The notes under the pieces are model-generated. The model was not told the origin of the DNA, ran no database searches, and worked only from the letters and a program-made list of their open reading frames with translations. Source: Streptomyces sp. MMBL 11-1 (GTDB taxonomy: Bacteria > Actinomycetota > Actinomycetes > Streptomycetales > Streptomycetaceae). From it: a DNA stretch of 64,000 nt. Below are positions 1 through 64,000 of the stretch, one piece after another (position 1 is the stretch's first letter; the number at the start of each line of letters is the position of its first letter). Made by a program: the position numbers and the translations under genes. The stretch covers positions 3,408,501 through 3,472,500 of the forward strand of contig NZ_CP117709.1 in NCBI RefSeq assembly GCF_028622875.1, given 5' to 3'.

Positions 1-474
1 GCCCGCGACACCGTCGGGGACCGGGTCACCGGCCTCGACGCCGGGGCGGACGACTACCTGGTCAAACCGTTCGAGCTGGACGAGCTGTTCGCCCGCATCC
101 GGGCCCTGCTGCGCCGCAGCTCCTACGCCTCGGCGGCGGGCACGGACGCCCCCGACGACGACGTCCTCTCCTTCGCCGACCTGCGGATGGACCTGGCGAC
201 CCGCGAGGTCACCCGGGGCGGGCGGCGGGTCGAGCTGACCCGCACCGAGTTCACGCTGCTGGAGATGTTCCTGTCCCACCCGCGCCAGGTGCTGACCCGG
301 GAACAGATCCTCAAGGCCGTCTGGGGCTTCGACTTCGAGCCGAGCTCCAACTCCCTGGACGTGTACGTGATGTATCTGCGCCGCAAGACGGAGGCGGGCG
401 GCGAGCCGCGCCTCGTCCACACCGTGCGCGGGGTGGGGTACGCGCTGCGTGCGGGCGGGAGCGGGGAGGCGTGA
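1..474 (+). CDS. OmpR/PhoB-family response regulator, 5' end cut off by window
   Basis: DNA-binding response regulator of a two-component system. The reading frame is open from the first base, so the phosphoacceptor Asp lies outside the window. What remains begins just before the conserved tail of the receiver domain ([10 protein letters not shown], with the conserved Lys) and continues into a complete OmpR/PhoB winged-helix domain (from RMDLATREV to the C-terminal [11 protein letters not shown], including [11 protein letters not shown] and [12 protein letters not shown]). Its stop overlaps the GTG start of the following kinase gene (GTGA), so the two are surely translated as a pair. The MprA/TrcR-like subgroup is the closest type I recognise; the signal is unknown. 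Confidence 0.93.
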
Positions 475-1976
475 GCGGGCCGGTACCCACCGGGGAGAAC
501 GGGCGGGGGCCGCGGGGAACGGGGGGTGGGCCGGTACCCACCGGGAAGAGCGGGCCCGAGCTGCGAGGGGTGAGCCCGGTACGCCGCTTCCGGGCCCTGC
601 CGCTGCGCTCCCGGCTCGCGATGCTGGTCGCGACGGCGGTCGCGGTGGCGGTCGCCGCGGTGGCCGCCGCCTGCTGGCTGACCACCCGCGACCGGCTGAC
701 CGAGCAGCTCGACACGACGCTGTCCCGGGTGAGGCCGGACGCGGACGCGATCGGGCTGCTGGCGACGTCCTGTACGAGGGGGCTGGCCGGCGACTTCCAG
801 ATCGTGGGCCCGTACACGATCCAGTTGGTGCCGGCCACGGGCGCGGCGCCCTGCACGGTGCCCGGCAAGTCCGCCATCCCGATCGAGCCGGCCGACCGGG
901 CCGTCGCCGCCGGGCTGCGCGAGGACACCACCCACACCACGACGGCCGAGGACGGCACGGCGATGCGGGTCTACACCTCGCCCGCCGGACCGGGCCGGCC
1001 CGGCGTCGCCGTGTCCGTCGCCGTCTCCATGAAGCAGGTCACCGACCCGCTGACCCAGCTCGCCTGGGTTCTGCTCATCGTCTCCGGCATCGGCGTCCTC
1101 GGCGCGGGCGCGGCCGGCCTGTGGATCGCGCGCGCCGGCCTCCGGCCGGTCGACGAGCTGACCGAGGCCGTCGAGCACGTGGCCCGTACCGAGGACCTGA
1201 CCGTACGCATCCCGGTGTCCGGCGAGGACGAGATCGCCCGGCTGTCCAGCTCCTTCAACTCGATGACGGCCCAGCTCGCCTCCTCCCGCGACCGCCAGGC
1301 CCAGCTGATCGCGGACGCGGGCCACGAGCTGCGCACCCCGCTGACCTCGCTCCGGACGAACGTGGAGTTGCTGGCCCGCAGCGACGAGACGGGCCGGGTG
1401 ATCCCGCCGGAGGACCGCAAGGCGCTGATGGCCTCGGTGAAGGCCCAGATGACGGAGCTGGCCGCGCTGATCGGCGACCTCCAGGAACTGGCCCGCCCCG
1501 ACGCGGCGGAGCCCGGCCCGCTCCAGGTGGTGGCCCTGCACGAGATCACCCGTACCGCCCTGCGCCGCGCCCGCCTGCGCGGCCCCGAGCTGACGATCAC
1601 CCAGGACCTGGCCCCCTGGTACGTACGCGCGGAACCGGCCGCCCTGGAGCGGGCGATCGTCAACGTCCTGGACAACGCGGTGAAGTTCAGCCCGCCGGGC
1701 GGCACGGTCGACGTGCGGCTGCACCGGGGCGAGCTGACGGTCCGGGACCGGGGCCCCGGCATCCCCGCCGAGGATCTCCCGCACGTCTTCGAACGCTTCT
1801 GGCGCTCCCCGACCGCCCGCCAGCTCCCCGGCTCGGGCCTGGGTCTGTCCATCGTGGCCCGTACGGTGCACCAGGCGGGCGGCACGATCGCCCTGCGCCC
1901 GGCCCCGGACGACGGCCCCGGCACCGTGGCGGTGCTCACGCTGCCGGGGGCGCCGACGCCGCCGCCGGGGATGTGA
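471..1976 (+). CDS. sensor histidine kinase (HAMP, HisKA, HATPase_c)
   Basis: Membrane sensor kinase partner of the preceding regulator. In order: a Gly/Pro-rich N-terminus (about 1-40), first membrane helix (about 48-70), an extracytoplasmic sensor region, second helix (about 198-221), HAMP linker, HisKA box with phospho-His 285 (GHELRTPL), N box near 398 (NVLDNAVKF), G1 (RDRGPGI) and G2 (GSGLGLSIV) near 455. The GTG start at 471 overlaps the regulator stop by 4 nt. The first 33 codons are low-complexity and contain an 18-bp direct repeat (477-494 and 528-545), so GTG 570 (VSPVRRF) is a possible alternative start. Length is normal for MprB/PrrB-like actinobacterial kinases. Confidence 0.9.
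477..545 (+). repeat. 18-bp direct repeat at kinase gene start
   Basis: GGGCCGGTACCCACCGGG occurs at 477-494 and again at 528-545, 51 bp (17 codons) apart, giving the repeated peptide GPVPTG in the N-terminus of the kinase. It straddles the regulator/kinase junction and looks like a small tandem duplication. Confidence 0.8.
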
Positions 1977-1994
1977 TTCCGGGCCGACCGCCCC

Positions 1995-3002
1995 TCACCC
2001 CGTCGGGTTGTGCCGGATCAGCGACTCCACCAGGCCGGAACGCTGGTTCGGGTAGTCCAGCGGGACGATGCCGAGCCCCGTCCACCCGGCGGTCTCCGCA
2101 CGGTCGAGGAAGGAGTGCACCTGCGGGTTGAGCCGGTCGGCGTTCCAGCGGGGCGGCATCAGCGCGGCGGTGGAGACGTAATTCATGAAGAACTTGCCCG
2201 GCTGCTGGGCCGCCTTGCGGAACTGGGCCTCGATCTTGGGGTACTTGGCGAACGGCTCCGCCATGTAGTCGTCCTGGATGTCGAAGAGAGCCTGGTCTCC
2301 GTACCGCACCCCGGGCAGCCCGCCGTTGTCCGCGAGCAGCACCACCTTGCCCCGGGCTCCGCCGAGGTCGGGCAGGGTGGCGTCGAGGCGGAACAGGGAC
2401 CGCCAGCCCCGTGTGTCGAGATAGTCGTCGAAGACCGCCCGGAACGCGGCGTCGCTCTCCTCGGAATACTCCTGCTTGACCCGCATCAGCACGGTCTCGG
2501 TCGGCCGCGCCGCCAGGAACTCCCGGCAGGCGACGAGGACGTCGCCGAACATCAGGTTCTGGAAGGCGGCCCCGTGGTGGATCGCGAACGAGCCCCCGGT
2601 GATCCGGCACCGTACGTCGAGGAAGCGGATGCCACCGGCCAACTGCTGGGCGATCGTGGTGTTCTGGCACTCCGCCCAAGGGCCACCGAACCGGGCCCCC
2701 GAGTCGTGCGTGCCCGGGATCGTGAGCCGCCGGAGCTCGGTGGCGTCGGGCAGGGCGGCCATCCAGTCCCGCGTTCCGCGCACCGCCTCCCGCGTGGCGG
2801 CGACGGCCGGGGCCGCGCCGACGATCGCGGTGGCGGAGACGGCGAGGGCACCGGCCAGGAAGCTTCTGCGGGAGGGCCGGGAGAGAGGACCCGCCAGGAA
2901 GCTTCTGCGGGAGGGCCGGGACAGGGGGCCGGGCACGGGACCGGGCTCGGGACTGGGCCTGGGCACGGGACCGGGCATGCGCGCGGGGCTGGGGCTGGAC
3001 AT
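1995..3002 (-). CDS. Tat-secreted phosphatidylinositol-specific phospholipase C-like protein
   Basis: Predicted exported phosphodiesterase of the PI-PLC X-domain fold, which cleaves phosphatidylinositol-type lipids. About 335 aa. The N-terminus holds two consecutive twin-arginine motifs (SRRSFLAG twice), then a hydrophobic segment ending AVAA. The X-domain follows: first catalytic His in TIPGTHDSGA, second in FAIHHGAAF, plus IRFLDVRCR and the strand VLMRVKQEY, all as in Bacillus/Listeria PI-PLC. The ATG at 3002 was chosen over upstream in-frame codons because GGAGG (plus-strand cctcc 3011-3015) sits 8 nt before it and everything further upstream is non-homologous. It is convergent with the kinase gene. 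Substrate specificity cannot be read from sequence. Confidence 0.85.
   Translation of the reverse strand: MSSPSPARMPGPVPRPSPEPGPVPGPLSRPSRRSFLAGPLSRPSRRSFLAGALAVSATAIVGAAPAVAATREAVRGTRDWMAALPDATELRRLTIPGTHDSGARFGGPWAECQNTTIAQQLAGGIRFLDVRCRITGGSFAIHHGAAFQNLMFGDVLVACREFLAARPTETVLMRVKQEYSEESDAAFRAVFDDYLDTRGWRSLFRLDATLPDLGGARGKVVLLADNGGLPGVRYGDQALFDIQDDYMAEPFAKYPKIEAQFRKAAQQPGKFFMNYVSTAALMPPRWNADRLNPQVHSFLDRAETAGWTGLGIVPLDYPNQRSGLVESLIRHNPTG
2854..2931 (-). repeat. 39-bp tandem duplication doubling the Tat motif
   Basis: Two copies, 39 bp (13 codons) apart, beginning at 2854 and 2893. Each encodes PLSRPSRRSFLAG, so the signal peptide contains two twin-arginine motifs. The copies are almost identical, which suggests recent duplication. 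Confidence 0.9.
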
Positions 3003-3120
3003 GCGGGGTGCCTCCAAGGGCCGTGGGGGGGCAGGGGGTGTCGGACCCCCTGGGCTCTTGGATTCTGACGGGCTCACGTCACCTCCGGAAGAGGGTGGCC
3101 GCCCCGCCCTCGTTCCCGGC

Positions 3121-4197
3121 TCAGCTCGCGTGCTGGTACGAGGCGTAGGTGACGTACCCCGCGTCACCCCCCTGGAAGTACGTCGCCTCGTCCTCCGGAG
3201 CGATCGGCAGCCCGGCGCGCATCCGCTCGACCAGGTCCGGGTTGGCGATGAACGCCCGGCCGAAGCTGATGAGATCGGCGCCCAGCCCGAGCCAGCGGTC
3301 GGCGTCCGGGCGCGCGGCACGCTTGGGCCCCATCGGCAGCACCGGGTTCATGATCAGCGTTCCGGGCCACGCCCGGCGCAGGGCGACCAGCACGTCCTCG
3401 TCGGCCGTCGCCTCCAGGTGCACGTAGGCCGGCTCCAGGCGCGCCAACTCCCGGAGCAGCACGGTGTAGAGCTCGGGTACGTCCCGCTCCTCGACGCCCC
3501 AGAACGCCCCGCCCGGCGAGAGCCGGATGCCGGTCCTGGCCGCGCCCACCGCGTCGACGGTCGCCGCCGTCGCGTCCACGGCGAACCGCACCCGGTTGGC
3601 GAGGGAACCGCCGTACCGGTCGGTCCGGAGGTTGGCGTTCGAGGAGAGGAACTGGGAGATCAAGTAGCCGTTGGCGCCGTGGAGTTCGACACCGTCGAAC
3701 CCGGCGTCGACGGCCCGGCGGGCGGCCGACGCGTACGACTCGACGTGTTCGGGCACCTCGGCCGTCTCCAGGGCGCGCGGCACCGGCACGGGCTGCGGGC
3801 CCGTCGGGGTGAACACCTCGCCGGTCGCCGCGACGGCGGAGGGTCCGACCGGCCGCAGGCCGGTGGTGTCCGGGTGCGAGACCCGGCCGCCGTGCATGAT
3901 CTGGGCGAAGATCCGGCCTCCGTTGGCGTGCACCGCAGCGGTCACCGGCCGCCACGAGGCGACCTGCTCATCGGTGTGGAGACCCGGCGTACCGGGGTTC
4001 GACTGCCCGACCAGGCTCGGCTGCACCCCCTCGCTCACGATGAGCCCGGCGGTCGCCCGCTGCGCGTAGTACGTGGCCATCGAGGGCGTCGCCAGCCCCC
4101 CGGCGGCGGCCCTGACGCGGGACATCGGCGCCATCACCACCCGGTTGGGCAGCCGCAGGTCACCGAGGCGGTAACGGTCGAAAAGGCTCTGGCTCAT
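3121..4197 (-). CDS. alkene reductase / NADH:flavin oxidoreductase, old yellow enzyme family
   Basis: Cytosolic FMN-dependent ene-reductase (OYE/NemA type) reducing activated C=C bonds or nitro compounds with NAD(P)H. 358 aa, full family length. Visible landmarks: the N-terminal TIM-barrel start (LGDLRLPNRVVMAPMSRVRA), the substrate-binding His/Asn pair in ELHGANGYLISQFL, the following Asn/Arg stretch (SNANLRTDRYGGS) and the C-terminal FMN phosphate region (ISFGRAFIANPDL). AGGGGA lies about 8 nt upstream of the ATG. It is transcribed divergently from a MerR gene across a 133-bp interval containing a MerR-type spaced promoter, so control by that regulator is likely. The physiological substrate is unknown. 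Confidence 0.93.
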   Translation of the reverse strand: MSQSLFDRYRLGDLRLPNRVVMAPMSRVRAAAGGLATPSMATYYAQRATAGLIVSEGVQPSLVGQSNPGTPGLHTDEQVASWRPVTAAVHANGGRIFAQIMHGGRVSHPDTTGLRPVGPSAVAATGEVFTPTGPQPVPVPRALETAEVPEHVESYASAARRAVDAGFDGVELHGANGYLISQFLSSNANLRTDRYGGSLANRVRFAVDATAATVDAVGAARTGIRLSPGGAFWGVEERDVPELYTVLLRELARLEPAYVHLEATADEDVLVALRRAWPGTLIMNPVLPMGPKRAARPDADRWLGLGADLISFGRAFIANPDLVERMRAGLPIAPEDEATYFQGGDAGYVTYASYQHAS

Positions 4198-4254
4198 AGC
4201 GCGAATCCCCTGACTCCATCAGCTCCGTAGCACCCGTGAACCGGGCACGGCGCT

Positions 4255-4287
4255 ACGCTAAAACCTGACATCAATGTGAGGGGCAAG
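4255..4287 (-). promoter_or_regulatory. MerR-type promoter and operator for the ene-reductase gene
   Basis: On the minus strand, a -35-like TTGCCC (4286-4281) and a -10-like TAGCGT (4260-4255) are separated by 20 bp, the overlong spacing typical of MerR-activated promoters. The spacer holds an imperfect palindrome CCTGACAT-CA-ATGTGAGG (4264-4281, 7 of 8 positions paired). The layout fits activation of the reductase gene by the adjacent MerR protein; the assignment is inferred. Confidence 0.6.
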
Positions 4288-4330
4288 CCCGTCCGGCGAC
4301 CCCCTCGGCGGGGAGCGGAGGGGCCACACC

Positions 4331-4741
4331 ATGCGCATCGGAGAGCTCGCGGCCACCACGGGGGCCAGCGTCCGGTCCCTGCGCTACTACGAGGAGCAGC
4401 GGCTCCTCACCAGCAGCCGCAGCCCGAGCGGCCAGCGGCATTACACGCATGCCGAGGTCGAGCGGGTCCGTTTCATCCAGCGGCTCTACGCCGCCGGCCT
4501 GTCCAGCCGCACCATCATGGAGCTGCTGCCCTGCGTCGAGGCTCCCAGCGAGGAGACCTCCGACGCGGCGATGGAGCGGATGGAGCTGGAGCGGGAGCGG
4601 CTCTCCGCGCACATCGACGACCTCCGCTCCACCCGGGACGCCCTGGACGCCCTGATGGCCGTCAACCGGGCCCACCGCTCCACGCTGCGGCCGGGGGCGC
4701 AAAGTGTCCGTGACAAAGACGGAGCGGGTCGGCTTTCTTAA
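4331..4741 (+). CDS. MerR-family transcriptional regulator
   Basis: 136-aa regulator. The N-terminal winged helix is canonical (MRIGELAATTGASVRSLRYYEEQRLL, then SGQRHYTHAEVERVRFIQRL), followed by a long dimerisation helix (MERMELERERLSAHIDDLRSTRDALDALM). The short C-terminal tail has no clear metal-binding Cys cluster; the only Cys seen is in LLPCVEAP. It therefore probably senses an organic or redox signal rather than a metal. GGAGG lies about 9 nt before the ATG. It is divergent from the old-yellow-enzyme gene, the classic regulator-target arrangement. Confidence 0.92.
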   Translation: MRIGELAATTGASVRSLRYYEEQRLLTSSRSPSGQRHYTHAEVERVRFIQRLYAAGLSSRTIMELLPCVEAPSEETSDAAMERMELERERLSAHIDDLRSTRDALDALMAVNRAHRSTLRPGAQSVRDKDGAGRLS

Positions 4742-4960
4742 CGGATAACAGCGGAAGAACATATTCAGCGCGACCGTTCCCGGAATTCCCGGGGCGCCCT
4801 GAAAACCTTTGCCGGGGATCTCGAAATACCTTTAACCTGAGGCCACTTCGGGGACCCGGGCGCGTGAGCGAGCAAGCGACGACCGGACCCTTTCTCTCCA
4901 CTCCACTCTCCACGCATTCCGGACTCCGGGATACGTGGCAATGAAAAGCGAGGAAGACCT

Positions 4961-5680
4961 GTGCGACGCATGACCTCCGCTCTCCTTTCCCTGAGCGCCC
5001 TGCTGACCGCCTCCGCCCTGGCCGCCCCGGCGGCCGGAGCCGCCCCGCACAGCGACCGCGCGGCCGGGGCCTCCGCGAGCGGAGCCTTCGCGGACGGCGT
5101 CCCCGCAGGCTGGGAGAAGGTGGACGAGGCCGACCTGGCGCGTATCACCGGTGCCTCCGACAGGCAGAAGTCCCTGTCCGCCTCCGGCAGAAGCACCTCC
5201 GGGCCAAGCGCCTCCGCCCCGGCCGACGAGTCCGGCCCCGTGGCCATCAAGTCGGTGCGCAACGGGAAGTTCACGGCCACCGAGGTGAATTACTCCGCGC
5301 CCCACACCGGTGCTCTGCGCGCCCGTTCCACGCAGGTCCTCGGCGCGTGGGAGAGCTTCGCATTCGAGTGGGACGAGGCCGGCGACACCTTCGCCATCAA
5401 GTCCCTCGCGAACAACCGTTACGTGGCGGTCGAAAAGAACTTCACCGGCCAGGCGCAGAACGTTCTGCGGGCCCGCTCGACGACAGCGGGCGGCTGGGAG
5501 CGGTTCGTCATCTACCACAACGAGGACCTGAACCTCTACGCGCTCCGGTCCACCCTGAACAATCTCTTCGTCGCGATGGAGAACAGCTACACGGGTCCGC
5601 TCCAGTACACGCTGCGCGCTCGCTCCGCCGACGTCACCGGCTCCTGGGAGCAGTTCGACCTGTACAGCATCGTCGGCTGA
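4961..5680 (+). CDS. secreted beta-trefoil (fascin-like repeat) protein
   Basis: 239-aa exported protein of unknown function. The GTG start has AGGAAG just upstream. A Sec signal peptide (about 1-28, ending AGAA) is followed by a low-complexity Ala/Ser linker to about 88, then three homologous units of about 43 aa beginning VAIKSVRNGKF, FAIKSLANNRY and YALRSTLNNLF. Each contains LRARS and a late GxWExF. Three such units make one beta-trefoil domain of the fascin/actin-crosslinking type, which in secreted bacterial proteins often binds carbohydrate. Ligand binding is inference. Flanking genes are also secreted proteins but in separate transcription units. Confidence 0.75.
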   Translation: MRRMTSALLSLSALLTASALAAPAAGAAPHSDRAAGASASGAFADGVPAGWEKVDEADLARITGASDRQKSLSASGRSTSGPSASAPADESGPVAIKSVRNGKFTATEVNYSAPHTGALRARSTQVLGAWESFAFEWDEAGDTFAIKSLANNRYVAVEKNFTGQAQNVLRARSTTAGGWERFVIYHNEDLNLYALRSTLNNLFVAMENSYTGPLQYTLRARSADVTGSWEQFDLYSIVG

Positions 5681-5692
5681 CCTCGCCTGGCC

Positions 5693-5755
5693 GGGGGTGG
5701 GCCGAGCGGGGGGCGGGCCGAGCGGGGGGCGGGCCGAGCGGGGGCGGGCCGGAAA
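5693..5755 (+). repeat. G-rich tandem repeat, about 16 bp, 3.5 copies
   Basis: The unit GGGCCGAGCGGGGGGC is repeated directly after the stop codon of the beta-trefoil gene (copies from about 5698, 5714 and 5730, then a partial). It is non-coding and G-rich on the plus strand. Confidence 0.75.
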
Positions 5756-5923
5756 AGGTGATCTTGTCCGCCTTGTCATGACTTCATAACAGGCGGCCCC
5801 GAGTACAACTGCCGTGCGGTGCGGCCGGTCTGACGTGGTGTGACTCACACCACTTCGACCGGTGAGGATCCGGGCGCCCGACCAGGCGTCGCGCAGTGAC
5901 CATTCGAGAAATCGGGGAACGAC

Positions 5924-6403
5924 ATGACCATCATCCGACGCGTGTCAGCCATCGGCGCCGCTGTCACCGCCACCGCCTGCGCCGCGATCGCCCTCGCCCC
6001 GGCCGCCGTCGCGGCGGAGCCGACGGCCCAGCGGACCACCGCGGCACCGAAGGCCGCCGCGGCCGCGACGTACAACGGCGCCTGCGGCGGCGGCTACTCC
6101 GTGGTGAACTCGGCGCAGATCGGCACCAAGGGCACGGTATTCCTCACCTACAGCTCCGCCACCGGCAAGAACTGTGTGGTGACCGTCCGCACCACGCCCG
6201 GGACCGCCGTGCACATGACGGCCTCACTCGGGTTCGCCTCGCCCACCACGACGGTCTCGGACACGGGGTACTACACCACGTACGCGGGACCGGTCTATCT
6301 CGACGCACGCGGCCTGTGCGTGACGTGGCGCGGCGAGATCTCCGGTGAGGTGGCGGGCAAGAACGGCACCAACTGCGGTTCCCTGGCCGCGAACCGTCGA
6401 TGA
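5924..6403 (+). CDS. spore-associated protein A (SapA)-like secreted protein
   Basis: 159-aa secreted protein resembling Streptomyces spore-associated protein A. A signal peptide (about 1-30, ending AAVAA) is followed by an Ala-rich spacer, then the SapA-type domain: TYNGACGGGYSVVNS, IGTKGTVFLTYSSATGKNCVVTVRTTPGT, YYTTYAGPVYLDARGLCVTWRG and a final NGTNCG. The four Cys of the mature part probably form two disulphides. Known SapA was found associated with spores; its molecular role is not established. A long perfect palindrome right after the stop is likely its terminator. Orthologue or paralogue of sapA cannot be decided from this window. Confidence 0.8.
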   Translation: MTIIRRVSAIGAAVTATACAAIALAPAAVAAEPTAQRTTAAPKAAAAATYNGACGGGYSVVNSAQIGTKGTVFLTYSSATGKNCVVTVRTTPGTAVHMTASLGFASPTTTVSDTGYYTTYAGPVYLDARGLCVTWRGEISGEVAGKNGTNCGSLAANRR

Positions 6404-6421
6404 GCCGACGCTGAACGAAAG

Positions 6422-6461
6422 CGGCCCGGCGCGTGGTGTGCGCACACCACGCGCCGGGCCG
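6422..6461. terminator. 40-bp perfect palindrome, probable terminator
   Basis: Arms of 20 bp (6422-6441 and 6442-6461) are exactly complementary with no extra loop, 18 bp after the SapA-like gene. There is no clear T tract, which is common for Streptomyces terminators. Confidence 0.7.
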
Positions 6462-6863
6462 ATCCCGTTTCGGCAGGCTGGCCGCATTGGCCGACAGTCG
6501 TCGACGGTCGCTGACGGTTGTTGACGGTCGTTGCTCCGACCAGGTCGTGCGCTGCCGCGACCTGGTGCGTGCCGACGTACCCCGACCGGATCGTGCGCCA
6601 CCGCGACGTGGTGAGGCGCGACGCCAACTACCTAAAGAACCAGGAGAAACAACCCCACCCGACCCACCCCGGCGACCACCTGACGCATCCCAGGAGCTTG
6701 TCACCCGCACGGGTGAGGTTTGCCAACTCGGCTCGCTTTTGCACCCGTTGTCCGGCATATGCTCACGCCAGCAGCCAACACCCCACCAGACATACGTCGG
6801 CCCCCGACCGGGACTGCAATCCCAACCGAGGGCCTGGCCACCAAGGAAGAAGACGCTTCCCCG
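6462..6863 (+). repeat. intergenic region with 10-bp and 46-bp-period repeats
   Basis: Non-coding interval before the wHTH gene. It holds three 10-bp units of the form NYGACGGTYG (6501-6530) and, from 6538 and 6584, two related units about 37 bp long, 46 bp apart, sharing TCGTGCGC and CCGCGAC. The first unit contains the inverted repeat ACCAGGTCG (6539-6547) / CGACCTGGT (6558-6566). No RNA gene was recognised. Confidence 0.6.
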
Positions 6864-7991
6864 ATGGATACCCAGCAGAATACTGCGCTCACGCGCGCCC
6901 TGGCGGAGATTCCCGGGCCCCTCCCGGCCCGAGGCGTGATCCACATCGCCATTCCGCACACCGACCGCTTCACCGTCGTCGGCAACCACCTCGCCCAGCA
7001 CCCCGACCTCAGCTGCACCGCCGTCGGCATCGCCGTACGCATCCAGTCGCTGCCCCAAGGATTCGAGGTCGGCGTCAAAGCCCTCGCCGCCCGCTGCCGG
7101 GAAGGCGAGAAGCGCATCGCCGCCGCCCTGCGCGAACTCGAAGCCTTCGGCTACCTGCAGCGCGTCCGCGACCGACTGCCCAGCGGCCGGACCATCACCC
7201 GCACGGTCTTCTGCAACCAGCCCACAGCGCTACTGCGCCCCCGCCCAGCAGCGATCGCGCGACAACCCGCCGCAACAGCCACACCCCAGGCACCAGCAGC
7301 GGCAGCGGCAGCCCCTCCCGGACCGGCACCCGCACCCGCACCCGCACCGGCACCGGCACCGGCCGAAGTGCCCACGGCAGCCGTTCCCGCCCCGGCACAC
7401 GTTCCCGCCCCGGCCCCGGCACCCGCGCCCGCGCCGGACATGCCCGCATCCCCGCCCGTACCGCCGCCGCCCTCCTTCGTGGATCCCCCGCCCCCACTCT
7501 TCGTACCGCTGATCCCGCCCCCGACCGCACCGAAGCCACCACCCCCGCCTCTCCCCCAGCCGGACGAGCCCACCCCCGAACTCGACCGCGCCGCCACCGC
7601 ACTCCTCAGCGACCTACGCCGTCACGCGCCGGAGTTCACCCTCTCCGAGACCGACATCCGTCAGCTGGTGCCCGGCGTCGCGGCCTGGCTCGAACGGGCC
7701 GCCCACCCCGACGCCATCCGCCGTGCCCTCACCACCGACCTGCCCCACCCTCTCCGGCGTCCCGCGCTGCTCCTCAAACACCGGCTCACCGCCCTCCTGC
7801 CCCCACCGCTCCCCGGCGTTCTCGACCTGACCGCCCCCACCCGTCCCCGCCCCCGTATCACCATCACGCCTTTCCAGACCTGCGACGACTGCGACCGGGC
7901 CTTCCGCTCCCCCACCCCCGGCCACTGCCGCGACTGCCGCGAACAGCGCACGCACCGAAGCGAAGAAAACGCACGGACTGCCGCCGCCTGA
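6864..7991 (+). CDS. winged-helix DNA-binding protein with Pro/Ala linker and C-terminal zinc ribbon
   Basis: 375-aa hypothetical DNA-binding protein of a type common in Streptomyces. Residues about 20-110 form a winged-helix-like region (FTVVGNHLAQHPDLSCTAVGIAVRIQSL, then REGEKRIAAALRELEAFGYLQRVRDRLPSGRTI), resembling replication-initiator or HTH_36-like folds. It is followed by about 130 residues rich in AP and PPP, a helical segment (LDRAATALLSDLRRH) and a C-terminal CDDCDRAF...CRDC zinc-ribbon-like motif. ATG 6864 (MDTQQNTAL) was chosen because the family-like part begins there, although the frame is open to 6720. No partner gene is adjacent and the function is not known. Confidence 0.65.
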   Translation: MDTQQNTALTRALAEIPGPLPARGVIHIAIPHTDRFTVVGNHLAQHPDLSCTAVGIAVRIQSLPQGFEVGVKALAARCREGEKRIAAALRELEAFGYLQRVRDRLPSGRTITRTVFCNQPTALLRPRPAAIARQPAATATPQAPAAAAAAPPGPAPAPAPAPAPAPAEVPTAAVPAPAHVPAPAPAPAPAPDMPASPPVPPPPSFVDPPPPLFVPLIPPPTAPKPPPPPLPQPDEPTPELDRAATALLSDLRRHAPEFTLSETDIRQLVPGVAAWLERAAHPDAIRRALTTDLPHPLRRPALLLKHRLTALLPPPLPGVLDLTAPTRPRPRITITPFQTCDDCDRAFRSPTPGHCRDCREQRTHRSEENARTAAA

Positions 7992-8249
7992 CCGGGCGGA
8001 GCGCAGCGGCGCGGACAGCGCGTCCGCATGGCTTTCGTCACAGCGAAAAGACGGAATCCGAGGGCAACTGCGCACTTTGGTGACGTCTGTCCGCCGTGTG
8101 TGCCGCCGCCCCGCCCCGCAACCCGGAATAATCCCCCGGCCCTCTCACAGGACCCCCATACCATCGGCACAGGTCGCCCGCGTGATTGTTCCGCCGTGGC
8201 AACCGCCCCTCAGCATTTCCCGCCGTTCGGACCCGACCCAAGGGATCAT

Positions 8250-9569
8250 GTGAAGATTCGCCGCGCTCTCGCCACCGCCGTCGCCGCCGCCGTGACCGCC
8301 CCCGCCGTGCTGCTCTCCGTCACCCCCGCGTTCGCCGACACCAAGCCGGCGGCGCAGACGCAGAACAAGCAGAACAAGCCGACCATCAAGGAGCTGGAGA
8401 AGGCTGCCGCCGAGGCCCGGAAGGCGTACGACAAGGCCGTCGAGGCGAAGGCCGACGCCGTCCTGGAGCTGGAGAAGACGCTCGCCGCCCTCGACAGCAC
8501 CCACCCCCTGGCGGTCGCCGCCAAGGCCGCCAAGCAGGCCGCCAAGGACGCCGCCGCCGCCAAGACCACCGCCGACCAGGCCGTGACCGCCGCGAAGGCG
8601 GCCATCGCCGAGCTGCCCGAGGACGCCACCGAGGAGCAGAAGACCGCCGCCGAGACCGCGCTCTCCGAGGCCGAGGCGGCCGCTGCGACGGCTGCCACCG
8701 CCGAGACCGACGCCGTCGCCAAGGCCGCCGAGGCCGGCGAGGCACTCGACGACGCCCGGGTCGCGGCGGTCCGCGCCTACAGCGTGGTCGACAAGGCCCT
8801 GGACGACGCGCTCGCCGCGAAGATCGCGGCCGACGCGGCGCTGGCCCAGGCCAAGAAGGAGGCGGAGGAGGAGGGCCAGGACTGCGAGCCCGAGCACGAC
8901 CTCACCGCCAAGGTGACCGGCCTGCCGACCAAGCTCGTCGCCGGGACGACCACCGCCTTCTCCGTCCGGGTGACCAACGGCTCCGACCGGCACATGGACG
9001 AGGTCATCGCCTACGCCGGAGTCCACGCGACCGACAAGACCGGTCTCAAGGACACGGGCAAGTTCTTCCGCCTCCAGTGGTCCACCAAGTCGTCCCCGAA
9101 GTGGCAGGACGTCAACGAGGACAACTACATCGACGGTGTCGGCGCGCTGAAGCCCGGCGCCCGGACCGACGTGAAGCTGCGCCTCACGCTCGACAAGGCC
9201 ACCCCGGCCGGTAACGGTGTCGCGTTCATCGCGGCCGACTTCTTCAACGAGGACGGCTCCTGCGGCGGGGCGCCCGGCGCGGACATGTACGAGTTCGACG
9301 TCAAGGCCGCCGGCAGCAAGCCCGGCAAGACCGAGGACGCCAAGCCCAAGCCCGCCAAGACCACGAAGCCCGGCGGCAACGGCTCCGGCCACACGCCGCA
9401 GGGTTCGACGTCGGGCACCCCGGCGAAGACCGGCACGGACGGCACCCTCGCCGCCACGGGTTCGTCCTCCGCCACCACCTCGATCGCCCTCGCGGGCGGT
9501 GCGGCCGTGGTGCTCGGCGCGGCGGCGGTACTCGTCGTGCGTCGCCGGAAGGCCGGTTCCAACGCCTGA
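8250..9569 (+). CDS. Ala-rich coiled-coil surface protein with LAxTG sortase-E anchor
   Basis: 439-aa exported wall-anchored protein. The GTG start at 8250 has AAGGGA 5 nt upstream; the frame is open further 5' but without signal-peptide logic. Signal peptide (about 1-30, ending AFA), then a long Ala/Lys/Glu helical region to about 210 (many AAKAAKQAAKDAAA-type runs, likely coiled coil), an all-beta-looking domain from EHDLTAKVTGLPTKLVAGTTTAF to about 355, a Lys/Pro/Gly linker, the sorting signal LAATG, a hydrophobic helix and a RRRK tail. LAxTG is the motif used by class E sortases of high-GC actinobacteria. Ligand or role unknown. Confidence 0.85.
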   Translation: MKIRRALATAVAAAVTAPAVLLSVTPAFADTKPAAQTQNKQNKPTIKELEKAAAEARKAYDKAVEAKADAVLELEKTLAALDSTHPLAVAAKAAKQAAKDAAAAKTTADQAVTAAKAAIAELPEDATEEQKTAAETALSEAEAAAATAATAETDAVAKAAEAGEALDDARVAAVRAYSVVDKALDDALAAKIAADAALAQAKKEAEEEGQDCEPEHDLTAKVTGLPTKLVAGTTTAFSVRVTNGSDRHMDEVIAYAGVHATDKTGLKDTGKFFRLQWSTKSSPKWQDVNEDNYIDGVGALKPGARTDVKLRLTLDKATPAGNGVAFIAADFFNEDGSCGGAPGADMYEFDVKAAGSKPGKTEDAKPKPAKTTKPGGNGSGHTPQGSTSGTPAKTGTDGTLAATGSSSATTSIALAGGAAVVLGAAAVLVVRRRKAGSNA

Positions 9570-9589
9570 CGGTGAAGCCGTGCAGCGGT

Positions 9590-9625
9590 GAGAGGGCGGA
9601 GACCTGTACGGGTCTCCGCCCTCTC
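9590..9625. terminator. intrinsic terminator hairpin after surface-protein gene
   Basis: Perfect 15-bp arms (9590-9604 and 9611-9625) around the 6-base loop TGTACG, between two convergent genes, so it may serve both strands. It is followed by three TCTGTCATC-like direct repeats. Confidence 0.8.
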
Positions 9626-9677
9626 GCGTCGCCTCTGTCATCTCTGTCATCTCTGTCGTCTCAGGGCATCGTCGCGC

Positions 9678-10421
9678 TCAACTCCGCGACAGCCTGCCCC
9701 GCTTGAGGTGCAGCACCTCGTCCGACGCCTGGGCCACCTGCACGGAGTGGGTCACCACGATGACGCACTTGCCGTCGTCGTGGGCCAGCTTGCGCAGCAC
9801 CTCGACGATGCCGTCGGCGGTGTCCTGGTCGAGGCTTCCGGTGGGTTCGTCGGCGAAGAGGACGTCCACCTCGCAGGCCAGCGCGCGGGCGATCGCCACC
9901 CGCTGCTGCTGTCCGCCGGAGAGCTGCCCGATCCTGCGGTGGCGGTCCTCCTCCGCGATGCCGAGGAGCGCGAGGAGTTCGTTCGCGCGGTCCTTGCGGC
10001 CACGCCGGGCCGCGCCGGTGATCTCCATGGCCGAGGTGACGTTCTGCACGGCGGTCAGGTAGCCGAGAAGGTTGAAGGACTGGAACACCGTGGCCGCGTG
10101 CCGCCTGCGGTAGGTGTCCAGGCCCAGCCGGCCCAGTTCCTCGCCCCGGAAGAGGACCGTGCCCCCACTGGGCGCGTCGAGGCCGCTGGCCAGCGAGAGC
10201 AGGGTGGTCTTGCCACTGCCGGAGGGGCCGACGACCGCGTACATGCGGCCCTGCTCGAAGTCCTGGCTGACGCTTTTGAGGACCGTGCGCTCCCGGGCAC
10301 GGTTGCCGACGGGGTAACTCTTCATGACGTCGACAAGTTGAAGAACCGGGGGCGGGCCGCCGGTCGTCGGGCCGGCTGTCGGGCCGGTCGTCAGGCCGGT
10401 CGTCGCATCGGTTCGCGGCAT
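9678..10421 (-). CDS. ABC transporter ATP-binding protein, LolD/MacB type
   Basis: 247-aa nucleotide-binding subunit. Walker A GPSGSGKTTL, Q-loop FQSFNLLGYL, signature [16 protein letters not shown], Walker B VLFADEPTGSLD and switch His in VVTHS are all present. The insert pattern and FNLLGYLTAVQNV match the LolD/MacB class that pairs with FtsX-type permeases. It starts 2 nt after the stop of the upstream permease gene on the same strand. The complex is likely a mechanotransmission-type exporter or lipoprotein/peptide-handling system; the substrate is unknown. The N-terminal 25 residues are Thr/Gly-rich and repetitive (GLTTGPTAGPTTGG). Confidence 0.93.
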   Translation of the reverse strand: MPRTDATTGLTTGPTAGPTTGGPPPVLQLVDVMKSYPVGNRARERTVLKSVSQDFEQGRMYAVVGPSGSGKTTLLSLASGLDAPSGGTVLFRGEELGRLGLDTYRRRHAATVFQSFNLLGYLTAVQNVTSAMEITGAARRGRKDRANELLALLGIAEEDRHRRIGQLSGGQQQRVAIARALACEVDVLFADEPTGSLDQDTADGIVEVLRKLAHDDGKCVIVVTHSVQVAQASDEVLHLKRGRLSRS

Positions 10422-10423
10422 GG

Positions 10424-11848
10424 TCAGTCGCCCTTCGTGAGGATCTGGCGGGGCTTCAGGCGCAGGACGCGGTAGCCGGGTACGAGGGTGGCCGCGGCGG
10501 CGATACCGAGGCCGGCCGCGCCGACCTGCCCGATGTCGCCCGCGGTGAGCCGGACGTCCAGCTCGTCGATGGGCTCGGCCGCCGGCTGCTCCTCCTGCGG
10601 TGCTCCGCCCATGGAGTCGGCGTAGTCGTTCCGTTTCCCGGCGTCGGCGTCCTCGGCGGCCTCGGCCACCTCACCGGCCAGCAGCCCGCTTCCCACGGTT
10701 CCGGCCAGCGCCTGGCTGGCGGGCACGGCGAGGCCGATGGCGATCAGCGCGCAGGCGGCGATCTCCACCAGGTGCTGGCCGAGCAGCCGCGGCTTGCGCT
10801 CCCCCATGGCCAGCAGGATGCCGAGCTCCTGACGGCGCTCGCGCAGCGAACCGGCCACGACCAGCGACACGACCGCCAGACCGGCCAGCGAGACCAGCCA
10901 CACCGTGAGCGTCGCGAACCCCGCGGTCCGGGCGATGGGGCCGACGATCTGCTGGTACTGCTTGTCGTTCACCGCGAGCGGATAGATCTCCGGATCGAGG
11001 CCGAGCGCCTCGGCCTCCTCCCGCAGCTTCGGCAGATCGCCCGGGCCGCGCAGGGTGAAGGTGGCCTCATGGATGTCCGGGCCCTCGCTGGTCGGAGCGA
11101 CGGCCGACAGCGAACCTGCCGCGTCCGGCGAGGCGTAGAGCAGGTTGGCCGGGTCGGCGAGCGCGGGCACGTACTGGCTGCTGGAGGCGGTGTCGCTGAC
11201 GTAGACGCCGCCGACCGTGAACTCCTTCGGCGGCTGCGTGCTGCCGTCGCCGAGGAAGGGACGCACGGTGACCTTGTCGCCCACCTCCAGCTTGTTGGCC
11301 TCCGCGAGGCGCTTCTCCAGGACGAGGACTCCACCCTTGGTGTCCGGTCCGATGCCCCGGCCGGCGACGATCTTCGAGGTGCCGTTGCGGAAGGCGGGCG
11401 TCGCGAGCAGGTCCCGTACGCCGTCGATCTTGAAGTAGTCGCCCGACTCGGTGTCGGTGGCGGGGGGCGGCGGTACGGCGCGGTAGAGCTTCAGCCGGTC
11501 CGTGGGCTGGCCCGCCGCCTCCACCTTGTAGCTGAACCCGGTGACGACCGGCGACGCGCCGAGGCGGTCGGCCTGTCCGCTGCGCAGCCGGTCGGAATCG
11601 TCGATCCGGACACCGCTCGCGCCGCCGTTCTCCGCCTTCCCCGACTTCATGAGCGCGTTGATGTCCAGGGACAGCGTGGCCACCGCGCCCACCGTGCGCT
11701 TCGCGTCCGTCGCGGCGCGGTCGGCCGCCGACCGGATGAGGAAGCCGGAGAGGACCAGGGCGCAGATCACGAAGAACAGGCCGGTCAGCATCAGTGCCTT
11801 GCCGGGCGTGGCGCTCAGACGCCACCAGGCCCGTTTGTACAGGTTCAT
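10424..11848 (-). CDS. FtsX/MacB-type ABC transporter permease
   Basis: Membrane subunit paired with the downstream ATPase. About 474 aa from ATG 11848 (MNLYKRAWWRLSATPGKAL). One N-terminal helix (LMLTGLFFVICALVLSGFLI) and a large extracytoplasmic MacB_PCD-like domain of about 280 residues are followed by the FtsX core: helix near LTVWLVSLAGLAVVSLVVAG, the cytoplasmic loop RERRQELGILLAMG, a second helix and a final helix ending VLRLKPRQIL. An unusual acidic insert (EVAEAAEDADAGKRNDYADSM) lies between the last two helices. The divergent two-component system across a 278-bp gap may control it. Confidence 0.9.
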   Translation of the reverse strand: MNLYKRAWWRLSATPGKALMLTGLFFVICALVLSGFLIRSAADRAATDAKRTVGAVATLSLDINALMKSGKAENGGASGVRIDDSDRLRSGQADRLGASPVVTGFSYKVEAAGQPTDRLKLYRAVPPPPATDTESGDYFKIDGVRDLLATPAFRNGTSKIVAGRGIGPDTKGGVLVLEKRLAEANKLEVGDKVTVRPFLGDGSTQPPKEFTVGGVYVSDTASSSQYVPALADPANLLYASPDAAGSLSAVAPTSEGPDIHEATFTLRGPGDLPKLREEAEALGLDPEIYPLAVNDKQYQQIVGPIARTAGFATLTVWLVSLAGLAVVSLVVAGSLRERRQELGILLAMGERKPRLLGQHLVEIAACALIAIGLAVPASQALAGTVGSGLLAGEVAEAAEDADAGKRNDYADSMGGAPQEEQPAAEPIDELDVRLTAGDIGQVGAAGLGIAAAATLVPGYRVLRLKPRQILTKGD

Positions 11849-12126
11849 GGGATCTTTTTCTCTTTGCAGTCGGTTCCGGACAGCCAGACAGCCAGCCGGA
11901 CAGACGGACAGACGGGCGGACGGACGAATGGACTGACGGCTCACGCTAGGAAGCGGGCGTTATCGGGGGCGTTCGGCGGCGGGCCGGGCCGGACGGCCTC
12001 TCATACGTCGTCCACATGCGGGCTCTGGTAGTCATGGGGGCGCGCCCGCCCCGGGACGTATGCAGAGAAGTGGCGCCACCCGCCCCGCCGGCCCGCCACC
12101 CCGCGCGAGGAGAGGCGAGACCGGCG

Positions 12127-12792
12127 ATGCGTGTGCTGATCGTCGAGGACGAGGAGTTCATGGCCGAGATCATCGGCCTCGGCCTGCGCCGCGAAGGCAT
12201 CTCGTCCGACGCCGTCCACGACGGTGAGGCGGCCCTGGAGAAGCTCGCGGTCAACGACTACGACATCGTGATCCTCGACCGCGATCTGCCGGGCGTCCAC
12301 GGCGACGAGGTCTGCCGCCGTACGGTCGCGGAGCACCCCGGCTGCCGGATCCTGATGCTGACCGCCGCGGGCCGCCTCGGCGACAAGGTGACGGGCCTGG
12401 GCCTCGGCGCCGACGACTATCTCCCCAAGCCCTTCGACTTCCCGGAGCTGGTGGCACGGCTCCGCGCCCTCTACCGCCGGGCCGCTCCCGCGCACGCCCC
12501 GACCCTGGCCGTCGCCGGCCTGACGCTGGACACCCACCGCCGGCGGGCCGAGCGGGCGGGCCGGGAGATCCGGCTGACGCCGAAGGAACTGGCCGTCCTG
12601 GAGCTGCTGATGCGGGCGGAGGGCGGTGTGCTCAGCGCGGAGTATCTGCTGGAGAAGGCGTGGGACGAGGCGGCCGACCCGTTCACCAACGCGGTGCGCC
12701 TGGTCATCCACACCCTGCGGCGCAAGCTGGGCGTGCCGCCGCTGCTGCACACCTCGGTCGGCGCCGGCTACTACCTGGCGGAGCGCCCATGA
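12127..12792 (+). CDS. OmpR-family response regulator
   Basis: 221-aa two-component regulator. Receiver domain with acidic pocket (IVEDEE) and phosphoacceptor Asp 51 (DIVILDRDLPG), Thr in LMLTAAG, Lys in YLPKPF, then an OmpR/PhoB winged helix (LTPKELAVLELLM to TSVGAGYYLAERP). ATG 12127 is preceded by AGGAGAGG; the open frame further upstream is not conserved in type. The stop overlaps the ATG of the next kinase gene (ATGA). It is divergent from the MacB-type transporter, its likely target by context. Confidence 0.94.
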   Translation: MRVLIVEDEEFMAEIIGLGLRREGISSDAVHDGEAALEKLAVNDYDIVILDRDLPGVHGDEVCRRTVAEHPGCRILMLTAAGRLGDKVTGLGLGADDYLPKPFDFPELVARLRALYRRAAPAHAPTLAVAGLTLDTHRRRAERAGREIRLTPKELAVLELLMRAEGGVLSAEYLLEKAWDEAADPFTNAVRLVIHTLRRKLGVPPLLHTSVGAGYYLAERP

Positions 12793-14156
12793 CCGGGGAG
12801 TGCCGTGCCCCGGTCTCCGGGGAGCGTCGGGTCCTGGTGGCCAGGAAGCGCGTCCTGGTGGCCGGCAAGCGGCGGGTCCTGGTGGTCGGCCAGCGGTGGA
12901 CCTCCGCCGCCGGAGAACGCAGGACCCCCGCCCCCGGAGAGCGCCGGACCCCCGTGGCCGGGAAGCGCCGGGTCAGCATCCACACCCGGCTCTTCCTCGG
13001 CTTCGCGCTCGTCCTGGTGGTCTCCGGGGCCCTGATGGTGGCCGCGGTCTACCTCGGTACGCGGTTCCTGCCCTCCTACGACCTGGGCAGCACGCCCCCG
13101 GGAACCACCGGGTACGTCCCCGGCCGGACAGCGGACCCGGGGTCCGGCCCGGCCCCGTACGCCGTCCCCGGCCCGGCCCCGTCCGCCGTCCCCGGCCCGT
13201 ACGCCGAAACGCGGGTGGTCCGCTCGAAGGAGGACGTGTGGTCCACCGTGCTGACCGTCTCCGTGGTGGGCGCCTCGCTCGTGGCCGCGCTGGGCCTGGC
13301 CGCCGGATGGCTGCTCTCCCGCCGTCTGCTGGCCCCGCTGCACACCATCGGCCGGGCCGCGGCCCGTGCGGGCGAGGGTGACCTCTCCTACCGGATCCAC
13401 GCCACCGGCCCGAACGACGAACTCCGCGCGCTCGCCGACACCTTCGACGACACCCTGGACCGGCTGGAACGCTCCTTCGCCGCCCATCAGCGCTTCGCCG
13501 CCAACGCCTCCCACGAGCTGCTCACCCCGCTGGCCACCACCCGTACCGCCCTGCAACTGGCGGCGTCCGACGACTCCGGCCGCGAACTGCTGCGGCTCGC
13601 CCCGCGGCTGGCCGCCGTCAACGAACGCAGTATCGAGATCGTGCACGGCCTGCTCCAGCTGGCCGGGGCCGAACACGCGCGCCCGGACACCGAGCCCGCC
13701 GACCTCGCCGAGATCGCCGCGGAGGCCTGCGGAGAACTGGCCGGGCGGGCGCGGTCCGCCGGAATCACCCTGGAGACCGACCTGGAGCCGGGACACCTGT
13801 TCGCCGGCAACACCGCGCTGCTGCGCCGGCTGGTGCACAACCTCGTCGACAACGCGCTCACGCACAACGTCCCGGCGGCGGACCCGGGCGGCTGGGTGCA
13901 CGTGGCCGTCTTCGGCGACGTGCCGGTCTCCCTGGAGGTCGCCAACTCCGGCCCCGCGCTGGACCCCGAGCACACCGACCGCCTCTTCGAACCGTTCCAC
14001 CGGGCCGCTCCCCGGGTACGCAGCGACCGCACCGGCCACGGCCTCGGCCTCGCCATCGCCCACGCGGTGGTGCGCGCCCACCACGGCACGATCACCGCCG
14101 TCGCCAACCCCGACGGGGGTCTGACGGTACGGGCCGACTTCCCCGGAGACAGCTGA
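12789..14156 (+). CDS. sensor histidine kinase with basic repeat N-terminus
   Basis: 455-aa membrane kinase partner of the preceding regulator. Residues 9-63 are seven near-repeats of about 8 aa (VSGERRVL, VAGKRRVL, AAGERRTP and so on), then first membrane helix (about 68-90), a Pro/Gly-rich extracytoplasmic loop with repeated VPGPAPSA-type peptides, second helix (about 154-176), HAMP, HisKA with His 242 (NASHELLTPL), N box near 353 (LVDNALTHN) and G2 near 416 (GHGLGLAIA). The ATG overlaps the regulator stop. The basic repeat arm would face the cytoplasm just before the membrane. Translation could instead start internally at one of several GTGs in the repeats. Confidence 0.9.
   Translation: MTGECRAPVSGERRVLVARKRVLVAGKRRVLVVGQRWTSAAGERRTPAPGERRTPVAGKRRVSIHTRLFLGFALVLVVSGALMVAAVYLGTRFLPSYDLGSTPPGTTGYVPGRTADPGSGPAPYAVPGPAPSAVPGPYAETRVVRSKEDVWSTVLTVSVVGASLVAALGLAAGWLLSRRLLAPLHTIGRAAARAGEGDLSYRIHATGPNDELRALADTFDDTLDRLERSFAAHQRFAANASHELLTPLATTRTALQLAASDDSGRELLRLAPRLAAVNERSIEIVHGLLQLAGAEHARPDTEPADLAEIAAEACGELAGRARSAGITLETDLEPGHLFAGNTALLRRLVHNLVDNALTHNVPAADPGGWVHVAVFGDVPVSLEVANSGPALDPEHTDRLFEPFHRAAPRVRSDRTGHGLGLAIAHAVVRAHHGTITAVANPDGGLTVRADFPGDS
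12813..12977 (+). repeat. 24-bp degenerate coding repeats, about 7 units
   Basis: Seven tandem units (one shortened to 21 bp) of the type gtggccggnaagcgg encode consecutive octapeptides such as VAGKRRVL, AAGERRTP and APGERRTP at the start of the kinase. Positions 2-6 of the octapeptide are best kept. Confidence 0.85.
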
Positions 14157-14185
14157 GCCGGCCGCCGCCCACCGGGCCCCGGCGC

Positions 14186-15181
14186 TCAGACCGTGTGCGA
14201 GGATCGGAACCTCAGCCGGTACTCCGTCGGCGTCGCGTTCAGCCGCCGCCGGAAGGCGCGTACCAGGGTGTCCACCGTGCCGAACCCGCAGACGGACGCG
14301 ATGCGTTCGAGAGTGGCATCGGAGGTCTCCAGCTCGTTACGGGCCTTCTCGACCCGTACGGACTCGATGTAGGCGTACGGGGTCGTACCGAGCTCGGTCT
14401 TGAAGATCCGGGTCAGGTGACGGTCGCTGACATGGGCGTACGCCGCGAGGTCCGCGACGGTGAGCCGGCGGCCGAGGTTGCGCAGGATGTGGTGGCGGAG
14501 GTCCTCGACCCGTCGCGTCGCCGAGATCTGCTCCAGCGGAACGCTGAACTGGCTCTGCCCGCTCTGCCGCTTCAGGTACATCACGAGCTGACGGGCGACA
14601 CGCAGGGCGACGGCCTCGCCGAGGTCGTCCGCGACCAGGGCGAGGGACAGATCGAGGCAGGCGCTGATCCCGGCCCCGGTCCAGACGTCGCCCTCGCGGA
14701 TGAAGATCGGGTCGGCGTCGACCTCGATCTCCGGGTGTTCGGCGGCGAGTTGGCGCGCGGTCGACCAGTGGGTGGTGGCGCGCTTGCCGTCGAGCAGCCC
14801 GGCGGCGGCCAGCAGATGCGCTCCGACGCAGACGGAGGTGACCCGCCGGGTGCGGGCGGCGAGTTCCCTGACCCGCTCCACCAGCCCGGGGTCGACGAGG
14901 GCGTGCACCCGGCGCTCGCTGTCGATCTCCACCGAGCCAGGGACGATGAGGGTGTCGATGCTCCGCCCGGCCACCTCGTCGAAGGTGAGATCGGGGAGGA
15001 TGCGGACCCCGGCCCCGGTGGTGACGGGGTCCCTGGACCCGGCGGCCAGGACGACCTCGTATCCGGCCGCGTCGTCGGACTCGCGGCGGGCGAGCGAGAA
15101 CACCTCCGGGGGCCCGGTGACGTCGAGCAGGTCGACGCCCTCGAAGAGGACGATGACGACGAGCCGTCCGGCGATGCCCAT
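14186..15181 (-). CDS. GlxA-family transcriptional regulator (DJ-1/PfpI domain plus AraC HTH)
   Basis: 331-aa cytosolic regulator. The N-terminal DJ-1/PfpI-like domain (VVIVLFEGVDLLDVTGPPEVFSLA, with the nucleophile-elbow-like SVCVGAHLLAAAGLL) is joined to two C-terminal AraC-type HTH motifs (LTVADLAAYAHVSDRHLTRIFKTELG and LERIASVCGFGTVDTLVRAFRR). ATG 15181 has GGGAG about 9 nt upstream and fits the family start; an earlier ATG at 15226 exists. It is divergent from an isochorismatase-like hydrolase gene, a pairing often seen for GlxA-type regulators, so that gene is the probable target. Confidence 0.92.
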   Translation of the reverse strand: MGIAGRLVVIVLFEGVDLLDVTGPPEVFSLARRESDDAAGYEVVLAAGSRDPVTTGAGVRILPDLTFDEVAGRSIDTLIVPGSVEIDSERRVHALVDPGLVERVRELAARTRRVTSVCVGAHLLAAAGLLDGKRATTHWSTARQLAAEHPEIEVDADPIFIREGDVWTGAGISACLDLSLALVADDLGEAVALRVARQLVMYLKRQSGQSQFSVPLEQISATRRVEDLRHHILRNLGRRLTVADLAAYAHVSDRHLTRIFKTELGTTPYAYIESVRVEKARNELETSDATLERIASVCGFGTVDTLVRAFRRRLNATPTEYRLRFRSSHTV

Positions 15182-15262
15182 GCCCGGCCACTCCCTGATC
15201 AGCGGTATCCCGGCAGCGGCCGCCACCGGAGACGTATGTCGGTATCTGCATGTTAGACGTCA

Positions 15263-15292
15263 TTGCGGACACCCCTGGCCGGGCCCTAGCGT
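15263..15292 (+). promoter_or_regulatory. putative sigma-70-type promoter for the isochorismatase-like gene
   Basis: TTGCGG (15263-15268) and TAGCGT (15287-15292) are separated by 18 bp, 62 bp before the ATG of the hydrolase gene in the divergent interval. Confidence 0.45.
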
Positions 15293-15354
15293 CGGAAACG
15301 GCTCGGCACCCGAGCGCATCCCTCCCCGACGCATAACACCGAGGCGGTACACCC

Positions 15355-15942
15355 ATGTCCCGAACCACCCTGCGCGAGCTCAACGGCTTCGACGCGACCC
15401 CGGCCGTGCTCACCGGCTCCACGCTGATCCTGGTCGACTACCAGAACACCTACACCCGCGGCGTGATGGAACTCGACGGGTGGCAGGACTCGCTGGATGC
15501 CGCCGCGCGCCTGCTGGCCCGGGCCCGCGAGGCGGGGACGAAGGTCGTGCATGTCATCAACGACGGCGACGAGGGAACCCCGTACGACATCCGGGCCGAG
15601 ATCGGACAGATCCACCCCGCCCTCACCCCGGCCGACGGCGAGACCGTCGTCGTCAAGCAGGCCCCGGACTCCTTCCACGGCACCGACCTGGGCGAGCACG
15701 TCCCCGAGGGCCAGGACGTGATCATCGCCGGCTGGATGACCCACATGTGCGTGGCGTTCACGGCACAGGGCGCGTTCCTGCGCGGCAACCGCCCCACGGT
15801 CGTCGCCGACGCCTGCGCGACCCGGTCCCTGCCCGTCGCCGGGACCGACCTCGACGCCCGTCAGGTGCACCACGGCGCGCTGGCCACCATCGGCGACCTG
15901 TACGGGGTCGTCGTCGCCTCCCCGGAGGAGATCACGCGATAG
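15355..15942 (+). CDS. isochorismatase-family cysteine hydrolase
   Basis: 195-aa cytosolic hydrolase of the isochorismatase/nicotinamidase superfamily. The catalytic triad is visible: Asp in LILVDYQNTYT, Lys in ETVVVKQAPDSF and Cys in GWMTHMCVAFTAQGA, followed by the conserved ACATRSLP. The substrate could be an N-carbamoyl or nicotinamide-type amide, or isochorismate; no menaquinone or siderophore genes are nearby to favour the last. It is transcribed away from the GlxA-type regulator and is probably controlled by it. Confidence 0.92.
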   Translation: MSRTTLRELNGFDATPAVLTGSTLILVDYQNTYTRGVMELDGWQDSLDAAARLLARAREAGTKVVHVINDGDEGTPYDIRAEIGQIHPALTPADGETVVVKQAPDSFHGTDLGEHVPEGQDVIIAGWMTHMCVAFTAQGAFLRGNRPTVVADACATRSLPVAGTDLDARQVHHGALATIGDLYGVVVASPEEITR

Positions 15943-16059
15943 CGCGGCCGGAGAAGGCCGGACAGGTCCCGGCCACGCCACGTCAGGTCCGCACAGCACA
16001 TCCATCACCCCGGCTCCTTGCGTCGCACGAGTGCCGGGTGGCAGGGTTCGCATGGCCGA

Positions 16060-16134
16060 AACTGTGTGCGGCTCAACTGTGTGCGGCCTCAACTGTATGC
16101 GCCCTCACGTGCGCGACCTCACGTGTGCGACCTC
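16060..16134 (+). repeat. degenerate 14-16-bp tandem repeat upstream of the sigma gene
   Basis: Five units: AACTGTGTGCGGCTC (16060), AACTGTGTGCGGCCTC (16075), AACTGTATGCGCCCTC (16091), ACGTGCGCGACCTC (16107) and ACGTGTGCGACCTC (16121). They end 16 bp before the sigma-factor start and could affect its expression. Confidence 0.8.
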
Positions 16135-16150
16135 CAAAGACCAGGTGGGG

Positions 16151-16669
16151 ATGGACGAGCAGGCGTTCGATGCCTTTTACGCCGGAAGCGTGGGACGGCT
16201 CATCGGCCAGCTGTACGCCATGATCGGTGACCGTGCCGAGGCGCAGGACGTGGTCCAGGAAGCCTTCGTACGGGCCTGGGAGCGCCGGACCGCACTGGAC
16301 AAGGACGGTGCGCCGGAGGCGTGGGTGCGTACGGTGGCCTACCGCCTGGCGGTCAGCCGGTGGCGGCGGGTGCGTACCTCCCTCACCTTCGCGAAGCGGC
16401 AGGGTCCGCCCCCGGACGTGCCGCCGCCGGACGATCACCATGTGCTGCTGGTCGCGGCGTTGAAGCAGATCCCCGCGGCGCAGCGACGGGTCATCGTGCT
16501 CCATCACCTGTGCGATCTCGAAGTGAAGCAGGTCGCCGAGGAGACCAACGCGCCTGTCGGTACGGTCAAGGCGCAGCTGAGCCGGGGGCGTGCCGCGCTG
16601 GCGAGGATTCTGGCCGATACTGAGCTGGATCCGCGAGCGGCCCGGGTTTCGGAGGTGGAACGTGGTTGA
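16151..16669 (+). CDS. ECF RNA polymerase sigma factor, SigE-type family
   Basis: 172-aa extracytoplasmic-function sigma factor. Region 2 spans about 1-75 (FDAFYAGSVGRLIGQLYAMIGDRAEAQDVVQEAFVRAWE, then PEAWVRTVAYRLAVSRWRR). Region 4 holds the HTH (LKQIPAAQRRVIVLHHLCDLEVKQVAEETNAPVGTVKAQLSRGRAAL). ATG 16151 was chosen because region 2 begins there; the frame is open upstream through a tandem repeat. Its stop overlaps the GTG of the next membrane-protein gene, the position where a cognate anti-sigma or sensor usually sits. Two near-identical ECF-like promoters in front of the downstream lipoprotein genes suggest its regulon. Confidence 0.92.
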   Translation: MDEQAFDAFYAGSVGRLIGQLYAMIGDRAEAQDVVQEAFVRAWERRTALDKDGAPEAWVRTVAYRLAVSRWRRVRTSLTFAKRQGPPPDVPPPDDHHVLLVAALKQIPAAQRRVIVLHHLCDLEVKQVAEETNAPVGTVKAQLSRGRAALARILADTELDPRAARVSEVERG

Positions 16670-17261
16670 GGAGTCCGGCTTGCACGAGCGGCTCGCCGAC
16701 CTCGCCGACGACGGACGGCAGGGCGCCATGCCGCTGGCCGCCGAGCAGATCCGGGCACGCGGGGACCGGCGTCGGCGTCGCAAGCGGGCGGCCCGGGCCT
16801 CGGGCGGCGTGCTGCTGGCCGCCGCCGTGGTCGTGGGGGGCCTCACGCTGGTCCGGGCCGGGCTGCCGGATTCGGCGCCGCCCGCCGCGGCTCCGAGCCC
16901 GTCCGCGAGCGCTCCGCGGTTCGTGGCCCCGACGCCCGCACCGGGCGAGGAGTACGCCAGCGAACTCGGTTACGTGTACGACGCGGTGGAGCTGGACGGG
17001 GGCAGGGTCCGGGTCACCGTCCAGCAGCTTCGCGACGAGGAGGGGGCCGCCGTGCCCACCGGCGTGGTGCACGAGCTGACCCTGCCGGCGGTGACACCGG
17101 TCGAGGTGGAGCGCCTGACCGGAGGGGAACCCGGGGACAAGCGGCTGGAAGATGTCGTGGGCCGGCTGCGGGCCGGGCCGCAGTGGGTCTTCGCCCTCGA
17201 CTACGACGCCGAAGGCCGGGTCCAGTCGCTGCGGGAAGCACACTGGCTGTCCGTGGAGTGA
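16662..17261 (+). CDS. single-pass membrane protein co-translated with sigma factor (copy 1)
   Basis: 199-aa protein. GTG 16662 has GGAGG 8 nt upstream and overlaps the sigma stop by 8 nt. A short cytoplasmic N-terminus (about 1-35) is followed by a strongly basic stretch (RRRRRKRAARA), one membrane helix (about 45-63), a Pro/Ala linker and an extracytoplasmic domain beginning FVAPTPAPGEEYASELGYVYDAVEL and ending YDAEGRVQSLREAHWLSVE. The location suggests a regulator of the sigma factor, but the HxxxCxxC zinc anti-sigma motif is absent, so that role is inference. It is clearly homologous to the protein at 18046-18642 and shares the C-terminal pattern with both lipoproteins of this cluster. 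Confidence 0.85.
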   Translation: MVEESGLHERLADLADDGRQGAMPLAAEQIRARGDRRRRRKRAARASGGVLLAAAVVVGGLTLVRAGLPDSAPPAAAPSPSASAPRFVAPTPAPGEEYASELGYVYDAVELDGGRVRVTVQQLRDEEGAAVPTGVVHELTLPAVTPVEVERLTGGEPGDKRLEDVVGRLRAGPQWVFALDYDAEGRVQSLREAHWLSVE

Positions 17262-17316
17262 CATCAGTGGGTGACGTCCGAGGGGTGACGTCCATGGGGC
17301 GACGTCCGTGGAGTGA
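17248..17316 (+). repeat. about 15-bp tandem repeat spanning the stop codon
   Basis: Units of GTGACGTCCNNGGGG type run from the last codons and stop of copy 1 (GTCCGTGGAGTGA) to about 17316, roughly four degenerate copies. Confidence 0.7.
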
Positions 17317-17376
17317 CCTTCGTGCCGGTCCGGACGGCGTTCAGCTCCGGTCGGGAAAATAGTTCCGGCCCGGATG

Positions 17377-17406
17377 CAACCCGGGGTGCGGTGTGGGGCG
17401 TAGAGA
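17377..17406 (+). promoter_or_regulatory. ECF-type promoter before lipoprotein gene 1
   Basis: CAACCC (17377-17382), 16-bp spacer, CGTAGAGA (17399-17406). Exactly the same elements and spacing occur at 18784-18813 before the second lipoprotein gene. AAC-rich -35 and CGT-containing -10 elements are typical of ECF sigma factors, so recognition by the neighbouring ECF sigma is likely. Confidence 0.7.
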
Positions 17407-17448
17407 CCGTGTAACCCGCCCACGCCGGCCTTCAGGAGTACGTCGACC

Positions 17449-17991
17449 ATGCACGCTGCACGCCTCCAGGCAACGTCGCGCCTGCTCACCGCTGTCGTCC
17501 TCGGCGCCCTGGTCCTGACCGGCTGCGGCGGGACGACCGAGGACTCCGCCTCCCCCTCCCCCGTGGGAGCGACGGCCACCGAGTCGGCCGCCGCACCGGC
17601 CACCGAGCCGGCGGCCGAGGCCCCGTTCGCCGGTACCAAGCAGTTCGTGACGATCGACAGGGCCTGGGCCGAGGACGGGCTGACCAAGCTGTCGGTACGG
17701 CTCGCCGAGAAGAAGGTGAACACCCAGTTCGACACGTGGGAGATCATTCCCGGTACGGGGAAACACACCACGGTGACCCTGGCGAAGGATGCCCGGGTGA
17801 TGCTGACCGTGCCGGTGCGCGGCGACCGCACCCCGGAGGTCGGGGGCGGTGAACCCGTGTCGACCTCCCAGGCCGAACTCGTCGACCTGATCACGCAGTT
17901 GGAGCCCCGCATCCGTGAGGGCGCCGGGTTCGACCTGAGCTTCGACGGAGAGGGCCGGGTCACCAAGTTGCTGTCGCTGTACAAGCCGTGA
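17449..17991 (+). CDS. lipoprotein of the ECF cluster (copy 1)
   Basis: 180-aa predicted lipoprotein. Signal peptide with lipobox LTGC (Cys about 25), a Ser/Ala/Pro linker (about 28-60), then a domain beginning PFAGTKQFVTIDRAWAEDGLTKLSVRLAEKKVNTQFDTWEIIPGTG and ending FDLSFDGEGRVTKLLSLYKP. The domain is homologous to the lipoprotein at 18855-19610. Its last 20 residues follow the same pattern as the extracytoplasmic end of the two membrane proteins in the cluster. No known function. A shared ECF-type promoter lies about 43 bp upstream, so it is probably expressed under envelope stress. Confidence 0.8.
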   Translation: MHAARLQATSRLLTAVVLGALVLTGCGGTTEDSASPSPVGATATESAAAPATEPAAEAPFAGTKQFVTIDRAWAEDGLTKLSVRLAEKKVNTQFDTWEIIPGTGKHTTVTLAKDARVMLTVPVRGDRTPEVGGGEPVSTSQAELVDLITQLEPRIREGAGFDLSFDGEGRVTKLLSLYKP

Positions 17992-18045
17992 GCCGGGCGC
18001 GCCCGCCACGCCGGAATCTGCCGGGGACCGCGGCGGAGGTGCGGC

Positions 18046-18642
18046 ATGGCCGATGAAACCGACCTGGAGGTCCGGCTCGCCGGCCTCGCCGCCTCGGGCC
18101 GGCGCCACGCCGCACCGCAGGCCGCGGAGCAGGTCCGAGCGCGCGGCGATCGGCGCCGTCGGCGCAAGCGGGCGGCTCGGGCGTCGGGCGGTGTGGTGAT
18201 GGCCGCGGCTCTGGTCGTGGGGGGCCTGTCGGCGGCCCGGCTCGGACCGGAGGCGGCACCGTCCGCCGCGAAGCCGACAGCAGCGGCGAGCGCCTCCCCG
18301 TTCGTGGCCCCGACGCCCGCACCGGGGGAGGAATACGCCAGTGAACTCGGTTTCGTTTACGACGCGGTGGCACTGGAGGGTCATGCGGTTCGGGTCACCG
18401 TGGCGCAGGTCCGCTCCGGAAGGGGTTCTGTCACACGCACTGGAGTGGTGCATAGAACGACCCTGAAACCGGAGACTCCGGTCGAAGTCAAACATGTGAA
18501 CGGCGGAGAAGCGGGGGACATGAGGGTAAACGAATTGGTGGACCGGCTCAGCACCGGTCCGCAGTGGGTGTTCGCCATCGATTACGACAGCGAAGGCCGC
18601 GTGGTGTCGCTTCGGGAAGCTTATTGGCTGACCGCCAAGTGA
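18046..18642 (+). CDS. single-pass membrane protein (copy 2, paralogue of 16662-17261)
   Basis: 198-aa paralogue of the sigma-linked membrane protein. It has the same layout: short N-terminus (ETDLEVRLAGLAASGRRHAAPQAAEQVRARGD), basic stretch, membrane helix, Ala linker, then FVAPTPAPGEEYASELGFVYDAVAL and the end QWVFAIDYDSEGRVVSLREAYWL. GGAGG lies 6 nt before ATG 18046, 54 bp after lipoprotein 1. Its C-terminal third uses noticeably fewer G/C third positions (from about 18400) than copy 1. Function unknown; perhaps a second sensor tied to the same sigma factor. Confidence 0.82.
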   Translation: MADETDLEVRLAGLAASGRRHAAPQAAEQVRARGDRRRRRKRAARASGGVVMAAALVVGGLSAARLGPEAAPSAAKPTAAASASPFVAPTPAPGEEYASELGFVYDAVALEGHAVRVTVAQVRSGRGSVTRTGVVHRTTLKPETPVEVKHVNGGEAGDMRVNELVDRLSTGPQWVFAIDYDSEGRVVSLREAYWLTAK

Positions 18643-18783
18643 GCCCCTGACCAGGCTTAACAGCCACCCAGAAACCCAGACACCCCCACGAGACCCGTCA
18701 GCCTTCTCGGCTGCCGGGATATTCGCCATTCGGTGGCGGCACGCGCGTGAAATGCAGAAGAAAAAAATAATCTGATGCGAGTG

Positions 18784-18813
18784 CAACCCGGGGAGACAGG
18801 TGGGGCGTAGAGA
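18784..18813 (+). promoter_or_regulatory. ECF-type promoter before lipoprotein gene 2
   Basis: CAACCC (18784-18789), 16-bp spacer, CGTAGAGA (18806-18813), matching the element at 17377-17406 in both boxes and spacing while the spacers differ. It lies 41 bp before the ATG. Confidence 0.7.
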
Positions 18814-18854
18814 GTGTGTAACCGCAACACACTGACCAATAGGAGCAGTTGACC

Positions 18855-19610
18855 ATGAACGCTTTTCGCCGTCACTCCGCCAGAGGCTGGCTCACCGCTA
18901 TCGCTCTCAGCACCCTTGTTCTGACCGGCTGCGGTCAGAAGTCCGCCGACCAGATGGCCCCCTCCGCAGCCGCCAAGCCGGCTTCGTCCTCTGCGGCCGA
19001 CGACACGACGGACACGACGGACGCGGCGGAGGACGCTCGGCCCGGGGCCGGCGACAAGCCCGCTCCTCCCGCCGCGAGCGACGAGAAGAGCACACCGCCC
19101 TCGCGAGCCGACAAGACCGGCTTCCGCACGGACGCCGACAGGAAGTCCACCGACGCCGCCGCCCCGTCCTCCGCACCGGCAGCCCCGGCAGCCCCGGCAG
19201 CCCCGGCAGCCTCCAAGGACACCTCGGCGGCGGCCGGCACCGCCCCCTTCGCCGGCACCGAGCCGTTCGTCAACATCAGCAAGGCCTGGATCAGCGACGG
19301 ACGCGCCTATCTGTCCGTGCGAACCGCCGAAAAGAAGATCAACACCCAGTTCGACACCTGGGAGATCACCCCGGGCACGGGCCCCTTCACGACGGTGCCC
19401 ATGGCCGGGAACAGCCGGGTACTGCTGGCGGTCCCGGTCCGCGACGAGGTCGCCGGCACCAGCCGCGCCGAGCTGCTCCCGTACTCCCCCGCCGAGCTGG
19501 TCACCCTGATCAACCGGCTCGACCCCGCGTTCTCCGACGGCGTCGGGTACGACCTGGTCGTCGACGACGCGGGCCAGGTGACCGGCCTGACGTCGCTGTT
19601 CAGGCCCTGA
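18855..19610 (+). CDS. lipoprotein of the ECF cluster (copy 2)
   Basis: 251-aa paralogue of the lipoprotein at 17449. The lipobox LTGC is at about residues 21-24, followed by a much longer low-complexity linker (to about 130; Ala/Asp/Thr/Pro with repeated APAAP). The conserved domain begins PFAGTEPFVNISKAWISDGRAYLSVRTAEKKINTQFDTWEITPGTG and ends YDLVVDDAGQVTGLTSLFRP. ATG 18855 with GGAG 9 nt upstream is preferred over TTG 18849. It completes a duplicated membrane protein/lipoprotein pair behind one ECF sigma gene. Confidence 0.82.
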   Translation: MNAFRRHSARGWLTAIALSTLVLTGCGQKSADQMAPSAAAKPASSSAADDTTDTTDAAEDARPGAGDKPAPPAASDEKSTPPSRADKTGFRTDADRKSTDAAAPSSAPAAPAAPAAPAASKDTSAAAGTAPFAGTEPFVNISKAWISDGRAYLSVRTAEKKINTQFDTWEITPGTGPFTTVPMAGNSRVLLAVPVRDEVAGTSRAELLPYSPAELVTLINRLDPAFSDGVGYDLVVDDAGQVTGLTSLFRP

Positions 19611-19639
19611 CGTGCCCCCAGGCCTCCGCCGAGGGGACC

Positions 19640-19665
19640 GGCGGCGGGCCCGCAGGCCCGCCGCC
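19640..19665. terminator. bidirectional terminator hairpin
   Basis: Arms GGCGGCGGGCC (19640-19650) and GGCCCGCCGCC (19655-19665) with the 4-base loop CGCA, between the convergent lipoprotein and 5'-nucleotidase genes. Confidence 0.75.
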
Positions 19666-19686
19666 CCTCCCCCCGTCACAAGACGA

Positions 19687-21516
19687 CTACCGGATGACCG
19701 TGATCCGGTCCGTCGCCGGCGGGGCCAGCGGGGTGGAAGCCGTGGAGTGGGCCGCCAGGTAGGCGTTGAACAGGTCCAGATCGGACGCGCCGACCAGCTT
19801 GTTCGTGCCCTGGCCGAGGGCCGGGAAGCCGTCGCCGCCGCCCGCGAGGAACTCGTTCATCGCCACGCGGTAGGTGCGCGCCGGGTCGATCGCCTCACCG
19901 TTCAGCTTGATGCTGTCGGCGACCACGCGGTCCGCGCCGGACTTCGTCAGGTCGAGGGTGTACGTGAGGCCCCTGGAGACCTGGAGGATCTTCGGGCCGG
20001 CCTCGTTGGCGCCGCTGACCTGCTGCTGGAGGGCGGTGACCAGCTGCGCGCCGGTCAGGTCGACGACGTTCATCATGTTGGTGAACGGCTGCACGGTGAA
20101 CGCCTCGCCGTAGGTGACGACCCCGTCGCCCTCACTGCCGGAGGCCTTGTGCACCAGGTCCGCGCGGATGCCGCCCGGGTTCATGAACGCGACTTCCGCG
20201 CCGCCCTTGTCGGCCGGGGCGAGGCCTTCGAGCTGGGCGTCGGCGATGAGGTTGCCGAGCGGCTTCTCGGGGGCGGTGGAGCCGCGGCCGTTGATGTCGG
20301 CGCTGATCCAGCCCTGCGGCCTGCCCGCGATCGGGGCGGCCAGCTTGTTCCAGCGGTCGATCAGGCGCGTCATGTCGGCGGCCTTGGGCTGGTCCCGGGT
20401 CACGACGTGGTTCGCCGACTTCACCGACGTACGGACGATGTCCTTGGTGCGGCGGTCGTAGGTGAGCGTGGTGTCCGTGTACAGCTTGCCGAACGACGAG
20501 GCCGAGGTGACCGTGCGCGGCTTGCCCGACGGGTCCGGGACCGTGCACACGTACGCCTGGTGGGTGTGGCCCGTGACCAGGGCGTCCACCTTCGGCGTGA
20601 TGCCCTTGGCGATGTCGACGATCGGGCCGGAGATGCCGTCGCCCGCGCCGGGGCTGTCGCAGTCGTAGTTGTACGAGGTGGAGGCCGGGGCCCCGCCCTC
20701 GTGGATCAGCGCGACGATGGACTTGACGCCCTTGCGGTCCAGCTCGCGGGCGTACTTGTTGATCGTCTCGACCTCGTCGTGAAAAGCGAGGCCCTTGACG
20801 CCGTTGGCCGTGACGATGTCCGGCGTGCCCTCCAGGGTCACCCCGATAAAGCCGATCTTGACGCCGTTCTTCTTCCAGACCGTGTACGGCTTCAGCAGCG
20901 GCTTGCCGGTCTTCTCCTCGGTCACGTTGGCCGCGAGGTAGGGGAAGTCCGCCCCCTCGAACTCCTTGCCCGGCTCGTAGCAGCCCTCGACCGGGTGGCA
21001 GCCGCCGTTCTGGAGACGGGCCAGCTCGGTCGCGCCCTCGTCGAACTCGTGGTTGCCGACCGCCGAGACGTCCAGGTCGAGGCCGTTCAGCGCCTCGACC
21101 GTCGGCTCGTCGTGGAAGAGACCCGACAGCAGCGGGCTCGCGCCGACCATGTCGCCGCCGGCCGCCGTGACGGAGTACGGGTTGCCCTTGCGCGCGGTGC
21201 GCAGCGAGGTCGCCAGGTACTCGACGCCCCCGGCCGGGATCGCCTCGACCGTGCCATCGGGGTGGGTCTTGGTGACGTTGCCCGCCGAGCCCGCCGGGGG
21301 CTCCAGGTTGCCGTGCAGGTCGTTGAACGACAGCAACTGCACGTCGACGGTCCGGGACGCGTGGCCGTGACCGTGGCCGTGGCCGTTCCCGTGCCCGTTG
21401 CCCCGGTCATGGGCGCCGGCCGGCATCGCGGCGACGAGCGCGCCCACGGTGGCCAGACCGGCCGCGGCGGCGAGCACCCGCCGGGCCGCACGGTTCTTCT
21501 GCGGAGTCGCTGACAT
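19687..21516 (-). CDS. secreted bifunctional metallophosphatase/5'-nucleotidase (UshA family)
   Basis: 609-aa exported nucleotidase releasing phosphate from extracellular nucleotides. Signal peptide (about 1-36), then a GHGNGHGHGHGH stretch that may bind metal. The calcineurin-like domain shows SFNDLHGN, GGDMVGASPL, AVGNHEFDEG, ALIHEGG and VTGHTHQAY, that is, all di-metal ligands. The C-terminal 5'-nucleotidase domain (from about 350: GNLIADAQLEG, VAFMNPGGIRADL, VTYGEAFTVQPFTN) is complete. AAGGGGA lies just before the ATG. Phosphate scavenging would fit the phosphate genes 10 kb away, but no PHO box was seen here. Confidence 0.94.
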   Translation of the reverse strand: MSATPQKNRAARRVLAAAAGLATVGALVAAMPAGAHDRGNGHGNGHGHGHGHASRTVDVQLLSFNDLHGNLEPPAGSAGNVTKTHPDGTVEAIPAGGVEYLATSLRTARKGNPYSVTAAGGDMVGASPLLSGLFHDEPTVEALNGLDLDVSAVGNHEFDEGATELARLQNGGCHPVEGCYEPGKEFEGADFPYLAANVTEEKTGKPLLKPYTVWKKNGVKIGFIGVTLEGTPDIVTANGVKGLAFHDEVETINKYARELDRKGVKSIVALIHEGGAPASTSYNYDCDSPGAGDGISGPIVDIAKGITPKVDALVTGHTHQAYVCTVPDPSGKPRTVTSASSFGKLYTDTTLTYDRRTKDIVRTSVKSANHVVTRDQPKAADMTRLIDRWNKLAAPIAGRPQGWISADINGRGSTAPEKPLGNLIADAQLEGLAPADKGGAEVAFMNPGGIRADLVHKASGSEGDGVVTYGEAFTVQPFTNMMNVVDLTGAQLVTALQQQVSGANEAGPKILQVSRGLTYTLDLTKSGADRVVADSIKLNGEAIDPARTYRVAMNEFLAGGGDGFPALGQGTNKLVGASDLDLFNAYLAAHSTASTPLAPPATDRITVIR

Positions 21517-21577
21517 CGGTCCCCTTGTGTGTCAGTGCTGTCGGTGGTGGCAGTCGTGTCGCTGGTGTCACGTCTGG

Positions 21578-21605
21578 GATCCTGCGTGCCGCAGCCTAGA
21601 GTCAA
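21578..21605 (-). promoter_or_regulatory. putative promoter of the 5'-nucleotidase gene
   Basis: On the minus strand, TTGACT (21605-21600) and AGGATC (21583-21578) are separated by 16 bp, about 60 bp upstream of the nucleotidase ATG. Confidence 0.45.
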
Positions 21606-21762
21606 CGCGCGTAGCGCAACAGATGTTCGGGGTTACGGACTGGTTGCCATCCGGCCAAATGGCTTGTCAGGAACGTTCGCTCAGGCGCTCAGTACACCCG
21701 TACGGCTTACATATGCGGGCAGAAACGTCACAGCACACATCTCTGCCGGAAACCTGTACGCC

Positions 21763-22875
21763 ATGGAGAACGAACTCACGACCACGGCGAAGGTGCCGGG
21801 CCAACAGCAACAGCATCCGTCGGCCGACCTCCCCGCCGACCTCCCCGCCGGACTTCCCGACGGCTTCCTCGACATGGTCGACGACCTCAAGACGATCGTC
21901 CGCGGCTCCCATGTCCGGGCGCAGCTCAAGGTCAACACCGAGATGCTCCGGATGTACTGGGAGATCGGGCGGACCATCCTGGAGCGCCAGCGCGGGGAGC
22001 GGTGGGGCACGAAGGTCATCGAGCGGATCGCCACCGAGCTGCGGACGGAGTTCCCGCAGCAACGGGGATTCAGCACGCGCAACCTTCAGTACATGCAGCA
22101 GATGGCCAGGATCTGGCCCGACTCAATTGCGCAACAGACCGTTGCGCAATTGCCCTGGGGCCACGTCGTCCTCATCATGGGCAAGTGCGCGACCCGTTTC
22201 GAGCGGGACTTCTACGCCCAGCACGCCGTCCACCACGGCTGGTCGCGCACCCATCTGGAATCGGTGATCCACCGGCAGCTGCACCTCGCCGAAGGCGCCG
22301 CCGCGAACAACTTCGACGTCAGCCTGCCCGGGAAGTCCGACGCCGTGCGGCAGATCCTCAAGGACCCCTACCGCCTCGACTTCACCGAACTCACGGGCCG
22401 GCCGGCGGAGCGCGACCTGGAGGACGCGCTCGTCGACAACCTCGTGCGGTTCCTGACCGAACTGGGCGTCGGGTTCGCCTTCGTCGGGCGTCAGTACCCG
22501 ATCGTGGTCGGCGACTCCGAGTACCGCGTCGATCTCCTCTTCTACCACTGCAAGCTCCACTGCTACGTCGTGCTGGAACTGAAGACCCGTAAGGCGCGGG
22601 CCGAGCACTTCGGGCAGCTCGGGTTCTACGTCTCGGTGGTGGACGACCTGGTCAGGGACAAGGAGCGGGACGGGCCCACGCTCGGCATCCTGATCGCCGA
22701 GAGCCGGGACCGGGCCATGGTGGAGTACGCCCTGCGCGGGTACAACACCCCGCTGGCCGTCAGCACGTACGCCGGGCTCCCCGAAGGCGTACGAGAACTG
22801 CTGCCCAGCGCGGAGGACCTCTCCCGCATCGCGGACCACGTCCTCAACGCCACGCCTCCGCCCGAGGACGCCTGA
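21763..22875 (+). CDS. YhcG/DUF1016-family PD-(D/E)XK nuclease-like protein
   Basis: 370 aa. N-terminal DUF1016 domain (FLDMVDDLKTIVRGSHVRAQLKVNTEMLRMYWEIGRTIL, then GFSTRNLQYMQQMARIWP and PWGHVVLIMGK), followed by a C-terminal nuclease-like core: Asp in SEYRVDLLFYH, ELK in CYVVLELKTRKA, and FGQLGFYVSVVDD. Family members are predicted PD-(D/E)XK nucleases, often near restriction or mobile genes. Here it stands alone between housekeeping genes with no methylase or toxin partner. ATG 21763 fits the family start although the Shine-Dalgarno is weak. The sequence contains a perfect 12-bp inverted repeat (22124-22152). It may be an acquired gene. Confidence 0.88.
   Translation: MENELTTTAKVPGQQQQHPSADLPADLPAGLPDGFLDMVDDLKTIVRGSHVRAQLKVNTEMLRMYWEIGRTILERQRGERWGTKVIERIATELRTEFPQQRGFSTRNLQYMQQMARIWPDSIAQQTVAQLPWGHVVLIMGKCATRFERDFYAQHAVHHGWSRTHLESVIHRQLHLAEGAAANNFDVSLPGKSDAVRQILKDPYRLDFTELTGRPAERDLEDALVDNLVRFLTELGVGFAFVGRQYPIVVGDSEYRVDLLFYHCKLHCYVVLELKTRKARAEHFGQLGFYVSVVDDLVRDKERDGPTLGILIAESRDRAMVEYALRGYNTPLAVSTYAGLPEGVRELLPSAEDLSRIADHVLNATPPPEDA
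22124..22152. repeat. perfect inverted repeat inside the DUF1016 gene
   Basis: CAATTGCGCAAC (22124-22135), 5-base loop, GTTGCGCAATTG (22141-22152). It is markedly AT-richer than its surroundings and lies wholly within coding sequence (peptide IAQQTVAQL). GCGCAACAGA also occurs upstream of the gene near 21612. Confidence 0.85.
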
Positions 22876-22969
22876 CCGCCCCCGCCCGAGGACGCCTGAC
22901 CTCCGCCCTCCGCCCTCCGCCCAAGGACGCCTGACCGCCCTCCGCCCGCCCCCGCCCGAGGGTGCCTGG
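22857..22969 (+). repeat. tandem copies of the gene 3' end including its stop codon
   Basis: CGCCCGAGGACGCCTGACC, the last codons and stop of the DUF1016 gene, recurs at about 22881-22901, 22917-22935 and, decayed, 22951-22969, in a 200-bp non-coding stretch before mshD. Confidence 0.8.
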
Positions 22970-23075
22970 CCTCCCGCCGCCCGGGCCCGCGCACGGCCCG
23001 GCTTCCGCCCGGTCCGCAGCACCGCCACCCCGTCGCGCCCCCGCCGGGCACGCCCGTCGCCGTACGCTCGGAGGC

Positions 23076-23999
23076 ATGACGACTGACGCACCCCTCCCCG
23101 CTCCCGGACGCGAGGTCCACGCCCTCGACGCACTCGACTCCGCGCAGGCCGACGCCGTCCTCGCCCTGCTCGCCGAGGCCGCCCGGTCGGACGGCCGGCA
23201 GGCGGTCTCCGAGCAGGGCAGGCTACGGATCCGGGGCGGCCACCGCGACGGCGTACGGCACTTCCTCCTCACCGTCGACGGCACGCTCACCGGGTACGCC
23301 CAACTCGAGGACACCGACCCGGTCGAGGCCCCGGCCGCCGAGCTGGTCGTCCACCCCGACCGACGCGGCACCGGGCACGGCCGGGCGCTCGGCGCGGCTC
23401 TCCTCGCCGCGACCGGCAAGCGGCTGCGGGTCTGGGCGCACGGCGGCAGCTCCGCCGCCCGCCACCTGGCCCAGGTCCTCGGCCTCTCCCTCTTCCGCGA
23501 ACTGCGCCAGCTCCGGCGGAGCCTGGTCCCGCTCGACCTCGCGGAGCCGGTGCTGCCCGAAGGCGTCACCGTACGGACCTTCGAGCCGGGCCGTGACGAC
23601 GCCGCCTGGCTCGCCGTGAACCGCGCCGCCTTCGCCCACCACCCCGAGCAGGGGTCCCTGACCCAGCAGGACCTGGACGACCGCAAGGCGGAGCCCTGGT
23701 TCGACCCGAAGGGCTTCTTCCTGGCCGAGCGGGACGGGGAGATCGTCGGCTTCCACTGGACGAAGGTGCACGCCGAGGAACGGCTCGGCGAGGTGTACGT
23801 GGTCGGCGTCCTGCCCGAGGCCCAGGGCGGCGGCCTCGGCAAGGCGCTGACCTCGATCGGCCTGCACCACCTGGCCGCCGAGGCGCTGCCCACCGCGATG
23901 CTCTACGTGGACGCGGACAACACGGCGGCCGTGACGGTGTACGAGCGCATGGGCTTCACCACGCACGAGGTGGACCTGATGTACCGCACGGAGTCCTGA
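23076..23999 (+). CDS. mshD: mycothiol synthase (MshD)
   Basis: Final enzyme of mycothiol biosynthesis, acetylating Cys-GlcN-Ins with acetyl-CoA. 307 aa, typical length, with two tandem GNAT domains: N-terminal (LRIRGGHRDGVRHFLL, ELVVHPDRRGTGHGRALGAAL) and C-terminal active domain (EVYVVGVLPEAQGGGLGKALTSIGL, then YVDADNTAAVTVYERMGF). The linker motif RTFEPGRDDAAWLAVNRAAFAHHPEQGSLT and WFDPKGFFLAE are diagnostic for MshD. Mycothiol is the main low-molecular-weight thiol of actinobacteria, which supports the taxonomic reading. A terminator hairpin follows. Confidence 0.96.
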   Translation: MTTDAPLPAPGREVHALDALDSAQADAVLALLAEAARSDGRQAVSEQGRLRIRGGHRDGVRHFLLTVDGTLTGYAQLEDTDPVEAPAAELVVHPDRRGTGHGRALGAALLAATGKRLRVWAHGGSSAARHLAQVLGLSLFRELRQLRRSLVPLDLAEPVLPEGVTVRTFEPGRDDAAWLAVNRAAFAHHPEQGSLTQQDLDDRKAEPWFDPKGFFLAERDGEIVGFHWTKVHAEERLGEVYVVGVLPEAQGGGLGKALTSIGLHHLAAEALPTAMLYVDADNTAAVTVYERMGFTTHEVDLMYRTES

Positions 24000-24019
24000 A
24001 CCCTCCGTCAGACATGGCC

Positions 24020-24045
24020 GGGGCGGCGTCACTTGACGCCGCCCC
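24020..24045 (+). terminator. intrinsic terminator after mshD
   Basis: GGGGCGGCGTC (24020-24030), loop ACTT, GACGCCGCCCC (24035-24045), followed by TTCTTT. Confidence 0.85.
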
Positions 24046-24051
24046 TTCTTT

Positions 24052-24091
24052 GCACCACCCTTTCACTACTCAATTAGTGAAAGGGTGGTGC
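24052..24091 (+). promoter_or_regulatory. GntR/YtrA-type operator overlapping the start region
   Basis: Perfect inverted repeat with 17-bp arms (24052-24068 and 24075-24091) and a 6-bp centre CTCAAT. The right arm covers the ribosome-binding region and upstream GTG codons of the GntR gene, so binding of the regulator would repress its own operon. TTGCAC at 24050-24055 is a possible -35 box. Confidence 0.75.
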
Positions 24092-24096
24092 AGCGC

Positions 24097-24531
24097 ATGA
24101 CATCCGAATCCGCAGCGGTCGAGTTCCGCATCGACCGGCGCAGCGGCGTCGCCACCTACCTCCAGATCGTCCAGCAGACGAAGCAGGCCCTGCGTCTGGG
24201 CGTGCTCGAACCTGGCGACCGGCTGCCGACCGCCCGCGAGGTCGTGGAGGCCACCGCGATCAACCCGAACACGGTCCTCAAGGCCTACCGCGAGCTGGAG
24301 CGCGAAGGCCTCGTCGAGGCCCGCCGCGGGCTCGGCACCTTCGTCCGCAGGACGCTGGGCACGCTGGGCGGCGCGGCCGACGCGACCGCAGCCGACGCGC
24401 CGCTGCGCACCGAACTCGCCGACTGGGCCCGCCGGGCGCGGGCGGCCGGCCTGGAGAAGGACGACGTCGGCGCGCTCTTCACCGCCGTACTGGACAGCAC
24501 GTACGAGCACAAGGGGGACGAGGAACGATGA
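24097..24531 (+). CDS. GntR-family transcriptional regulator, YtrA subfamily
   Basis: 144-aa regulator. A single winged helix (ATYLQIVQQTKQALRLGVLEPGDRLPTAREVVEATAINPNTVLKAYRELEREGLVEARRGLGTFV) carries only a short C-terminal helical tail, the mark of the YtrA subfamily. YtrA regulators normally sit first in an operon and repress an adjacent ABC transporter. That is the case here: its stop overlaps the ATPase start (ATGA) and the permease follows. ATG 24097 is 8 nt after GGGTGG; in-frame GTGs at 24085 and 24088 lie inside the operator and could be used if the transcript is leaderless. Confidence 0.93.
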   Translation: MTSESAAVEFRIDRRSGVATYLQIVQQTKQALRLGVLEPGDRLPTAREVVEATAINPNTVLKAYRELEREGLVEARRGLGTFVRRTLGTLGGAADATAADAPLRTELADWARRARAAGLEKDDVGALFTAVLDSTYEHKGDEER

Positions 24532-25445
24532 CCGGCGTCGCGATCGAGGCACACGGCCTCGGAAGGACCTACGGGCGCGGGGACGGCGGCCACCGCGCCC
24601 TGCACGACTGCTCGTTCCGGCTGCCCGCCGGCCGCGTCTGCGCCCTCGTCGGGCCCAACGGCGCGGGCAAGTCGACCCTGCTGAACCTGGCGGCCGGGCT
24701 GGACCGCCCCAGCGCCGGGTCCCTCACCGTCGTCGGCTCCACCGCCCCCGGCGACGTACGCGACCGCGTCGCCTTCGTCTCCCAGGACAAGCCGCTGTAC
24801 CCGCAGCTCACCGTCGCCGACACGCTGTGGGCCGGGTCCGAGCTGAACCCCGGGCGCTGGGACCGCGCCACCGCTGACCGGATCGCCGGACCGCTGCCGC
24901 GCGAGGCCCGTGTCCGCACCCTCTCCGGCGGGCAGCGCACCCGCCTCGCCCTGGCGCTCGCACTCGGCAAGCGGCCCGAACTGATGCTGCTGGACGAGCC
25001 GATGGCCGATCTCGACCCCCTCGCCCGGCACGAGCTGATGGGCGTCCTGATGGCGGAGACCGCCGAGCACGGCACCAGCATCGTGATGTCCTCGCACATC
25101 CTCACCGAGCTGGAGGGCGCCTGCGACTACCTCCTGTTCGTCGACGGCGGGCGCGTCCGGCTCGGCGGCGAGGCCGAGGACATCGTCTCCGCCCACGCCC
25201 TCCTCACCGGCCGGACGCAGGACCTCTCCCCGCACACCGTCGTCGAATCCCGCACGACGGGACGTCAGCTCACCGCGCTCGTCAGGAAGGAGGGCCCCGT
25301 GGACACCACCGCCTGGGCCGTCACGGAACCGTCCCTGGAGGAGCTGCTGCTCGCCCACCTCCGCTCCCCGGACGCCCCGCCGCTGCTGACGCCGAGCGCG
25401 AGCGTCGGCCCGGGCGCAGCCCGTACGGAGGTGGCGGCCGCATGA
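24528..25445 (+). CDS. ABC transporter ATP-binding protein (YtrB-like)
   Basis: 305-aa ABC ATPase of the multidrug/antibiotic-export type. Walker A GPNGAGKSTLLN, Q-loop FVSQDKPLYPQL, signature LSGGQRTRLALALALG, Walker B LMLLDEPMADLDP and switch His in VMSSHIL. The accessory C-terminal domain of about 85 residues is typical of ABC-2 exporters. It is the middle gene of the gntR-ATPase-permease operon, overlapping both neighbours by ATGA. By analogy with ytr operons, cell-envelope antibiotics may be the inducing signal; that is inference. Confidence 0.93.
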   Translation: MTGVAIEAHGLGRTYGRGDGGHRALHDCSFRLPAGRVCALVGPNGAGKSTLLNLAAGLDRPSAGSLTVVGSTAPGDVRDRVAFVSQDKPLYPQLTVADTLWAGSELNPGRWDRATADRIAGPLPREARVRTLSGGQRTRLALALALGKRPELMLLDEPMADLDPLARHELMGVLMAETAEHGTSIVMSSHILTELEGACDYLLFVDGGRVRLGGEAEDIVSAHALLTGRTQDLSPHTVVESRTTGRQLTALVRKEGPVDTTAWAVTEPSLEELLLAHLRSPDAPPLLTPSASVGPGAARTEVAAA

Positions 25446-26449
25446 GCACGCTGACACCTCCGAAGCCCGACGCGGTCACGGCCGCTCCCGCCCGGGCCAC
25501 CCTGCGGGGGCCCGTGCGGGTGGTGCTGCGGGTGCACCGCAAGGCCCTCTGGGCGGCAGCCGCCCTGCTGGTCGTCGGCGTCGGCATCGTCGTCGCCCTC
25601 CGCATCTGGATGGCCTCCGCGAAGGAGCTGTGCGCGGACGGCGACATCACGCCGTGCGGCGGCTCCGTCTATCAGCCCAGCTACGCCCGTACGTCCACCG
25701 AGGTATTCCTTTCCGAAGGCGGCACGGTGCTGCTCCTGCTGGCGGGGCTCATCGGCGTCTTCGTCGCCGGCCCGCTGATCGCCCGCGAACTGGAGAGCGG
25801 CACCTTCCGGCTGGCCTGGGCGCAGTCGGTCTCCCCCGCACACTGGCTCGCCGCCCGGCTGGCCGTGCCCACCGCACTGGCCGTCGTCGGCCTGACGGCG
25901 CTGATCGCCGTCTACCGCTGGGGGCTGTGGGCGCTGCGGGGATACCCGTACGTGCACCTGACCAACTGGTACGGCCCCGGAGTCTTCCCCGGAACCGGGC
26001 CCGCCATCCTCGGCTACGCGCTGCTGGCCGTGGCGGTCGGGGCGCTGTGCGCGGTGCTCGTCCGCCGCACCCTGCTGTCCATGTCCCTGGCCGCGCTCGT
26101 GCTCGCGGCGGTGGGCGTCGGCCTCGGCACACGGCGGTACCTGCTGTGGCCCGCCGTCCTACGCCAGGGCGAGGGGCCCGGGGTGCTGCGTGACGGCGAC
26201 TGGCACCTGGAAGGCGGCAAGCTCACGGCGTCGGGCACCAAGGTGTACTGGCGGGACTGCTACCACGACGGGTCGGCGAAGGGCTTCGACACCTGCATGC
26301 GCGACCGGGGCGGGGTGACCCCGTTCGCCGAGGTTCACCCCGCCTCCCACTACTGGCCCCTCCAGCTCGTCGAGACCGGCATCCTGCTCGCCCTCGCCGC
26401 CCTCGCCGTGTTCGCCGCCTTCCGGGTCCTGCGCCGCCTGCACGGCTGA
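25442..26449 (+). CDS. ABC-2 type transporter permease
   Basis: 335-aa integral membrane protein, partner of the preceding ATPase (ATGA overlap). Six hydrophobic segments are visible: [99 protein letters not shown] and the last near [45 protein letters not shown] is the coupling-type motif common in actinobacterial ABC-2 permeases. A sizeable extracytoplasmic loop with three Cys ([16 protein letters not shown], and [11 protein letters not shown] near the N-terminal loop) may be disulphide bonded. Confidence 0.88.
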
Positions 26450-26598
26450 CCGCGCCCGCCCGAGGACCGCCGTCCGGGCCCCGCGAGGGGTGGGCCCGGA
26501 CGGCGAACGCGTACGCGGCCCCGGGGGCGTACCCCGCGCACACGAACGCCCGCCCCGCTCGGCAGCCCGGCCGCACCGAACACGTACAGTGACGGCGA

Positions 26599-26620
26599 GG
26601 CTCACCCGCAGGCACACCGC
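26599..26620 (+). promoter_or_regulatory. putative PHO box upstream of ppk
   Basis: Two adjacent 11-bp units GGCTCACCCGC (26599-26609) and AGGCACACCGC (26610-26620). The first fits the PhoP direct-repeat consensus of Streptomyces well, the second poorly. They lie in the 385-bp non-coding interval before ppk, where nothing else was recognised. Confidence 0.5.
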
Positions 26621-26834
26621 TTCCTGTACGTCATGTCTCCGTTACCGGCCATTCAGACGCCCTTGCGACCCTCACGGGATGCAGCCAGCTGTGCCCGCCC
26701 CCCGCCGCAACGGGAGAGCCCGGGGAGACGCCACTCACGGCTCCCTGGGCCCTGACCCGGGGTTTCCCGGGCCTTCCGCGATCTTTCCGGGCTCCGACGC
26801 GCCTGAGAAGCGCTCCGCGCGGAACAATAGGTCC

Positions 26835-29084
26835 ATGAGCCAGCAGCCCAGCTCCGAGGTCCCGGTCCAGCCCGCCGCCCAGCCGTCCGTCGGCTCACTC
26901 GCCGCGCACCGGCCGCACGCCACCCCCGCGCCCAACGGGGTCGGCTTCTCCACCGCCGCCGATCTGGATCCCGATCTCGACTCCGACGCGGACGCCTACG
27001 AGCCCGACCGGGACGGCGACGAGCTGCCCCAGGGCCGCTTCCTGGACCGCGAGCGCAGCTGGCTCGCGTTCAACGAAAGGGTCCTGGAACTGGCCGAGGA
27101 CCCGGCCACGCCCATCCTGGAACGGGCCAACTTCCTCGCCATCTTCGCGTCGAACCTGGACGAGTTCTTCATGGTCCGGGTGGCCGGCCTCAAGCGCCGC
27201 ATCGCCACCGGCGTCGCCACCCGCTCCGCCTCCGGCCTCCAGCCCCGCGAGGTCCTGGACCTCATCTGGACCCGCTCGCGGGAACTCATGGCCCGGCACG
27301 CCGCCTGCTACCAGCAGGACATCGCCCCGGACCTGTCCGACGAGGGCATCCAGCTGATCCGCTGGCCGGACCTGACCGAGAAGGAGCAGGCCCGCCTGTT
27401 CACCTTCTTCCGGCAGCGCGTCTTCCCGGTCCTGACCCCGCTGGCCGTCGACCCCGCGCACCCCTTCCCGTACATCTCCGGGCTCTCCCTCAACCTCGCC
27501 GTCGTCGTCCGCAACCCCGTCAGCGGCCACCGGCACTTCGCCCGGGTCAAGGTCCCGCCGCTGCTGACCCGCTTCCTGGAGGCCTCGCCCCAGCGGTACG
27601 TGCCCATCGAGGACGTCATCGCGGCGCACCTGGAGGAGCTGTTCCCGGGCATGGAGGTGCTGGCGCACCACATGTTCCGGGTCACCAGGAACGAGGACCT
27701 GGAGGTCGAGGAGGACGACACGGAGAACCTCCTCCAGGCCCTGGAGAAGGAGCTCATGCGCCGGCGGTTCGGCCCGCCGGTGCGCCTGGAGGTCGAGGAG
27801 TCCATCGACCCGTACGTCCTGGACCTGCTGGTCCGCGAGCTGAAGGTGTCCGACGCGGAGGTCTACCCGCTGCCCGGACCGCTCGACCTGACCGGGCTCT
27901 TCGCCATCGCCTCCCTGGACCGGCCGGAGCTGAAGTTCCCCAAGTTCATCGCGGGCACCCACCGGGACCTGGCCGAGGTGGAGTCCGCCTCCGCGCCCGA
28001 CATCTTCGCCGCCCTGCGCGAACGGGACGTGCTGCTCCACCACCCGTACGACTCGTTCTCCACCTCCGTCCAGGCGTTCCTGGAACAGGCGGCGGGCGAC
28101 CCGGACGTCCTGGCCATCAAGCAGACGCTGTACCGCACCTCCGGCGACTCCCCGATAGTGGACGCCCTCATCGACGCGGCCGAGTCCGGCAAGCAGGTCC
28201 TCGTCCTCGTCGAGATCAAGGCACGCTTCGACGAGCAGGCCAACATCAAGTGGGCCCGCAAGCTGGAGGAGTCCGGCTGCCACGTCGTGTACGGACTCGT
28301 CGGGCTGAAAACCCACTGCAAGCTCTCGCTCGTCGTCCGCCAGGAGGGCGACACGCTGCGCCGCTACTCCCACGTCGGCACCGGCAACTACCACCCCAAG
28401 ACGGCCCGGCTGTACGAGGACCTCGGGCTGCTCACGGCGGACCCGCAGGTCGGGGCGGACCTCTCCGACCTGTTCAACCGGCTCTCCGGCTACTCCCGCC
28501 GCGAGACCTACCGCCGCCTCCTGGTCGCCCCGAAGTCCCTGCGCGACGGGCTGATCGCCCGGATCAACAAGGAGATCGCCCACCACCGGGCGGGCCGCCC
28601 CGCCTACGTGCGGATCAAGGTCAACTCGATGGTCGACGAAGCGATCATCGACGCCTGCTACCGGGCGGGCCAGGCGGGCGTCCCCGTCGACATCTGGGTG
28701 CGCGGGATCTGCGCGATCCGCCCCGGTGTCGCCGGGCTCTCCGAGAACATCCGGGTCCGCTCCATACTCGGCCGCTTCCTCGAACACTCCCGGGTCTTCT
28801 CCTTCGGCAACGGCGGCGAGCCCGAGGTGTGGTTCGGCAGCGCCGACATGATGCACCGCAACCTCGACCGCCGGATCGAAGCACTGGTCCGGGTCACCGA
28901 CCCCGCCCACCGCGCCGCACTCAGCCGACTCCTGGAGACCGGTATGGCCGACACCACCGCCTCCTGGCACCTGGGCCCCGACGGGAACTGGACCCGGCAC
29001 GCCACGGACGCGGACGGCCAGCCGCTGCGGCACGTCCAGGAAATGCTCATCGACGCCCGGAGGCGCAGGCGTGCGACGCCCTGA
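26835..29084 (+). CDS. ppk: polyphosphate kinase 1
   Basis: Makes polyphosphate reversibly from ATP through a phospho-histidine enzyme. 749 aa. An acidic, low-complexity N-terminal extension (about 1-65) is followed by the PPK N domain ([51 protein letters not shown]), head domain, and two PLD-like catalytic domains. His 494 in LKTHCKL corresponds to the phosphorylated E. coli His 435; the following [15 protein letters not shown] is also conserved. The ATG was placed at 26835 because upstream sequence is non-coding in type. In Streptomyces ppk is under PhoP control, and a PHO-box-like element is present. It overlaps the CHAD gene. Confidence 0.96.
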
Positions 29085-30243
29085 CCAGCAGACGACGACC
29101 CGGCCGACGCCGGACGCGGCCCCCGGCACCACTCCGGGCGCGCCGCCCGCCGAGGCCACGGAACCGGGGACGCGACGCCTCCCCGAGGCCACCGGGCCGG
29201 GGACCAGGCGCCTCACCGACGCCACCGGCGCGGCTCGCCCCCCGGACTCCGCCGCCGGATCCCGCCCCGCCGGGGGCCTGACCACGGAGGCGGTCCTCGC
29301 GCCCTACCTGCGGGAACAGGCCGCCGAGTTCCTGCGCAGCCTGCGGCTGCACCACGAGCACAGCGCCCCCGCGGACCCCGGTGGCCACGACGCCGCGGCC
29401 GCCACCCGCGCACTGCGCCGCTCGGCCCGCCGGATCAGCGGCTGTCTGCACACCTTCCGGGCCGCGCTCGACCCGCTCTGGGCCGATCAGCTCCGCGCCG
29501 AACTGGCCTGGCTCTCCGGCCTCCTCGCCCGCGAACACGCCTACGCGAACCGCCTCACCCGGCTCGTCGAGGCCCTGCACCAGCTCTCCGGCCCCGCCCT
29601 CCCCGCCGCCCGGGGCGTCCGGGCCGCCGGGGAGAGCGCCGCCTCCGACGCCCAGGGCCGCGCCGCCCTCGGGGTCGGGGCAGCGCGGGCCGGGGCGCTG
29701 CTGGACCGCCGCCTCACCCTCGCCCGGACCCGGTCCCACTCCGCGGCCCTCCAGGCGCTCGGCTCCTCCCGCTTCCACGCGGTCGCCGACGCCGTCGCGC
29801 TCCTGGCCTCCGACGTGCCCCTGGCCCCCGGCGCCGCGGGCCGGCCCGCCGAGGCCCTCCTGGAGCCCGCCGAACGGGCCGAGCAACGCCTCCTCACCGC
29901 CGTGGCCGCCCTGCCGCCCGACGGCACGGAGCCGTACAACGAGGCCCAGGACGCGGCGTGGCACCAGGCCCGGCTGCTGCTGCGGCTGCACCGGTACGCC
30001 CACGAGGTCGTCCGCGGCGCCGCCGACCCGGCCCTGACCGGCGCGGGCCACGCCCTCGACCTGCACCGGGACGCCGTGGAGGCGGCCGGAGCCGCAGCGG
30101 CGGCGGCCCGCACCCCCCGGATCGCCCCGGCCACGGCGTACGCGCTGGGCGTGCTCCACGCGGACCAGCGCCACGAGGTGGAGGCGGCGCGGGCGGTGTT
30201 CCGGGAGAGCTGGCCGTACGCCGCGGTCCTGAGCGCCCCATGA
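29071..30243 (+). CDS. CHAD-domain protein
   Basis: 390 aa. After a Thr/Pro-rich N-terminus (to about 65) comes a CHAD domain of two four-helix repeats, rich in conserved His, Arg and Lys ([58 protein letters not shown], and later [19 protein letters not shown]). CHAD domains bind inorganic polyphosphate, and CHAD genes are typically next to ppk, as here: GTG 29071 lies inside the ppk reading frame end (14-nt overlap). It is probably a polyphosphate-associated protein. The stop overlaps the Nudix gene start. Confidence 0.9.
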
Positions 30244-30695
30244 GCGGGGACCCGGGGGCCACCGGGCCCGTGAAGAACCGCACCGGCACCGTCCGGGCCG
30301 CGGGCTGCGTGCTGTGGCGCCGCGCCCCGGGCGGGGACGGGAACGACGTGGAGGTCTGCCTGGTCCACCGGCCCCGCTACGACGACTGGTCCTTCCCCAA
30401 GGGCAAGCTGAAGCGCGGCGAGGACCCGCTGGCCGCCGCCGTACGGGAGGTGCTGGAGGAGACCGGCCACCACTGCGCCCCCGGGGACCGGCTGCCGACC
30501 TCCCGCTACCCGGTGGACGGCCGGCCCAAGGAGGTCGCCTACTGGGCGGCCGAGGCGACGGGGGGCTCCTTCACCCCCAGCGACGAGGTGGACCGCATCC
30601 TGTGGCTGGCCCCCGCCGCCGCCCGCGCCCAGCTCACCCAGCCCCGCGACGTCCAGCAGCTGACCGCCCTGCTGGACGCCCTCGCCACACCCTGA
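30240..30695 (+). CDS. Nudix hydrolase (MutT1-like)
   Basis: 151-aa Nudix hydrolase. The Nudix box is intact: GKLKRGEDPLAAAVREVLEE followed by TG (G-x5-E-x7-REVLEETG pattern). FPKGKLKRGE and RYPVDGRPKEVAYWAAEA resemble mycobacterial MutT1 and diadenosine/inositol-polyphosphate hydrolases. Likely substrates are nucleoside polyphosphates such as 8-oxo-GTP or ApnA; the position behind ppk and the CHAD gene (ATGA overlap) favours a role in polyphosphate or nucleotide-phosphate metabolism. MutT1 of mycobacteria has an added C-terminal histidine-phosphatase domain that this protein lacks. Confidence 0.88.
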   Translation: MSGDPGATGPVKNRTGTVRAAGCVLWRRAPGGDGNDVEVCLVHRPRYDDWSFPKGKLKRGEDPLAAAVREVLEETGHHCAPGDRLPTSRYPVDGRPKEVAYWAAEATGGSFTPSDEVDRILWLAPAAARAQLTQPRDVQQLTALLDALATP

Positions 30696-30758
30696 CCCGC
30701 GCCCCGGCCCGCGTTCCGGCCACCGCCCCGGCCCGGATCGCACCCACCTGCCCGACAC

Positions 30759-30802
30759 GGTTCACCTGCCGTTCACTCTCCCCCGTCGGCGGCTTCACCT
30801 GT
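30759..30802 (+). promoter_or_regulatory. PHO box array for pstS
   Basis: Direct 11-bp repeats: GGTTCACCTGC (30759-30769), CGTTCACTCTC (30770-30780), a diverged unit, then GCTTCACCTGT (30792-30802). GTTCACC-type 11-bp repeats are the known PhoP binding sites of Streptomyces, strongly expected before pstS. TAATTT near 30810 could be part of a -10 box. Confidence 0.85.
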
Positions 30803-30916
30803 TCTGCCTAATTTCGGACGTACACGGTGCGCGGCGGCAAGCCACCGCACCGCTCCTCATCGCACGCCGTCGTAGAACGAACTGACCACGGCGGCTCCTG
30901 GAAGGAACACCCGAAA

Positions 30917-32053
30917 GTGAAGCTTCAGCGCAAGAACCGGCTTCGTGCCACCGCGCTCGGTGCCCTCGCCGTCTCCGGCGCCCTGGTCCTCACGGCGTGC
31001 GGTTCGGACGACAACACCGGCGGCGGTACGGCCGGGACGGGCGAGAAGACGACCGCCGCGTCGAACATCGACTGCGGCAAGGCCAAGGGCCAGCTGCGCG
31101 CCTCCGGCTCCAGCGCCCAGAAGAACGCCATGGACCTCTGGGTCAAGAACTACATGGCCGCCTGTGACGGTGTGGAGATCAACTACAACTCCTCCTCCTC
31201 CGGCGAGGGCATCGTCGCCTTCAACCAGGGCACCGTCGGCTTCGCCGGCTCCGACTCGGCGCTGAAGCCCGAAGAGGTCGCCGACTCCAAGAAGATGTGC
31301 AAGACCGGCCAGGGCATCAACCTCCCGATGGTCGGCGGCCCGGTCGCGATCGGCTTCAAGCTGGAGGGCGTCGACAGCCTCACGCTGGACGCCCCGACCC
31401 TCGCCAAGATCTTCGACAGCAAGATCAAGAAGTGGAACGACCCGGCGATCGCCAAGCTGAACGACGGCGTCGAGCTGCCGGACAAGGCGATCCAGGCCTT
31501 CCACCGCTCCGAGGACTCCGGCACCACGCAGAACCTCGGCAAGTACCTCGGCGCCGCGGCCCCGAACGACTGGAAGTACGAGGCCGAGAAGAAGTGGCCG
31601 GCCCCCGGTGGCCAGGCCGCCTCCGGCTCCTCCGGTGTCGCCGCCCAGGTCAAGCAGGTCGACGGCGCGATCGGCTACTTCGAGCTCTCCTACGCCAAGT
31701 CCCAGTCCATCCCGACCGTGGACATCAACACCGGTGGCGCCTCCCCGGTGAAGGCCACCTCGGAGAACGCCTCCAAGGCCATCGCCGCCGCCAAGGTCAA
31801 GGGCACCGGCAAGGACCTGGCGCTCGACCTCGACTACACCACCAAGGCCGAGGGCGCCTACCCGCTGGTCCTGGTGACGTACGAGGTCGTCTGCGACAGC
31901 GGCAACAAGCCCGAGACGCTCGACACCGTCAAGTCCTTCCTCTCCTACGCCGCCTCCGACGACGGCCAGAAGATCCTGACCGACGCCGGCTACGCCCCGA
32001 TCCCGGCCGAGATCAACGCCAAGGTCCGCGAGACCATCGGCTCCCTCTCGTAA
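30917..32053 (+). CDS. pstS: phosphate ABC transporter, substrate-binding lipoprotein PstS
   Basis: Extracellular high-affinity phosphate receptor of the Pst system. 378 aa from GTG 30917 (GAAGGAA upstream). Signal peptide with lipobox LTAC (Cys about 28), then the PBP fold. Phosphate-contacting motifs are visible: GSSAQKNAMDLW, INYNSSSSGEGI, GFAGSDSAL and RSEDSGTTQNLGKYL. The C-terminal FLSYAASDDGQKILTDAGYAPIP is typical. It is the first gene of pstSCAB, induced by phosphate starvation through PhoP (PHO boxes upstream). There is a 196-bp gap to pstC, common in Streptomyces where pstS is made in excess. Confidence 0.97.
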   Translation: MKLQRKNRLRATALGALAVSGALVLTACGSDDNTGGGTAGTGEKTTAASNIDCGKAKGQLRASGSSAQKNAMDLWVKNYMAACDGVEINYNSSSSGEGIVAFNQGTVGFAGSDSALKPEEVADSKKMCKTGQGINLPMVGGPVAIGFKLEGVDSLTLDAPTLAKIFDSKIKKWNDPAIAKLNDGVELPDKAIQAFHRSEDSGTTQNLGKYLGAAAPNDWKYEAEKKWPAPGGQAASGSSGVAAQVKQVDGAIGYFELSYAKSQSIPTVDINTGGASPVKATSENASKAIAAAKVKGTGKDLALDLDYTTKAEGAYPLVLVTYEVVCDSGNKPETLDTVKSFLSYAASDDGQKILTDAGYAPIPAEINAKVRETIGSLS

Positions 32054-32249
32054 CACCCGGGCGGCCGGGCCCACGCGGCCCGGCCGCCCACCGGCGTGAC
32101 CCGTCACCGGCGCCCCGCGCCACCGGCGCGAACGCCACCGGCAGGCCGGCCCGGCGCACCCCTCCGGACCGGCCCGCCTCCCGCCCACTCTCCATCCGGT
32201 GCACCGCCGCCAGGGGAGCAACCGCTCCCCCACACAGACCGGAAAGACC

Positions 32250-33242
32250 ATGGCTTCCACCACACCGATAGACACGCCACCGGCACCGCCGGTCACGCGG
32301 CCCAGCCCCCGGTCCACCGGGCGCATGGGCGACAAGATCTTCCTGGGCCTCTCCCGCGGCTCGGGCATCCTGCTGCTCGTGATCATGGCGTCGATCGCCG
32401 TGTTCCTCACCTACCGCTCCGTCATCGCCATCTCGAAGAACGAGGGCAACTTCCTCACCACCTTCGACTGGAACCCGGCCGGCGACCCGCCGGTCTTCGG
32501 CATCGCGGTCCTGCTCTTCGGCACCGTCGTCAGCTCGATCATCGCGATGGTCATCGCGGTTCCGATCGCTGTCGGCATCGCCCTGTTCATCTCGCACTAC
32601 GCGCCGCGCAAGCTGGCCGCCCCCATCGCGTACGTGGTCGACCTGCTGGCCGCCGTGCCGAGCATCGTCTACGGCATCTGGGGCGCACTCGTCCTGGTGC
32701 CGTACCTGGAGGGCCTGAACCTCTGGCTCGACCAGTTCTTCGGCTGGACGTACATCTTCGAGAAGACCGAGGTCGGCGTCGCCCGCTCGCTCTTCACCGT
32801 CGGCATCCTCCTCGCGATCATGATCCTGCCGATCGTGACCAGCGTCAGCCGCGAGGTCTTCCTCCAGGTCCCGAAGATGAACGAGGAGGCCGCGCTCGCG
32901 CTCGGCGCCACCCGCTGGGAGGTCATCCGCCTCTCGGTGCTGCCCTTCGGCCGCTCCGGCATCATCTCCGCCTCGATGCTCGGCCTCGGCCGCGCGCTCG
33001 GCGAGACGATGGCCGTCGCCACGGTCCTCTCCCCGAGCTTCCTCATCTCGCTGCACGTGCTCAACCCGGGCGGCGGGACGTTCGCCCAGAACATCGCGGC
33101 GAAGTTCGGCGAGGCCGACGCGTTCGGGCGGGACGCCCTGATCGCCTCCGGCCTCGTCCTCTTCGTCCTCACCCTGCTGGTCAACGGCGCGGCCCGGCTC
33201 ATCATCGCCCGCCGCAAGGAGTACTCGGGGGCCAACGCATGA
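32250..33242 (+). CDS. pstC: phosphate ABC transporter permease PstC
   Basis: 330-aa inner-membrane subunit. ATG 32250 with GGAAAG upstream. Six helices start near IFLGLSRGSGILLLVIMASIAVFLTY. The binding-protein-dependent permease core contains YVVDLLAAVPSIVYGIWG and the EAA loop NEEAALALGATRWEVIRLSVLPFGRSGI; ALGETMAVATVL is characteristic of PstC. It forms the channel with PstA and overlaps pstA by 4 nt (ATGA). Confidence 0.96.
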   Translation: MASTTPIDTPPAPPVTRPSPRSTGRMGDKIFLGLSRGSGILLLVIMASIAVFLTYRSVIAISKNEGNFLTTFDWNPAGDPPVFGIAVLLFGTVVSSIIAMVIAVPIAVGIALFISHYAPRKLAAPIAYVVDLLAAVPSIVYGIWGALVLVPYLEGLNLWLDQFFGWTYIFEKTEVGVARSLFTVGILLAIMILPIVTSVSREVFLQVPKMNEEAALALGATRWEVIRLSVLPFGRSGIISASMLGLGRALGETMAVATVLSPSFLISLHVLNPGGGTFAQNIAAKFGEADAFGRDALIASGLVLFVLTLLVNGAARLIIARRKEYSGANA

Positions 33243-34321
33243 GCCACGCACCCACCGGCGTCATCGAGCGCCCGACGCCCGCATCGCCCACCCCGAAGAG
33301 CAGCCTCGGCAGCCGCTCCCTGCCCCGCCTCGCGCCGCTCGGCTTCGCCGCCGTCTCGGTCGCGCTCGGCATCGGCGTCTCGCTGGCCGCGGGCTGGGAG
33401 AGCCGCATCCAGTGGGGCCTGATCTCGGCCCTGCTCTTCCTGGCCATCTCCTACGTCGCCACGACGATCGTCGAGAACCAGCGCCAGGCCCGCGACCGCC
33501 TCGCCACCAGCGTGATGTGGGTCTGCTTCCTGGTCGCCGTCGTCCCGCTGGCCTCGCTGCTGTGGACGACGCTCGTCCGCGGCGCGGAGCGCCTGGACGG
33601 CTACTTCCTCACCCACTCGATGGCCGGCGTGCTCGGCTCCGAGGCCAGCGGCGGCGTCTACCACGCGCTGGTCGGCACCCTGCAGCAGGTCGGCATCGCC
33701 ACGGTGATCTCCGCCCCGCTCGGCCTGCTGACCGCCGTGTACCTCGTCGAGTACGGCAAGGGCGCGCTGGCCAAGGCCGTCACGTTCTTCGTCGACGTGA
33801 TGACGGGCATCCCGTCCATCGTGGCCGGTCTCTTCATCCTGTCGATCATGCTGATCGCCAACCTGGAGCCCTCCGGCCTGATGGGCGCGCTGGCCCTGAC
33901 GATCCTGATGATCCCCGTCGTGGTCCGCTCCACCGAGGAGATGCTCAAGCTCGTCCCCAACGAGCTGCGCGAGGCCTCCCTCGCCCTCGGCATCCCGAAG
34001 TGGCGCACCATCCTGAAGGTGGTCCTGCCGACCGCGATCGGCGGCATCACCACGGGCGTCATGCTCGCCATCGCCCGTATCGCCGGTGAGACCGCGCCGA
34101 TCATCCTGCTGGTCTTCGGCAGCCAGCTGATCAACACGAACCCCTTCGAAGGCGCCCAGTCCTCGCTGCCGTTCTACATCTACGAGCAGTACAAGATCGG
34201 CGAGGCCGCGTCCTACGACCGGGCCTGGGCCGCCGCCCTGGTCCTGATCGCCTTCGTCATGATCCTGAATCTGGTGGCCCGCGGCATCGCCCGCTGGAAG
34301 GCCCCGAAGACCGGTCGCTGA
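33239..34321 (+). CDS. pstA: phosphate ABC transporter permease PstA
   Basis: 360-aa permease partner of PstC. The N-terminus carries about 45 extra polar residues, then helices near LGFAAVSVALGIGVSLAAG, LISALLFLAISYVATTIV and VCFLVAVVPLASLLWTTLV. The core shows FFVDVMTGIPSIVAGLFIL, the EAA loop PNELREASLALGIPKWRTILKVVLPTAIGGI and ARIAGETAPIILLVF. Start ATG 33239 overlaps the pstC stop. Two membrane segments precede the usual PstA start, a feature often seen in actinobacteria. Confidence 0.96.
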   Translation: MSHAPTGVIERPTPASPTPKSSLGSRSLPRLAPLGFAAVSVALGIGVSLAAGWESRIQWGLISALLFLAISYVATTIVENQRQARDRLATSVMWVCFLVAVVPLASLLWTTLVRGAERLDGYFLTHSMAGVLGSEASGGVYHALVGTLQQVGIATVISAPLGLLTAVYLVEYGKGALAKAVTFFVDVMTGIPSIVAGLFILSIMLIANLEPSGLMGALALTILMIPVVVRSTEEMLKLVPNELREASLALGIPKWRTILKVVLPTAIGGITTGVMLAIARIAGETAPIILLVFGSQLINTNPFEGAQSSLPFYIYEQYKIGEAASYDRAWAAALVLIAFVMILNLVARGIARWKAPKTGR

Positions 34322-34360
34322 CGCGGCCACAGCGACCTCCCGAAAGAAGCAGTGATTTCC

Positions 34361-35137
34361 ATGGCCAAGCGCATCGACATCAGCGGCCTCAACGCCTTCT
34401 ACGGCAGCCACAAGGCCATCGAGGACATCTCGATGACCGTGGAGCCCCGCTCCGTGACCGCCTTCATCGGCCCGTCCGGCTGCGGCAAGTCCACCTTCCT
34501 CCGCACCCTGAACCGGATGCACGAGGTGACCCCCGGCGGCCGCGTCGAGGGCAAGGTGCTGCTGGACGACGAGAACCTCTACGACGCCGGCGTCGACCCG
34601 GTCACCGTGCGCCGCACGGTCGGCATGGTCTTCCAGCGCCCCAACCCCTTCCCCACCATGTCGATCTTCGACAACGTGGCGGCCGGGCTGCGGCTGAACG
34701 GCAGCTACCGCAAGAGCGAGCTCACGGACATCGTCGAGAGGTCCCTGCGCGGCGCGAACCTCTGGAACGAGGTCAAGGACCGCCTCAACAAGCCCGGCTC
34801 CGGACTCTCCGGCGGCCAGCAGCAGCGCCTGTGCATCGCCCGCGCCATCGCGGTCGAGCCGCAGGTCCTGCTGATGGACGAGCCGTGCTCGGCGCTGGAC
34901 CCGATCTCGACGCTCGCCATCGAGGACCTGATCGGCGAGCTGAAGGAGCGCTTCACGATCGTCATCGTGACGCACAACATGCAGCAGGCGGCCCGCGTCT
35001 CGGACCGCACCGCGTTCTTCAACCTCGCGGCGGTCGGCAAGCCCGGCCGGCTCATCGAGATCGACGAGACCGAGCGGATCTTCTCCAACCCGTCGGTCCA
35101 GGCCACGGAGGACTACATCTCCGGCCGCTTCGGCTGA
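34361..35137 (+). CDS. pstB: phosphate ABC transporter ATP-binding protein PstB
   Basis: 258-aa ATPase energising phosphate import. Walker [13 protein letters not shown], PstB-type Q-loop [20 protein letters not shown], signature [16 protein letters not shown], Walker [14 protein letters not shown] and switch His in [11 protein letters not shown] 34361 is preferred over GTG 34352 because of spacing from the purine-rich AAAGAAG. It is the last gene of pstSCAB; no phoU follows directly, but a DUF47/PhoU-like gene lies beyond the convergent PiT gene. Confidence 0.97.
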
Positions 35138-35234
35138 GCCGCCCGGAGGGCCGGCCCCCGGTCCTCCGGCACACGCTGTCCCACCCCACAGACGGCCTTG
35201 CGGTGCTGCATGGCGGTGCCACCACAAGGCAGAA

Positions 35235-35274
35235 GGGTCCGCCCCCGTTCAGTTACGAGAACGGGGGCGGACCC
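35235..35274. terminator. bidirectional terminator between pstB and the PiT gene
   Basis: Perfect 15-bp arms GGGTCCGCCCCCGTT (35235-35249) and AACGGGGGCGGACCC (35260-35274) with a 10-base loop, between convergent genes. Confidence 0.85.
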
Positions 35275-35316
35275 ACACGTGTCAGCAGCCCGGCCGGATC
35301 ACCGCGCACCGGCGGC

Positions 35317-36315
35317 TCAGCCGAAGAGCAGGAGAACCGCTCCGTAGCTCAGCGCGGCGACCAGGGCAGCGGCCGGCATGGTGATGAACCAGCCCAGGAT
35401 GATGTTCTTCGCGACGCCCCAGCGCACGGCGTTGACCCGCTTGGTGGCGCCGACGCCCATGATCGCGGAGGTGATGACGTGCGTCGTCGAGATCGGCGCG
35501 TGGAACAGGAACGCCGAACCGAACATGATCGAGGCGCCGGTCGTCTCCGCCGCGAAGCCCTGCGGCGGGTCCAGCTCGATGATCTTGCGGCCGAGGGTCC
35601 GCATGATGCGCCAGCCACCGGCGTACGTACCCAGCGAGAGCATCACCGCACAGGCGATCTTGACCCAGACCGGGATCTCGTCGTTCGGACCCTCGATGTC
35701 GGCGATGACCAGGGCCATCACCACGATGCCCATCGTCTTCTGCGCGTCCTGGAGGCCGTGGCCGAGCGCCATGCCCGCCGCCGAGACCGTCTGGGCGATC
35801 CGGAAGCCGCGCTTGGCCTTGTGCGGGTTGGCGTTGCGGAACATCCACATGATGCCGACCATCACCAGATAGCCGACGATCAGGCCGACGAACGGCGAGA
35901 TGAACATCGGGATGACGATCTTCTCCAGCACGCCGGACCAGATGACGTCCGTGCCGCCGGCCAGCGCCGCCCCGACCATGCCGCCGAACAGGGCGTGCGA
36001 GGACGAGGAGGGGAGGCCGTAGTACCAGGTGATGAGGTTCCAGATGATCGCGCCGACCAGCGCCGCGAACAGGATGCCCATCCCCTTCTGCCCCACGGGC
36101 GTCGCGATCAGGCCCTCGCTGACGGTCTTGGCGACCCCCTGGCCCAGGAAGGCGCCGGCGAGGTTCATCACCGCCGCCATCGCCAGAGCCGCACGCGGGG
36201 TCAGCGCCCGGGTGGAGACCGAGGTGGCGATGGCGTTCGCGGAGTCGTGGAAGCCGTTCGTATACGTGAAGCCGAGCGCGACACCGATGGTCACGATCAG
36301 CGCAAAGGTGTCCAC
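35317..36315 (-). CDS. inorganic phosphate transporter, PiT family
   Basis: 332-aa low-affinity, cation-coupled phosphate permease. The duplicated PiT signature is visible: first copy GFTYTNGFHDSANAIATSVSTRALTP, second copy FLFHAPISTTHVITSAIMGVGATKRVNAVRW. About ten membrane helices, including AALVGAIIWNLITWYYGLPSSSSHALFGGMVGAAL and FVGLIVGYLVMVGIMWMF. It ends a two-gene operon 5 nt behind the DUF47 gene. It complements the high-affinity Pst system encoded convergently next door. Corresponds by type to Streptomyces PitH transporters. Confidence 0.95.
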   Translation of the reverse strand: MDTFALIVTIGVALGFTYTNGFHDSANAIATSVSTRALTPRAALAMAAVMNLAGAFLGQGVAKTVSEGLIATPVGQKGMGILFAALVGAIIWNLITWYYGLPSSSSHALFGGMVGAALAGGTDVIWSGVLEKIVIPMFISPFVGLIVGYLVMVGIMWMFRNANPHKAKRGFRIAQTVSAAGMALGHGLQDAQKTMGIVVMALVIADIEGPNDEIPVWVKIACAVMLSLGTYAGGWRIMRTLGRKIIELDPPQGFAAETTGASIMFGSAFLFHAPISTTHVITSAIMGVGATKRVNAVRWGVAKNIILGWFITMPAAALVAALSYGAVLLLFG

Positions 36316-36320
36316 GAGGT

Positions 36321-36941
36321 TCAGGACTCCTTGACCGCGATGGTCTCCACGGTGTTGGCGACGTGCTCGAACGCGTCAGCCGCCTCTTCCAGCACATCCA
36401 CGATCTGCTTCAGCTTCAGCACCTCCATGGCGTCGTACTTGCCGTTGAAGAGCTGGGCCAGCAGCTTGCGGTGGACCTGGTCGGCCTGGTTCTCCAGGCG
36501 GTTGATCTCGATCCAGTACTCGGTGAGGTTGTCCATGGTCCGCAGCCCCGGCATGGCCTCGGCGGTCAGCTCCGCCGCCCGGGCCAGCACCTCGATCTGC
36601 TTCTCGACGCCCTTGGGGAGCTCCTGGACCTGGTAGAGGACGACCAGGTCGACGGCCTCCTCCATGAAGTCCATGATGTCGTCGAGCGAGGACGCCAGCT
36701 TGTAGATGTCCTCGCGGTCGAACGGCGTGATGAAGGAGGAGTTCAGCTGGTGGAAGATCGCGTGGGTGGCGTCGTCCCCGGCGTGCTCCGCTGCCCGCAT
36801 ACGCTCCGCGATCTCGACCCGGGAGGCGGAATCCGCCCCGAGCAGTTCCATCAGGAGCTTCGAGCCCGTGACAATGTTGTCCGCGGACGCGGAGAACATG
36901 TCGTAGAAGCTCGTCTCCCTGGGGGTCAGACGAAAGCGCAC
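36321..36941 (-). CDS. DUF47 / PhoU-like accessory protein of the PiT transporter
   Basis: 206-aa cytosolic helical protein of the DUF47 (TIGR00153) family. GTG start with GAGGA 6 nt upstream. Key PhoU-like metal-binding repeats are visible: AEHAGDDATHAIFHQLNSSFITPFDREDIYKLASSLDDIMDFMEEA, and later NRLENQADQVHRKLLAQLF. Such proteins are nearly always encoded with PiT transporters and are thought to regulate them. It precedes the PiT gene by 5 nt, so they form one operon. Confidence 0.92.
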   Translation of the reverse strand: MRFRLTPRETSFYDMFSASADNIVTGSKLLMELLGADSASRVEIAERMRAAEHAGDDATHAIFHQLNSSFITPFDREDIYKLASSLDDIMDFMEEAVDLVVLYQVQELPKGVEKQIEVLARAAELTAEAMPGLRTMDNLTEYWIEINRLENQADQVHRKLLAQLFNGKYDAMEVLKLKQIVDVLEEAADAFEHVANTVETIAVKES

Positions 36942-37087
36942 GTGGGGTCCTCGGGGTGCTCTGGATTCGGTCAGGCTGATGCTAGGCGCATCATCCGGCC
37001 ACGGCTAACCGGCGTTCTTCAGTGTCGCCCATCGGACACGGCGATCAGCACGGCCCCCCGGTCACGTTTCGGCGGAATTCGCTACGA

Positions 37088-37106
37088 TATACCCATCAGG
37101 GGTATA
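37088..37106 (+). promoter_or_regulatory. CsoR operator
   Basis: TATACCC (37088-37094), 5-bp centre, GGGTATA (37100-37106). This matches the GC-centred TATACCC/GGGTATA palindromes bound by copper-sensing CsoR repressors, 140 bp upstream of the csoR start; autoregulation is likely. Confidence 0.8.
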
Positions 37107-37246
37107 AGGACGGGTGCGGGCGGGCCCGGCGGGACGGGACGGCGGAACCGTCCGGCACCGGCCCCCACCGCACGACAGCAGGCCCGCGATTCCGCATTTC
37201 CGCGTTCCGGCAGGGACACTCAGAGGACAACAACGGGAGGACGCAG

Positions 37247-37630
37247 ATGACCACGACCGGGACCACAGGGGCGGAATCAACGGGCGTGGCGGCCCCGGAC
37301 GCGGGGGCGGCCGCCCCGGTGGACATCGTCACCGACCACGACCGCGGCATTCACGGCTACCACCACCAGAAGGACGAACACCTCAAGCGGCTCCGCCGGA
37401 TCGAGGGCCAGATCCGCGGCCTCCAGCGGATGGTCGACGAGGACGTCTACTGCATCGACATACTCACCCAGGTCTCGGCGTCCACCAAGGCGCTCCAGTC
37501 CTTCGCCCTCCAGCTGCTGGAGGAGCATCTGCGCCACTGTGTCGCCGACGCGGCCGTCAAGGGCGGCGAGGAGATCGACGCGAAGGTCGAGGAGGCCACG
37601 AAGGCCATCGCCCGCCTGCTCCGCACCTGA
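37247..37630 (+). CDS. csoR: copper-sensing transcriptional repressor CsoR
   Basis: 127-aa all-helical repressor of the CsoR/RcnR family. GGGAGG lies upstream of ATG 37247. After a flexible N-terminal arm comes HLKRLRRIEGQIRGLQRMVDEDVYCIDILTQVSASTKALQSFALQLLEEHLRHCVADA. The Cu(I) ligands Cys 69, His 94 and Cys 98 keep the exact spacing (25 and 4) of M. tuberculosis CsoR Cys36/His61/Cys65. It has no copper exporter or chaperone gene next to it, so its targets are probably elsewhere. A CsoR palindrome lies upstream. Confidence 0.92.
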   Translation: MTTTGTTGAESTGVAAPDAGAAAPVDIVTDHDRGIHGYHHQKDEHLKRLRRIEGQIRGLQRMVDEDVYCIDILTQVSASTKALQSFALQLLEEHLRHCVADAAVKGGEEIDAKVEEATKAIARLLRT

Positions 37631-37673
37631 GGCGCGACCCCGTGAACGGCGGCGGTGCGGGCGCCACCTGGCA

Positions 37674-37865
37674 TCACCCCCGGCGAGCGGCCTGCCGGGG
37701 GACCGTCGCCCAGGCGGCCTTCGCACCGCGTACGTCGAGCACTTCGTCGATCCGGTCGGGGCTGAGGCGTTCCTCACCCGCCGCCGACGCGGCGATCATC
37801 AGCTCGCCGCACAGCTCGATCTCGGCGAGAGCCACACAGTCCTGAGCGTTCGGAGCGCTGAGCAT
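37674..37865 (-). CDS. small conserved hypothetical protein
   Basis: 63-aa protein, start taken at ATG 37865 (MLSAPNAQDCVALAEIELCGELMIAA). It looks like small Streptomyces proteins of unknown function that combine an acidic helix with a C-terminal SPDRIDEVLDVR segment. GAGAGG lies about 17 nt upstream and GTG codons directly precede the ATG, so the exact start is uncertain. It is convergent with csoR. Confidence 0.6.
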   Translation of the reverse strand: MLSAPNAQDCVALAEIELCGELMIAASAAGEERLSPDRIDEVLDVRGAKAAWATVPRQAARRG

Positions 37866-38040
37866 CACCACCTGCGTCACCTCTCTCTGCCGTCTCCCGG
37901 CCGTCCCCGGCCCCTGGCGCACCGGCTTCCCAGCCTAGGGAGCGCGATGCGCGCCGCGCATGGCACGGACGGACCATTTTGCGCCTCCTCACAACCGACC
38001 CCACCGCCCGGCCCGTCCCGGCCGCCACCCCTCCCCCACA

Positions 38041-38148
38041 GCCGCAGCCGGTGCCGGAGAGGCAGCCGGAGCCGGAGCCGGTGCCGGAGCCGGTGCCGGA
38101 GCCGGTGCCGGAGCCGGTGCCGGAGGGGCAGCCGGAGCCGGAGGGGCA
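38041..38148. repeat. 12-bp tandem repeat, GCCGGTGCCGGA type
   Basis: About eight copies or variants of a 12-bp unit in the non-coding 310-bp interval between the 63-aa gene and the lipoprotein gene. Open frames through it are repeat artefacts. Confidence 0.85.
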
Positions 38149-38175
38149 TCGACCGGCCGGCCGCCCGCCGACGCC

Positions 38176-39036
38176 TCACCCCTGCCGGATCTCGCCGGTG
38201 TAGAGGGCGTCCTCGTCCGGCAGCGTCACCGTGACCGGCAGCCCGAACCCGTACAGCAGCAGCGTCGAGACCACCGACACCTCCGGGCCCTCGGAGGAGA
38301 AGGTGAACCGGTGCCGGATCTTCCGCAGCCGGCCGTCCTCGTCCAGGTAGGCGTCGAACGGGACGGCGTCCTTGCTGAACCCTTTCGCCGCCGCACCGAG
38401 CGCCCCTCGCGACTGCGGCGACGCCGCCCGGGCCGCCCGGCCCAGATCCGCGACGCCCCGGTAGTGATGCACCGTCACCCCGGCCAGCTCGGACTCTCCC
38501 GCATAGGACACGTCGGCCGCGCCGCGCAGCAGTTCGGCCGCCGCCATCGGGTCGGTGACCCCGCCGGTGAGGAGGTTGCCGTCCTTCAGCGTGGTCGTGT
38601 CGATCCTGACCCACTTGTCGTCGGGCACCCCGGCACCGCGGTTCTTCATGTACAGCGCCCCGGGGGCGAGCAGTTCGGTGATCGGCCGGTGGCCGTCCGC
38701 ACCCGCGGCGTCCTCGGGAAGCACCACCTTGAGCCGCCCCATCTGCCTGCGGAAGTCGTACACGCCCTGCCCCCGGATCGTCACCCGCGTCCCGCCGGCC
38801 GCGGTCTCCATCGACGTACGGGTCTCCGCACCGCCCGCCTCGACGAGGACGTCCGCCGCCTGCCCGAGCAGATCGAGCGGACGCTCGGCGGCCACGGAGC
38901 GCCGCCCGGAACCGTCGCCCGTGCCGCTCCCCCCGTCCCCGCCGAAGCACCCGGCGGTGACCGCGATCACCCCGGCCACGGCGAGGGCGCGAACAGCACG
39001 GGCCCCGCCTCCGTCCCTGTACTGCTGCACCACCAT
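38176..39036 (-). CDS. lipoprotein, LppX/LprG-like
   Basis: 286-aa predicted lipoprotein. Signal peptide with lipobox VTAGC (Cys about 30), a Gly/Ser linker, then a mixed alpha/beta domain: DVLVEAGGAETRTSMETAAGGTRVTIRGQGVYDFRRQMGRLKVVLP, ELLAPGALYMKNRG, GKW-like DDKWVRIDTTTL, SELAGVTVHHYRGVADL and PFDAYLDEDGRLRKIRHRFTF. This is the pattern of the LppX/LprAFG lipid-binding lipoprotein family of actinobacteria. It is transcribed divergently from a small gene at 39168. Ligand not known. Confidence 0.8.
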   Translation of the reverse strand: MVVQQYRDGGGARAVRALAVAGVIAVTAGCFGGDGGSGTGDGSGRRSVAAERPLDLLGQAADVLVEAGGAETRTSMETAAGGTRVTIRGQGVYDFRRQMGRLKVVLPEDAAGADGHRPITELLAPGALYMKNRGAGVPDDKWVRIDTTTLKDGNLLTGGVTDPMAAAELLRGAADVSYAGESELAGVTVHHYRGVADLGRAARAASPQSRGALGAAAKGFSKDAVPFDAYLDEDGRLRKIRHRFTFSSEGPEVSVVSTLLLYGFGLPVTVTLPDEDALYTGEIRQG

Positions 39037-39167
39037 CGCCTGCCAACCCCCAACGACTACCGCCCGGCCGAGCCCTCACCCGCCCCGCATAACGACCGCC
39101 GCCGCCCCCCGTCACGCCGCCCGGACGCGGCCCCCCGTTCGCCGGCCGGGGCCAGTACCGTGGTCGG

Positions 39168-39458
39168 GTGCATGAGGATCCCCCCGCCCCGGCCCGCACC
39201 ACCGCCCCCCGCTCCCACGTGAGGGCAGCCCCGACCCTCTCGGCGGCCCCCGTCGTGGCCCCGCCCCGTACCGCCCCGGGGCCGCCGCCCGCCTCCACGT
39301 CGGCTCCCCCGCCCGGCCCGCCGGCCGGGCACAGCGCCACGACGATCGAGCGCGGCTCGTTCTGCCTGGCCCGCTGCACCTGCGGCTGGTCGGGCCCGGC
39401 GCGCAGGTCCCGCGACCTGGCCCGCACCGACGCCGCGGAGCACCTCGCCACGGCCTGA
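39168..39458 (+). CDS. small hypothetical protein with CxCGW motif
   Basis: 96 aa, GTG start. The first 55 residues are Pro/Ala/Thr-rich. The conserved-looking part is the end: TTIERGSFCLARCTCGWSGPARRSRDLARTDAAEHLA, with three Cys that could bind a metal. Small Streptomyces proteins with the CTCGWxGPARRSRD-type segment are familiar but uncharacterised. The true start may be internal. No operon partner. Confidence 0.55.
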   Translation: MHEDPPAPARTTAPRSHVRAAPTLSAAPVVAPPRTAPGPPPASTSAPPPGPPAGHSATTIERGSFCLARCTCGWSGPARRSRDLARTDAAEHLATA

Positions 39459-39483
39459 TCCGCCGCAGGACCTGGTGAAGCAC

Positions 39484-39519
39484 GATTCCCCCGGACGCCC
39501 GGAGGCGCCTGGGGGAATC
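39484..39519. terminator. terminator-like hairpin between convergent genes
   Basis: GATTCCCCCGGACGCC (39484-39499) and GGCGCCTGGGGGAATC (39504-39519) pair with two mismatches around a 4-base loop. Confidence 0.7.
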
Positions 39520-39556
39520 GGGAGAACCGGTCGGTCACGGGAGAACCGGTCGGTCA
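39520..39556. repeat. 19-bp direct repeat, two copies
   Basis: GGGAGAACCGGTCGGTCA at 39520-39537 and 39539-39556, directly behind the hairpin and 45 bp from the PAP2 gene end. Each copy contains the palindrome ACCGGT. Confidence 0.85.
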
Positions 39557-39600
39557 GCTGGAGGGAAGTGCGGAAGGACGCAGGGGCAGGACGGAGACCG

Positions 39601-40332
39601 TCAGGCGGCCAGGTCCTTCTCCCCCGGATCGCCCCGCCCGGAACCGGGACGCGGCTCGGGGATGCCCCCCGCGTCACCGTGTCCGTCCGCGTACGCGACG
39701 GGCGCGTTCTTCGACCGGACGAACCACCCCACACGCGGCGAGCGGGCGACCGCCGCCATCAGCGGGGTCAGCAGCGCCATGGCGAGCGGGGCCAGCAGCA
39801 GGGTGACGGCCGTACCGAGGGCGAACCCGCCGATCACGTCGGTCGGGTAGTGCACCCCCATGTAGATCCGGCTGAATCCGGCGAAGAGCGCGAGGCCGAT
39901 CGCGACGAACCCGAACTTCCGGTTCGCCACGAAGATGCCGACGGCGATGCCCATCGCCAGGGTGGAATGGTCGCTGACGAACGAGAAGTCCGTCTTGCCG
40001 TGGATCAGGACCTCAAGGCCGTCGTGGTCGTTGAACGGACGTGGCCGTTCGACGAAGCCGCGGATCGGGACGTTGACGAGGATCGCGATGGCGGCGGCGA
40101 GCGGCGCCCAGACGATGGCGGCGGCAGCCGCCACCGAGTCCTCGGCCGTCCCGCGCTTGCGCATGCTCCACCAGCACCACAGGCCCACCAGAACCAGGCC
40201 GAACATGATCCCGTACTCGCCGACGAACTCCATGACCCGGTCGAACCAGGTCGGAGCGGCCTTCGCGAGACCGTTGATGTCGTAGAGCAGACTGACGTCC
40301 GGGTTCGACCCGTCGAGTTCGAGTCCAGCCAT
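39601..40332 (-). CDS. PAP2-family membrane phosphatase
   Basis: 243-aa integral membrane phosphatase of the PAP2 superfamily (undecaprenyl-pyrophosphate or lipid phosphate phosphatase type). Catalytic motifs in order: RGFVERPRPFND (C1), SFVSDHSTLAMG (C2, with the catalytic His) and SRIYMGVHYPTDVIGG (C3). About five helices, including YGIMFGLVLVGLWCWW and FVAIGLALFAGFSRIYMG. ATG 40332 has AAGGGG upstream. A polar C-terminal tail of about 45 residues is not conserved. Substrate unknown; cell-wall lipid carrier recycling is the usual guess. Confidence 0.9.
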   Translation of the reverse strand: MAGLELDGSNPDVSLLYDINGLAKAAPTWFDRVMEFVGEYGIMFGLVLVGLWCWWSMRKRGTAEDSVAAAAAIVWAPLAAAIAILVNVPIRGFVERPRPFNDHDGLEVLIHGKTDFSFVSDHSTLAMGIAVGIFVANRKFGFVAIGLALFAGFSRIYMGVHYPTDVIGGFALGTAVTLLLAPLAMALLTPLMAAVARSPRVGWFVRSKNAPVAYADGHGDAGGIPEPRPGSGRGDPGEKDLAA

Positions 40333-40733
40333 CTGCTGCGGCCCCTTGCCTTGTCTGCTTCTTCTGCTGCGACGCGCGTCCTTGCACGCCGCCGTGGTCG
40401 AACCCCCGTGTCCGGTGCTGTCCGCTACCGCACTGCCCAGCATCGCTGTACCGCATCACCGCGACGCATGGTCGGCGCGCATGCCGTTCCCGTCCTCTTC
40501 CCAGGGAACGGCCCGGCCGTCGTGTGCGTTCCACTCTCCACCGAATGATCACCATGACGTTATCGAAGAGTGACTCGTCATCGCAGCTCAGGGCCCAGGC
40601 TTCACAGAGAGTTCCGTCCACGGCCGACTGCCCGTCAGCGCGGTCCGCCGCTCCGGAAACCCTGGCCGGAACCCCGGCCGGGAGGCCCGTACGGGAATCC
40701 CCCGGGAGACACGTGAGACACAAGAGACCTCCG
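40333..40733 (-). other. non-coding upstream region of the PAP2 gene
   Basis: 401 bp without a convincing gene on either strand. It lies between two leftward genes and must hold the PAP2 promoter. The minus strand near 40550-40570 contains GATAACGT, a possible -10-like element; no clear -35 partner or hairpin was found. Confidence 0.4.
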
Positions 40734-41744
40734 TCACCCCGTCGGCAGATCCGTCGGAAGGGCGGCGGCGCCGTCCTTGGTGACCCGTGTCGCACCGAAG
40801 TAATCCGGCGTATCGATCTTGTCGAACCGGATGACCGACCCGGTGAACGGCGCGTTGATCATATAGCCGCCCCCGACGTACAGCCCGACGTGCCGGATCG
40901 CACGTGAGTTGGTGAGGTCGTCGGAGAAGAACACCAGATCCCCCGGGAGCAGCTCGTCCCGCGAGGGATGCGGGCCCGCGTTGTACTGGTCGTTGGCGAC
41001 GCGCGGCAGTTCGATGTCGACGGTCCGGTAAGCCGCCTGGGTCAGCCCCGAGCAGTCGAACCGGCCCTGCTGCTCCGGCGTCCCGTTGCCGCCCCACAGA
41101 TACGGCGTGCCGAGCTTCTTCTGGGCGAAGTAGATGGCCCCTGCCGCCTGCTTGGAGGGCGCGACACGGCCGACGGGCCGGGCGAAGCTCTTCTCCAGCG
41201 AACGGATGATCTTGACGTAGTTCTGCGTCTCCCTGTACGGCGGGACGCCACCGTACTTGATCACCGCGTAGGCGCCGGCGTTGTACGCGGCGAGCATGTT
41301 GCTTGTCGGGTCGCCCGGCACCTTCTTCACGTACCCGGCGAGCTCGCAGTCGTACGAGGCGGCCGAGGGGATCGCGTCGGCGGGGTCCCACACGTCCCGC
41401 TTGCCGTCGCCGTTGCCGTCGATCCCGTGCGTGGCCCACGTACCGGGGATGAACTGGGCGATGCCCTGCGCGGCGGCGTGGCTCTGCGCCCGCGGGTTCC
41501 AGCCGCTCTCCTGGTACAACTGCGCGGCCAGCAGCGCCGGGTTGATGGCGGGACAGAGGTCGCCCCACTTCTGCACCAGCGGCTGGAACCGCGCCGGGAC
41601 CGCCCCCTTGGCCAGCGCGACGGCACCGCCGCCCCCCGATCCGGCGAGCCCGGCGGCGGCGGAGTACGTACCGACGACGAGCAGCGCCAGGAAGCACATG
41701 ACCATGCCGACGCCGATGCCACCGAACACCCAGAATTTCCGCAC
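40734..41744 (-). CDS. bifunctional peptidoglycan hydrolase: SLT transglycosylase plus NlpC/P60 (VirB1-like)
   Basis: 336-aa membrane-anchored wall hydrolase. One N-terminal helix (VFGGIGVGMVMCFLALLVVGTY) is followed by a lytic transglycosylase domain (AAQLYQESGWNPRAQS with catalytic Glu, AQGIAQFIPGTWATHG, MLAAYNAG) and a C-terminal NlpC/P60 peptidase (Cys in RFDCSGLTQAAYR, His in IRHVGLYVGGGYMINAP). The SLT-NlpC combination is the standard wall-opening enzyme of Gram-positive conjugation/T4SS loci. It lies at the left edge of the T4SS-like locus described here, which supports that role. GTG start. Confidence 0.9.
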   Translation of the reverse strand: MRKFWVFGGIGVGMVMCFLALLVVGTYSAAAGLAGSGGGGAVALAKGAVPARFQPLVQKWGDLCPAINPALLAAQLYQESGWNPRAQSHAAAQGIAQFIPGTWATHGIDGNGDGKRDVWDPADAIPSAASYDCELAGYVKKVPGDPTSNMLAAYNAGAYAVIKYGGVPPYRETQNYVKIIRSLEKSFARPVGRVAPSKQAAGAIYFAQKKLGTPYLWGGNGTPEQQGRFDCSGLTQAAYRTVDIELPRVANDQYNAGPHPSRDELLPGDLVFFSDDLTNSRAIRHVGLYVGGGYMINAPFTGSVIRFDKIDTPDYFGATRVTKDGAAALPTDLPTG

Positions 41745-41880
41745 CCCTCAACCATCCCCCATCGGGGCGCGCTTCAGAGCCGTTTTCGACGGTGTGTACG
41801 AGTCATCCGCAGCACACCACCGGCGCACCCGCAGCACACGGGGGCGCCGACGGCTCACCGGCACCAGGGGTGACGCGGCC

Positions 41881-42465
41881 TCAGCCGCCCTCCCCCGACC
41901 AGAAGTCCGACCGGACGTTGGGGCGAGGCAGCGGATAGACGTCCTTGTACGCCGGGCCGTTCGGCTCGGTGGTGGGTGCGGCGACCTTCGACTCCTTCAC
42001 GCACGGGCTGTCGGCCTCCAGGAAGGCCTGCCCCTTCCCCCGGAAGGAGACGCTGACACCGAATCCGCTCTTCGTGACCGCGTAGACCGCCGGGAACTTC
42101 TCGTCCTTGTTGACCGCCTTGATCCGGTAGTCGTTCTTCCGCCAGAACGACTCCGCGCGGTCCAGGAACGTCTGACGGAGTCCGGGGGAGATGACCGTCA
42201 TGACGGCCCGCCGACGGGTCACCCCGCAGGCCCGGGTGGTGGTCGGCCCGTGCGCCCACCGCACATCGGGGTCGATGCCCTTCAGGACCGCGTCCAGCAT
42301 CGCGTCGGACTGCTCCGCAGCCTCCTGCATGTCCATCCCGCGCTCCTTTCCGGTGCTCACGCCGCCCTCGTGCGCGCTTCCGTCCTCGCTCCCGCACCCG
42401 GACAGCACCACCCCCAGGGCGAGGACGACCGCGCCGAGGGGCAGGGCCCGCTTCGCTCGACTCAC
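41881..42465 (-). CDS. lipoprotein paired with DUF1023 hydrolase (copy 1)
   Basis: 194-aa predicted lipoprotein. GTG 42465 has GGAGG 7 nt upstream and overlaps the hydrolase stop (GTGA). Lipobox LSGC (Cys about 20), then MDMQEAAEQSDAMLDAVLKGIDPDVRWAHGPTTTRACGVTRRRAVMTVISP, a middle part with ESFWRKNDYRIKAVN and the end PRPNVRSDFWSGEGG. Two Cys (GPTTTRAC and DSPC) may pair. It is clearly paralogous to the protein at 45134-45691, which follows the second hydrolase. Unknown function; perhaps an immunity or chaperone-like partner of the hydrolase. Confidence 0.82.
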   Translation of the reverse strand: MSRAKRALPLGAVVLALGVVLSGCGSEDGSAHEGGVSTGKERGMDMQEAAEQSDAMLDAVLKGIDPDVRWAHGPTTTRACGVTRRRAVMTVISPGLRQTFLDRAESFWRKNDYRIKAVNKDEKFPAVYAVTKSGFGVSVSFRGKGQAFLEADSPCVKESKVAAPTTEPNGPAYKDVYPLPRPNVRSDFWSGEGG

Positions 42466-44978
42466 TTCGGTTCCTCCATCTTGAGCCGGTCGGCGTTGCC
42501 CGACACGATCAGGGCGATGCTGTCCGCGGACACGGCGTCGCGTTCCGGGCTGAAGTAGTTCGAGTGCGAGTCCAGACTGATACCGCTCCCGCTGACGAGC
42601 GGCGGACCGTCGGCCACCGGGAAGCGCCGCGCCCCGAACGCCTTGCTCGCCGGATCCTTCCCGAACCACAGGTCGTCGTCACCCGGATCGGCCAGATCGC
42701 CGGCCAGATAGGCCCCACCGGGGCCGCCCAGGGCGAGCCCGATGCCACCGACCACCACCTGGGTCTTGGAGGGCAGCTTGGTCACCGGGTCGTTGGCGGC
42801 GGCCCCCACGAAGACGTGCTCGCTGCCGACGCCGAGGTCCACGGCGTGGTCGACGCCGACCCCCGGACTGCCGACCAGGATGATGTCGTCGACCCCGGGA
42901 ATCCCGCCGGGCCGGGCCGCCGCCGCGCCCACGGTCCGGGACCCGTAGGAGTGCCCGATGGCCGTCATGTGCGGGTCCGTGTTCTGGTTGGTCACGGAGA
43001 TCCCGCCCATGAAGTCGCGGTAGGCCGCTCCGCCCTTCTCGGCGCGCCCCGTGCCCATGACGGCGAAGTAGCCCGCCGCCCCGTCCTTGTCCGGCAGCTG
43101 CGGCGCGTCGTACCCGAGCCAGACGATGGACGCCGTGGAGTCGTCGTACCCCTGCGCCCCGATCGCGGTGTCCCGGGCGCGCCCGATGTCGTTCTTGGCG
43201 AACTCCTCGTCGAGCGAGGTGTTGAGCCCCGGTACGTACGCCGACACGTGCTGGGAGGCGTCCGGGTTGCCGAACGAGACGATGGCCCGCCCGTTGCCCT
43301 CGTCACCGATCCCGATGAGATACATCGGCGGCTTGCCGTCCTCCTTGAGCTGCCGGTCGATCTCCCGCAGCCCGGCCAGCTGGTCACGCGCCTTGTCGGT
43401 GTCGACCCCCTCCAACTTGTCGATCAGCGCGGGGAGATTCCTGCGGTTGGCGGCGTCGCGCGCGAGGACCGGGATGCCGTCGAGGTTGCCGATCCGTTCC
43501 GGCACCAGCTCGATGTACCGACCGCGCTCCTCCGGCGAGAGCCCGTCCCACCAGGCCTTGTTCCCGGCCGGCGTGGCGTTCTGCGGAATCCGCCCGCTCA
43601 GGTGCGCGCGCTCGGCGTCCCGCACCTCGGCGTCGACCCGCGCACCGGAGCCGGGTATCGCCAGCCCGGCTCCGCCGACCGCCTTGTTCCAGTCCCAGGC
43701 GGCGCCGACGTAGTCACCGCGCTTCCACTTCTCACCCGCGCCCCGGGTGTCGCGCCCCCACTGGTCGACGATGCGCTGACCGCTCTCACCGGGCCGCAGG
43801 ACCGCGTCGACGACCCCTTGGAGGTCACCGCCCAGCCCGTCCCCGAGGAACCCGTCGAGGAAACCGCCGCCGTTGGGGCCAGGGGGTCTACCCGCGTCGA
43901 CCGGCACGATGACGTCGGCCGGGGGGAAGGCGTCGCCGCCGTGGTTGCTGTCCTGGTCGCCGCTCTGGCCGCTGTCCTGGTCGCCGCTCTGGTCGCGGCC
44001 CTGGGGGGACGAGGCGTTGCCCTGGGGGCCGGCGGTGTCACCGGAGCCGTTGCTGCCGTTCGCGGCGGTGCCGCCGGTGCCGCCAGTGCTTCCGGAGGTC
44101 GCGGCCCCTTCGGTGCCACCGGTGGCACCGCTGGCACCGCTGGTACCGGTGCTGCCGGTGCTGCCGGTGCTGCCGGTGCCACCGGTGAGGCCGGACTCAT
44201 CACCACCGCCACCACCGCCACCATCGGCACCAGCACCGCCGTCCGTACCGGCGCCCGAAGCATCATCGTGACCACTGCCGTTGCCGCTGCCGTCGGCGCT
44301 TCCGCCACCGGCCACGACGTCATGCCCAGGCGCTGGGCACGAGCCACCGGTCAGCTCGCAGATCGCACTACGGATCTCCGCGGTGAGCTGCCTGCCGGTT
44401 CCCGTGGCCATCAGCCCGCCGACGAGCGCGACGACCACGAGGACGAGGCCCAGATACTCCAGCGCGGTCTGCCCACCGTCGCGGCGGAGCTTCATCATCC
44501 GGGCGAAGCTGAACAACCGTTGCTCGACCCGCTGCTCCCGGCCGCTCCGGAACCACCGGCGGCTCCCCGGCCGGCACAGCAGCACGATGGCGGCCGTCGG
44601 TATCGCCAGCCGGGCGACACCCCCCGCCCCGGCCCCGCCGCTCAACTCCGCGAGGGCACCGAGAACGATCCACGCCTGAACGGCGAGGAGCCCGTACCAG
44701 ACTCGGACGCCGCCCTTACGGACGTACAGCGACAGCACGAAGGCGCCGATGCCGGGTAACGACGCGTAGAGCAACAACCCGAGGAAGTACCCGTCGACCG
44801 CGTCCACCGAGGACGCCGTCGACAGGGCCCTGATGCCGCCCACCAGGGTGGCCACGAAGAGAACGTGAAGGAGGATCAGCACCGCTTGCAACGGCCGGGG
44901 CATCAACCGCCCTGGATCCGCTGCGGCAGCGCTTACATCGACGCCGACAGGGACCGCGCTTCTTCGTATGCCGGACAA
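42462..44978 (-). CDS. DUF1023 alpha/beta-hydrolase fused to membrane and pilin-like segments
   Basis: 838 aa from TTG 44978 (AGGGGA upstream); ATG 44903 is an alternative. Order: three or four hydrophobic helices (about 25-145); RRDGGQTALEYLGLVLVVVALVGGLMAT (about 165-195), which looks like a TadE/Flp pilin-type class III signal segment; a Gly/Ser/Thr/Asn-rich linker of about 150 residues with GST repeats; a helical segment; then the DUF1023 alpha/beta-hydrolase domain with nucleophile Ser 677 in AIGHSYGSRT and conserved VGSPGVGVDHA. The C-terminal half is paralogous to the gene at 45691-47512. No substrate is known for DUF1023. It lies in the T4SS-like locus. Confidence 0.82.
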   Translation of the reverse strand: MSGIRRSAVPVGVDVSAAAADPGRLMPRPLQAVLILLHVLFVATLVGGIRALSTASSVDAVDGYFLGLLLYASLPGIGAFVLSLYVRKGGVRVWYGLLAVQAWIVLGALAELSGGAGAGGVARLAIPTAAIVLLCRPGSRRWFRSGREQRVEQRLFSFARMMKLRRDGGQTALEYLGLVLVVVALVGGLMATGTGRQLTAEIRSAICELTGGSCPAPGHDVVAGGGSADGSGNGSGHDDASGAGTDGGAGADGGGGGGGDESGLTGGTGSTGSTGSTGTSGASGATGGTEGAATSGSTGGTGGTAANGSNGSGDTAGPQGNASSPQGRDQSGDQDSGQSGDQDSNHGGDAFPPADVIVPVDAGRPPGPNGGGFLDGFLGDGLGGDLQGVVDAVLRPGESGQRIVDQWGRDTRGAGEKWKRGDYVGAAWDWNKAVGGAGLAIPGSGARVDAEVRDAERAHLSGRIPQNATPAGNKAWWDGLSPEERGRYIELVPERIGNLDGIPVLARDAANRRNLPALIDKLEGVDTDKARDQLAGLREIDRQLKEDGKPPMYLIGIGDEGNGRAIVSFGNPDASQHVSAYVPGLNTSLDEEFAKNDIGRARDTAIGAQGYDDSTASIVWLGYDAPQLPDKDGAAGYFAVMGTGRAEKGGAAYRDFMGGISVTNQNTDPHMTAIGHSYGSRTVGAAAARPGGIPGVDDIILVGSPGVGVDHAVDLGVGSEHVFVGAAANDPVTKLPSKTQVVVGGIGLALGGPGGAYLAGDLADPGDDDLWFGKDPASKAFGARRFPVADGPPLVSGSGISLDSHSNYFSPERDAVSADSIALIVSGNADRLKMEEPK
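44110..44200 (-). repeat. 9-bp coding repeat in the hydrolase linker
   Basis: GCTGCCGGT/GCTGGCACC-type 9-bp units encode GSTGSTGSTG and related Gly/Ser/Thr peptides in the linker of the fused hydrolase. Confidence 0.7.
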
Positions 44979-45133
44979 GAGCAGTCCCCTACCTCGTGAG
45001 TGGGCGGAACGGGCGACAGATCAGTCACTCCGCGTATGCGACCACACAGGCAGGGGGCACGACATGGGCCCCAGGGCCCAATGCAGGGCTCAAAGCCCGT
45101 ACACACTCAACCAGTTGAGCCAACCTGCCCTGA

Positions 45134-45691
45134 TCACGACCTTCTCGCCGCCACCTCGGGGGCGCCTGCCGACCAGAAGTCTGAGTGGATGTTGGGGCGG
45201 GGGATGAGCCGCGCTTCCGGATCGAGGAACGCTGTGGCACGACTGGTGGAGTCGGCGACTTCGGAGCGGCGGACGCAGGGGCTGTCCACGTCAAAGTGGA
45301 ATTGACCCTTGTCAGCGACAGTCAAGCTCACTTGGAACCCGTCCTGCGTCCTCACATAGATCGCGGGGGCATCAACGTGGCTGTTGATGGCCGTCACGCG
45401 ATAGCCGCTCTTCCGCCAGAACCGATCTACTAAACCCAGGAGGCTCCCCCTTCGCTGAGCAGATACGACCGTCATGACCGTCCGTCTCCGAGTGACCGTG
45501 CAACTCCCCGTCGTCGTCGGACCGTGCACCCAAAGCACGCTCGGCTCGATCTCATCGAGAACGCTGTCGAGCATGCCATCAGCGCGCTCAGCCGCATCCT
45601 GCATATTCATATCTTCACCCCGACCTCCCGCACACCCTGACAACAACGCCCCCAAGAGAATTACGATGATGATCGATCGAGGCCTGCCCAT
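45134..45691 (-). CDS. lipoprotein paired with DUF1023 hydrolase (copy 2)
   Basis: 185-aa paralogue of the lipoprotein at 41881-42465. The ATG overlaps the hydrolase TAA by one base. Lipobox LSGC (Cys about 20), then MNMQDAAERADGMLDSVLDEIEPSVLWVHGPTTTGSCTVTRRRTVMTVVSA, VDRFWRKSGYRVTAIN, VDSPCVRRSEVADS and PRPNIHSDFWSAG, matching copy 1 along its length. Codon use here is clearly less GC-biased than in copy 1 and flanking genes. Function unknown. Confidence 0.82.
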   Translation of the reverse strand: MGRPRSIIIVILLGALLSGCAGGRGEDMNMQDAAERADGMLDSVLDEIEPSVLWVHGPTTTGSCTVTRRRTVMTVVSAQRRGSLLGLVDRFWRKSGYRVTAINSHVDAPAIYVRTQDGFQVSLTVADKGQFHFDVDSPCVRRSEVADSTSRATAFLDPEARLIPRPNIHSDFWSAGAPEVAARRS

Positions 45692-47512
45692 TAACGCGTC
45701 TCTTCTCTTTGAATCCTGTTCGCGCGCCCCGCAGCGATCAATGCCATATTTTCGACCGACGTTCTATCGAGCTCGGGATCGAAGTATTCCGAGTGGGCAT
45801 CGATCGTTACCCTCCCCTCCCCAACCAGGGGCGGCCCATCCCCTACCTCGAATCGCTGCGCCCCGAAAGCCTCGCTGGCCGGATCCTTGCCGAACCAGAC
45901 ATCGTCGTCCCCTCGGTCGGCTAAACTGCCGAAGATATAAGCTGCAGCCGGTCCGCCGACCAGTGCCTCTGCCGCCCCTACGGCGAATTCGCCCTTCGAG
46001 GGAAGTTTGGTCACAACATCATTGGTGGCCGCTCCGACGAACACATGATCCCGGCCCACTCCGAGTTCGTCCGCACTGTCGACCCCAACGCCTGGGCTTC
46101 CGACGAACACGATGTCATCAACACCAGGAATTCCGCCCGGATACTGTGTAGCAGAGCCAACAGTCCGTGAGCCGTACGAGTGGCCGATCGCCGTCATGTG
46201 CGGGTCTTCATTCTCGTTCGCCGCCTCGATTCCGCCCATGAATTCGCGGAAGGCTAATCCGCCACCCTCCGCTCTGCCATCTGCAATGACAGAGAGAGAA
46301 CTGAGCCCGTCAGGCGACTGCGGTGCGTCATATCCGAGCCACGTGATTGCAGCGGCAGGCTCTCCGTGACGATTCGAAACGATGGACAGGTCACGGGCGC
46401 GCTTTAGGTCGTTCGTGGCAAACTCCTCATCCAACGAGGTGTTCAACCCCGGAACATAAGCCGCCACATTCCGCGCCGTATCAGGATTCCCGTAGGACAC
46501 GATCGCCCGACCATTTCCCTGATCCCCGATCCCGAGCAGGTACATCGGCGGCTCCCCCGCCCCCGGCACCGCCCTCAGCTGCCGGTCGATCTCGCGCAGC
46601 GCCGCAAGCTTGGTCGCCGAGTCCTCGTCGTTCCGCCCCTCCAGCTTCCCCATCAGCAACTGCAGGTTGTCCCGGTTCGCCGCGTCCCGTACGAGGGCCG
46701 GAATCCCGTCCAGGTTGCCGATCTGATCCGGGTACACCGCGAGGTACTCCTCACGCTGTTCGTCCGTCAGTCCGGCCCACCACGCCTTGCGCTCCGCCGG
46801 GCCCTCATCGTGCGGGATCGCGTTCTTCAGGTAGCTGCCCGCCGCCTGCCGCACGGCCGCCGCATCGGCCGCGGCGTCCTGCCACGTCGCGGCCGGGACG
46901 CCCAGGCCCTCCCGCGCCTTCAGCGACCGCAGGATCCTGGCGTACCGCCAGTCCGCGTCGGCCGCCGTCCGTACGGCCTGCGCCACCCGGTCCGCGATGT
47001 CCTGGGCCTTGCCGGCGTTCGGGTTGGGCGCCACGAGCCCCGAAGGGGGGGTCCATGCCCGGGTTCGGAACCCCGGACGCCGTCCCACCCGCCAGCGGCT
47101 TTCCGTCGATCAGGCCCTCGCCCCCCGCCGGATACGTCACCGAACCATCCGCGTGCACCGTGAACCTCAGCGCCGCCGCATCGTCAAGCGCCCCCTGCAG
47201 CACCCGCTGCTGGGCCTTGATCTCGTGGGCCAGGCTGTTCAACGTGGTCCGCAGCAGCCCGCACTCGGTGTAGATGTACTGGAAGTTCGTCCCCAGCCCG
47301 CGCAACCGCCTGACGGCCGCGTCCACCGCCTCCCCCTTCTGCGTATCGTGCAGGCCGGGCAGGAGCTGGCCCTCGATACGGTCCCGGGCCGCGTCGGCAC
47401 GGTTGCTCACCCGTCCCCAGCCGTCCGCCGCCTCCTCCAGTTCGGCGCACCTCACCTCGCGTAACGCGGTCCAGGTCAGGGCGGAACCCGCACCACTGCT
47501 CCGCCCGCTCAC
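45691..47512 (-). pseudogene. DUF1023 alpha/beta-hydrolase with helical N-terminus, frameshifted at a C7 tract
   Basis: Two overlapping frames encode one protein of about 606 aa. GTG 47512 (GTGA overlap with the upstream gene) starts the N-terminal part, a WXG100-like helical domain (LREVRCAELEEAADGWGRVSNRADAARDRIEGQLLPGLHDTQKGEAVDAAVRRLRGLGTNFQYIYTECGLLRTTLNSLAHEI), up to NPGMDPPFG. One C fewer in the C7 run (plus-strand G7, 47045-47051) gives GMDPPSGLVAPNPNAGKAQDIADRV and continues into the intact DUF1023 domain (AIGHSYGSRT, VGSPGVGVDSA). It could be a sequencing or assembly error, a true lesion or a phase-variable tract. The half downstream of about 46560 is AT-richer. Confidence 0.85.
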
Positions 47513-47925
47513 CCCGCGCCGCCACAGGGCGGCGTCTTCACCCCGTCGAAGCCGCTCTTCACCGCCTCGTTCGCCCGTGCCTGGCCCCGGACGACCGCCC
47601 GCAGCTTCCCGGCGAGCCTCCCGCACTCGCCGCGCGCGCCCTCGATCCGGCGCTCCCACGAGGCGCGCACGACGCTCAGTTCGGCCAGCGCGTCCAGTGC
47701 TCCGGCCCCTGTGGTCAAGCCCCGGTGCGCCGCCTCCAACTCGCTCTTCACCGGGCCGAGGTGTGTGACCAGCTGGTCGGCCCCCGCGGCGGCCCGCAGC
47801 CACGGACCGCCGCTGTGCCGAAGATCTCCGCACCCGTCCGCCCCCGCCGGTCCGGCCGGCGTCCCCCGCCGCTCCCCGCCCCCGTTCTGCGACCCGACCA
47901 CGGTTACTCCGCCCACACCGCTCAC
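47509..47925 (-). CDS. WXG100-like small helical protein
   Basis: 138-aa protein from GTG 47925 (AAGAGGA upstream). After a Gly-rich start, most of it is predicted helical: LVTHLGPVKSELEAAHRGLTTGAGALDALAELSVVRASWERRIEGARGECGRLAGKLRAVVRGQARANEAVKSGFDG. The size, helical hairpin pattern and central Trp (ASWERRI) resemble ESX/WXG100-type partners encoded before DUF1023 hydrolases, and its stop overlaps the hydrolase start. The assignment to the WXG100 superfamily is by pattern only. Confidence 0.6.
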   Translation of the reverse strand: MSGVGGVTVVGSQNGGGERRGTPAGPAGADGCGDLRHSGGPWLRAAAGADQLVTHLGPVKSELEAAHRGLTTGAGALDALAELSVVRASWERRIEGARGECGRLAGKLRAVVRGQARANEAVKSGFDGVKTPPCGGAG

Positions 47926-48498
47926 CCCGTTCCTCTTGATCGTGGAGCGGCACTGTGCCAAATCCGCGGTACGCGACATGCCGTACGCCAGCCCGCTGGG
48001 TCCCGGCTCTGTGCGCCCCCCTGCCCCGTGGATCCCGGCCGGGCAGAGCGGGGGCGCCGCCCCCCGCAGAGCCGCTCGGTTCACCCGAACGAAGGGGGAG
48101 CCGAGCACAGACGACCTCACCAGCCCCGCCCCGCGCCCCGCGTGCTGTTCCCCAAGCACGCCTGACGAAGCATCGAACAGGCAGCCGACCGGCGCACCGA
48201 CGGCTCTCGAACGGCGCATACGAACACACCGTGCCCCGCGAACGCTGCAACCGCCTCAGGAACCCATGGCCATCGTCGTTGCTCCTGGTCACACCCCGTG
48301 ATACACAGAGTAACCAGACGTATACATGAAGGGCCGGACGAGCCGCAGGTCAGGGCGACCGCCCCGGTCAAACGTGCGAGATCCGGGTAAAGAGACGCGG
48401 GAAGGCGTCGTGCGAGCGCGGTTTCATCAGCGAAGATAGAAGGCGACCCGTGCCGGACGGTACGGGCAGCGAACTACCCAATAGGGGCGGTGACTTAC
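47926..48498. other. divergent intergenic region between the two arms of the T4SS-like locus
   Basis: 573 bp. Open frames exist on both strands but none shows a conserved protein pattern or a good ribosome site. It must contain the promoters for the leftward WXG100-like/hydrolase arm and the rightward secretion arm. AGGGGCGG just before 48499 is the ribosome site of the next gene. No obvious inverted repeat or RNA was found. Confidence 0.5.
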
Positions 48499-48807
48499 AT
48501 GATCCTGGCAGCAGAGAAGGGCGACATCACCACCATCATCGGCGGAATCGCCCCGGACTGGGGGCCGTTCGGGACGCTGGGCAACGAGGCGCGCATCATG
48601 ATCGAGGTGGTGATGGCCATCGCCATTCTGCTCTGCCTCGGCATCGCGATCTGGGGCGCGGCGAAGCAGCGCATCGGAGCGACGGCACTCCGCGACACGT
48701 TCAGTGCGGAGCAGGGCAAGGGGCTGATCGTGGCAGGACTGACAGGGGTCTTCATCATCGGATCCCTGGGGACCTTGTTCACCATCGTGTACGGAATGGC
48801 TGTCTGA
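48499..48807 (+). CDS. small two-helix membrane protein, VirB2-like position
   Basis: 102-aa membrane protein. ATG 48499 follows AGGGGCGG; GTG 48490 is too close to it. Two helices: MIEVVMAIAILLCLGIAIWGAAK and GLIVAGLTGVFIIGSLGTLFTIVYGMAV, separated by a short charged loop. Size, topology and location at the head of a T4SS-like gene run fit a VirB2/pilin-type or TcpA-accessory membrane component, but there is no sequence signature that proves it. Confidence 0.7.
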   Translation: MILAAEKGDITTIIGGIAPDWGPFGTLGNEARIMIEVVMAIAILLCLGIAIWGAAKQRIGATALRDTFSAEQGKGLIVAGLTGVFIIGSLGTLFTIVYGMAV

Positions 48808-48987
48808 CCCACCATCGGCCGCTCCCCTCCGGGCCGTCCCAGCCCGTTCCCCCCATCCGCCCGTCGTGCCCACCGGCTGAGGTTGCGTTTCCCTGATGTC
48901 GAGTCACCACACCGCGCTCAAGCGGCAACCAGCACAGCTACCGTCGTCCTGCGCGGATCTGCACACGACCGAGGGAGCGAACGCGGC

Positions 48988-49854
48988 ATGAGTCCCGGTG
49001 ACGAGCACGACTACCGCGGCAAGGACCAGGGGGGCCGCCCGGAGGACCCGTACAGCACCCTCGGCGGCACCCGTCAGACCCGTACCCGTCTCCCCGACGG
49101 TGACACGGGGCTCCCTCACGCGCGCCGCCCGGTCCGCAACTCCCGCTCCCTCGTGACGGTCACCGGCGTCGTGGTGCTCCTCGTCGCTGCCATCGCCTTC
49201 GCCAACCGAGGCGGTGGCAGCGACGACGCCTCCCCGGGCGCCAAGAAGCCCGGAACCACAGGAAGCGCCCCCACCGCCGCCACCGGCACCAAGCCCGTCC
49301 AGGGCAAGAACGGCACGATCGCCTCCGGCTTCGCCCACGACGAGCAGGGGGCGCAGAGCGCTGCGGCGAACTACGCGGTGGCACTGGGGTCTGCGGAGAT
49401 GTTCATGAAGGAGAGCCGCCGCAGCATCATTCAGGCCACGCATGATCCAGCGGTGGCCTCGGATCTCCAGGACAGCCTGGACAGTGCCTATTCGCCGACG
49501 TTCTACAAGAACGTCGGCCTCAACGACGACGGCAGCACGCCCACCGGGCTGACTTTCGTCTCACGGACCGTCCCGGTCGGCACGAAGGTCGTCAAGATGG
49601 AAGCCGACGTCGCCACGGTGGAGGTCTGGTGCACCGGCCTCGTCGGGCTGGCCGGGCAAGGCTCCACCAAGCCTGTGACCGAGACCTGGTTCACCATCTC
49701 GCAGGAACTCAAGTGGGTCGGGGGCGACTGGAAGATCTCGTCGTCGACCCAGACGGAGGGACCGACACCGGTCAACGGTGACAACCGTGCCTCCACGGCC
49801 GACGAGATGGCCACTGCGGTTGATGCGTACGGAGGCTTCACCTATGCCCGATAG
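48988..49854 (+). CDS. single-pass membrane protein, VirB8/TcpC-like
   Basis: 288 aa. GAGGGAG lies upstream of ATG 48988. A polar cytoplasmic N-terminus (about 1-50; DEHDYRGKDQGGRPEDPYSTLGGTRQTRTRLPDG) is followed by one helix (LVTVTGVVVLLVAAIAFA), a Gly/Thr linker and an extracytoplasmic domain (GFAHDEQGAQSAAANYAVALGSAEMF to QELKWVGGDWKISSSTQ) of NTF2-like pattern. This topology and fold are those of VirB8/TcpC proteins of Gram-positive T4SS. The next gene starts 11 nt before its stop. Confidence 0.75.
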   Translation: MSPGDEHDYRGKDQGGRPEDPYSTLGGTRQTRTRLPDGDTGLPHARRPVRNSRSLVTVTGVVVLLVAAIAFANRGGGSDDASPGAKKPGTTGSAPTAATGTKPVQGKNGTIASGFAHDEQGAQSAAANYAVALGSAEMFMKESRRSIIQATHDPAVASDLQDSLDSAYSPTFYKNVGLNDDGSTPTGLTFVSRTVPVGTKVVKMEADVATVEVWCTGLVGLAGQGSTKPVTETWFTISQELKWVGGDWKISSSTQTEGPTPVNGDNRASTADEMATAVDAYGGFTYAR

Positions 49855-51199
49855 CCGCCGATCGCGTCTCTCATCACTGGCAGGCGCTGCAGGTCTCGCG
49901 CCTGCCGCACTGGTCTTCATGGCACCAGGCGCCTCCGCGGCTCCTACACCGACCCCGACGCCATCTCCCAGCGAGAGCGACAACCCCTGCGACCTCATTG
50001 TCGGGCTCGCCCGGGATTACTGCGAGGACGGCGAAAACGCTCGCAGCGGGTCACGCGCACCCACTGACCTCGACAATCCCACCGACCCCCTCTCCTCCCT
50101 CGCCCGAGGCTGCGCCGACGCCGCCTCCTGGATCGTCGGCAAGCTCAGCGAGGCCGTCGAGTCCACGGCCAACGTCGACTTCACCAACCCCAAGTTCCTC
50201 CAGCAGTACGCCGTCATCTTCGCGGCTTCCACCATCCTCACCCTCGTCCTCTGGCTCCTCGCCGTGGCCAAGCGGGCCATCCGCGGCGTCCCCCTCACCA
50301 CCGCGATCTCCGAGGCCGTCGGCTTCCTCTGGCTGACCGTCCTCGCCTCCGCCTTCACCCCTCTGATCCTCTACACGATCGTCTCCGCCACCGACGGCGT
50401 CACCGAGGTCATCTCCTCCGCCACCGGCGGCCAGACCGACGTCTTCTTCGGCTCGTTCGCCGAAGCCCTCAAGAAGGGCGAGGACATCGGCGGCGGACCG
50501 ATCATGCTGATCGTCGTCTCGCTCGTCTCGATCCTCGCCGCCGGCATCCTGTGGCTGGAGCTCGTCATCCGCGCCGCCCTGCTCTACGTCGGCGCGCTCC
50601 TCGGGATCGTCGTCTACGCCGGCCTCGTCGACAAGAACATGTGGGGCCACGTCCGCCGCTGGGCCGGCATCATGATCGCGGTGATCATGGTCAAGCCGGT
50701 CATCGTCATCGTCCTCGGCCTCGCCGGAGCGCTCTCCACGGGCGACGGCCCCGACGCCTTCTCCGCCGTCGTCTCCGGCCTCTCCATCATCCTGCTGGCC
50801 ATCTTCGCCTCCGCCATGATCTACCGCTTCGTCCCCGGCTTCGGCGACGAGATCCAGGGCGCCCGCACCAACCGCAAGCAGGCCACCGACGGCTCCCAGG
50901 CCGCCGCCCTGATCAGCTCCCCGGCCGCTCTCGTCTCCCAGGGCATCAAGACCCACAGCGGCCGTAACGACCAGAACAGCGGCGGAGGCGGAGGCGCCCG
51001 CCCCGCCAACCCGGCCAGCGGTGGCGTCGCCGCCCACAGCTCCCGTACCACCGGCGGAGGCGGCGGCGGGGGTTCCGCCCCCTCGCCCCGCAGTGGATCC
51101 GCACCCACCTCCGGAACCCCCCACAGCAGCCGCTCCTCCCGAGGCGGAGGCGGCTTCGGCACCACAGGTAACTCGAACACAGGAGGTGGAGGGCGTTGA
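49844..51199 (+). CDS. polytopic membrane protein, VirB6/TrbL-like
   Basis: 451 aa; GGAGG lies 8 nt before ATG 49844, overlapping the upstream gene by 11 nt. Signal-like N-terminus (to about 33), a Cys-containing extracytoplasmic stretch (NPCDLIVGLARDYCEDG), then six or so helices from about 115 to 345 (YAVIFAASTILTLVLWLLAVA, GFLWLTVLASAFTPLILYTI, LIVVSLVSILAAGILWLELVI, ALLYVGALLGIVVYAGLV, IMIAVIMVKPVIVIVLGLAGAL, SIILLAIFASAMIYRF). The tail is Gly/Ser-rich. A VirB6/TrbL-like channel protein is the best reading, supported by position before the VirB4-like genes. Confidence 0.78.
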   Translation: MPDSRRSRLSSLAGAAGLAPAALVFMAPGASAAPTPTPTPSPSESDNPCDLIVGLARDYCEDGENARSGSRAPTDLDNPTDPLSSLARGCADAASWIVGKLSEAVESTANVDFTNPKFLQQYAVIFAASTILTLVLWLLAVAKRAIRGVPLTTAISEAVGFLWLTVLASAFTPLILYTIVSATDGVTEVISSATGGQTDVFFGSFAEALKKGEDIGGGPIMLIVVSLVSILAAGILWLELVIRAALLYVGALLGIVVYAGLVDKNMWGHVRRWAGIMIAVIMVKPVIVIVLGLAGALSTGDGPDAFSAVVSGLSIILLAIFASAMIYRFVPGFGDEIQGARTNRKQATDGSQAAALISSPAALVSQGIKTHSGRNDQNSGGGGGARPANPASGGVAAHSSRTTGGGGGGGSAPSPRSGSAPTSGTPHSSRSSRGGGGFGTTGNSNTGGGGR

Positions 51200-52746
51200 C
51201 GACCCAGTCCCACACGATGACGCCCCGCCGCACGTATCTCATCGGCCGCGCCCGGCCGAACGCGATCGTCGGCAAGAACCGTGAGACGGGCGAGATCGCC
51301 CTCATCATCGCCGGCGCGTTCCTCGGCATGATGAGTGGACTCCTCGTCCCGGTCCTCTCCCTCCGCATCGTCTGCCTCGTGGGCTTCCCCATGCTGGCCC
51401 TCGCCATCGTGTACGTCCCCTACAGGGGGCGGACCTTCTACAAGTGGTTCGAGATCAACCGCAGCTTCAAGCGCTCCCTGCGCCGCGGCACCGCCTACCG
51501 CTCCGCCGCCATGGAAGCGGGCGTCAGCGCCGACGGCCGTGAGGTCGAGATCGGCCCGCCCCCGGGCATCGGCCGGATCAGCTGGCTCGCCGCCCCCTTC
51601 GGCCCCGACGAGATCGCCGTGCTCCTCCACGCCGACCGCCGCACCGTCACCGCGGCCATCGAGATCGAGGGCCCCGGCGTCGGCCTCCGCGACAGCGAGG
51701 ACCAGGAGGCGCTCGTCGACCGTTTCGGCACCCTCCTCAAGCACGTGGCCAACGGCGACGGCTTCGTCACCCGCCTCCAGATGCTCGCCCGCACCCTCCC
51801 CGCCGACCCCGACGCCCATGCCAAGGACGTCGCCCAGCGAGGCGACAAGGCGTCCCCGGGCTGGCTCCAGGAGTCCTACGACCAACTCCAGTCCATGGTC
51901 TCCACCTCCAGCGAGCAGCACCGCGCCTACCTCGTCGCCTGCATGCACTACAGCCGCGAACTGGCCGCCGAGGCCAACGCCATGGCCCGCGCCGCCCGCC
52001 CCCACGGCGGCCGCAAGCTCGACCGCGACGCCGGCCTCGCCGTCGTCATGGCCCGCGAGCTCACCGACATCTGCGCCCGCCTCGCCGAGGCCGACATCCG
52101 GGTACGCCAACCGCTCGGCCAGAGCCGCGTGGCCTCCCTCGTGCACTCCATGTACGACCCCGACCACCCCATCGACCACATCCAGGCCATGACCAAGCGC
52201 AACGCCTGGCCCGCCGAGCTGGACGCGGTCGAACCGACCTTCCTCCAGGCCAAGACCCGCGAGTCCACCACCCGCGCCCCCTGGTGCCACGCCACGGCCT
52301 GGGTGAAGGAATGGCCGATGACCCCCGTCGGCGTCAACTTCCTCGCCCCGCTCCTCGTCCACACCCCCGACGTCATCCGTACCGTCGCCGTCTGCATGGA
52401 CCTCGAACCCACCGAGGTCGCCATCGAACGCATGCTGACCGAGAAGACCAACGACGACGCCGAGGCCAGCCGGCAGGCCAAGATGAACCGCACCGTCGAC
52501 CCCCGCGACATCGCCGCCCACGGCCGGCTCGACCAGCGGGGTGAAGATCTCGCCAGCGGCGCGGCCGGAGTGAACCTGGTGGGGTACATCACGGTGTCGT
52601 CCCGCTCCCCCGAGGCCCTCGCCCGCGACAAGCGCACGATCCGCGCCTCGGCCGGCAAGTCGTATCTCAAGCTGGAATGGTGCGACCGCGAGCACCACCG
52701 GGCCTTCGTGAACACGCTGCCGTTCGCCACGGGCATCCGCCGCTGA
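51196..52746 (+). CDS. VirB4 N-terminal-like protein with PrgI-type membrane segment (SCO6880-like)
   Basis: 516 aa from TTG 51196 (TTGA overlap; GGAGG about 10 nt upstream); ATG 51217 is an alternative. Two N-terminal helices (IALIIAGAFLGMMSGLLVPVLSLRIVCLVGFPMLALAIVYV) resemble PrgI/VirB3 proteins. The rest has no P-loop and looks like the N-terminal domain of VirB4 (AVLLHADRRTVTAAIEIEG, VDRFGTLLKHVANGDGFVTRLQMLART, IDHIQAMTKRNAWP, and the end EHHRAFVNTLPFATG). It matches what is annotated in Streptomyces as SCO6880-like proteins. The ATPase half is the next gene. Confidence 0.8.
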   Translation: MTTQSHTMTPRRTYLIGRARPNAIVGKNRETGEIALIIAGAFLGMMSGLLVPVLSLRIVCLVGFPMLALAIVYVPYRGRTFYKWFEINRSFKRSLRRGTAYRSAAMEAGVSADGREVEIGPPPGIGRISWLAAPFGPDEIAVLLHADRRTVTAAIEIEGPGVGLRDSEDQEALVDRFGTLLKHVANGDGFVTRLQMLARTLPADPDAHAKDVAQRGDKASPGWLQESYDQLQSMVSTSSEQHRAYLVACMHYSRELAAEANAMARAARPHGGRKLDRDAGLAVVMARELTDICARLAEADIRVRQPLGQSRVASLVHSMYDPDHPIDHIQAMTKRNAWPAELDAVEPTFLQAKTRESTTRAPWCHATAWVKEWPMTPVGVNFLAPLLVHTPDVIRTVAVCMDLEPTEVAIERMLTEKTNDDAEASRQAKMNRTVDPRDIAAHGRLDQRGEDLASGAAGVNLVGYITVSSRSPEALARDKRTIRASAGKSYLKLEWCDREHHRAFVNTLPFATGIRR

Positions 52747-52784
52747 CAAGGCATCACCCCCACCGCGACCACCCGCAGAAGACC

Positions 52785-52850
52785 CACAACCGCCCCACCA
52801 CCCCAACCACTCCAACAACCGCGACAACCGCGACAACCGCAACCAGAGAG
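52785..52850 (+). repeat. short CCAAC/CAACCGCGA tandem repeats
   Basis: The 115-bp gap between the VirB4-like halves contains ACAACCGCG repeated three times (near 52816-52843) after several CCAAC units. Confidence 0.7.
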
Positions 52851-52861
52851 GGCACCCCACC

Positions 52862-54280
52862 ATGCGAGACCCCCTGTCCGCATTGTCGGATGCCTTCACC
52901 TCGTTCCTCTTCGGCAAGGTGGAGACGACCCGCCTCCCCGTCCGTACGTCGACGGGCCAGGCCCAGGCCGTCTACCTCCCCACCGCCGCCCCCGGCCTCG
53001 GCGACTCCGGCGTGATCATCGGCCGCGAGGTCTACAGCGGGAAGGGCTACATCTACGACCCCTTCCAGCTGTACGGGCAACAGCTCCCCGCCCCCCACTG
53101 GCTCGTCCTCGGCGAGTCCGGCAACGGCAAGTCCGCACTGGAGAAGACCTACGTCCTGCGCCAACTCCGCTTCCGTGACCGGCAGGTCGTCGTCCTCGAC
53201 GCCCAGGGCGAGGACGGCGTCGGCGAATGGAACCTCATCGCCCAGGAGCTGGGCATAACCCCCATCCGGCTGGACCCCACCGCAGCGCTCAACGGCGGCA
53301 TCCGGCTCAACCCCCTCGACCCCTCCATCACCACCACCGGCCAGCTCGCCCTGCTCCGTACGATCATCGAAGTCGCGATGGGCCACGGGCTCGACGAGCG
53401 TTCCGGCTTCGCGCTGAAGGTGGCCCACGCCTACGTCACCGCGACCATCACCGAGCGCCAGCCGGTCCTGATGGACATCGTGGAGCAGCTGCGCCATCCG
53501 GAGCCCGAGTCCGCCGAGGCGATGAACGTCGACATAGACGATGTACGGGCCTGGGGCCTGGACGTCGCCCTGGTCCTGGACCGCCTGGTCGACGGTGACC
53601 TGCGCGGCATGTTCGACGGCCCCACGGCCGCCGGCATCGACCTCGACGCGCCCCTCATCGTCTTCGACCTCTCGCACATCGACCGCAACTCGATCGCGAT
53701 GCCGATCCTGATGGCGATCGTCGGCGTCTGGCTGGAGCACACCTGGATCAGGCCGGACCGCAAGAAGCGCATCTTCCTGGTCGAAGAGGCGTGGCACATC
53801 ATCAACTCCCCGTTCGTCGCCCAGCTCTTCCAGCGCCTGCTGAAGTTCGGACGCCGGCTCGGCCTCTCGTTCGTCGCCGTCGTCCACCACCTCAGCGACG
53901 TGGTGGACGGAGCAGCGGCGAAGGAAGCGGCGGCCATCCTCAAAATGGCCTCCACCCGCACGATCTACGCCCAGAAATCGGACGAGGCCAGAGCGACCGG
54001 CCGGGTCATCGGCCTACCCCGCTGGGCCGTCGAGATCATCCCGACCCTCACCCCCGGCATCGCCGTCTGGGACGTCAACGGCAACGTCCAGGTCGTCAAA
54101 CACCTGATCACCGAAGCCGAACGCCCCCTGGTCTTCACCGACCGCGCCATGACCGAGGGATCGGCGGACGACATGCTCCCCGACGACATCCGCGCCGCCG
54201 AACTGGAGGCGGAGCAACGGGCGGCCCGGATCGAACACCAGCAACGGATGAACGAGTCGTCAGAGTCAACGGTGGCCTGA
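52862..54280 (+). CDS. VirB4-like T4SS ATPase (ATPase half)
   Basis: 472 aa. It begins with a region typical of the middle of VirB4 (VETTRLPVRTSTGQAQAVYLP, VIIGREVYSGKGYIYDPFQLYG), then Walker A in HWLVLGESGNGKSALEK, FRDRQVVVLDAQGED, GGIRLNPLDP, Walker B RIFLVEEAWHII, and the late VVHHLSDVV/ILKMASTRTIYAQKSDEA motif. It would energise secretion at the inner membrane. It lies 115 bp after the N-terminal-like half, so VirB4 seems divided between two genes. It is followed within 1 nt by the VirD4-like gene. Confidence 0.88.
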   Translation: MRDPLSALSDAFTSFLFGKVETTRLPVRTSTGQAQAVYLPTAAPGLGDSGVIIGREVYSGKGYIYDPFQLYGQQLPAPHWLVLGESGNGKSALEKTYVLRQLRFRDRQVVVLDAQGEDGVGEWNLIAQELGITPIRLDPTAALNGGIRLNPLDPSITTTGQLALLRTIIEVAMGHGLDERSGFALKVAHAYVTATITERQPVLMDIVEQLRHPEPESAEAMNVDIDDVRAWGLDVALVLDRLVDGDLRGMFDGPTAAGIDLDAPLIVFDLSHIDRNSIAMPILMAIVGVWLEHTWIRPDRKKRIFLVEEAWHIINSPFVAQLFQRLLKFGRRLGLSFVAVVHHLSDVVDGAAAKEAAAILKMASTRTIYAQKSDEARATGRVIGLPRWAVEIIPTLTPGIAVWDVNGNVQVVKHLITEAERPLVFTDRAMTEGSADDMLPDDIRAAELEAEQRAARIEHQQRMNESSESTVA

Positions 54281-54281
54281 C

Positions 54282-56048
54282 ATGGCACGTCAGCCGGCGC
54301 GGGGCCGGGACAACGGGCCCGCCCACCACGACGGTTACGCCGGCCGCCCCCAGGGCGGCGGCATCCCGGACGGCCTGCTGATCGGTCTCCTGGGCCTCCT
54401 CCTCGCCGCCACCCTGGTCGCCTGGACGGCCGCCGGCCTGGCCGGGCTCCTCGCCCACGGGGCCTGGCCGGACGGCGTGACGTTCACCCGGTCCCCGCTC
54501 GCCCTGCGCGAACTGGCCACCGCCCCCCAGGACCTCGCCGCGGCCTGGCCGGGGACGCCCCCGGCGCAGCTCTCCGGATACGGCCTGTTCTGGGGCCTGT
54601 TCATCGGCGAACTGATGGTGCTGCTGGTCCTCGCGGTGTTCACGCTCGGAGTCGTGGCCCGTGGCCGTGCCGTACGGGAGCGGCGCCGCGAGGAACGAGC
54701 CTTCGGAACGCACGGGAAGCAGCCCCCCGCCGTAAGAGCGTCACCGGCCACAGAGCCGACACCGGCACCCGGCCACACAGCCGAGAACACCCCCGCGGCC
54801 GAACGCACGCCCGCTCCCGCCAGGGGAGACGCACGACACTTCACCCCCGAGGCACCGGAGGCACCGGAGGCACAGGCACCCGAGGCACCCGGAGCACCGG
54901 CGGCCCCCAGTCCCTCTGCAACATTCGGGTCCCCAGGGACCCCAGCAGCCCCTGAGACCCCAGGAACCCTCAAGACTCCAGGAACGCCCGAGACCCCCAG
55001 GCCCTCGGAGTTCCCCAGGCCCTCGGAGCTCCCCGGGACCTCTGAGATGCCCCCCGAAGTCGCCCCCTCCGCCCTCCTCCTCCCCTCCCCCCGCACCCCC
55101 CTCCTCGTGTACGCCCCCGCCCCCGCCCGGCGCCCCACCGTCGTCCGGGCCGTCCTCGACGCCGAAGGCCCCGTCCTCGTCGTCACCTCGGACCCCACCG
55201 TCTGGGCCGAGACGAAGGACGCCCGCGCCAAGCTCGGCCCGGTCCTCGTCTACGACCCGGGCCACCTCTGCGACACCCCGGCCCGCCTCCACTGGTCGCC
55301 CACCACGGGCTGCGAGCTCCCCGACGTCGCCGCCGCGCGCGCCGCCGCCCTGCTCGCCCCGGTACGCCCGCAGGCCCGGATCGACGCGGCGGTGGCCGAC
55401 ACGGCGCAGACGCTCCTCCAGTGCTGGCTGCACGCCGCCGCGGTCGACGGCCGCCCCTTCCGCCAGGTCCTCCGCTGGGCCTCCGGATCCGGCGCCCACG
55501 AACCGGTACGCCTCCTCCGTACGCACCCCAAGGCCGCGTCCGGACTCGCCGGGCTGCTGGAGTCCGCCCTCACCGCCTATCCCGAACGGCGCGAGGTGGC
55601 CCAGGAACTGACGGTACGGGCGTTCGCCGCCCTGTCCACGGTGCACATCCGCGAGGCCTGCACGGCGAACCGAGCGGATTCCCTCGTGCTGGAATCTTTT
55701 GCGCACGAAGGGGGAACGCTCTATCTGGTGGGCGAACCCATCGAGGATCCCCGCTCCCGCCCCGGCGCGATGCCCCTCCTCACCGCGCTCGCCGCAGACG
55801 TGGTCGAGCACGGCCGCCGCATGGCCGCACGGTCATCCGACGGTCGGCTCGACCCACCAATGACGCTCGTCCTCGACGACGTCGCGGCGGTGGCACCCCT
55901 CCCCCAGCTCCCTGAGCTGCTGGCGACCGGCCAGAACCGGGGCATGCCCACACTGGTGCTGCTCCGTTCCCGGGAACAGGGGCGGGCCCGCTGGCAGGAA
56001 CGCCTGCACGTTCCGGCCCCGGGCGCCGGTCAGCCGGAAGGCGCTTAG
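54282..56048 (+). CDS. VirD4/TraG-like coupling-type protein without recognisable Walker A
   Basis: 588 aa. Two N-terminal helices (GLLIGLLGLLLAATLVAWTAAGLAGLLAHG and GLFWGLFIGELMVLLVLAVFTLGVVARG) as in VirD4, then a Pro/Glu/Thr-rich region to about 265 with decaying TPGTPETP-type repeats, then a domain shaped like the coupling-protein ATPase: LVVTSDPTVWAETKDARAKLGPVLVYDPGHL, LHWSPTTGCELPDVAAARAAALL, and the Walker-B-like PMTLVLDDVAAVAPLPQLPELLATGQNRGMPTLVLLRSREQ. Where GxxxxGKT is expected the sequence reads YAPAPARRPTVV, so nucleotide binding is doubtful. Confidence 0.72.
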   Translation: MARQPARGRDNGPAHHDGYAGRPQGGGIPDGLLIGLLGLLLAATLVAWTAAGLAGLLAHGAWPDGVTFTRSPLALRELATAPQDLAAAWPGTPPAQLSGYGLFWGLFIGELMVLLVLAVFTLGVVARGRAVRERRREERAFGTHGKQPPAVRASPATEPTPAPGHTAENTPAAERTPAPARGDARHFTPEAPEAPEAQAPEAPGAPAAPSPSATFGSPGTPAAPETPGTLKTPGTPETPRPSEFPRPSELPGTSEMPPEVAPSALLLPSPRTPLLVYAPAPARRPTVVRAVLDAEGPVLVVTSDPTVWAETKDARAKLGPVLVYDPGHLCDTPARLHWSPTTGCELPDVAAARAAALLAPVRPQARIDAAVADTAQTLLQCWLHAAAVDGRPFRQVLRWASGSGAHEPVRLLRTHPKAASGLAGLLESALTAYPERREVAQELTVRAFAALSTVHIREACTANRADSLVLESFAHEGGTLYLVGEPIEDPRSRPGAMPLLTALAADVVEHGRRMAARSSDGRLDPPMTLVLDDVAAVAPLPQLPELLATGQNRGMPTLVLLRSREQGRARWQERLHVPAPGAGQPEGA

Positions 56049-56071
56049 GCCGTGAGGCCCCCGGAGCACCG

Positions 56072-56635
56072 CTACCGCTCGCCCCGCCCGAGGACGTACT
56101 CCAGCTCCAGCTCGCCCCGGCCACCCGGGGCCGGAATCCGCTGCCCGGAGGGGACGAATCCGAACCGCCGGTAGAAAGCGGCGGCGCGCGCGTTCTTCTC
56201 GTGGACGTAGAGGCGCACCCGCTCCAGCCGGGGCGAGGACAGCGACCACGCCCACGCGACGGCCTCCTGGAACAGCGCGTCCGTCACCCCGGTACCCCGC
56301 ACCTCGGGACGGACGAACACACCGACCAGGTGCGCCTGTTCCACCGCGGGCGCCTCCCCGAAGCGCACATCGTCCTCCGGGCTCTCGACGAGCACGGTGA
56401 CCGAACCCACCCACACCCCTTCGGGCGACTCCGCGACGAACTGCCGGACACGACCGCCCCCGCCCTCGGCGGCATCAGCCGCGCGCTCCTGCCAGAAGGC
56501 GTCCGGTTTCGCCACCGCTTCCTCGTACGACTCCAGAAACGCCACCGGGGCCGCCGGGTCCCGCAGAGCGTCCAGCCGCAACTGTCTGACCTGCGGCCAT
56601 TCGTCAGCCCGCACCGCACGCATCACATAATCCAT
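56072..56635 (-). CDS. GNAT-family N-acetyltransferase
   Basis: 187-aa acetyl-CoA-dependent acetyltransferase. It begins MDYVMRAVRADEWPQVRQLRLDALRD. The core has WVGSVTVLVESP, the acetyl-CoA pyrophosphate loop HLVGVFVRPEVRGTGVTDALFQEAVAWA, and the late VRLYVHEKNARAAAFYRRFGFVPSG. It is convergent with the VirD4-like gene and divergent from the ABC transporter. Substrate not predictable. Confidence 0.93.
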   Translation of the reverse strand: MDYVMRAVRADEWPQVRQLRLDALRDPAAPVAFLESYEEAVAKPDAFWQERAADAAEGGGGRVRQFVAESPEGVWVGSVTVLVESPEDDVRFGEAPAVEQAHLVGVFVRPEVRGTGVTDALFQEAVAWAWSLSSPRLERVRLYVHEKNARAAAFYRRFGFVPSGQRIPAPGGRGELELEYVLGRGER

Positions 56636-56815
56636 GCTCCGATCCTCACCCCCGCCCGCCCCACGTTCAACCGACTAACCCCACCGCGACCGCGACCACC
56701 GCCACCCCCAGAGCGACCGCGCCCACACCCCGTCGTACCCCGGTACTACGCCCCAGGCCCACGTCCAGCCCCCGGTCGGACGACCGTGCCGCGCCGTCTC
56801 CGTAGCGTCGACCGC

Positions 56816-57838
56816 ATGATCAAGGCACACGGCCTCACCAAGCGGTACGGCGACAGAACCGTCGTCCAGGACCTCGACTTCACCGTCCGCCCCGGCACGG
56901 TGACCGGCTTCCTCGGCCCCAACGGCGCCGGGAAGTCCACGACGATGCGCATACTCCTCGGCCTCGACGCCCCGACGCACGGCCGCTCCACCGTCAACGG
57001 CCGCTCCTACGCCGCCCACCCCGCGCCCCTCACCCAGGTCGGCGCCCTGCTGGAGGCCCGGTCCGCCCACCCGGGCCGGTCCGCCCTCAACCACCTGATG
57101 GCCCTCGCCCACACCCACGGCATCCCGCGCCGCCGCGTCGAGGAAGTCATCGACCTCGCCGGGCTCACCGACGCCGCCCACCGGAGGGTCAAGGGCTTCT
57201 CCCTCGGCATGGGCCAGCGACTCGGCATCGCCGCCGCCCTCCTCGGCGACCCCGCCACCGTCATCCTGGACGAACCGGTCAACGGTCTGGACCCCGAAGG
57301 CGTCCTGTGGATCCGCACCCTCCTCACCTCTCTCGCAGCCGAAGGCCGTACGGTCCTCGTCTCCTCCCACCTGATGAGCGAGATGGCCCTCACCGCCGAC
57401 CACCTGATCGTCATCGGCCGAGGCAGGCTCCTCGCCGACACCACGGTGGCCGAGCTGATCCGCTCGGCGGGCGGGGCATCCGTCAGGGTCGTCACCCCCC
57501 AGCCGGACGAACTGAGCGCACACCTGGCGAACCCGGGCGTGACCATCACCACCACGCACGTCCCCACCACGCACGTCCCCACCACGCGCGTCCCCACCAC
57601 GCACGTCCCCACCGCCGACGCCCCGGCTCACGAACTCCGGATCCGAGGCGTGGACGCGGCGCACATCGGAGGCGTGGCCGCCGCGCACGCGATCACCCTG
57701 CACGAACTCACGCCGCAGACCGTGTCGCTGGAGCAGGCGTTCATGGACCTCACCCAGGAATCGGTCGACCACCGGCCACAGCGGGAGACCCCGTCCCCGC
57801 TTCCCGGCCCCTCCCCTCGCACCGGAGCAGCAGCATGA
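56816..57838 (+). CDS. ABC transporter ATP-binding protein with tandem repeat insert
   Basis: 340-aa ATPase of the ABC-2 exporter (DrrA/bacitracin-resistance-like) class. Walker A GPNGAGKSTTMRILLG, signature FSLGMGQRLGIAAALLG, Walker B TVILDEPVNGLDPEG and switch His in VSSHLMSEMA. The C-terminal extension contains four copies of the pentapeptide TTHVP (about residues 246-265; third copy TTRVP). ATG 56816 has no clear Shine-Dalgarno, and TAGCGT about 13 nt upstream could be a -10 box, so the mRNA may be nearly leaderless. ATGA overlap with the permease gene. Confidence 0.92.
   Translation: MIKAHGLTKRYGDRTVVQDLDFTVRPGTVTGFLGPNGAGKSTTMRILLGLDAPTHGRSTVNGRSYAAHPAPLTQVGALLEARSAHPGRSALNHLMALAHTHGIPRRRVEEVIDLAGLTDAAHRRVKGFSLGMGQRLGIAAALLGDPATVILDEPVNGLDPEGVLWIRTLLTSLAAEGRTVLVSSHLMSEMALTADHLIVIGRGRLLADTTVAELIRSAGGASVRVVTPQPDELSAHLANPGVTITTTHVPTTHVPTTRVPTTHVPTADAPAHELRIRGVDAAHIGGVAAAHAITLHELTPQTVSLEQAFMDLTQESVDHRPQRETPSPLPGPSPRTGAAA
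57551..57610 (+). repeat. 15-bp coding tandem repeat, four copies
   Basis: ACCACGCACGTCCCC at 57551, 57566, 57581 (one change) and 57596, in frame in the C-terminal domain of the ABC ATPase. Confidence 0.92.
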
Positions 57839-58650
57839 CCACAACCCATCCCACCCCCGCGCTCTCACACCCCGCAGGACCATCGCGGTACGGCATCACC
57901 GGGCCCCGGATCCTGCGCTCGGAATGGCACAAACTCCACTCCCTGCGCTCCACCTGGATCACCGTCGTCTCCGCGGTCGTCATGGTCCTGGGCGTCGGTC
58001 TGATCATGGGCGGGACCTACACCTCCGGCGGCGGGGACTCCGACGTCGACACGGTCGTCCTGACCCTGTACGGCAGCATGCTCGGCCAGTTGTGCCTGGT
58101 CGTCCTGGGCATTCTGATGACCGCCGGCGAGTACGCGACCGGCATGATCCGCTCCTCGCTCACCGCCGTACCCGCCCGGCTCCCCGTCCTGTGGGCCAAG
58201 GCCGCGGTGTTCGCCGCCACCGTCTTCACGGTCATGTTCGCGACGGCCCTGGTCACGTTCGCGGCGGCCCAGGCCTTCCTCCACGACACCGACCAGGCCG
58301 CCTCGTTCACCGACCCGGGCATCCTGCGCGCCCTGGCGGGGAACGCGGCCGCTCTCACCCTGATGGGCCTGCTCGCCCTCGGCCTCGGCGCACTGCTGCG
58401 CTCCGTGCCCGGTGCGATCGGCGCGTTCATCGGCGGCGTCATGATCCTGCCGGAGATCCTCGGGATGCTCCCGTACGACGCCGTCGAGCGCGCCATCATG
58501 TACTTTCCCACCCAAGCCGCCGGTGCCCTGGGCTCCGCCACCCCCATCCCGGGGACCGCCTCCCCCGGCCCCGCCCTGCTCGCCCTCACCGTATGGGCGG
58601 GCACGACACTGGCCGCGGCAGCGCTGGGGCTCCGACGCCGCGACGTCTGA
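57835..58650 (+). CDS. ABC-2 type transporter permease
   Basis: 271-aa permease for the preceding ATPase. After a polar N-terminus, SEWHKLHSLRSTWITVVSAVVMVLGVGLIMGG is the typical start of this permease family. The helices LCLVVLGILMTAGEYATGMIRSSLTAVPARLPVLWAKAAVF, VMFATALVTFAAAQAFL, LTLMGLLALGLGALLRSVPGAIGAFIGGVMIL and ALLALTVWAGTTLAAAALGLRRRDV follow. It pairs with the downstream two-component system in an operon-like run, so the kinase may sense the transported compound. Confidence 0.92.
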   Translation: MTTTHPTPALSHPAGPSRYGITGPRILRSEWHKLHSLRSTWITVVSAVVMVLGVGLIMGGTYTSGGGDSDVDTVVLTLYGSMLGQLCLVVLGILMTAGEYATGMIRSSLTAVPARLPVLWAKAAVFAATVFTVMFATALVTFAAAQAFLHDTDQAASFTDPGILRALAGNAAALTLMGLLALGLGALLRSVPGAIGAFIGGVMILPEILGMLPYDAVERAIMYFPTQAAGALGSATPIPGTASPGPALLALTVWAGTTLAAAALGLRRRDV

Positions 58651-58670
58651 CCCACGAGGAGAGCGACCAG

Positions 58671-60056
58671 GTGACGGACCACCCCCAGGCCGCGGGCACG
58701 CTCCCGGCGACGCCCGACGCCGCCACAGCCCCACCACCCCCGCCCGCCGGCACCGCAGGCGCCACCCACCCCGCCGAGACGGCCCCCCTCACCAGGATCA
58801 TCCGCGGCGCCCTGGACCGCCTCCGCGCCTTCGACCGACGTCGGCCACGGGTCTGGGACGCGGCGGTGACCGCGTTCTGGACCGTGGCGGCGGTGCTCGA
58901 CTACACCTCAGGCGGCTGGCGGACCGTCGCACACGACGACGTGACGGCGCCCGAAGCGCTGGTGCTCCTGATGAGCCTCTGCTTCTCGCTGCCGCTCCTG
59001 TGGCGCCGCACGCACCCCATGGCCGTCCTGCTGCTGATGGCACCGGCGTCCCTGGTGAACGTCTGGACGGGCGCCGTGGTCCAGGCCGCACTCCTCCAGC
59101 TGATCCCGGTGTTCCAGCTCGTCCTGCGCTCCTCCTTCCGTACGGTCGGGGCCGCGGCAGCGCTGTTCGTCGCCCCGGTCCTGGCCATCGGCGTCCGCAT
59201 CCCCTCCACCTGGGGGCAGGAAGTGGTCTCGTACGTCTGGGGCCTGGTCTTCGTCGTCCTCCTGGGGATCGCGGTCCGCACGCGTCGCGAGTACACCGAG
59301 GCCCTGGTCGAGCGCGCCCACCGGCTGGAGCGCGAACGCGACCAGCAGGCCCGGCTCGCCGCAGCCGCCGAACGCACGCGCATCGCGCGGGAGATGCACG
59401 ACATCATCGGCCACAACCTGTCCGTCATCACGGGCCTGGCGGACGGCGGGGCGTACGCGGCCCGGAAGAACCCGGAACGCGCGGGCCAGGCGCTGGAAGC
59501 CATCGGCGCCACCAGCAGGCAGGCCCTGTCCGAGCTGCGCCGTCTCCTGGGTGTCCTGCGCGACGACCACCCCGAGGCCGAACGCACCCCGCAGCCCACG
59601 CTCGACGAACTGGCCCCTCTCATCGAACGCGTACGCCGGGCAGGACTGCCCGTCCACCTGGAGTTCCACGGCGAACCCCGCCCGCGGTCACTCACTCCGG
59701 GCCGCCAACTCACCGTGTACCGAGTGGTCCAGGAAGCCCTGACCAACACCCTCAAGCACGCCACCCCGCCCGCTACGGGCCCGCGCCCCCCGCTGGAGCC
59801 CCACCAGGCGCCCCTGTCCGCGACGGTCACCCTCACGTACACCCGCACACACCTGGACGCCCGCATCACCGACACGGGCAACGGAGCCGGTCAGACCCCC
59901 GGCACCGACGAAACACCACCACCGCCGGCCCAGGGCATCATGGGCATGCGGGAACGCGCCGCACTGTACGACGGCACCCTCGAAGCGGGCCCGCTGCCGG
60001 ACCACGGCGGATGGCAGATACGGCTCCGCCTTCCCCTGGAGGACACGCACCAGTGA
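58671..60056 (+). CDS. NarL-type sensor histidine kinase (HisKA_3)
   Basis: 461 aa from GTG 58671 (GAGGAGAG 7 nt upstream). A Pro/Ala/Thr-rich start, then four to five helices (about 65-205), a coiled-coil linker (RRTREY-like RTRREYTEALVERAHRLERERDQQARLAAAAERTRIARE), phospho-His 243 in EMHDIIGHNLSVI, and a HATPase domain (RVVQEALTNTLKHA; ITDTGNGAG; GIMGMRERAALYDG). The ATP lid has a Pro-rich insertion (GQTPGTDETPPPPAQ). Its stop overlaps the regulator start (GTGA). Confidence 0.93.
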   Translation: MTDHPQAAGTLPATPDAATAPPPPPAGTAGATHPAETAPLTRIIRGALDRLRAFDRRRPRVWDAAVTAFWTVAAVLDYTSGGWRTVAHDDVTAPEALVLLMSLCFSLPLLWRRTHPMAVLLLMAPASLVNVWTGAVVQAALLQLIPVFQLVLRSSFRTVGAAAALFVAPVLAIGVRIPSTWGQEVVSYVWGLVFVVLLGIAVRTRREYTEALVERAHRLERERDQQARLAAAAERTRIAREMHDIIGHNLSVITGLADGGAYAARKNPERAGQALEAIGATSRQALSELRRLLGVLRDDHPEAERTPQPTLDELAPLIERVRRAGLPVHLEFHGEPRPRSLTPGRQLTVYRVVQEALTNTLKHATPPATGPRPPLEPHQAPLSATVTLTYTRTHLDARITDTGNGAGQTPGTDETPPPPAQGIMGMRERAALYDGTLEAGPLPDHGGWQIRLRLPLEDTHQ

Positions 60057-60718
60057 CGACCGTACTCATCGCCGACGACCAGCCGATGCAGCGCTTCGGC
60101 TTCCGCATGCTGCTGGAGAGCCAGGACGACATGACGGTCGTCGGCGAGGCCGGCAACGGCGACGAGGCCGTCCGGCTGGTCGCCCGCCACCACCCCGACG
60201 TCGTGCTGATGGACATCCGTATGCCGGGCCAGGACGGCATCGAGGTGACCCGGCGCATCATCGCCTCGGGCGCCCGCACCCGCATCCTGATCGTCACGAC
60301 GTTCGACCTGGACGAGTACGCCTACGACGGCCTGCGCGCCGGCGCCAGCGGCTTCCTGGTCAAGGACGCCCTGCCCGAAGAACTCCTCGCCGGCATCCGC
60401 GCGGTGGCCGCCGGTGACGCGGTGGTGGCCCCGACCCTGACCCGCCGTCTTCTCGACGCCTACGTGCACCACCTTCCAGCGGTACCAGGCGCACCCGCCG
60501 CGTCGGACCCGCGCATCACCGCGCTGACGGAACGGGAACGGGAGGTCCTCACCGTCATCGGCCAGGGCTGGTCGAACACGGAGATAGCCACCCGTCTCCA
60601 CCTCGCCGAATCCACGGTGAAGACGCACGTGACCCGCATCCTCGCCAAGACCGGCGCGAGGGACCGCGTCCAGGCGGTCATCCTGGCGTACGACACCCGC
60701 CTGGTCACACCGTCGTAG
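60053..60718 (+). CDS. NarL/FixJ-family response regulator
   Basis: 221-aa regulator, partner of the preceding kinase. Receiver with acidic pair (LIADDQP), phosphoacceptor Asp 54 (VVLMDIRMPG), TTFDLDEY and Lys in GFLVKDA. The C-terminal LuxR-type HTH reads LTEREREVLTVIGQGWSNTEIATRLHLAESTVKTHVTRILAKTGARDRVQAV. It is the last gene of the ABC/two-component block; the shared hairpin at 60766-60799 separates it from the rRNA operon. Confidence 0.95.
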   Translation: MTTVLIADDQPMQRFGFRMLLESQDDMTVVGEAGNGDEAVRLVARHHPDVVLMDIRMPGQDGIEVTRRIIASGARTRILIVTTFDLDEYAYDGLRAGASGFLVKDALPEELLAGIRAVAAGDAVVAPTLTRRLLDAYVHHLPAVPGAPAASDPRITALTEREREVLTVIGQGWSNTEIATRLHLAESTVKTHVTRILAKTGARDRVQAVILAYDTRLVTPS

Positions 60719-60765
60719 ACCGGGTCGGGCGGCGATACACCACCGCCACAAGGGCCGTGAACGCA

Positions 60766-60799
60766 GGAAAGCCCCGCACCAAATGGTGCGGGGCTTTCC
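60766..60799. terminator. terminator of the rRNA operon (and convergent regulator gene)
   Basis: Perfect 15-bp arms GGAAAGCCCCGCACC (60766-60780) and GGTGCGGGGCTTTCC (60785-60799) with loop AAAT, 12 bp beyond the 5S 3' end on the minus strand. Confidence 0.9.
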
Positions 60800-60811
60800 C
60801 GGAAAAATTGT

Positions 60812-60928
60812 TCGGCGGCGTCCTACTCTCCCACAGGGTCCCCCCTGCAGTACCATCGGCGCTGAAAGGCTTAGCTTCCGGGTTCGGAATGTAACCGGGC
60901 GTTTCCCTAACGCAATGACCACCGAAAC
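60812..60928 (-). rRNA. 5S ribosomal RNA
   Basis: The minus strand starts GTTTCGGTGGTCATTGCG and ends near GTAGGACGCCGCCGA, with the conserved CCGAACCCGGAAG and GATGGTACTGC segments. The 117-nt length is standard. It lies behind the 23S gene in usual operon order. Confidence 0.95.
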
Positions 60929-61009
60929 ACTATGAAATTAACCAACACCGGAGAAAAACACGGCCGTTCGTTATTTCAGAACTAACACAGTGGACGCGAG
61001 CAACTGAGG
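60929..61009 (-). other. 23S-5S spacer
   Basis: 81-bp AT-richer spacer containing GAACTAACACAG, probably part of the processing stem; no tRNA is present. Confidence 0.6.

Positions 61010-64000
<2,991 letters not shown>

Follow-up and report, generated by a model that had tools for sequence, protein, structure and literature searches.

The window analyzed here, a 64,000-nucleotide stretch of Streptomyces sp. MMBL 11-1 DNA, contains a real T4SS-like gene set, cmdF-E-D-C-B-A (positions 48490-56048), next to the divergent wall hydrolase gene tgdA. The best explanation, to which we give about an even chance, is that cmd and tgdA form a tamed conjugation-type T4SS that is independent of a coupling protein, has a VirB4 split between two polypeptides, and is used in development. 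What is new here is the observation that the coupling protein CmdA looks dead as an ATPase, judging from its motifs.

The cluster is known from S. coelicolor, in which SCO4131-4126 were described in 2009 as cmdABCDEF, together with null mutants that show defects in aerial growth, in sporulation, and in the segregation of chromosomes (PMC2782261). The window's locus matches that description, with the same fixed order of six genes, a VirB4-like CmdB with the Walker lysine Lys90, an SCO6880-like CmdC, and tgdA (SCO4132). Nothing essential differs, and the locus is a presumed orthologue in another Streptomyces, its nearest row in the tree being S. anulatus. The 2009 authors had already raised the similarity of CmdB to VirB4 and a possible type IV-like channel; the available part of their paper gives CmdC to CmdF no T4SS part names and mentions no decay of CmdA (PMC2782261). 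A sequence-only reading had proposed a chromosomal T4SS-like locus for protein export with no described function. Its observations were confirmed in part; its interpretation stands for a chromosomal T4SS-like set without a nearby relaxase and falls for novelty, since the genes were published with null mutants; hydrolase cargo is not supported.

Components of the cmd/tgdA locus

The features of the locus are as follows.

40734..41744, minus strand: tgdA (SCO4132-like), VirB1-like wall hydrolase with one transmembrane (TM) segment and SLT plus NlpC/P60 domains
41881..48219, minus strand: accessory insertion with two presumed lipoproteins, two DUF1023 hydrolases, and a WXG-like fragment in a broken frame
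42462-44978, minus strand: DUF1023/Abhydrolase_8 hydrolase (Pfam, 9e-33)
45691-47088, minus strand: DUF1023/Abhydrolase_8 hydrolase (Pfam, 6.5e-34)
48490..48807, plus strand: cmdF, 105 residues, VirB2-like topology with two TM helices
48988..49854, plus strand: cmdE, VirB8-like, one TM segment and an NTF2-like domain
49844..51199, plus strand: cmdD, VirB6/TrbL-like polytopic membrane protein by topology
51196..52746, plus strand: cmdC, two TM segments and the VirB4 N-terminal half, SCO6880 family (NF042935, 6.8e-56)
52862..54280, plus strand: cmdB, C-terminal (ATPase) half of VirB4, with Lys90 in an intact Walker A motif
54282..56048, plus strand: cmdA, VirD4-like coupling protein with two TM segments, presumed dead ATPase

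Pfam matches to SLT (1e-15) and NLPC_P60 (7e-25) bore out the SLT/NlpC wall hydrolase of the sequence-only reading and identify TgdA as the VirB1-like enzyme of the T4SS. The gene was divergent from cmdF in all 54 loci in which both were found, with 250 to 557 bp separating the alignment edges in 15 other-genus loci. A plasmid relative of tgdA (locus L084) adjoins the T4SS of its plasmid. tgdA is the ancestral divergent neighbor of cmdF.

The VirB4 ATPase is provided by CmdB (AAA_10, 7e-13; VirB4 structure 4ag5, 3e-6), with its intact Walker A motif, and by CmdC, which would contribute the N-terminal half. All 13 PDB fold matches of the CmdC model at an E value of ≤0.001 were chains of the R388 T4SS, including 4 from entries of TrwK/VirB4 alone. 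The predicted fold of CmdC, from a model of middling confidence (mean pLDDT of 63), is that of the N-terminal half of VirB4, and its two TM segments are VirB3-like by position. Changes of lysine 90 of CmdB in S. coelicolor affect development or pigment, with the authors' caveat that they may have destabilized the protein (PMC2782261).

CmdE, whose start was set at the ATG at 48988 (the open reading frame list starts at 48883), has the VirB8 architecture of one TM segment followed by an NTF2-like domain. Its AF2 model has block means of 87 to 97 across residues 111 to 250 for a whole-chain mean of 67. The Foldseek matches include the VirB8 domains of IcmL-like, PrgL, and CagV proteins, whereas the two best matches are plastid-division proteins, the NTF2 fold not being exclusive to VirB8. 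For both CmdC and CmdE, alignments used as sequence profiles against solved structures returned nothing useful, and the folds alone were informative. The VirB2- and VirB6-like assignments of CmdF and CmdD are tentative, being based on topology and on subthreshold profile matches: T4SS_pilin matched 1 of 29 CmdF family members (0.075), and TrbL_4 matched 6 of 30 CmdD family members (best value, 0.0088), with TrbL also weak. CmdF is the most conserved part of the machine (median dN of ~0), and CmdD shows seven hydrophobic peaks, the first of which is signal-like.

The tight translational overlaps reported earlier apply to cmdE/cmdD (11 bp) and cmdD/cmdC (4 bp), but not to cmdF/cmdE and cmdC/cmdB, which are separated by 180 and 115 bases, respectively, or to cmdB/cmdA, which lie 1 base apart. 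Genes for 5S and 23S rRNA are located downstream of the locus (60810-64000).

The coupling protein CmdA

The TraG-D_C profile matched CmdA with 23.1 bits (cutoff of 22), in agreement with its earlier designation as VirD4-like. The copy in the window has lost Walker A, has the Walker B glutamate replaced, and has a short C terminus. The P-loop motif GK[ST] (Lys-Thr/Ser) was found in none of the 70 resolved Streptomyces copies and in a single one (L102) of the 16 copies from other genera that retain the ATPase domain; in a control, all 15 plasmid-type or paralogous coupling proteins had kept it. The ATPase domain was absent from 19 of the 35 resolved non-Streptomyces loci, comprising 4 N-terminal stubs and 15 loci in which no cmdA was found. 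In the other genera, these losses represent at least four changes on a quick tree with a long-branch outgroup warning, the root of which was not used, and the remaining genes were mostly kept.

By motif, the active VirD4 coupling ATPase expected for conjugation or for a coupling-protein-dependent exporter is missing. Export of anything by a coupling-protein-dependent route is unlikely, because CmdA lacks the ATPase motifs or is gone. Deletion of cmdA left sporulation close to that of the wild type, unlike deletion of cmdB to cmdF (PMC2782261). The C-terminal domain of CmdA has a dN/dS of 0.28 in Streptomyces (5 pairs), indicating some remaining constraint; this value and the P-loop of L102 suggest that CmdA may keep some role.

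Distribution, plasmid relatives, and relaxases

CmdB was detected in 120 of 121 Streptomyces genomes, in 81 of 81 genomes of the family (17 genera), and in 146 of 147 genomes of the order, including 14 of 14 from two other families, these samples being overlapping. The one genome without a match is the same in the Streptomyces and order samples (G120), and in it the contig ends 50 bases from cmdC. Of the 265 genomes of other genera in the class sample, one encoded CmdB; its locus comprises tgdA, cmdF-E-D-C-B, and phoU in unchanged order. Throughout the order, tgdA accompanies cmdF-E-D-C-B, often with phoU and pit alongside. The dN/dS values were 0.06 for cmdB, 0.06 for cmdC, and ~0 for cmdF (8 pairs each). 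Inheritance has been vertical, with the locus staying at a single site in the chromosome. The core can be split to some degree, since the locus of one genome (G137) has cmdF, cmdC, and cmdB without tgdA, cmdD, and cmdE; cmdD homologues are present elsewhere in that genome.

A whole-genome search limited to PF08751 and PF03432 revealed no relaxase near the locus: TrwC (PF08751) matched once, on another contig, and PF03432 matched once, 4 Mb away. By these two profiles, no relaxase of the kind that conjugation involves is encoded with the T4SS. The nearest PF00589 integrase match is ~41 kb past cmdA. The earlier reading had taken the missing relaxase as a sign of protein export. The absence itself was confirmed for these two profiles, but it is a weaker clue than was thought because, among the 12 related plasmid records fetched, MOB-suite assigned a relaxase type to only 3, leaving 9 with none. 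The T4SSs of such plasmids (pMDJK44.2, Rothia amarae p1, and SLP2.19-23 as cited in the 2009 paper) have a cmd-like order, namely, a small TM protein, a VirB8-like protein, a VirB6-like protein, an SCO6880 protein, an ATP/GTP-binding VirB4 half, and a coupling protein. As in cmd, a wall hydrolase (lytic transglycosylase/C40 or M23 peptidase) adjoins in most records. Unlike CmdA, the plasmid coupling proteins retain Walker A.

Proposed role in development and candidate substrates

We propose that domestication of a conjugation-type T4SS preceded the radiation of the order to which GTDB assigns Streptomyces. The machine would have kept its envelope half, in the manner of a monoderm T4SS, with TgdA as VirB1 and CmdF, CmdD, and CmdE as VirB2-, VirB6-, and VirB8-like parts, while the VirD4 protein CmdA would have become an inactive remnant or been lost. 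CmdC, with its VirB3-like TM segments and VirB4 N-terminal half, and CmdB, with the ATPase half, would jointly form an ATP-driven motor that builds or drives a channel, or a short structure resembling a pilus, made of CmdF, CmdD, and CmdE across the wall. TgdA would open the wall locally in hyphae entering aerial growth and sporulation, and the machine would run without DNA or effectors recruited by a coupling protein. The genetics are consistent with such a role, since the cmdB to cmdF nulls and the CmdB lysine changes affect development (in the latter case, development or pigment) (PMC2782261). A bldA mutant study lists SCO4131 (cmdF) as "down." With slightly less than even confidence, we regard cmd/tgdA as the first vertically inherited monoderm T4SS that serves its host in multicellular development, a VirB4-only machine that lacks a relaxase and a working coupling protein and builds a conduit, either a channel or a pilus-like one, in hyphae that are differentiating.

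A 2025 review calls the near-total DNA translocation role of known Gram-positive T4SSs "surprising" and asks if others exist (PMC12857230). The whole word "cmd" was not found in its main text, and a literature search on exapted T4SSs returned no paper. cmd is a candidate Gram-positive T4SS for a task other than DNA translocation; it is part of a bacterial order's core genome, and its hosts are genetically tractable, with mutant phenotypes already known. The T4SS of the saccharibacterium Southlakia epibionticum is likewise monoderm, nonconjugative, and critical for fitness, with a VirD4-like component and six VirB2-like genes arranged in an array (PMC12857230); cmd differs by its single small VirB2-like gene and dead VirD4.

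An alternative that we consider unlikely but worth weighing is that the CmdF-E-D-C-B channel exports a putative wall or morphogen protein, probably delivered by Sec or Tat. Ptl, Brucella VirB, ComB, and Trw also lack a coupling protein, and protein exporters without VirD4, such as Ptl and Brucella VirB, exist in diderms (PMC12857230). The wall hydrolase TgdA in the locus and the envelope-type defects of cmd mutants (PMC2782261) fit this proposal. However, these systems belong to diderms and have an outer membrane core complex, whereas cmd is a vertically inherited monoderm system linked to development, and monoderms presumably lack any counterpart of the outer membrane step of Ptl. Moreover, no conserved cargo is linked to the locus, the interval upstream of cmdF being short in the 15 other-genus loci and varied in Streptomyces.

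Transport of chromosomal DNA by CmdB at sporulation septa, a reading close to the suggestion of the 2009 authors, appears improbable. VirB4 is grouped with the FtsK/HerA motors (PMC12857230), and anucleate spores reached 8% in the cmdB null and 6% in the cluster null versus 0.1% in the wild type (PMC2782261). Against this, neither relaxase type is encoded nearby, the coupling protein is dead or lost, and deletion of the cluster did not affect transfer of an SLP2-derived plasmid; the segregation defect may be secondary because the same nulls also misbranch and collapse (PMC2782261).

The sequence-only reading saw the DUF1023 hydrolases on the divergent arm as obvious cargo candidates; that the T4SS exports them has very little probability. 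Both are Abhydrolase_8 proteins as stated, they adjoin cmd here and at 12 other Streptomyces loci, and their N termini look pilin-like or WXG-like by eye. The WXG100-like label found no support in an intact relative (L054:2908-4701), which matched Abhydrolase_8 alone when scanned at an E value of ≤0.01. The WXG-like part is out of frame with the hydrolase in the window and fused to it in 12 of 13 relatives' loci. The neighboring lipoproteins have N termini that read as such, but no Pfam match at an E value of ≤1. Among 90 Streptomyces loci, of which 69 extend to cmdF, 13 had hydrolases. None were found in the 35 loci of other genera or families reaching cmdF, and 33 loci have a complete tgdA-cmdF interval without them. 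Five of the seven PF06259 matches in the genome lie elsewhere. In the same genomes, hydrolase dS exceeded that of cmdB, cmdC, and cmdF (0.15 to 0.19) by a factor of ~4 to 8, although some pairs may give inflated values because the two hydrolases are paralogs; where both are present (L003), it was 0.59 versus 0.12 for cmdB. This contrast between arm and core is valid for cmdB, cmdC, and cmdF plus cmdD (0.23) only, with cmdE (0.54) falling between core and arm. The values for tgdA (0.30) and the WXG-like frame (0.60) come from a single pair and from a frame that is broken in the window and therefore unreliable, respectively. Synteny, dS, and the genome-wide count thus reject the hydrolases as default cargo, and nothing marks them as such; the insertion is patchy, later, and outside the core machine, between tgdA and cmdF.

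An effector hot spot with a common product class was also sought upstream of cmdF in 67 loci, over intervals of >700 bp to tgdA or, where tgdA was absent, to the start of the stretch. Among the 268 predicted open reading frames, some of which lie beyond the interval (as in L024 and L095), 10 were chosen for Pfam analysis. These gave a protein kinase with PQQ repeats, pectinesterase/pectate lyase, polysaccharide lyase 8, DUF4232, DUF402, RHS, and Abhydrolase_8, with three unmatched. This variety indicates that the interval tolerates insertions and is no evident effector bank.

Finally, a recent or decaying integrative conjugative element is scarcely credible: the closest nonorthologous relatives are plasmid T4SSs, three with a typed relaxase, but the order-wide synteny of tgdA and cmdF-E-D-C-B rejects a mobile element, and cmdF, cmdC, and cmdB are under strong purifying selection.

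Layout and identity of the cmd gene products

The T4SS-like genes of the window, for which the sequence-only reading knew of no described function, have already been published: they are cmdABCDEF, co-transcribed as SCO4126 to SCO4131 in Streptomyces coelicolor (Xie et al. 2009, PMC2782261). In the 8.5-Mb genome carrying the window (C1:3408501-3472500), neither the cmd genes nor the divergent wall hydrolase gene tgdA contain a TTA codon, and they are arranged as follows.

40734-41744, minus strand: tgdA, separated from the cmd genes by a 6.7-kb interval
48490-48807, plus strand: cmdF
48988-49854, plus strand: cmdE
49844-51199, plus strand: cmdD
51196-52746, plus strand: cmdC
52862-54280, plus strand: cmdB
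54282-56048, plus strand: cmdA
60810-64000, minus strand: 5S and 23S rRNA genes, downstream of the cmd genes

Draft contigs often end a few kilobases downstream of cmdB, perhaps because rRNA genes are close by.

CmdB matched the AAA_10 and TraG P-loop profiles, the solved VirB4 structure 4ag5 (3e-6) and several VirB4 models, each under its own cut-off; residue 90 is its Walker A lysine. CmdC matched the SCO6880 family (6.8e-56). An AF2 model of CmdC (62 sequences, mean pLDDT of 63) had 13 hits in the PDB at E ≤ 0.001, each to a chain of an R388 T4SS entry, the next match being at 0.2; four of the 13 are entries of TrwK/VirB4 alone, and the others are composite entries whose matched chains are unnamed in the list. 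These matches led us to read VirB4 as split in two, CmdC being the predicted N-terminal half with two transmembrane helices and CmdB the ATPase half. CmdE consists of one transmembrane segment and an NTF2-like domain; its two best Foldseek matches are to the plastid-division protein ARC6, followed by many other NTF2-like proteins, and the list includes an IcmL-like T4SS protein and the VirB8 domains of PrgL and CagV. CmdD shows seven peaks of hydrophobicity, beginning with a signal-like one, and its family weakly matched TrbL_4 in 6 of 30 members. CmdF (105 amino acids) has two transmembrane helices, CmdA matched TraG-D_C barely over the cut-off, and TgdA combines SLT and NlpC/P60 domains.

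In S. coelicolor, the cmdA null mutant had a wild-type appearance; cmdB and cluster null mutants displayed additional branching and collapsed aerial hyphae, with 8% and 6% anucleate spores, respectively, versus 0.1% in the wild type (PMC2782261). CmdB was present in the membrane fraction, and mutants altered at its lysine 90 or 404 did not complement, for which the authors allow protein destabilisation as a cause; they also noted the VirB4 similarity and proposed a search for a type IV-like channel (PMC2782261). Of the primer pairs in that study, the one called K404A spans the lysine string of Walker A and the one called K90A a later lysine (residue 413 here), so that, by eye against the window's CmdB, the labels look swapped. 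SCO4127 to SCO4131 and SCO4132 (tgdA) were recovered as actinorhodin down-modulators by genome-wide mutagenesis (PMC6585502), SCO4132 is the subject of a 2013 paper known here from its title, and SCO4131 is listed as "down" in a bldA mutant transcriptome study (PMC2000904). Beyond PMC2782261, searches of an open-access library, at the level of listings, turned up no prior account of CmdA decay or of this T4SS reading.

Conservation of the core and decay of CmdA

CmdB was matched in 120 of 121 Streptomyces genomes (orthologue identity of 87 to 100%), in all 81 family genomes, which represent 17 genera (at least 81%), and in 146 of 147 order-sample genomes, among them all 14 that belong to two other families (79 to 84%). 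These counts are not independent, since the samples are overlapping and the genome carrying the window is part of them. The sole miss in both the Streptomyces and order samples is attributed to an assembly edge, since CmdC (97%) lies 50 bases from the contig end in that genome. Outside the genus, 1 of 265 class-sample genomes had a match at E ≤ 1e-60 (77%), on a contig with phoU, tgdA and cmdF-E-D-C-B in conserved order.

Among 37 stretches from other genera and families (L095-L111 and L122-L141), cmdC and cmdB were found in 37, cmdE in 36, cmdD and cmdF in 35 (two stretches, L110 and L130, stop short of cmdF), tgdA in 34, and the flanking genes phoU, PAP2 and pit in 21, 19 and 16, respectively. 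tgdA and cmdF were divergent in all 54 loci in which both were found. One locus, L095, is a true exception: cmdF-C-B are present, tgdA, cmdD and cmdE were not found, and the cmdF-cmdC gap is only 328 bp, without Ns. That genome carries homologues of its sister genome's CmdD elsewhere (62% and 48%), and the sister locus in the same genus (L134) has the full gene order. In L133, cmdD was undetected within a 1.6-kb gap.

By its motifs, CmdA appears to be a dead coupling protein. Its P-loop place is occupied by sequences like APAPARRPT, versus APPREGKT or GPMGSGKT in related plasmid VirD4-type coupling proteins (T4CPs), and its Walker B motif has Asp-Asp in place of Asp-Glu. The 90 Streptomyces loci, including the window's own, comprise 70 with the CmdA domain, 16 too near a contig edge and four unresolved N-terminal pieces (Ns close by in three); Gly-Lys-Thr/Ser was found at the P-loop place in none of the 70. 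In the 37 other-genus or other-family loci, the domain is kept in 16 (Gly-Lys-Thr/Ser in one, L102), CmdA is reduced to its N-terminal membrane part in four, no recognisable cmdA was present within about 4 to 5 kb downstream in 15, and two end too early to be scored. Walker B Asp-Glu occurred in none of the 82 chromosomal copies covering the motif, the five rows having it being plasmid-type relatives. Fifteen T4CPs served as controls (those of 12 plasmid records, of two second copies of plasmid type and of the paralogue in the window's genome): Gly-Lys-Thr/Ser was found in all 15, and Asp-Glu, by pattern, in 14 (not in L152). The presence of the CmdA domain changed at least four times on the CmdC plus CmdB tree (55 rows); we read these changes as losses, because the domain is present in the plasmid relatives and in those Streptomyces loci that could be resolved. 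CmdB, CmdC and CmdF are under strong constraint (median dN/dS of 0.06, 0.06 and about 0; eight pairs each); values were 0.31 for CmdD, 0.33 for CmdE and 0.28 for the CmdA C-terminal part (five pairs).

A proposed role in the envelope and its rivals

The cmd locus is very probably a T4SS that has been domesticated and whose coupling ATPase no longer functions. The half that opens the wall and forms the channel or pilus appears to have been retained together with VirB4, and the recruitment of substrate appears to have decayed. Diderm T4SSs without VirD4 are known (Ptl, Brucella VirB, ComB and Trw), and functions of Gram-positive T4SSs besides DNA transfer are almost unknown (PMC12857230). Based on these precedents and on the retained and decayed parts, we favour the reading that CmdB and CmdC would power an envelope structure in aerial hyphae, a statement to which, taken whole, we assign an even chance. 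The main rival, T4CP-independent export of some protein through the cmd system, is possible but rather doubtful. Movement of DNA by the system is improbable, the coupling protein lacking its motifs and transfer of an SLP2-derived plasmid being unchanged by cluster deletion (PMC2782261).

A mobile-element reading of the cmd locus was also considered and rejected on its order-wide synteny; no PF08751 or PF03432 relaxase, PF00589 or PF07508 match lies nearby. The sequence-only reading had seen no relaxase or integrase, and no match to these four profiles turned up just outside the window: the closest PF00589 integrase match is about 41 kb past cmdA, the closest PF07508 match is more than 500 kb away, and the genome has one PF08751 (TrwC) match, on contig C3, and one PF03432 match, at C1:7492923. 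The latter and a further, paralogous SCO6880-type T4SS (C1:7508501-7528000) are about 23 kb apart. The P-loop is retained in the T4CP of this second system, which may be an integrated conjugative element. MOB-suite typed a relaxase on 3 of the 12 plasmid records fetched, and of all 199 records of plasmids that encode a relative of CmdB, 115 were called non-mobilizable; relaxase absence alone therefore says little.

The tgdA-cmdF interval

In Streptomyces the interval (41745-48489 in the window) is an insertion-tolerant site whose content differs between strains and includes kinases, lyases, fragments of RHS genes and hydrolases, among others. Alignment edges of tgdA and cmdF are 250 to 5,292 bp apart in the 36 loci with both on one stretch, including 15 other-genus loci at 250 to 557 bp. 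Of the 90 Streptomyces loci, 69 of which reach cmdF, 13 were seen to carry DUF1023 hydrolases, and none of the 35 other-genus or other-family loci reaching cmdF was. Many loci extend no further than about 5.6 kb upstream of cmdF, but 33 hydrolase-free tgdA loci span the whole interval. Median dS was 0.81 for the hydrolase gene abh2 and 1.27 for its presumed lipoprotein gene (seven pairs each; hydrolase paralogy may inflate some) and 0.15 to 0.19 for cmdB, cmdC and cmdF in the same genomes (eight pairs), with cmdE (0.54) falling between the two groups. Five of the genome's seven PF06259 matches lie away from the locus. The divergent arm is thus a newcomer. At 45691-48292 (minus strand), a WXG-like N-terminal part and a DUF1023 hydrolase lie in different frames; among 13 loci of relatives, 12 (all but L007) have the two in a single open frame, and the window's split is either a disrupted gene or a sequencing error. 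In two loci (L054 and L078), at about 2.4 to 5.3 kb, the hydrolase module is reversed in orientation and only about 34% alike, and it may therefore have entered the site more than once.
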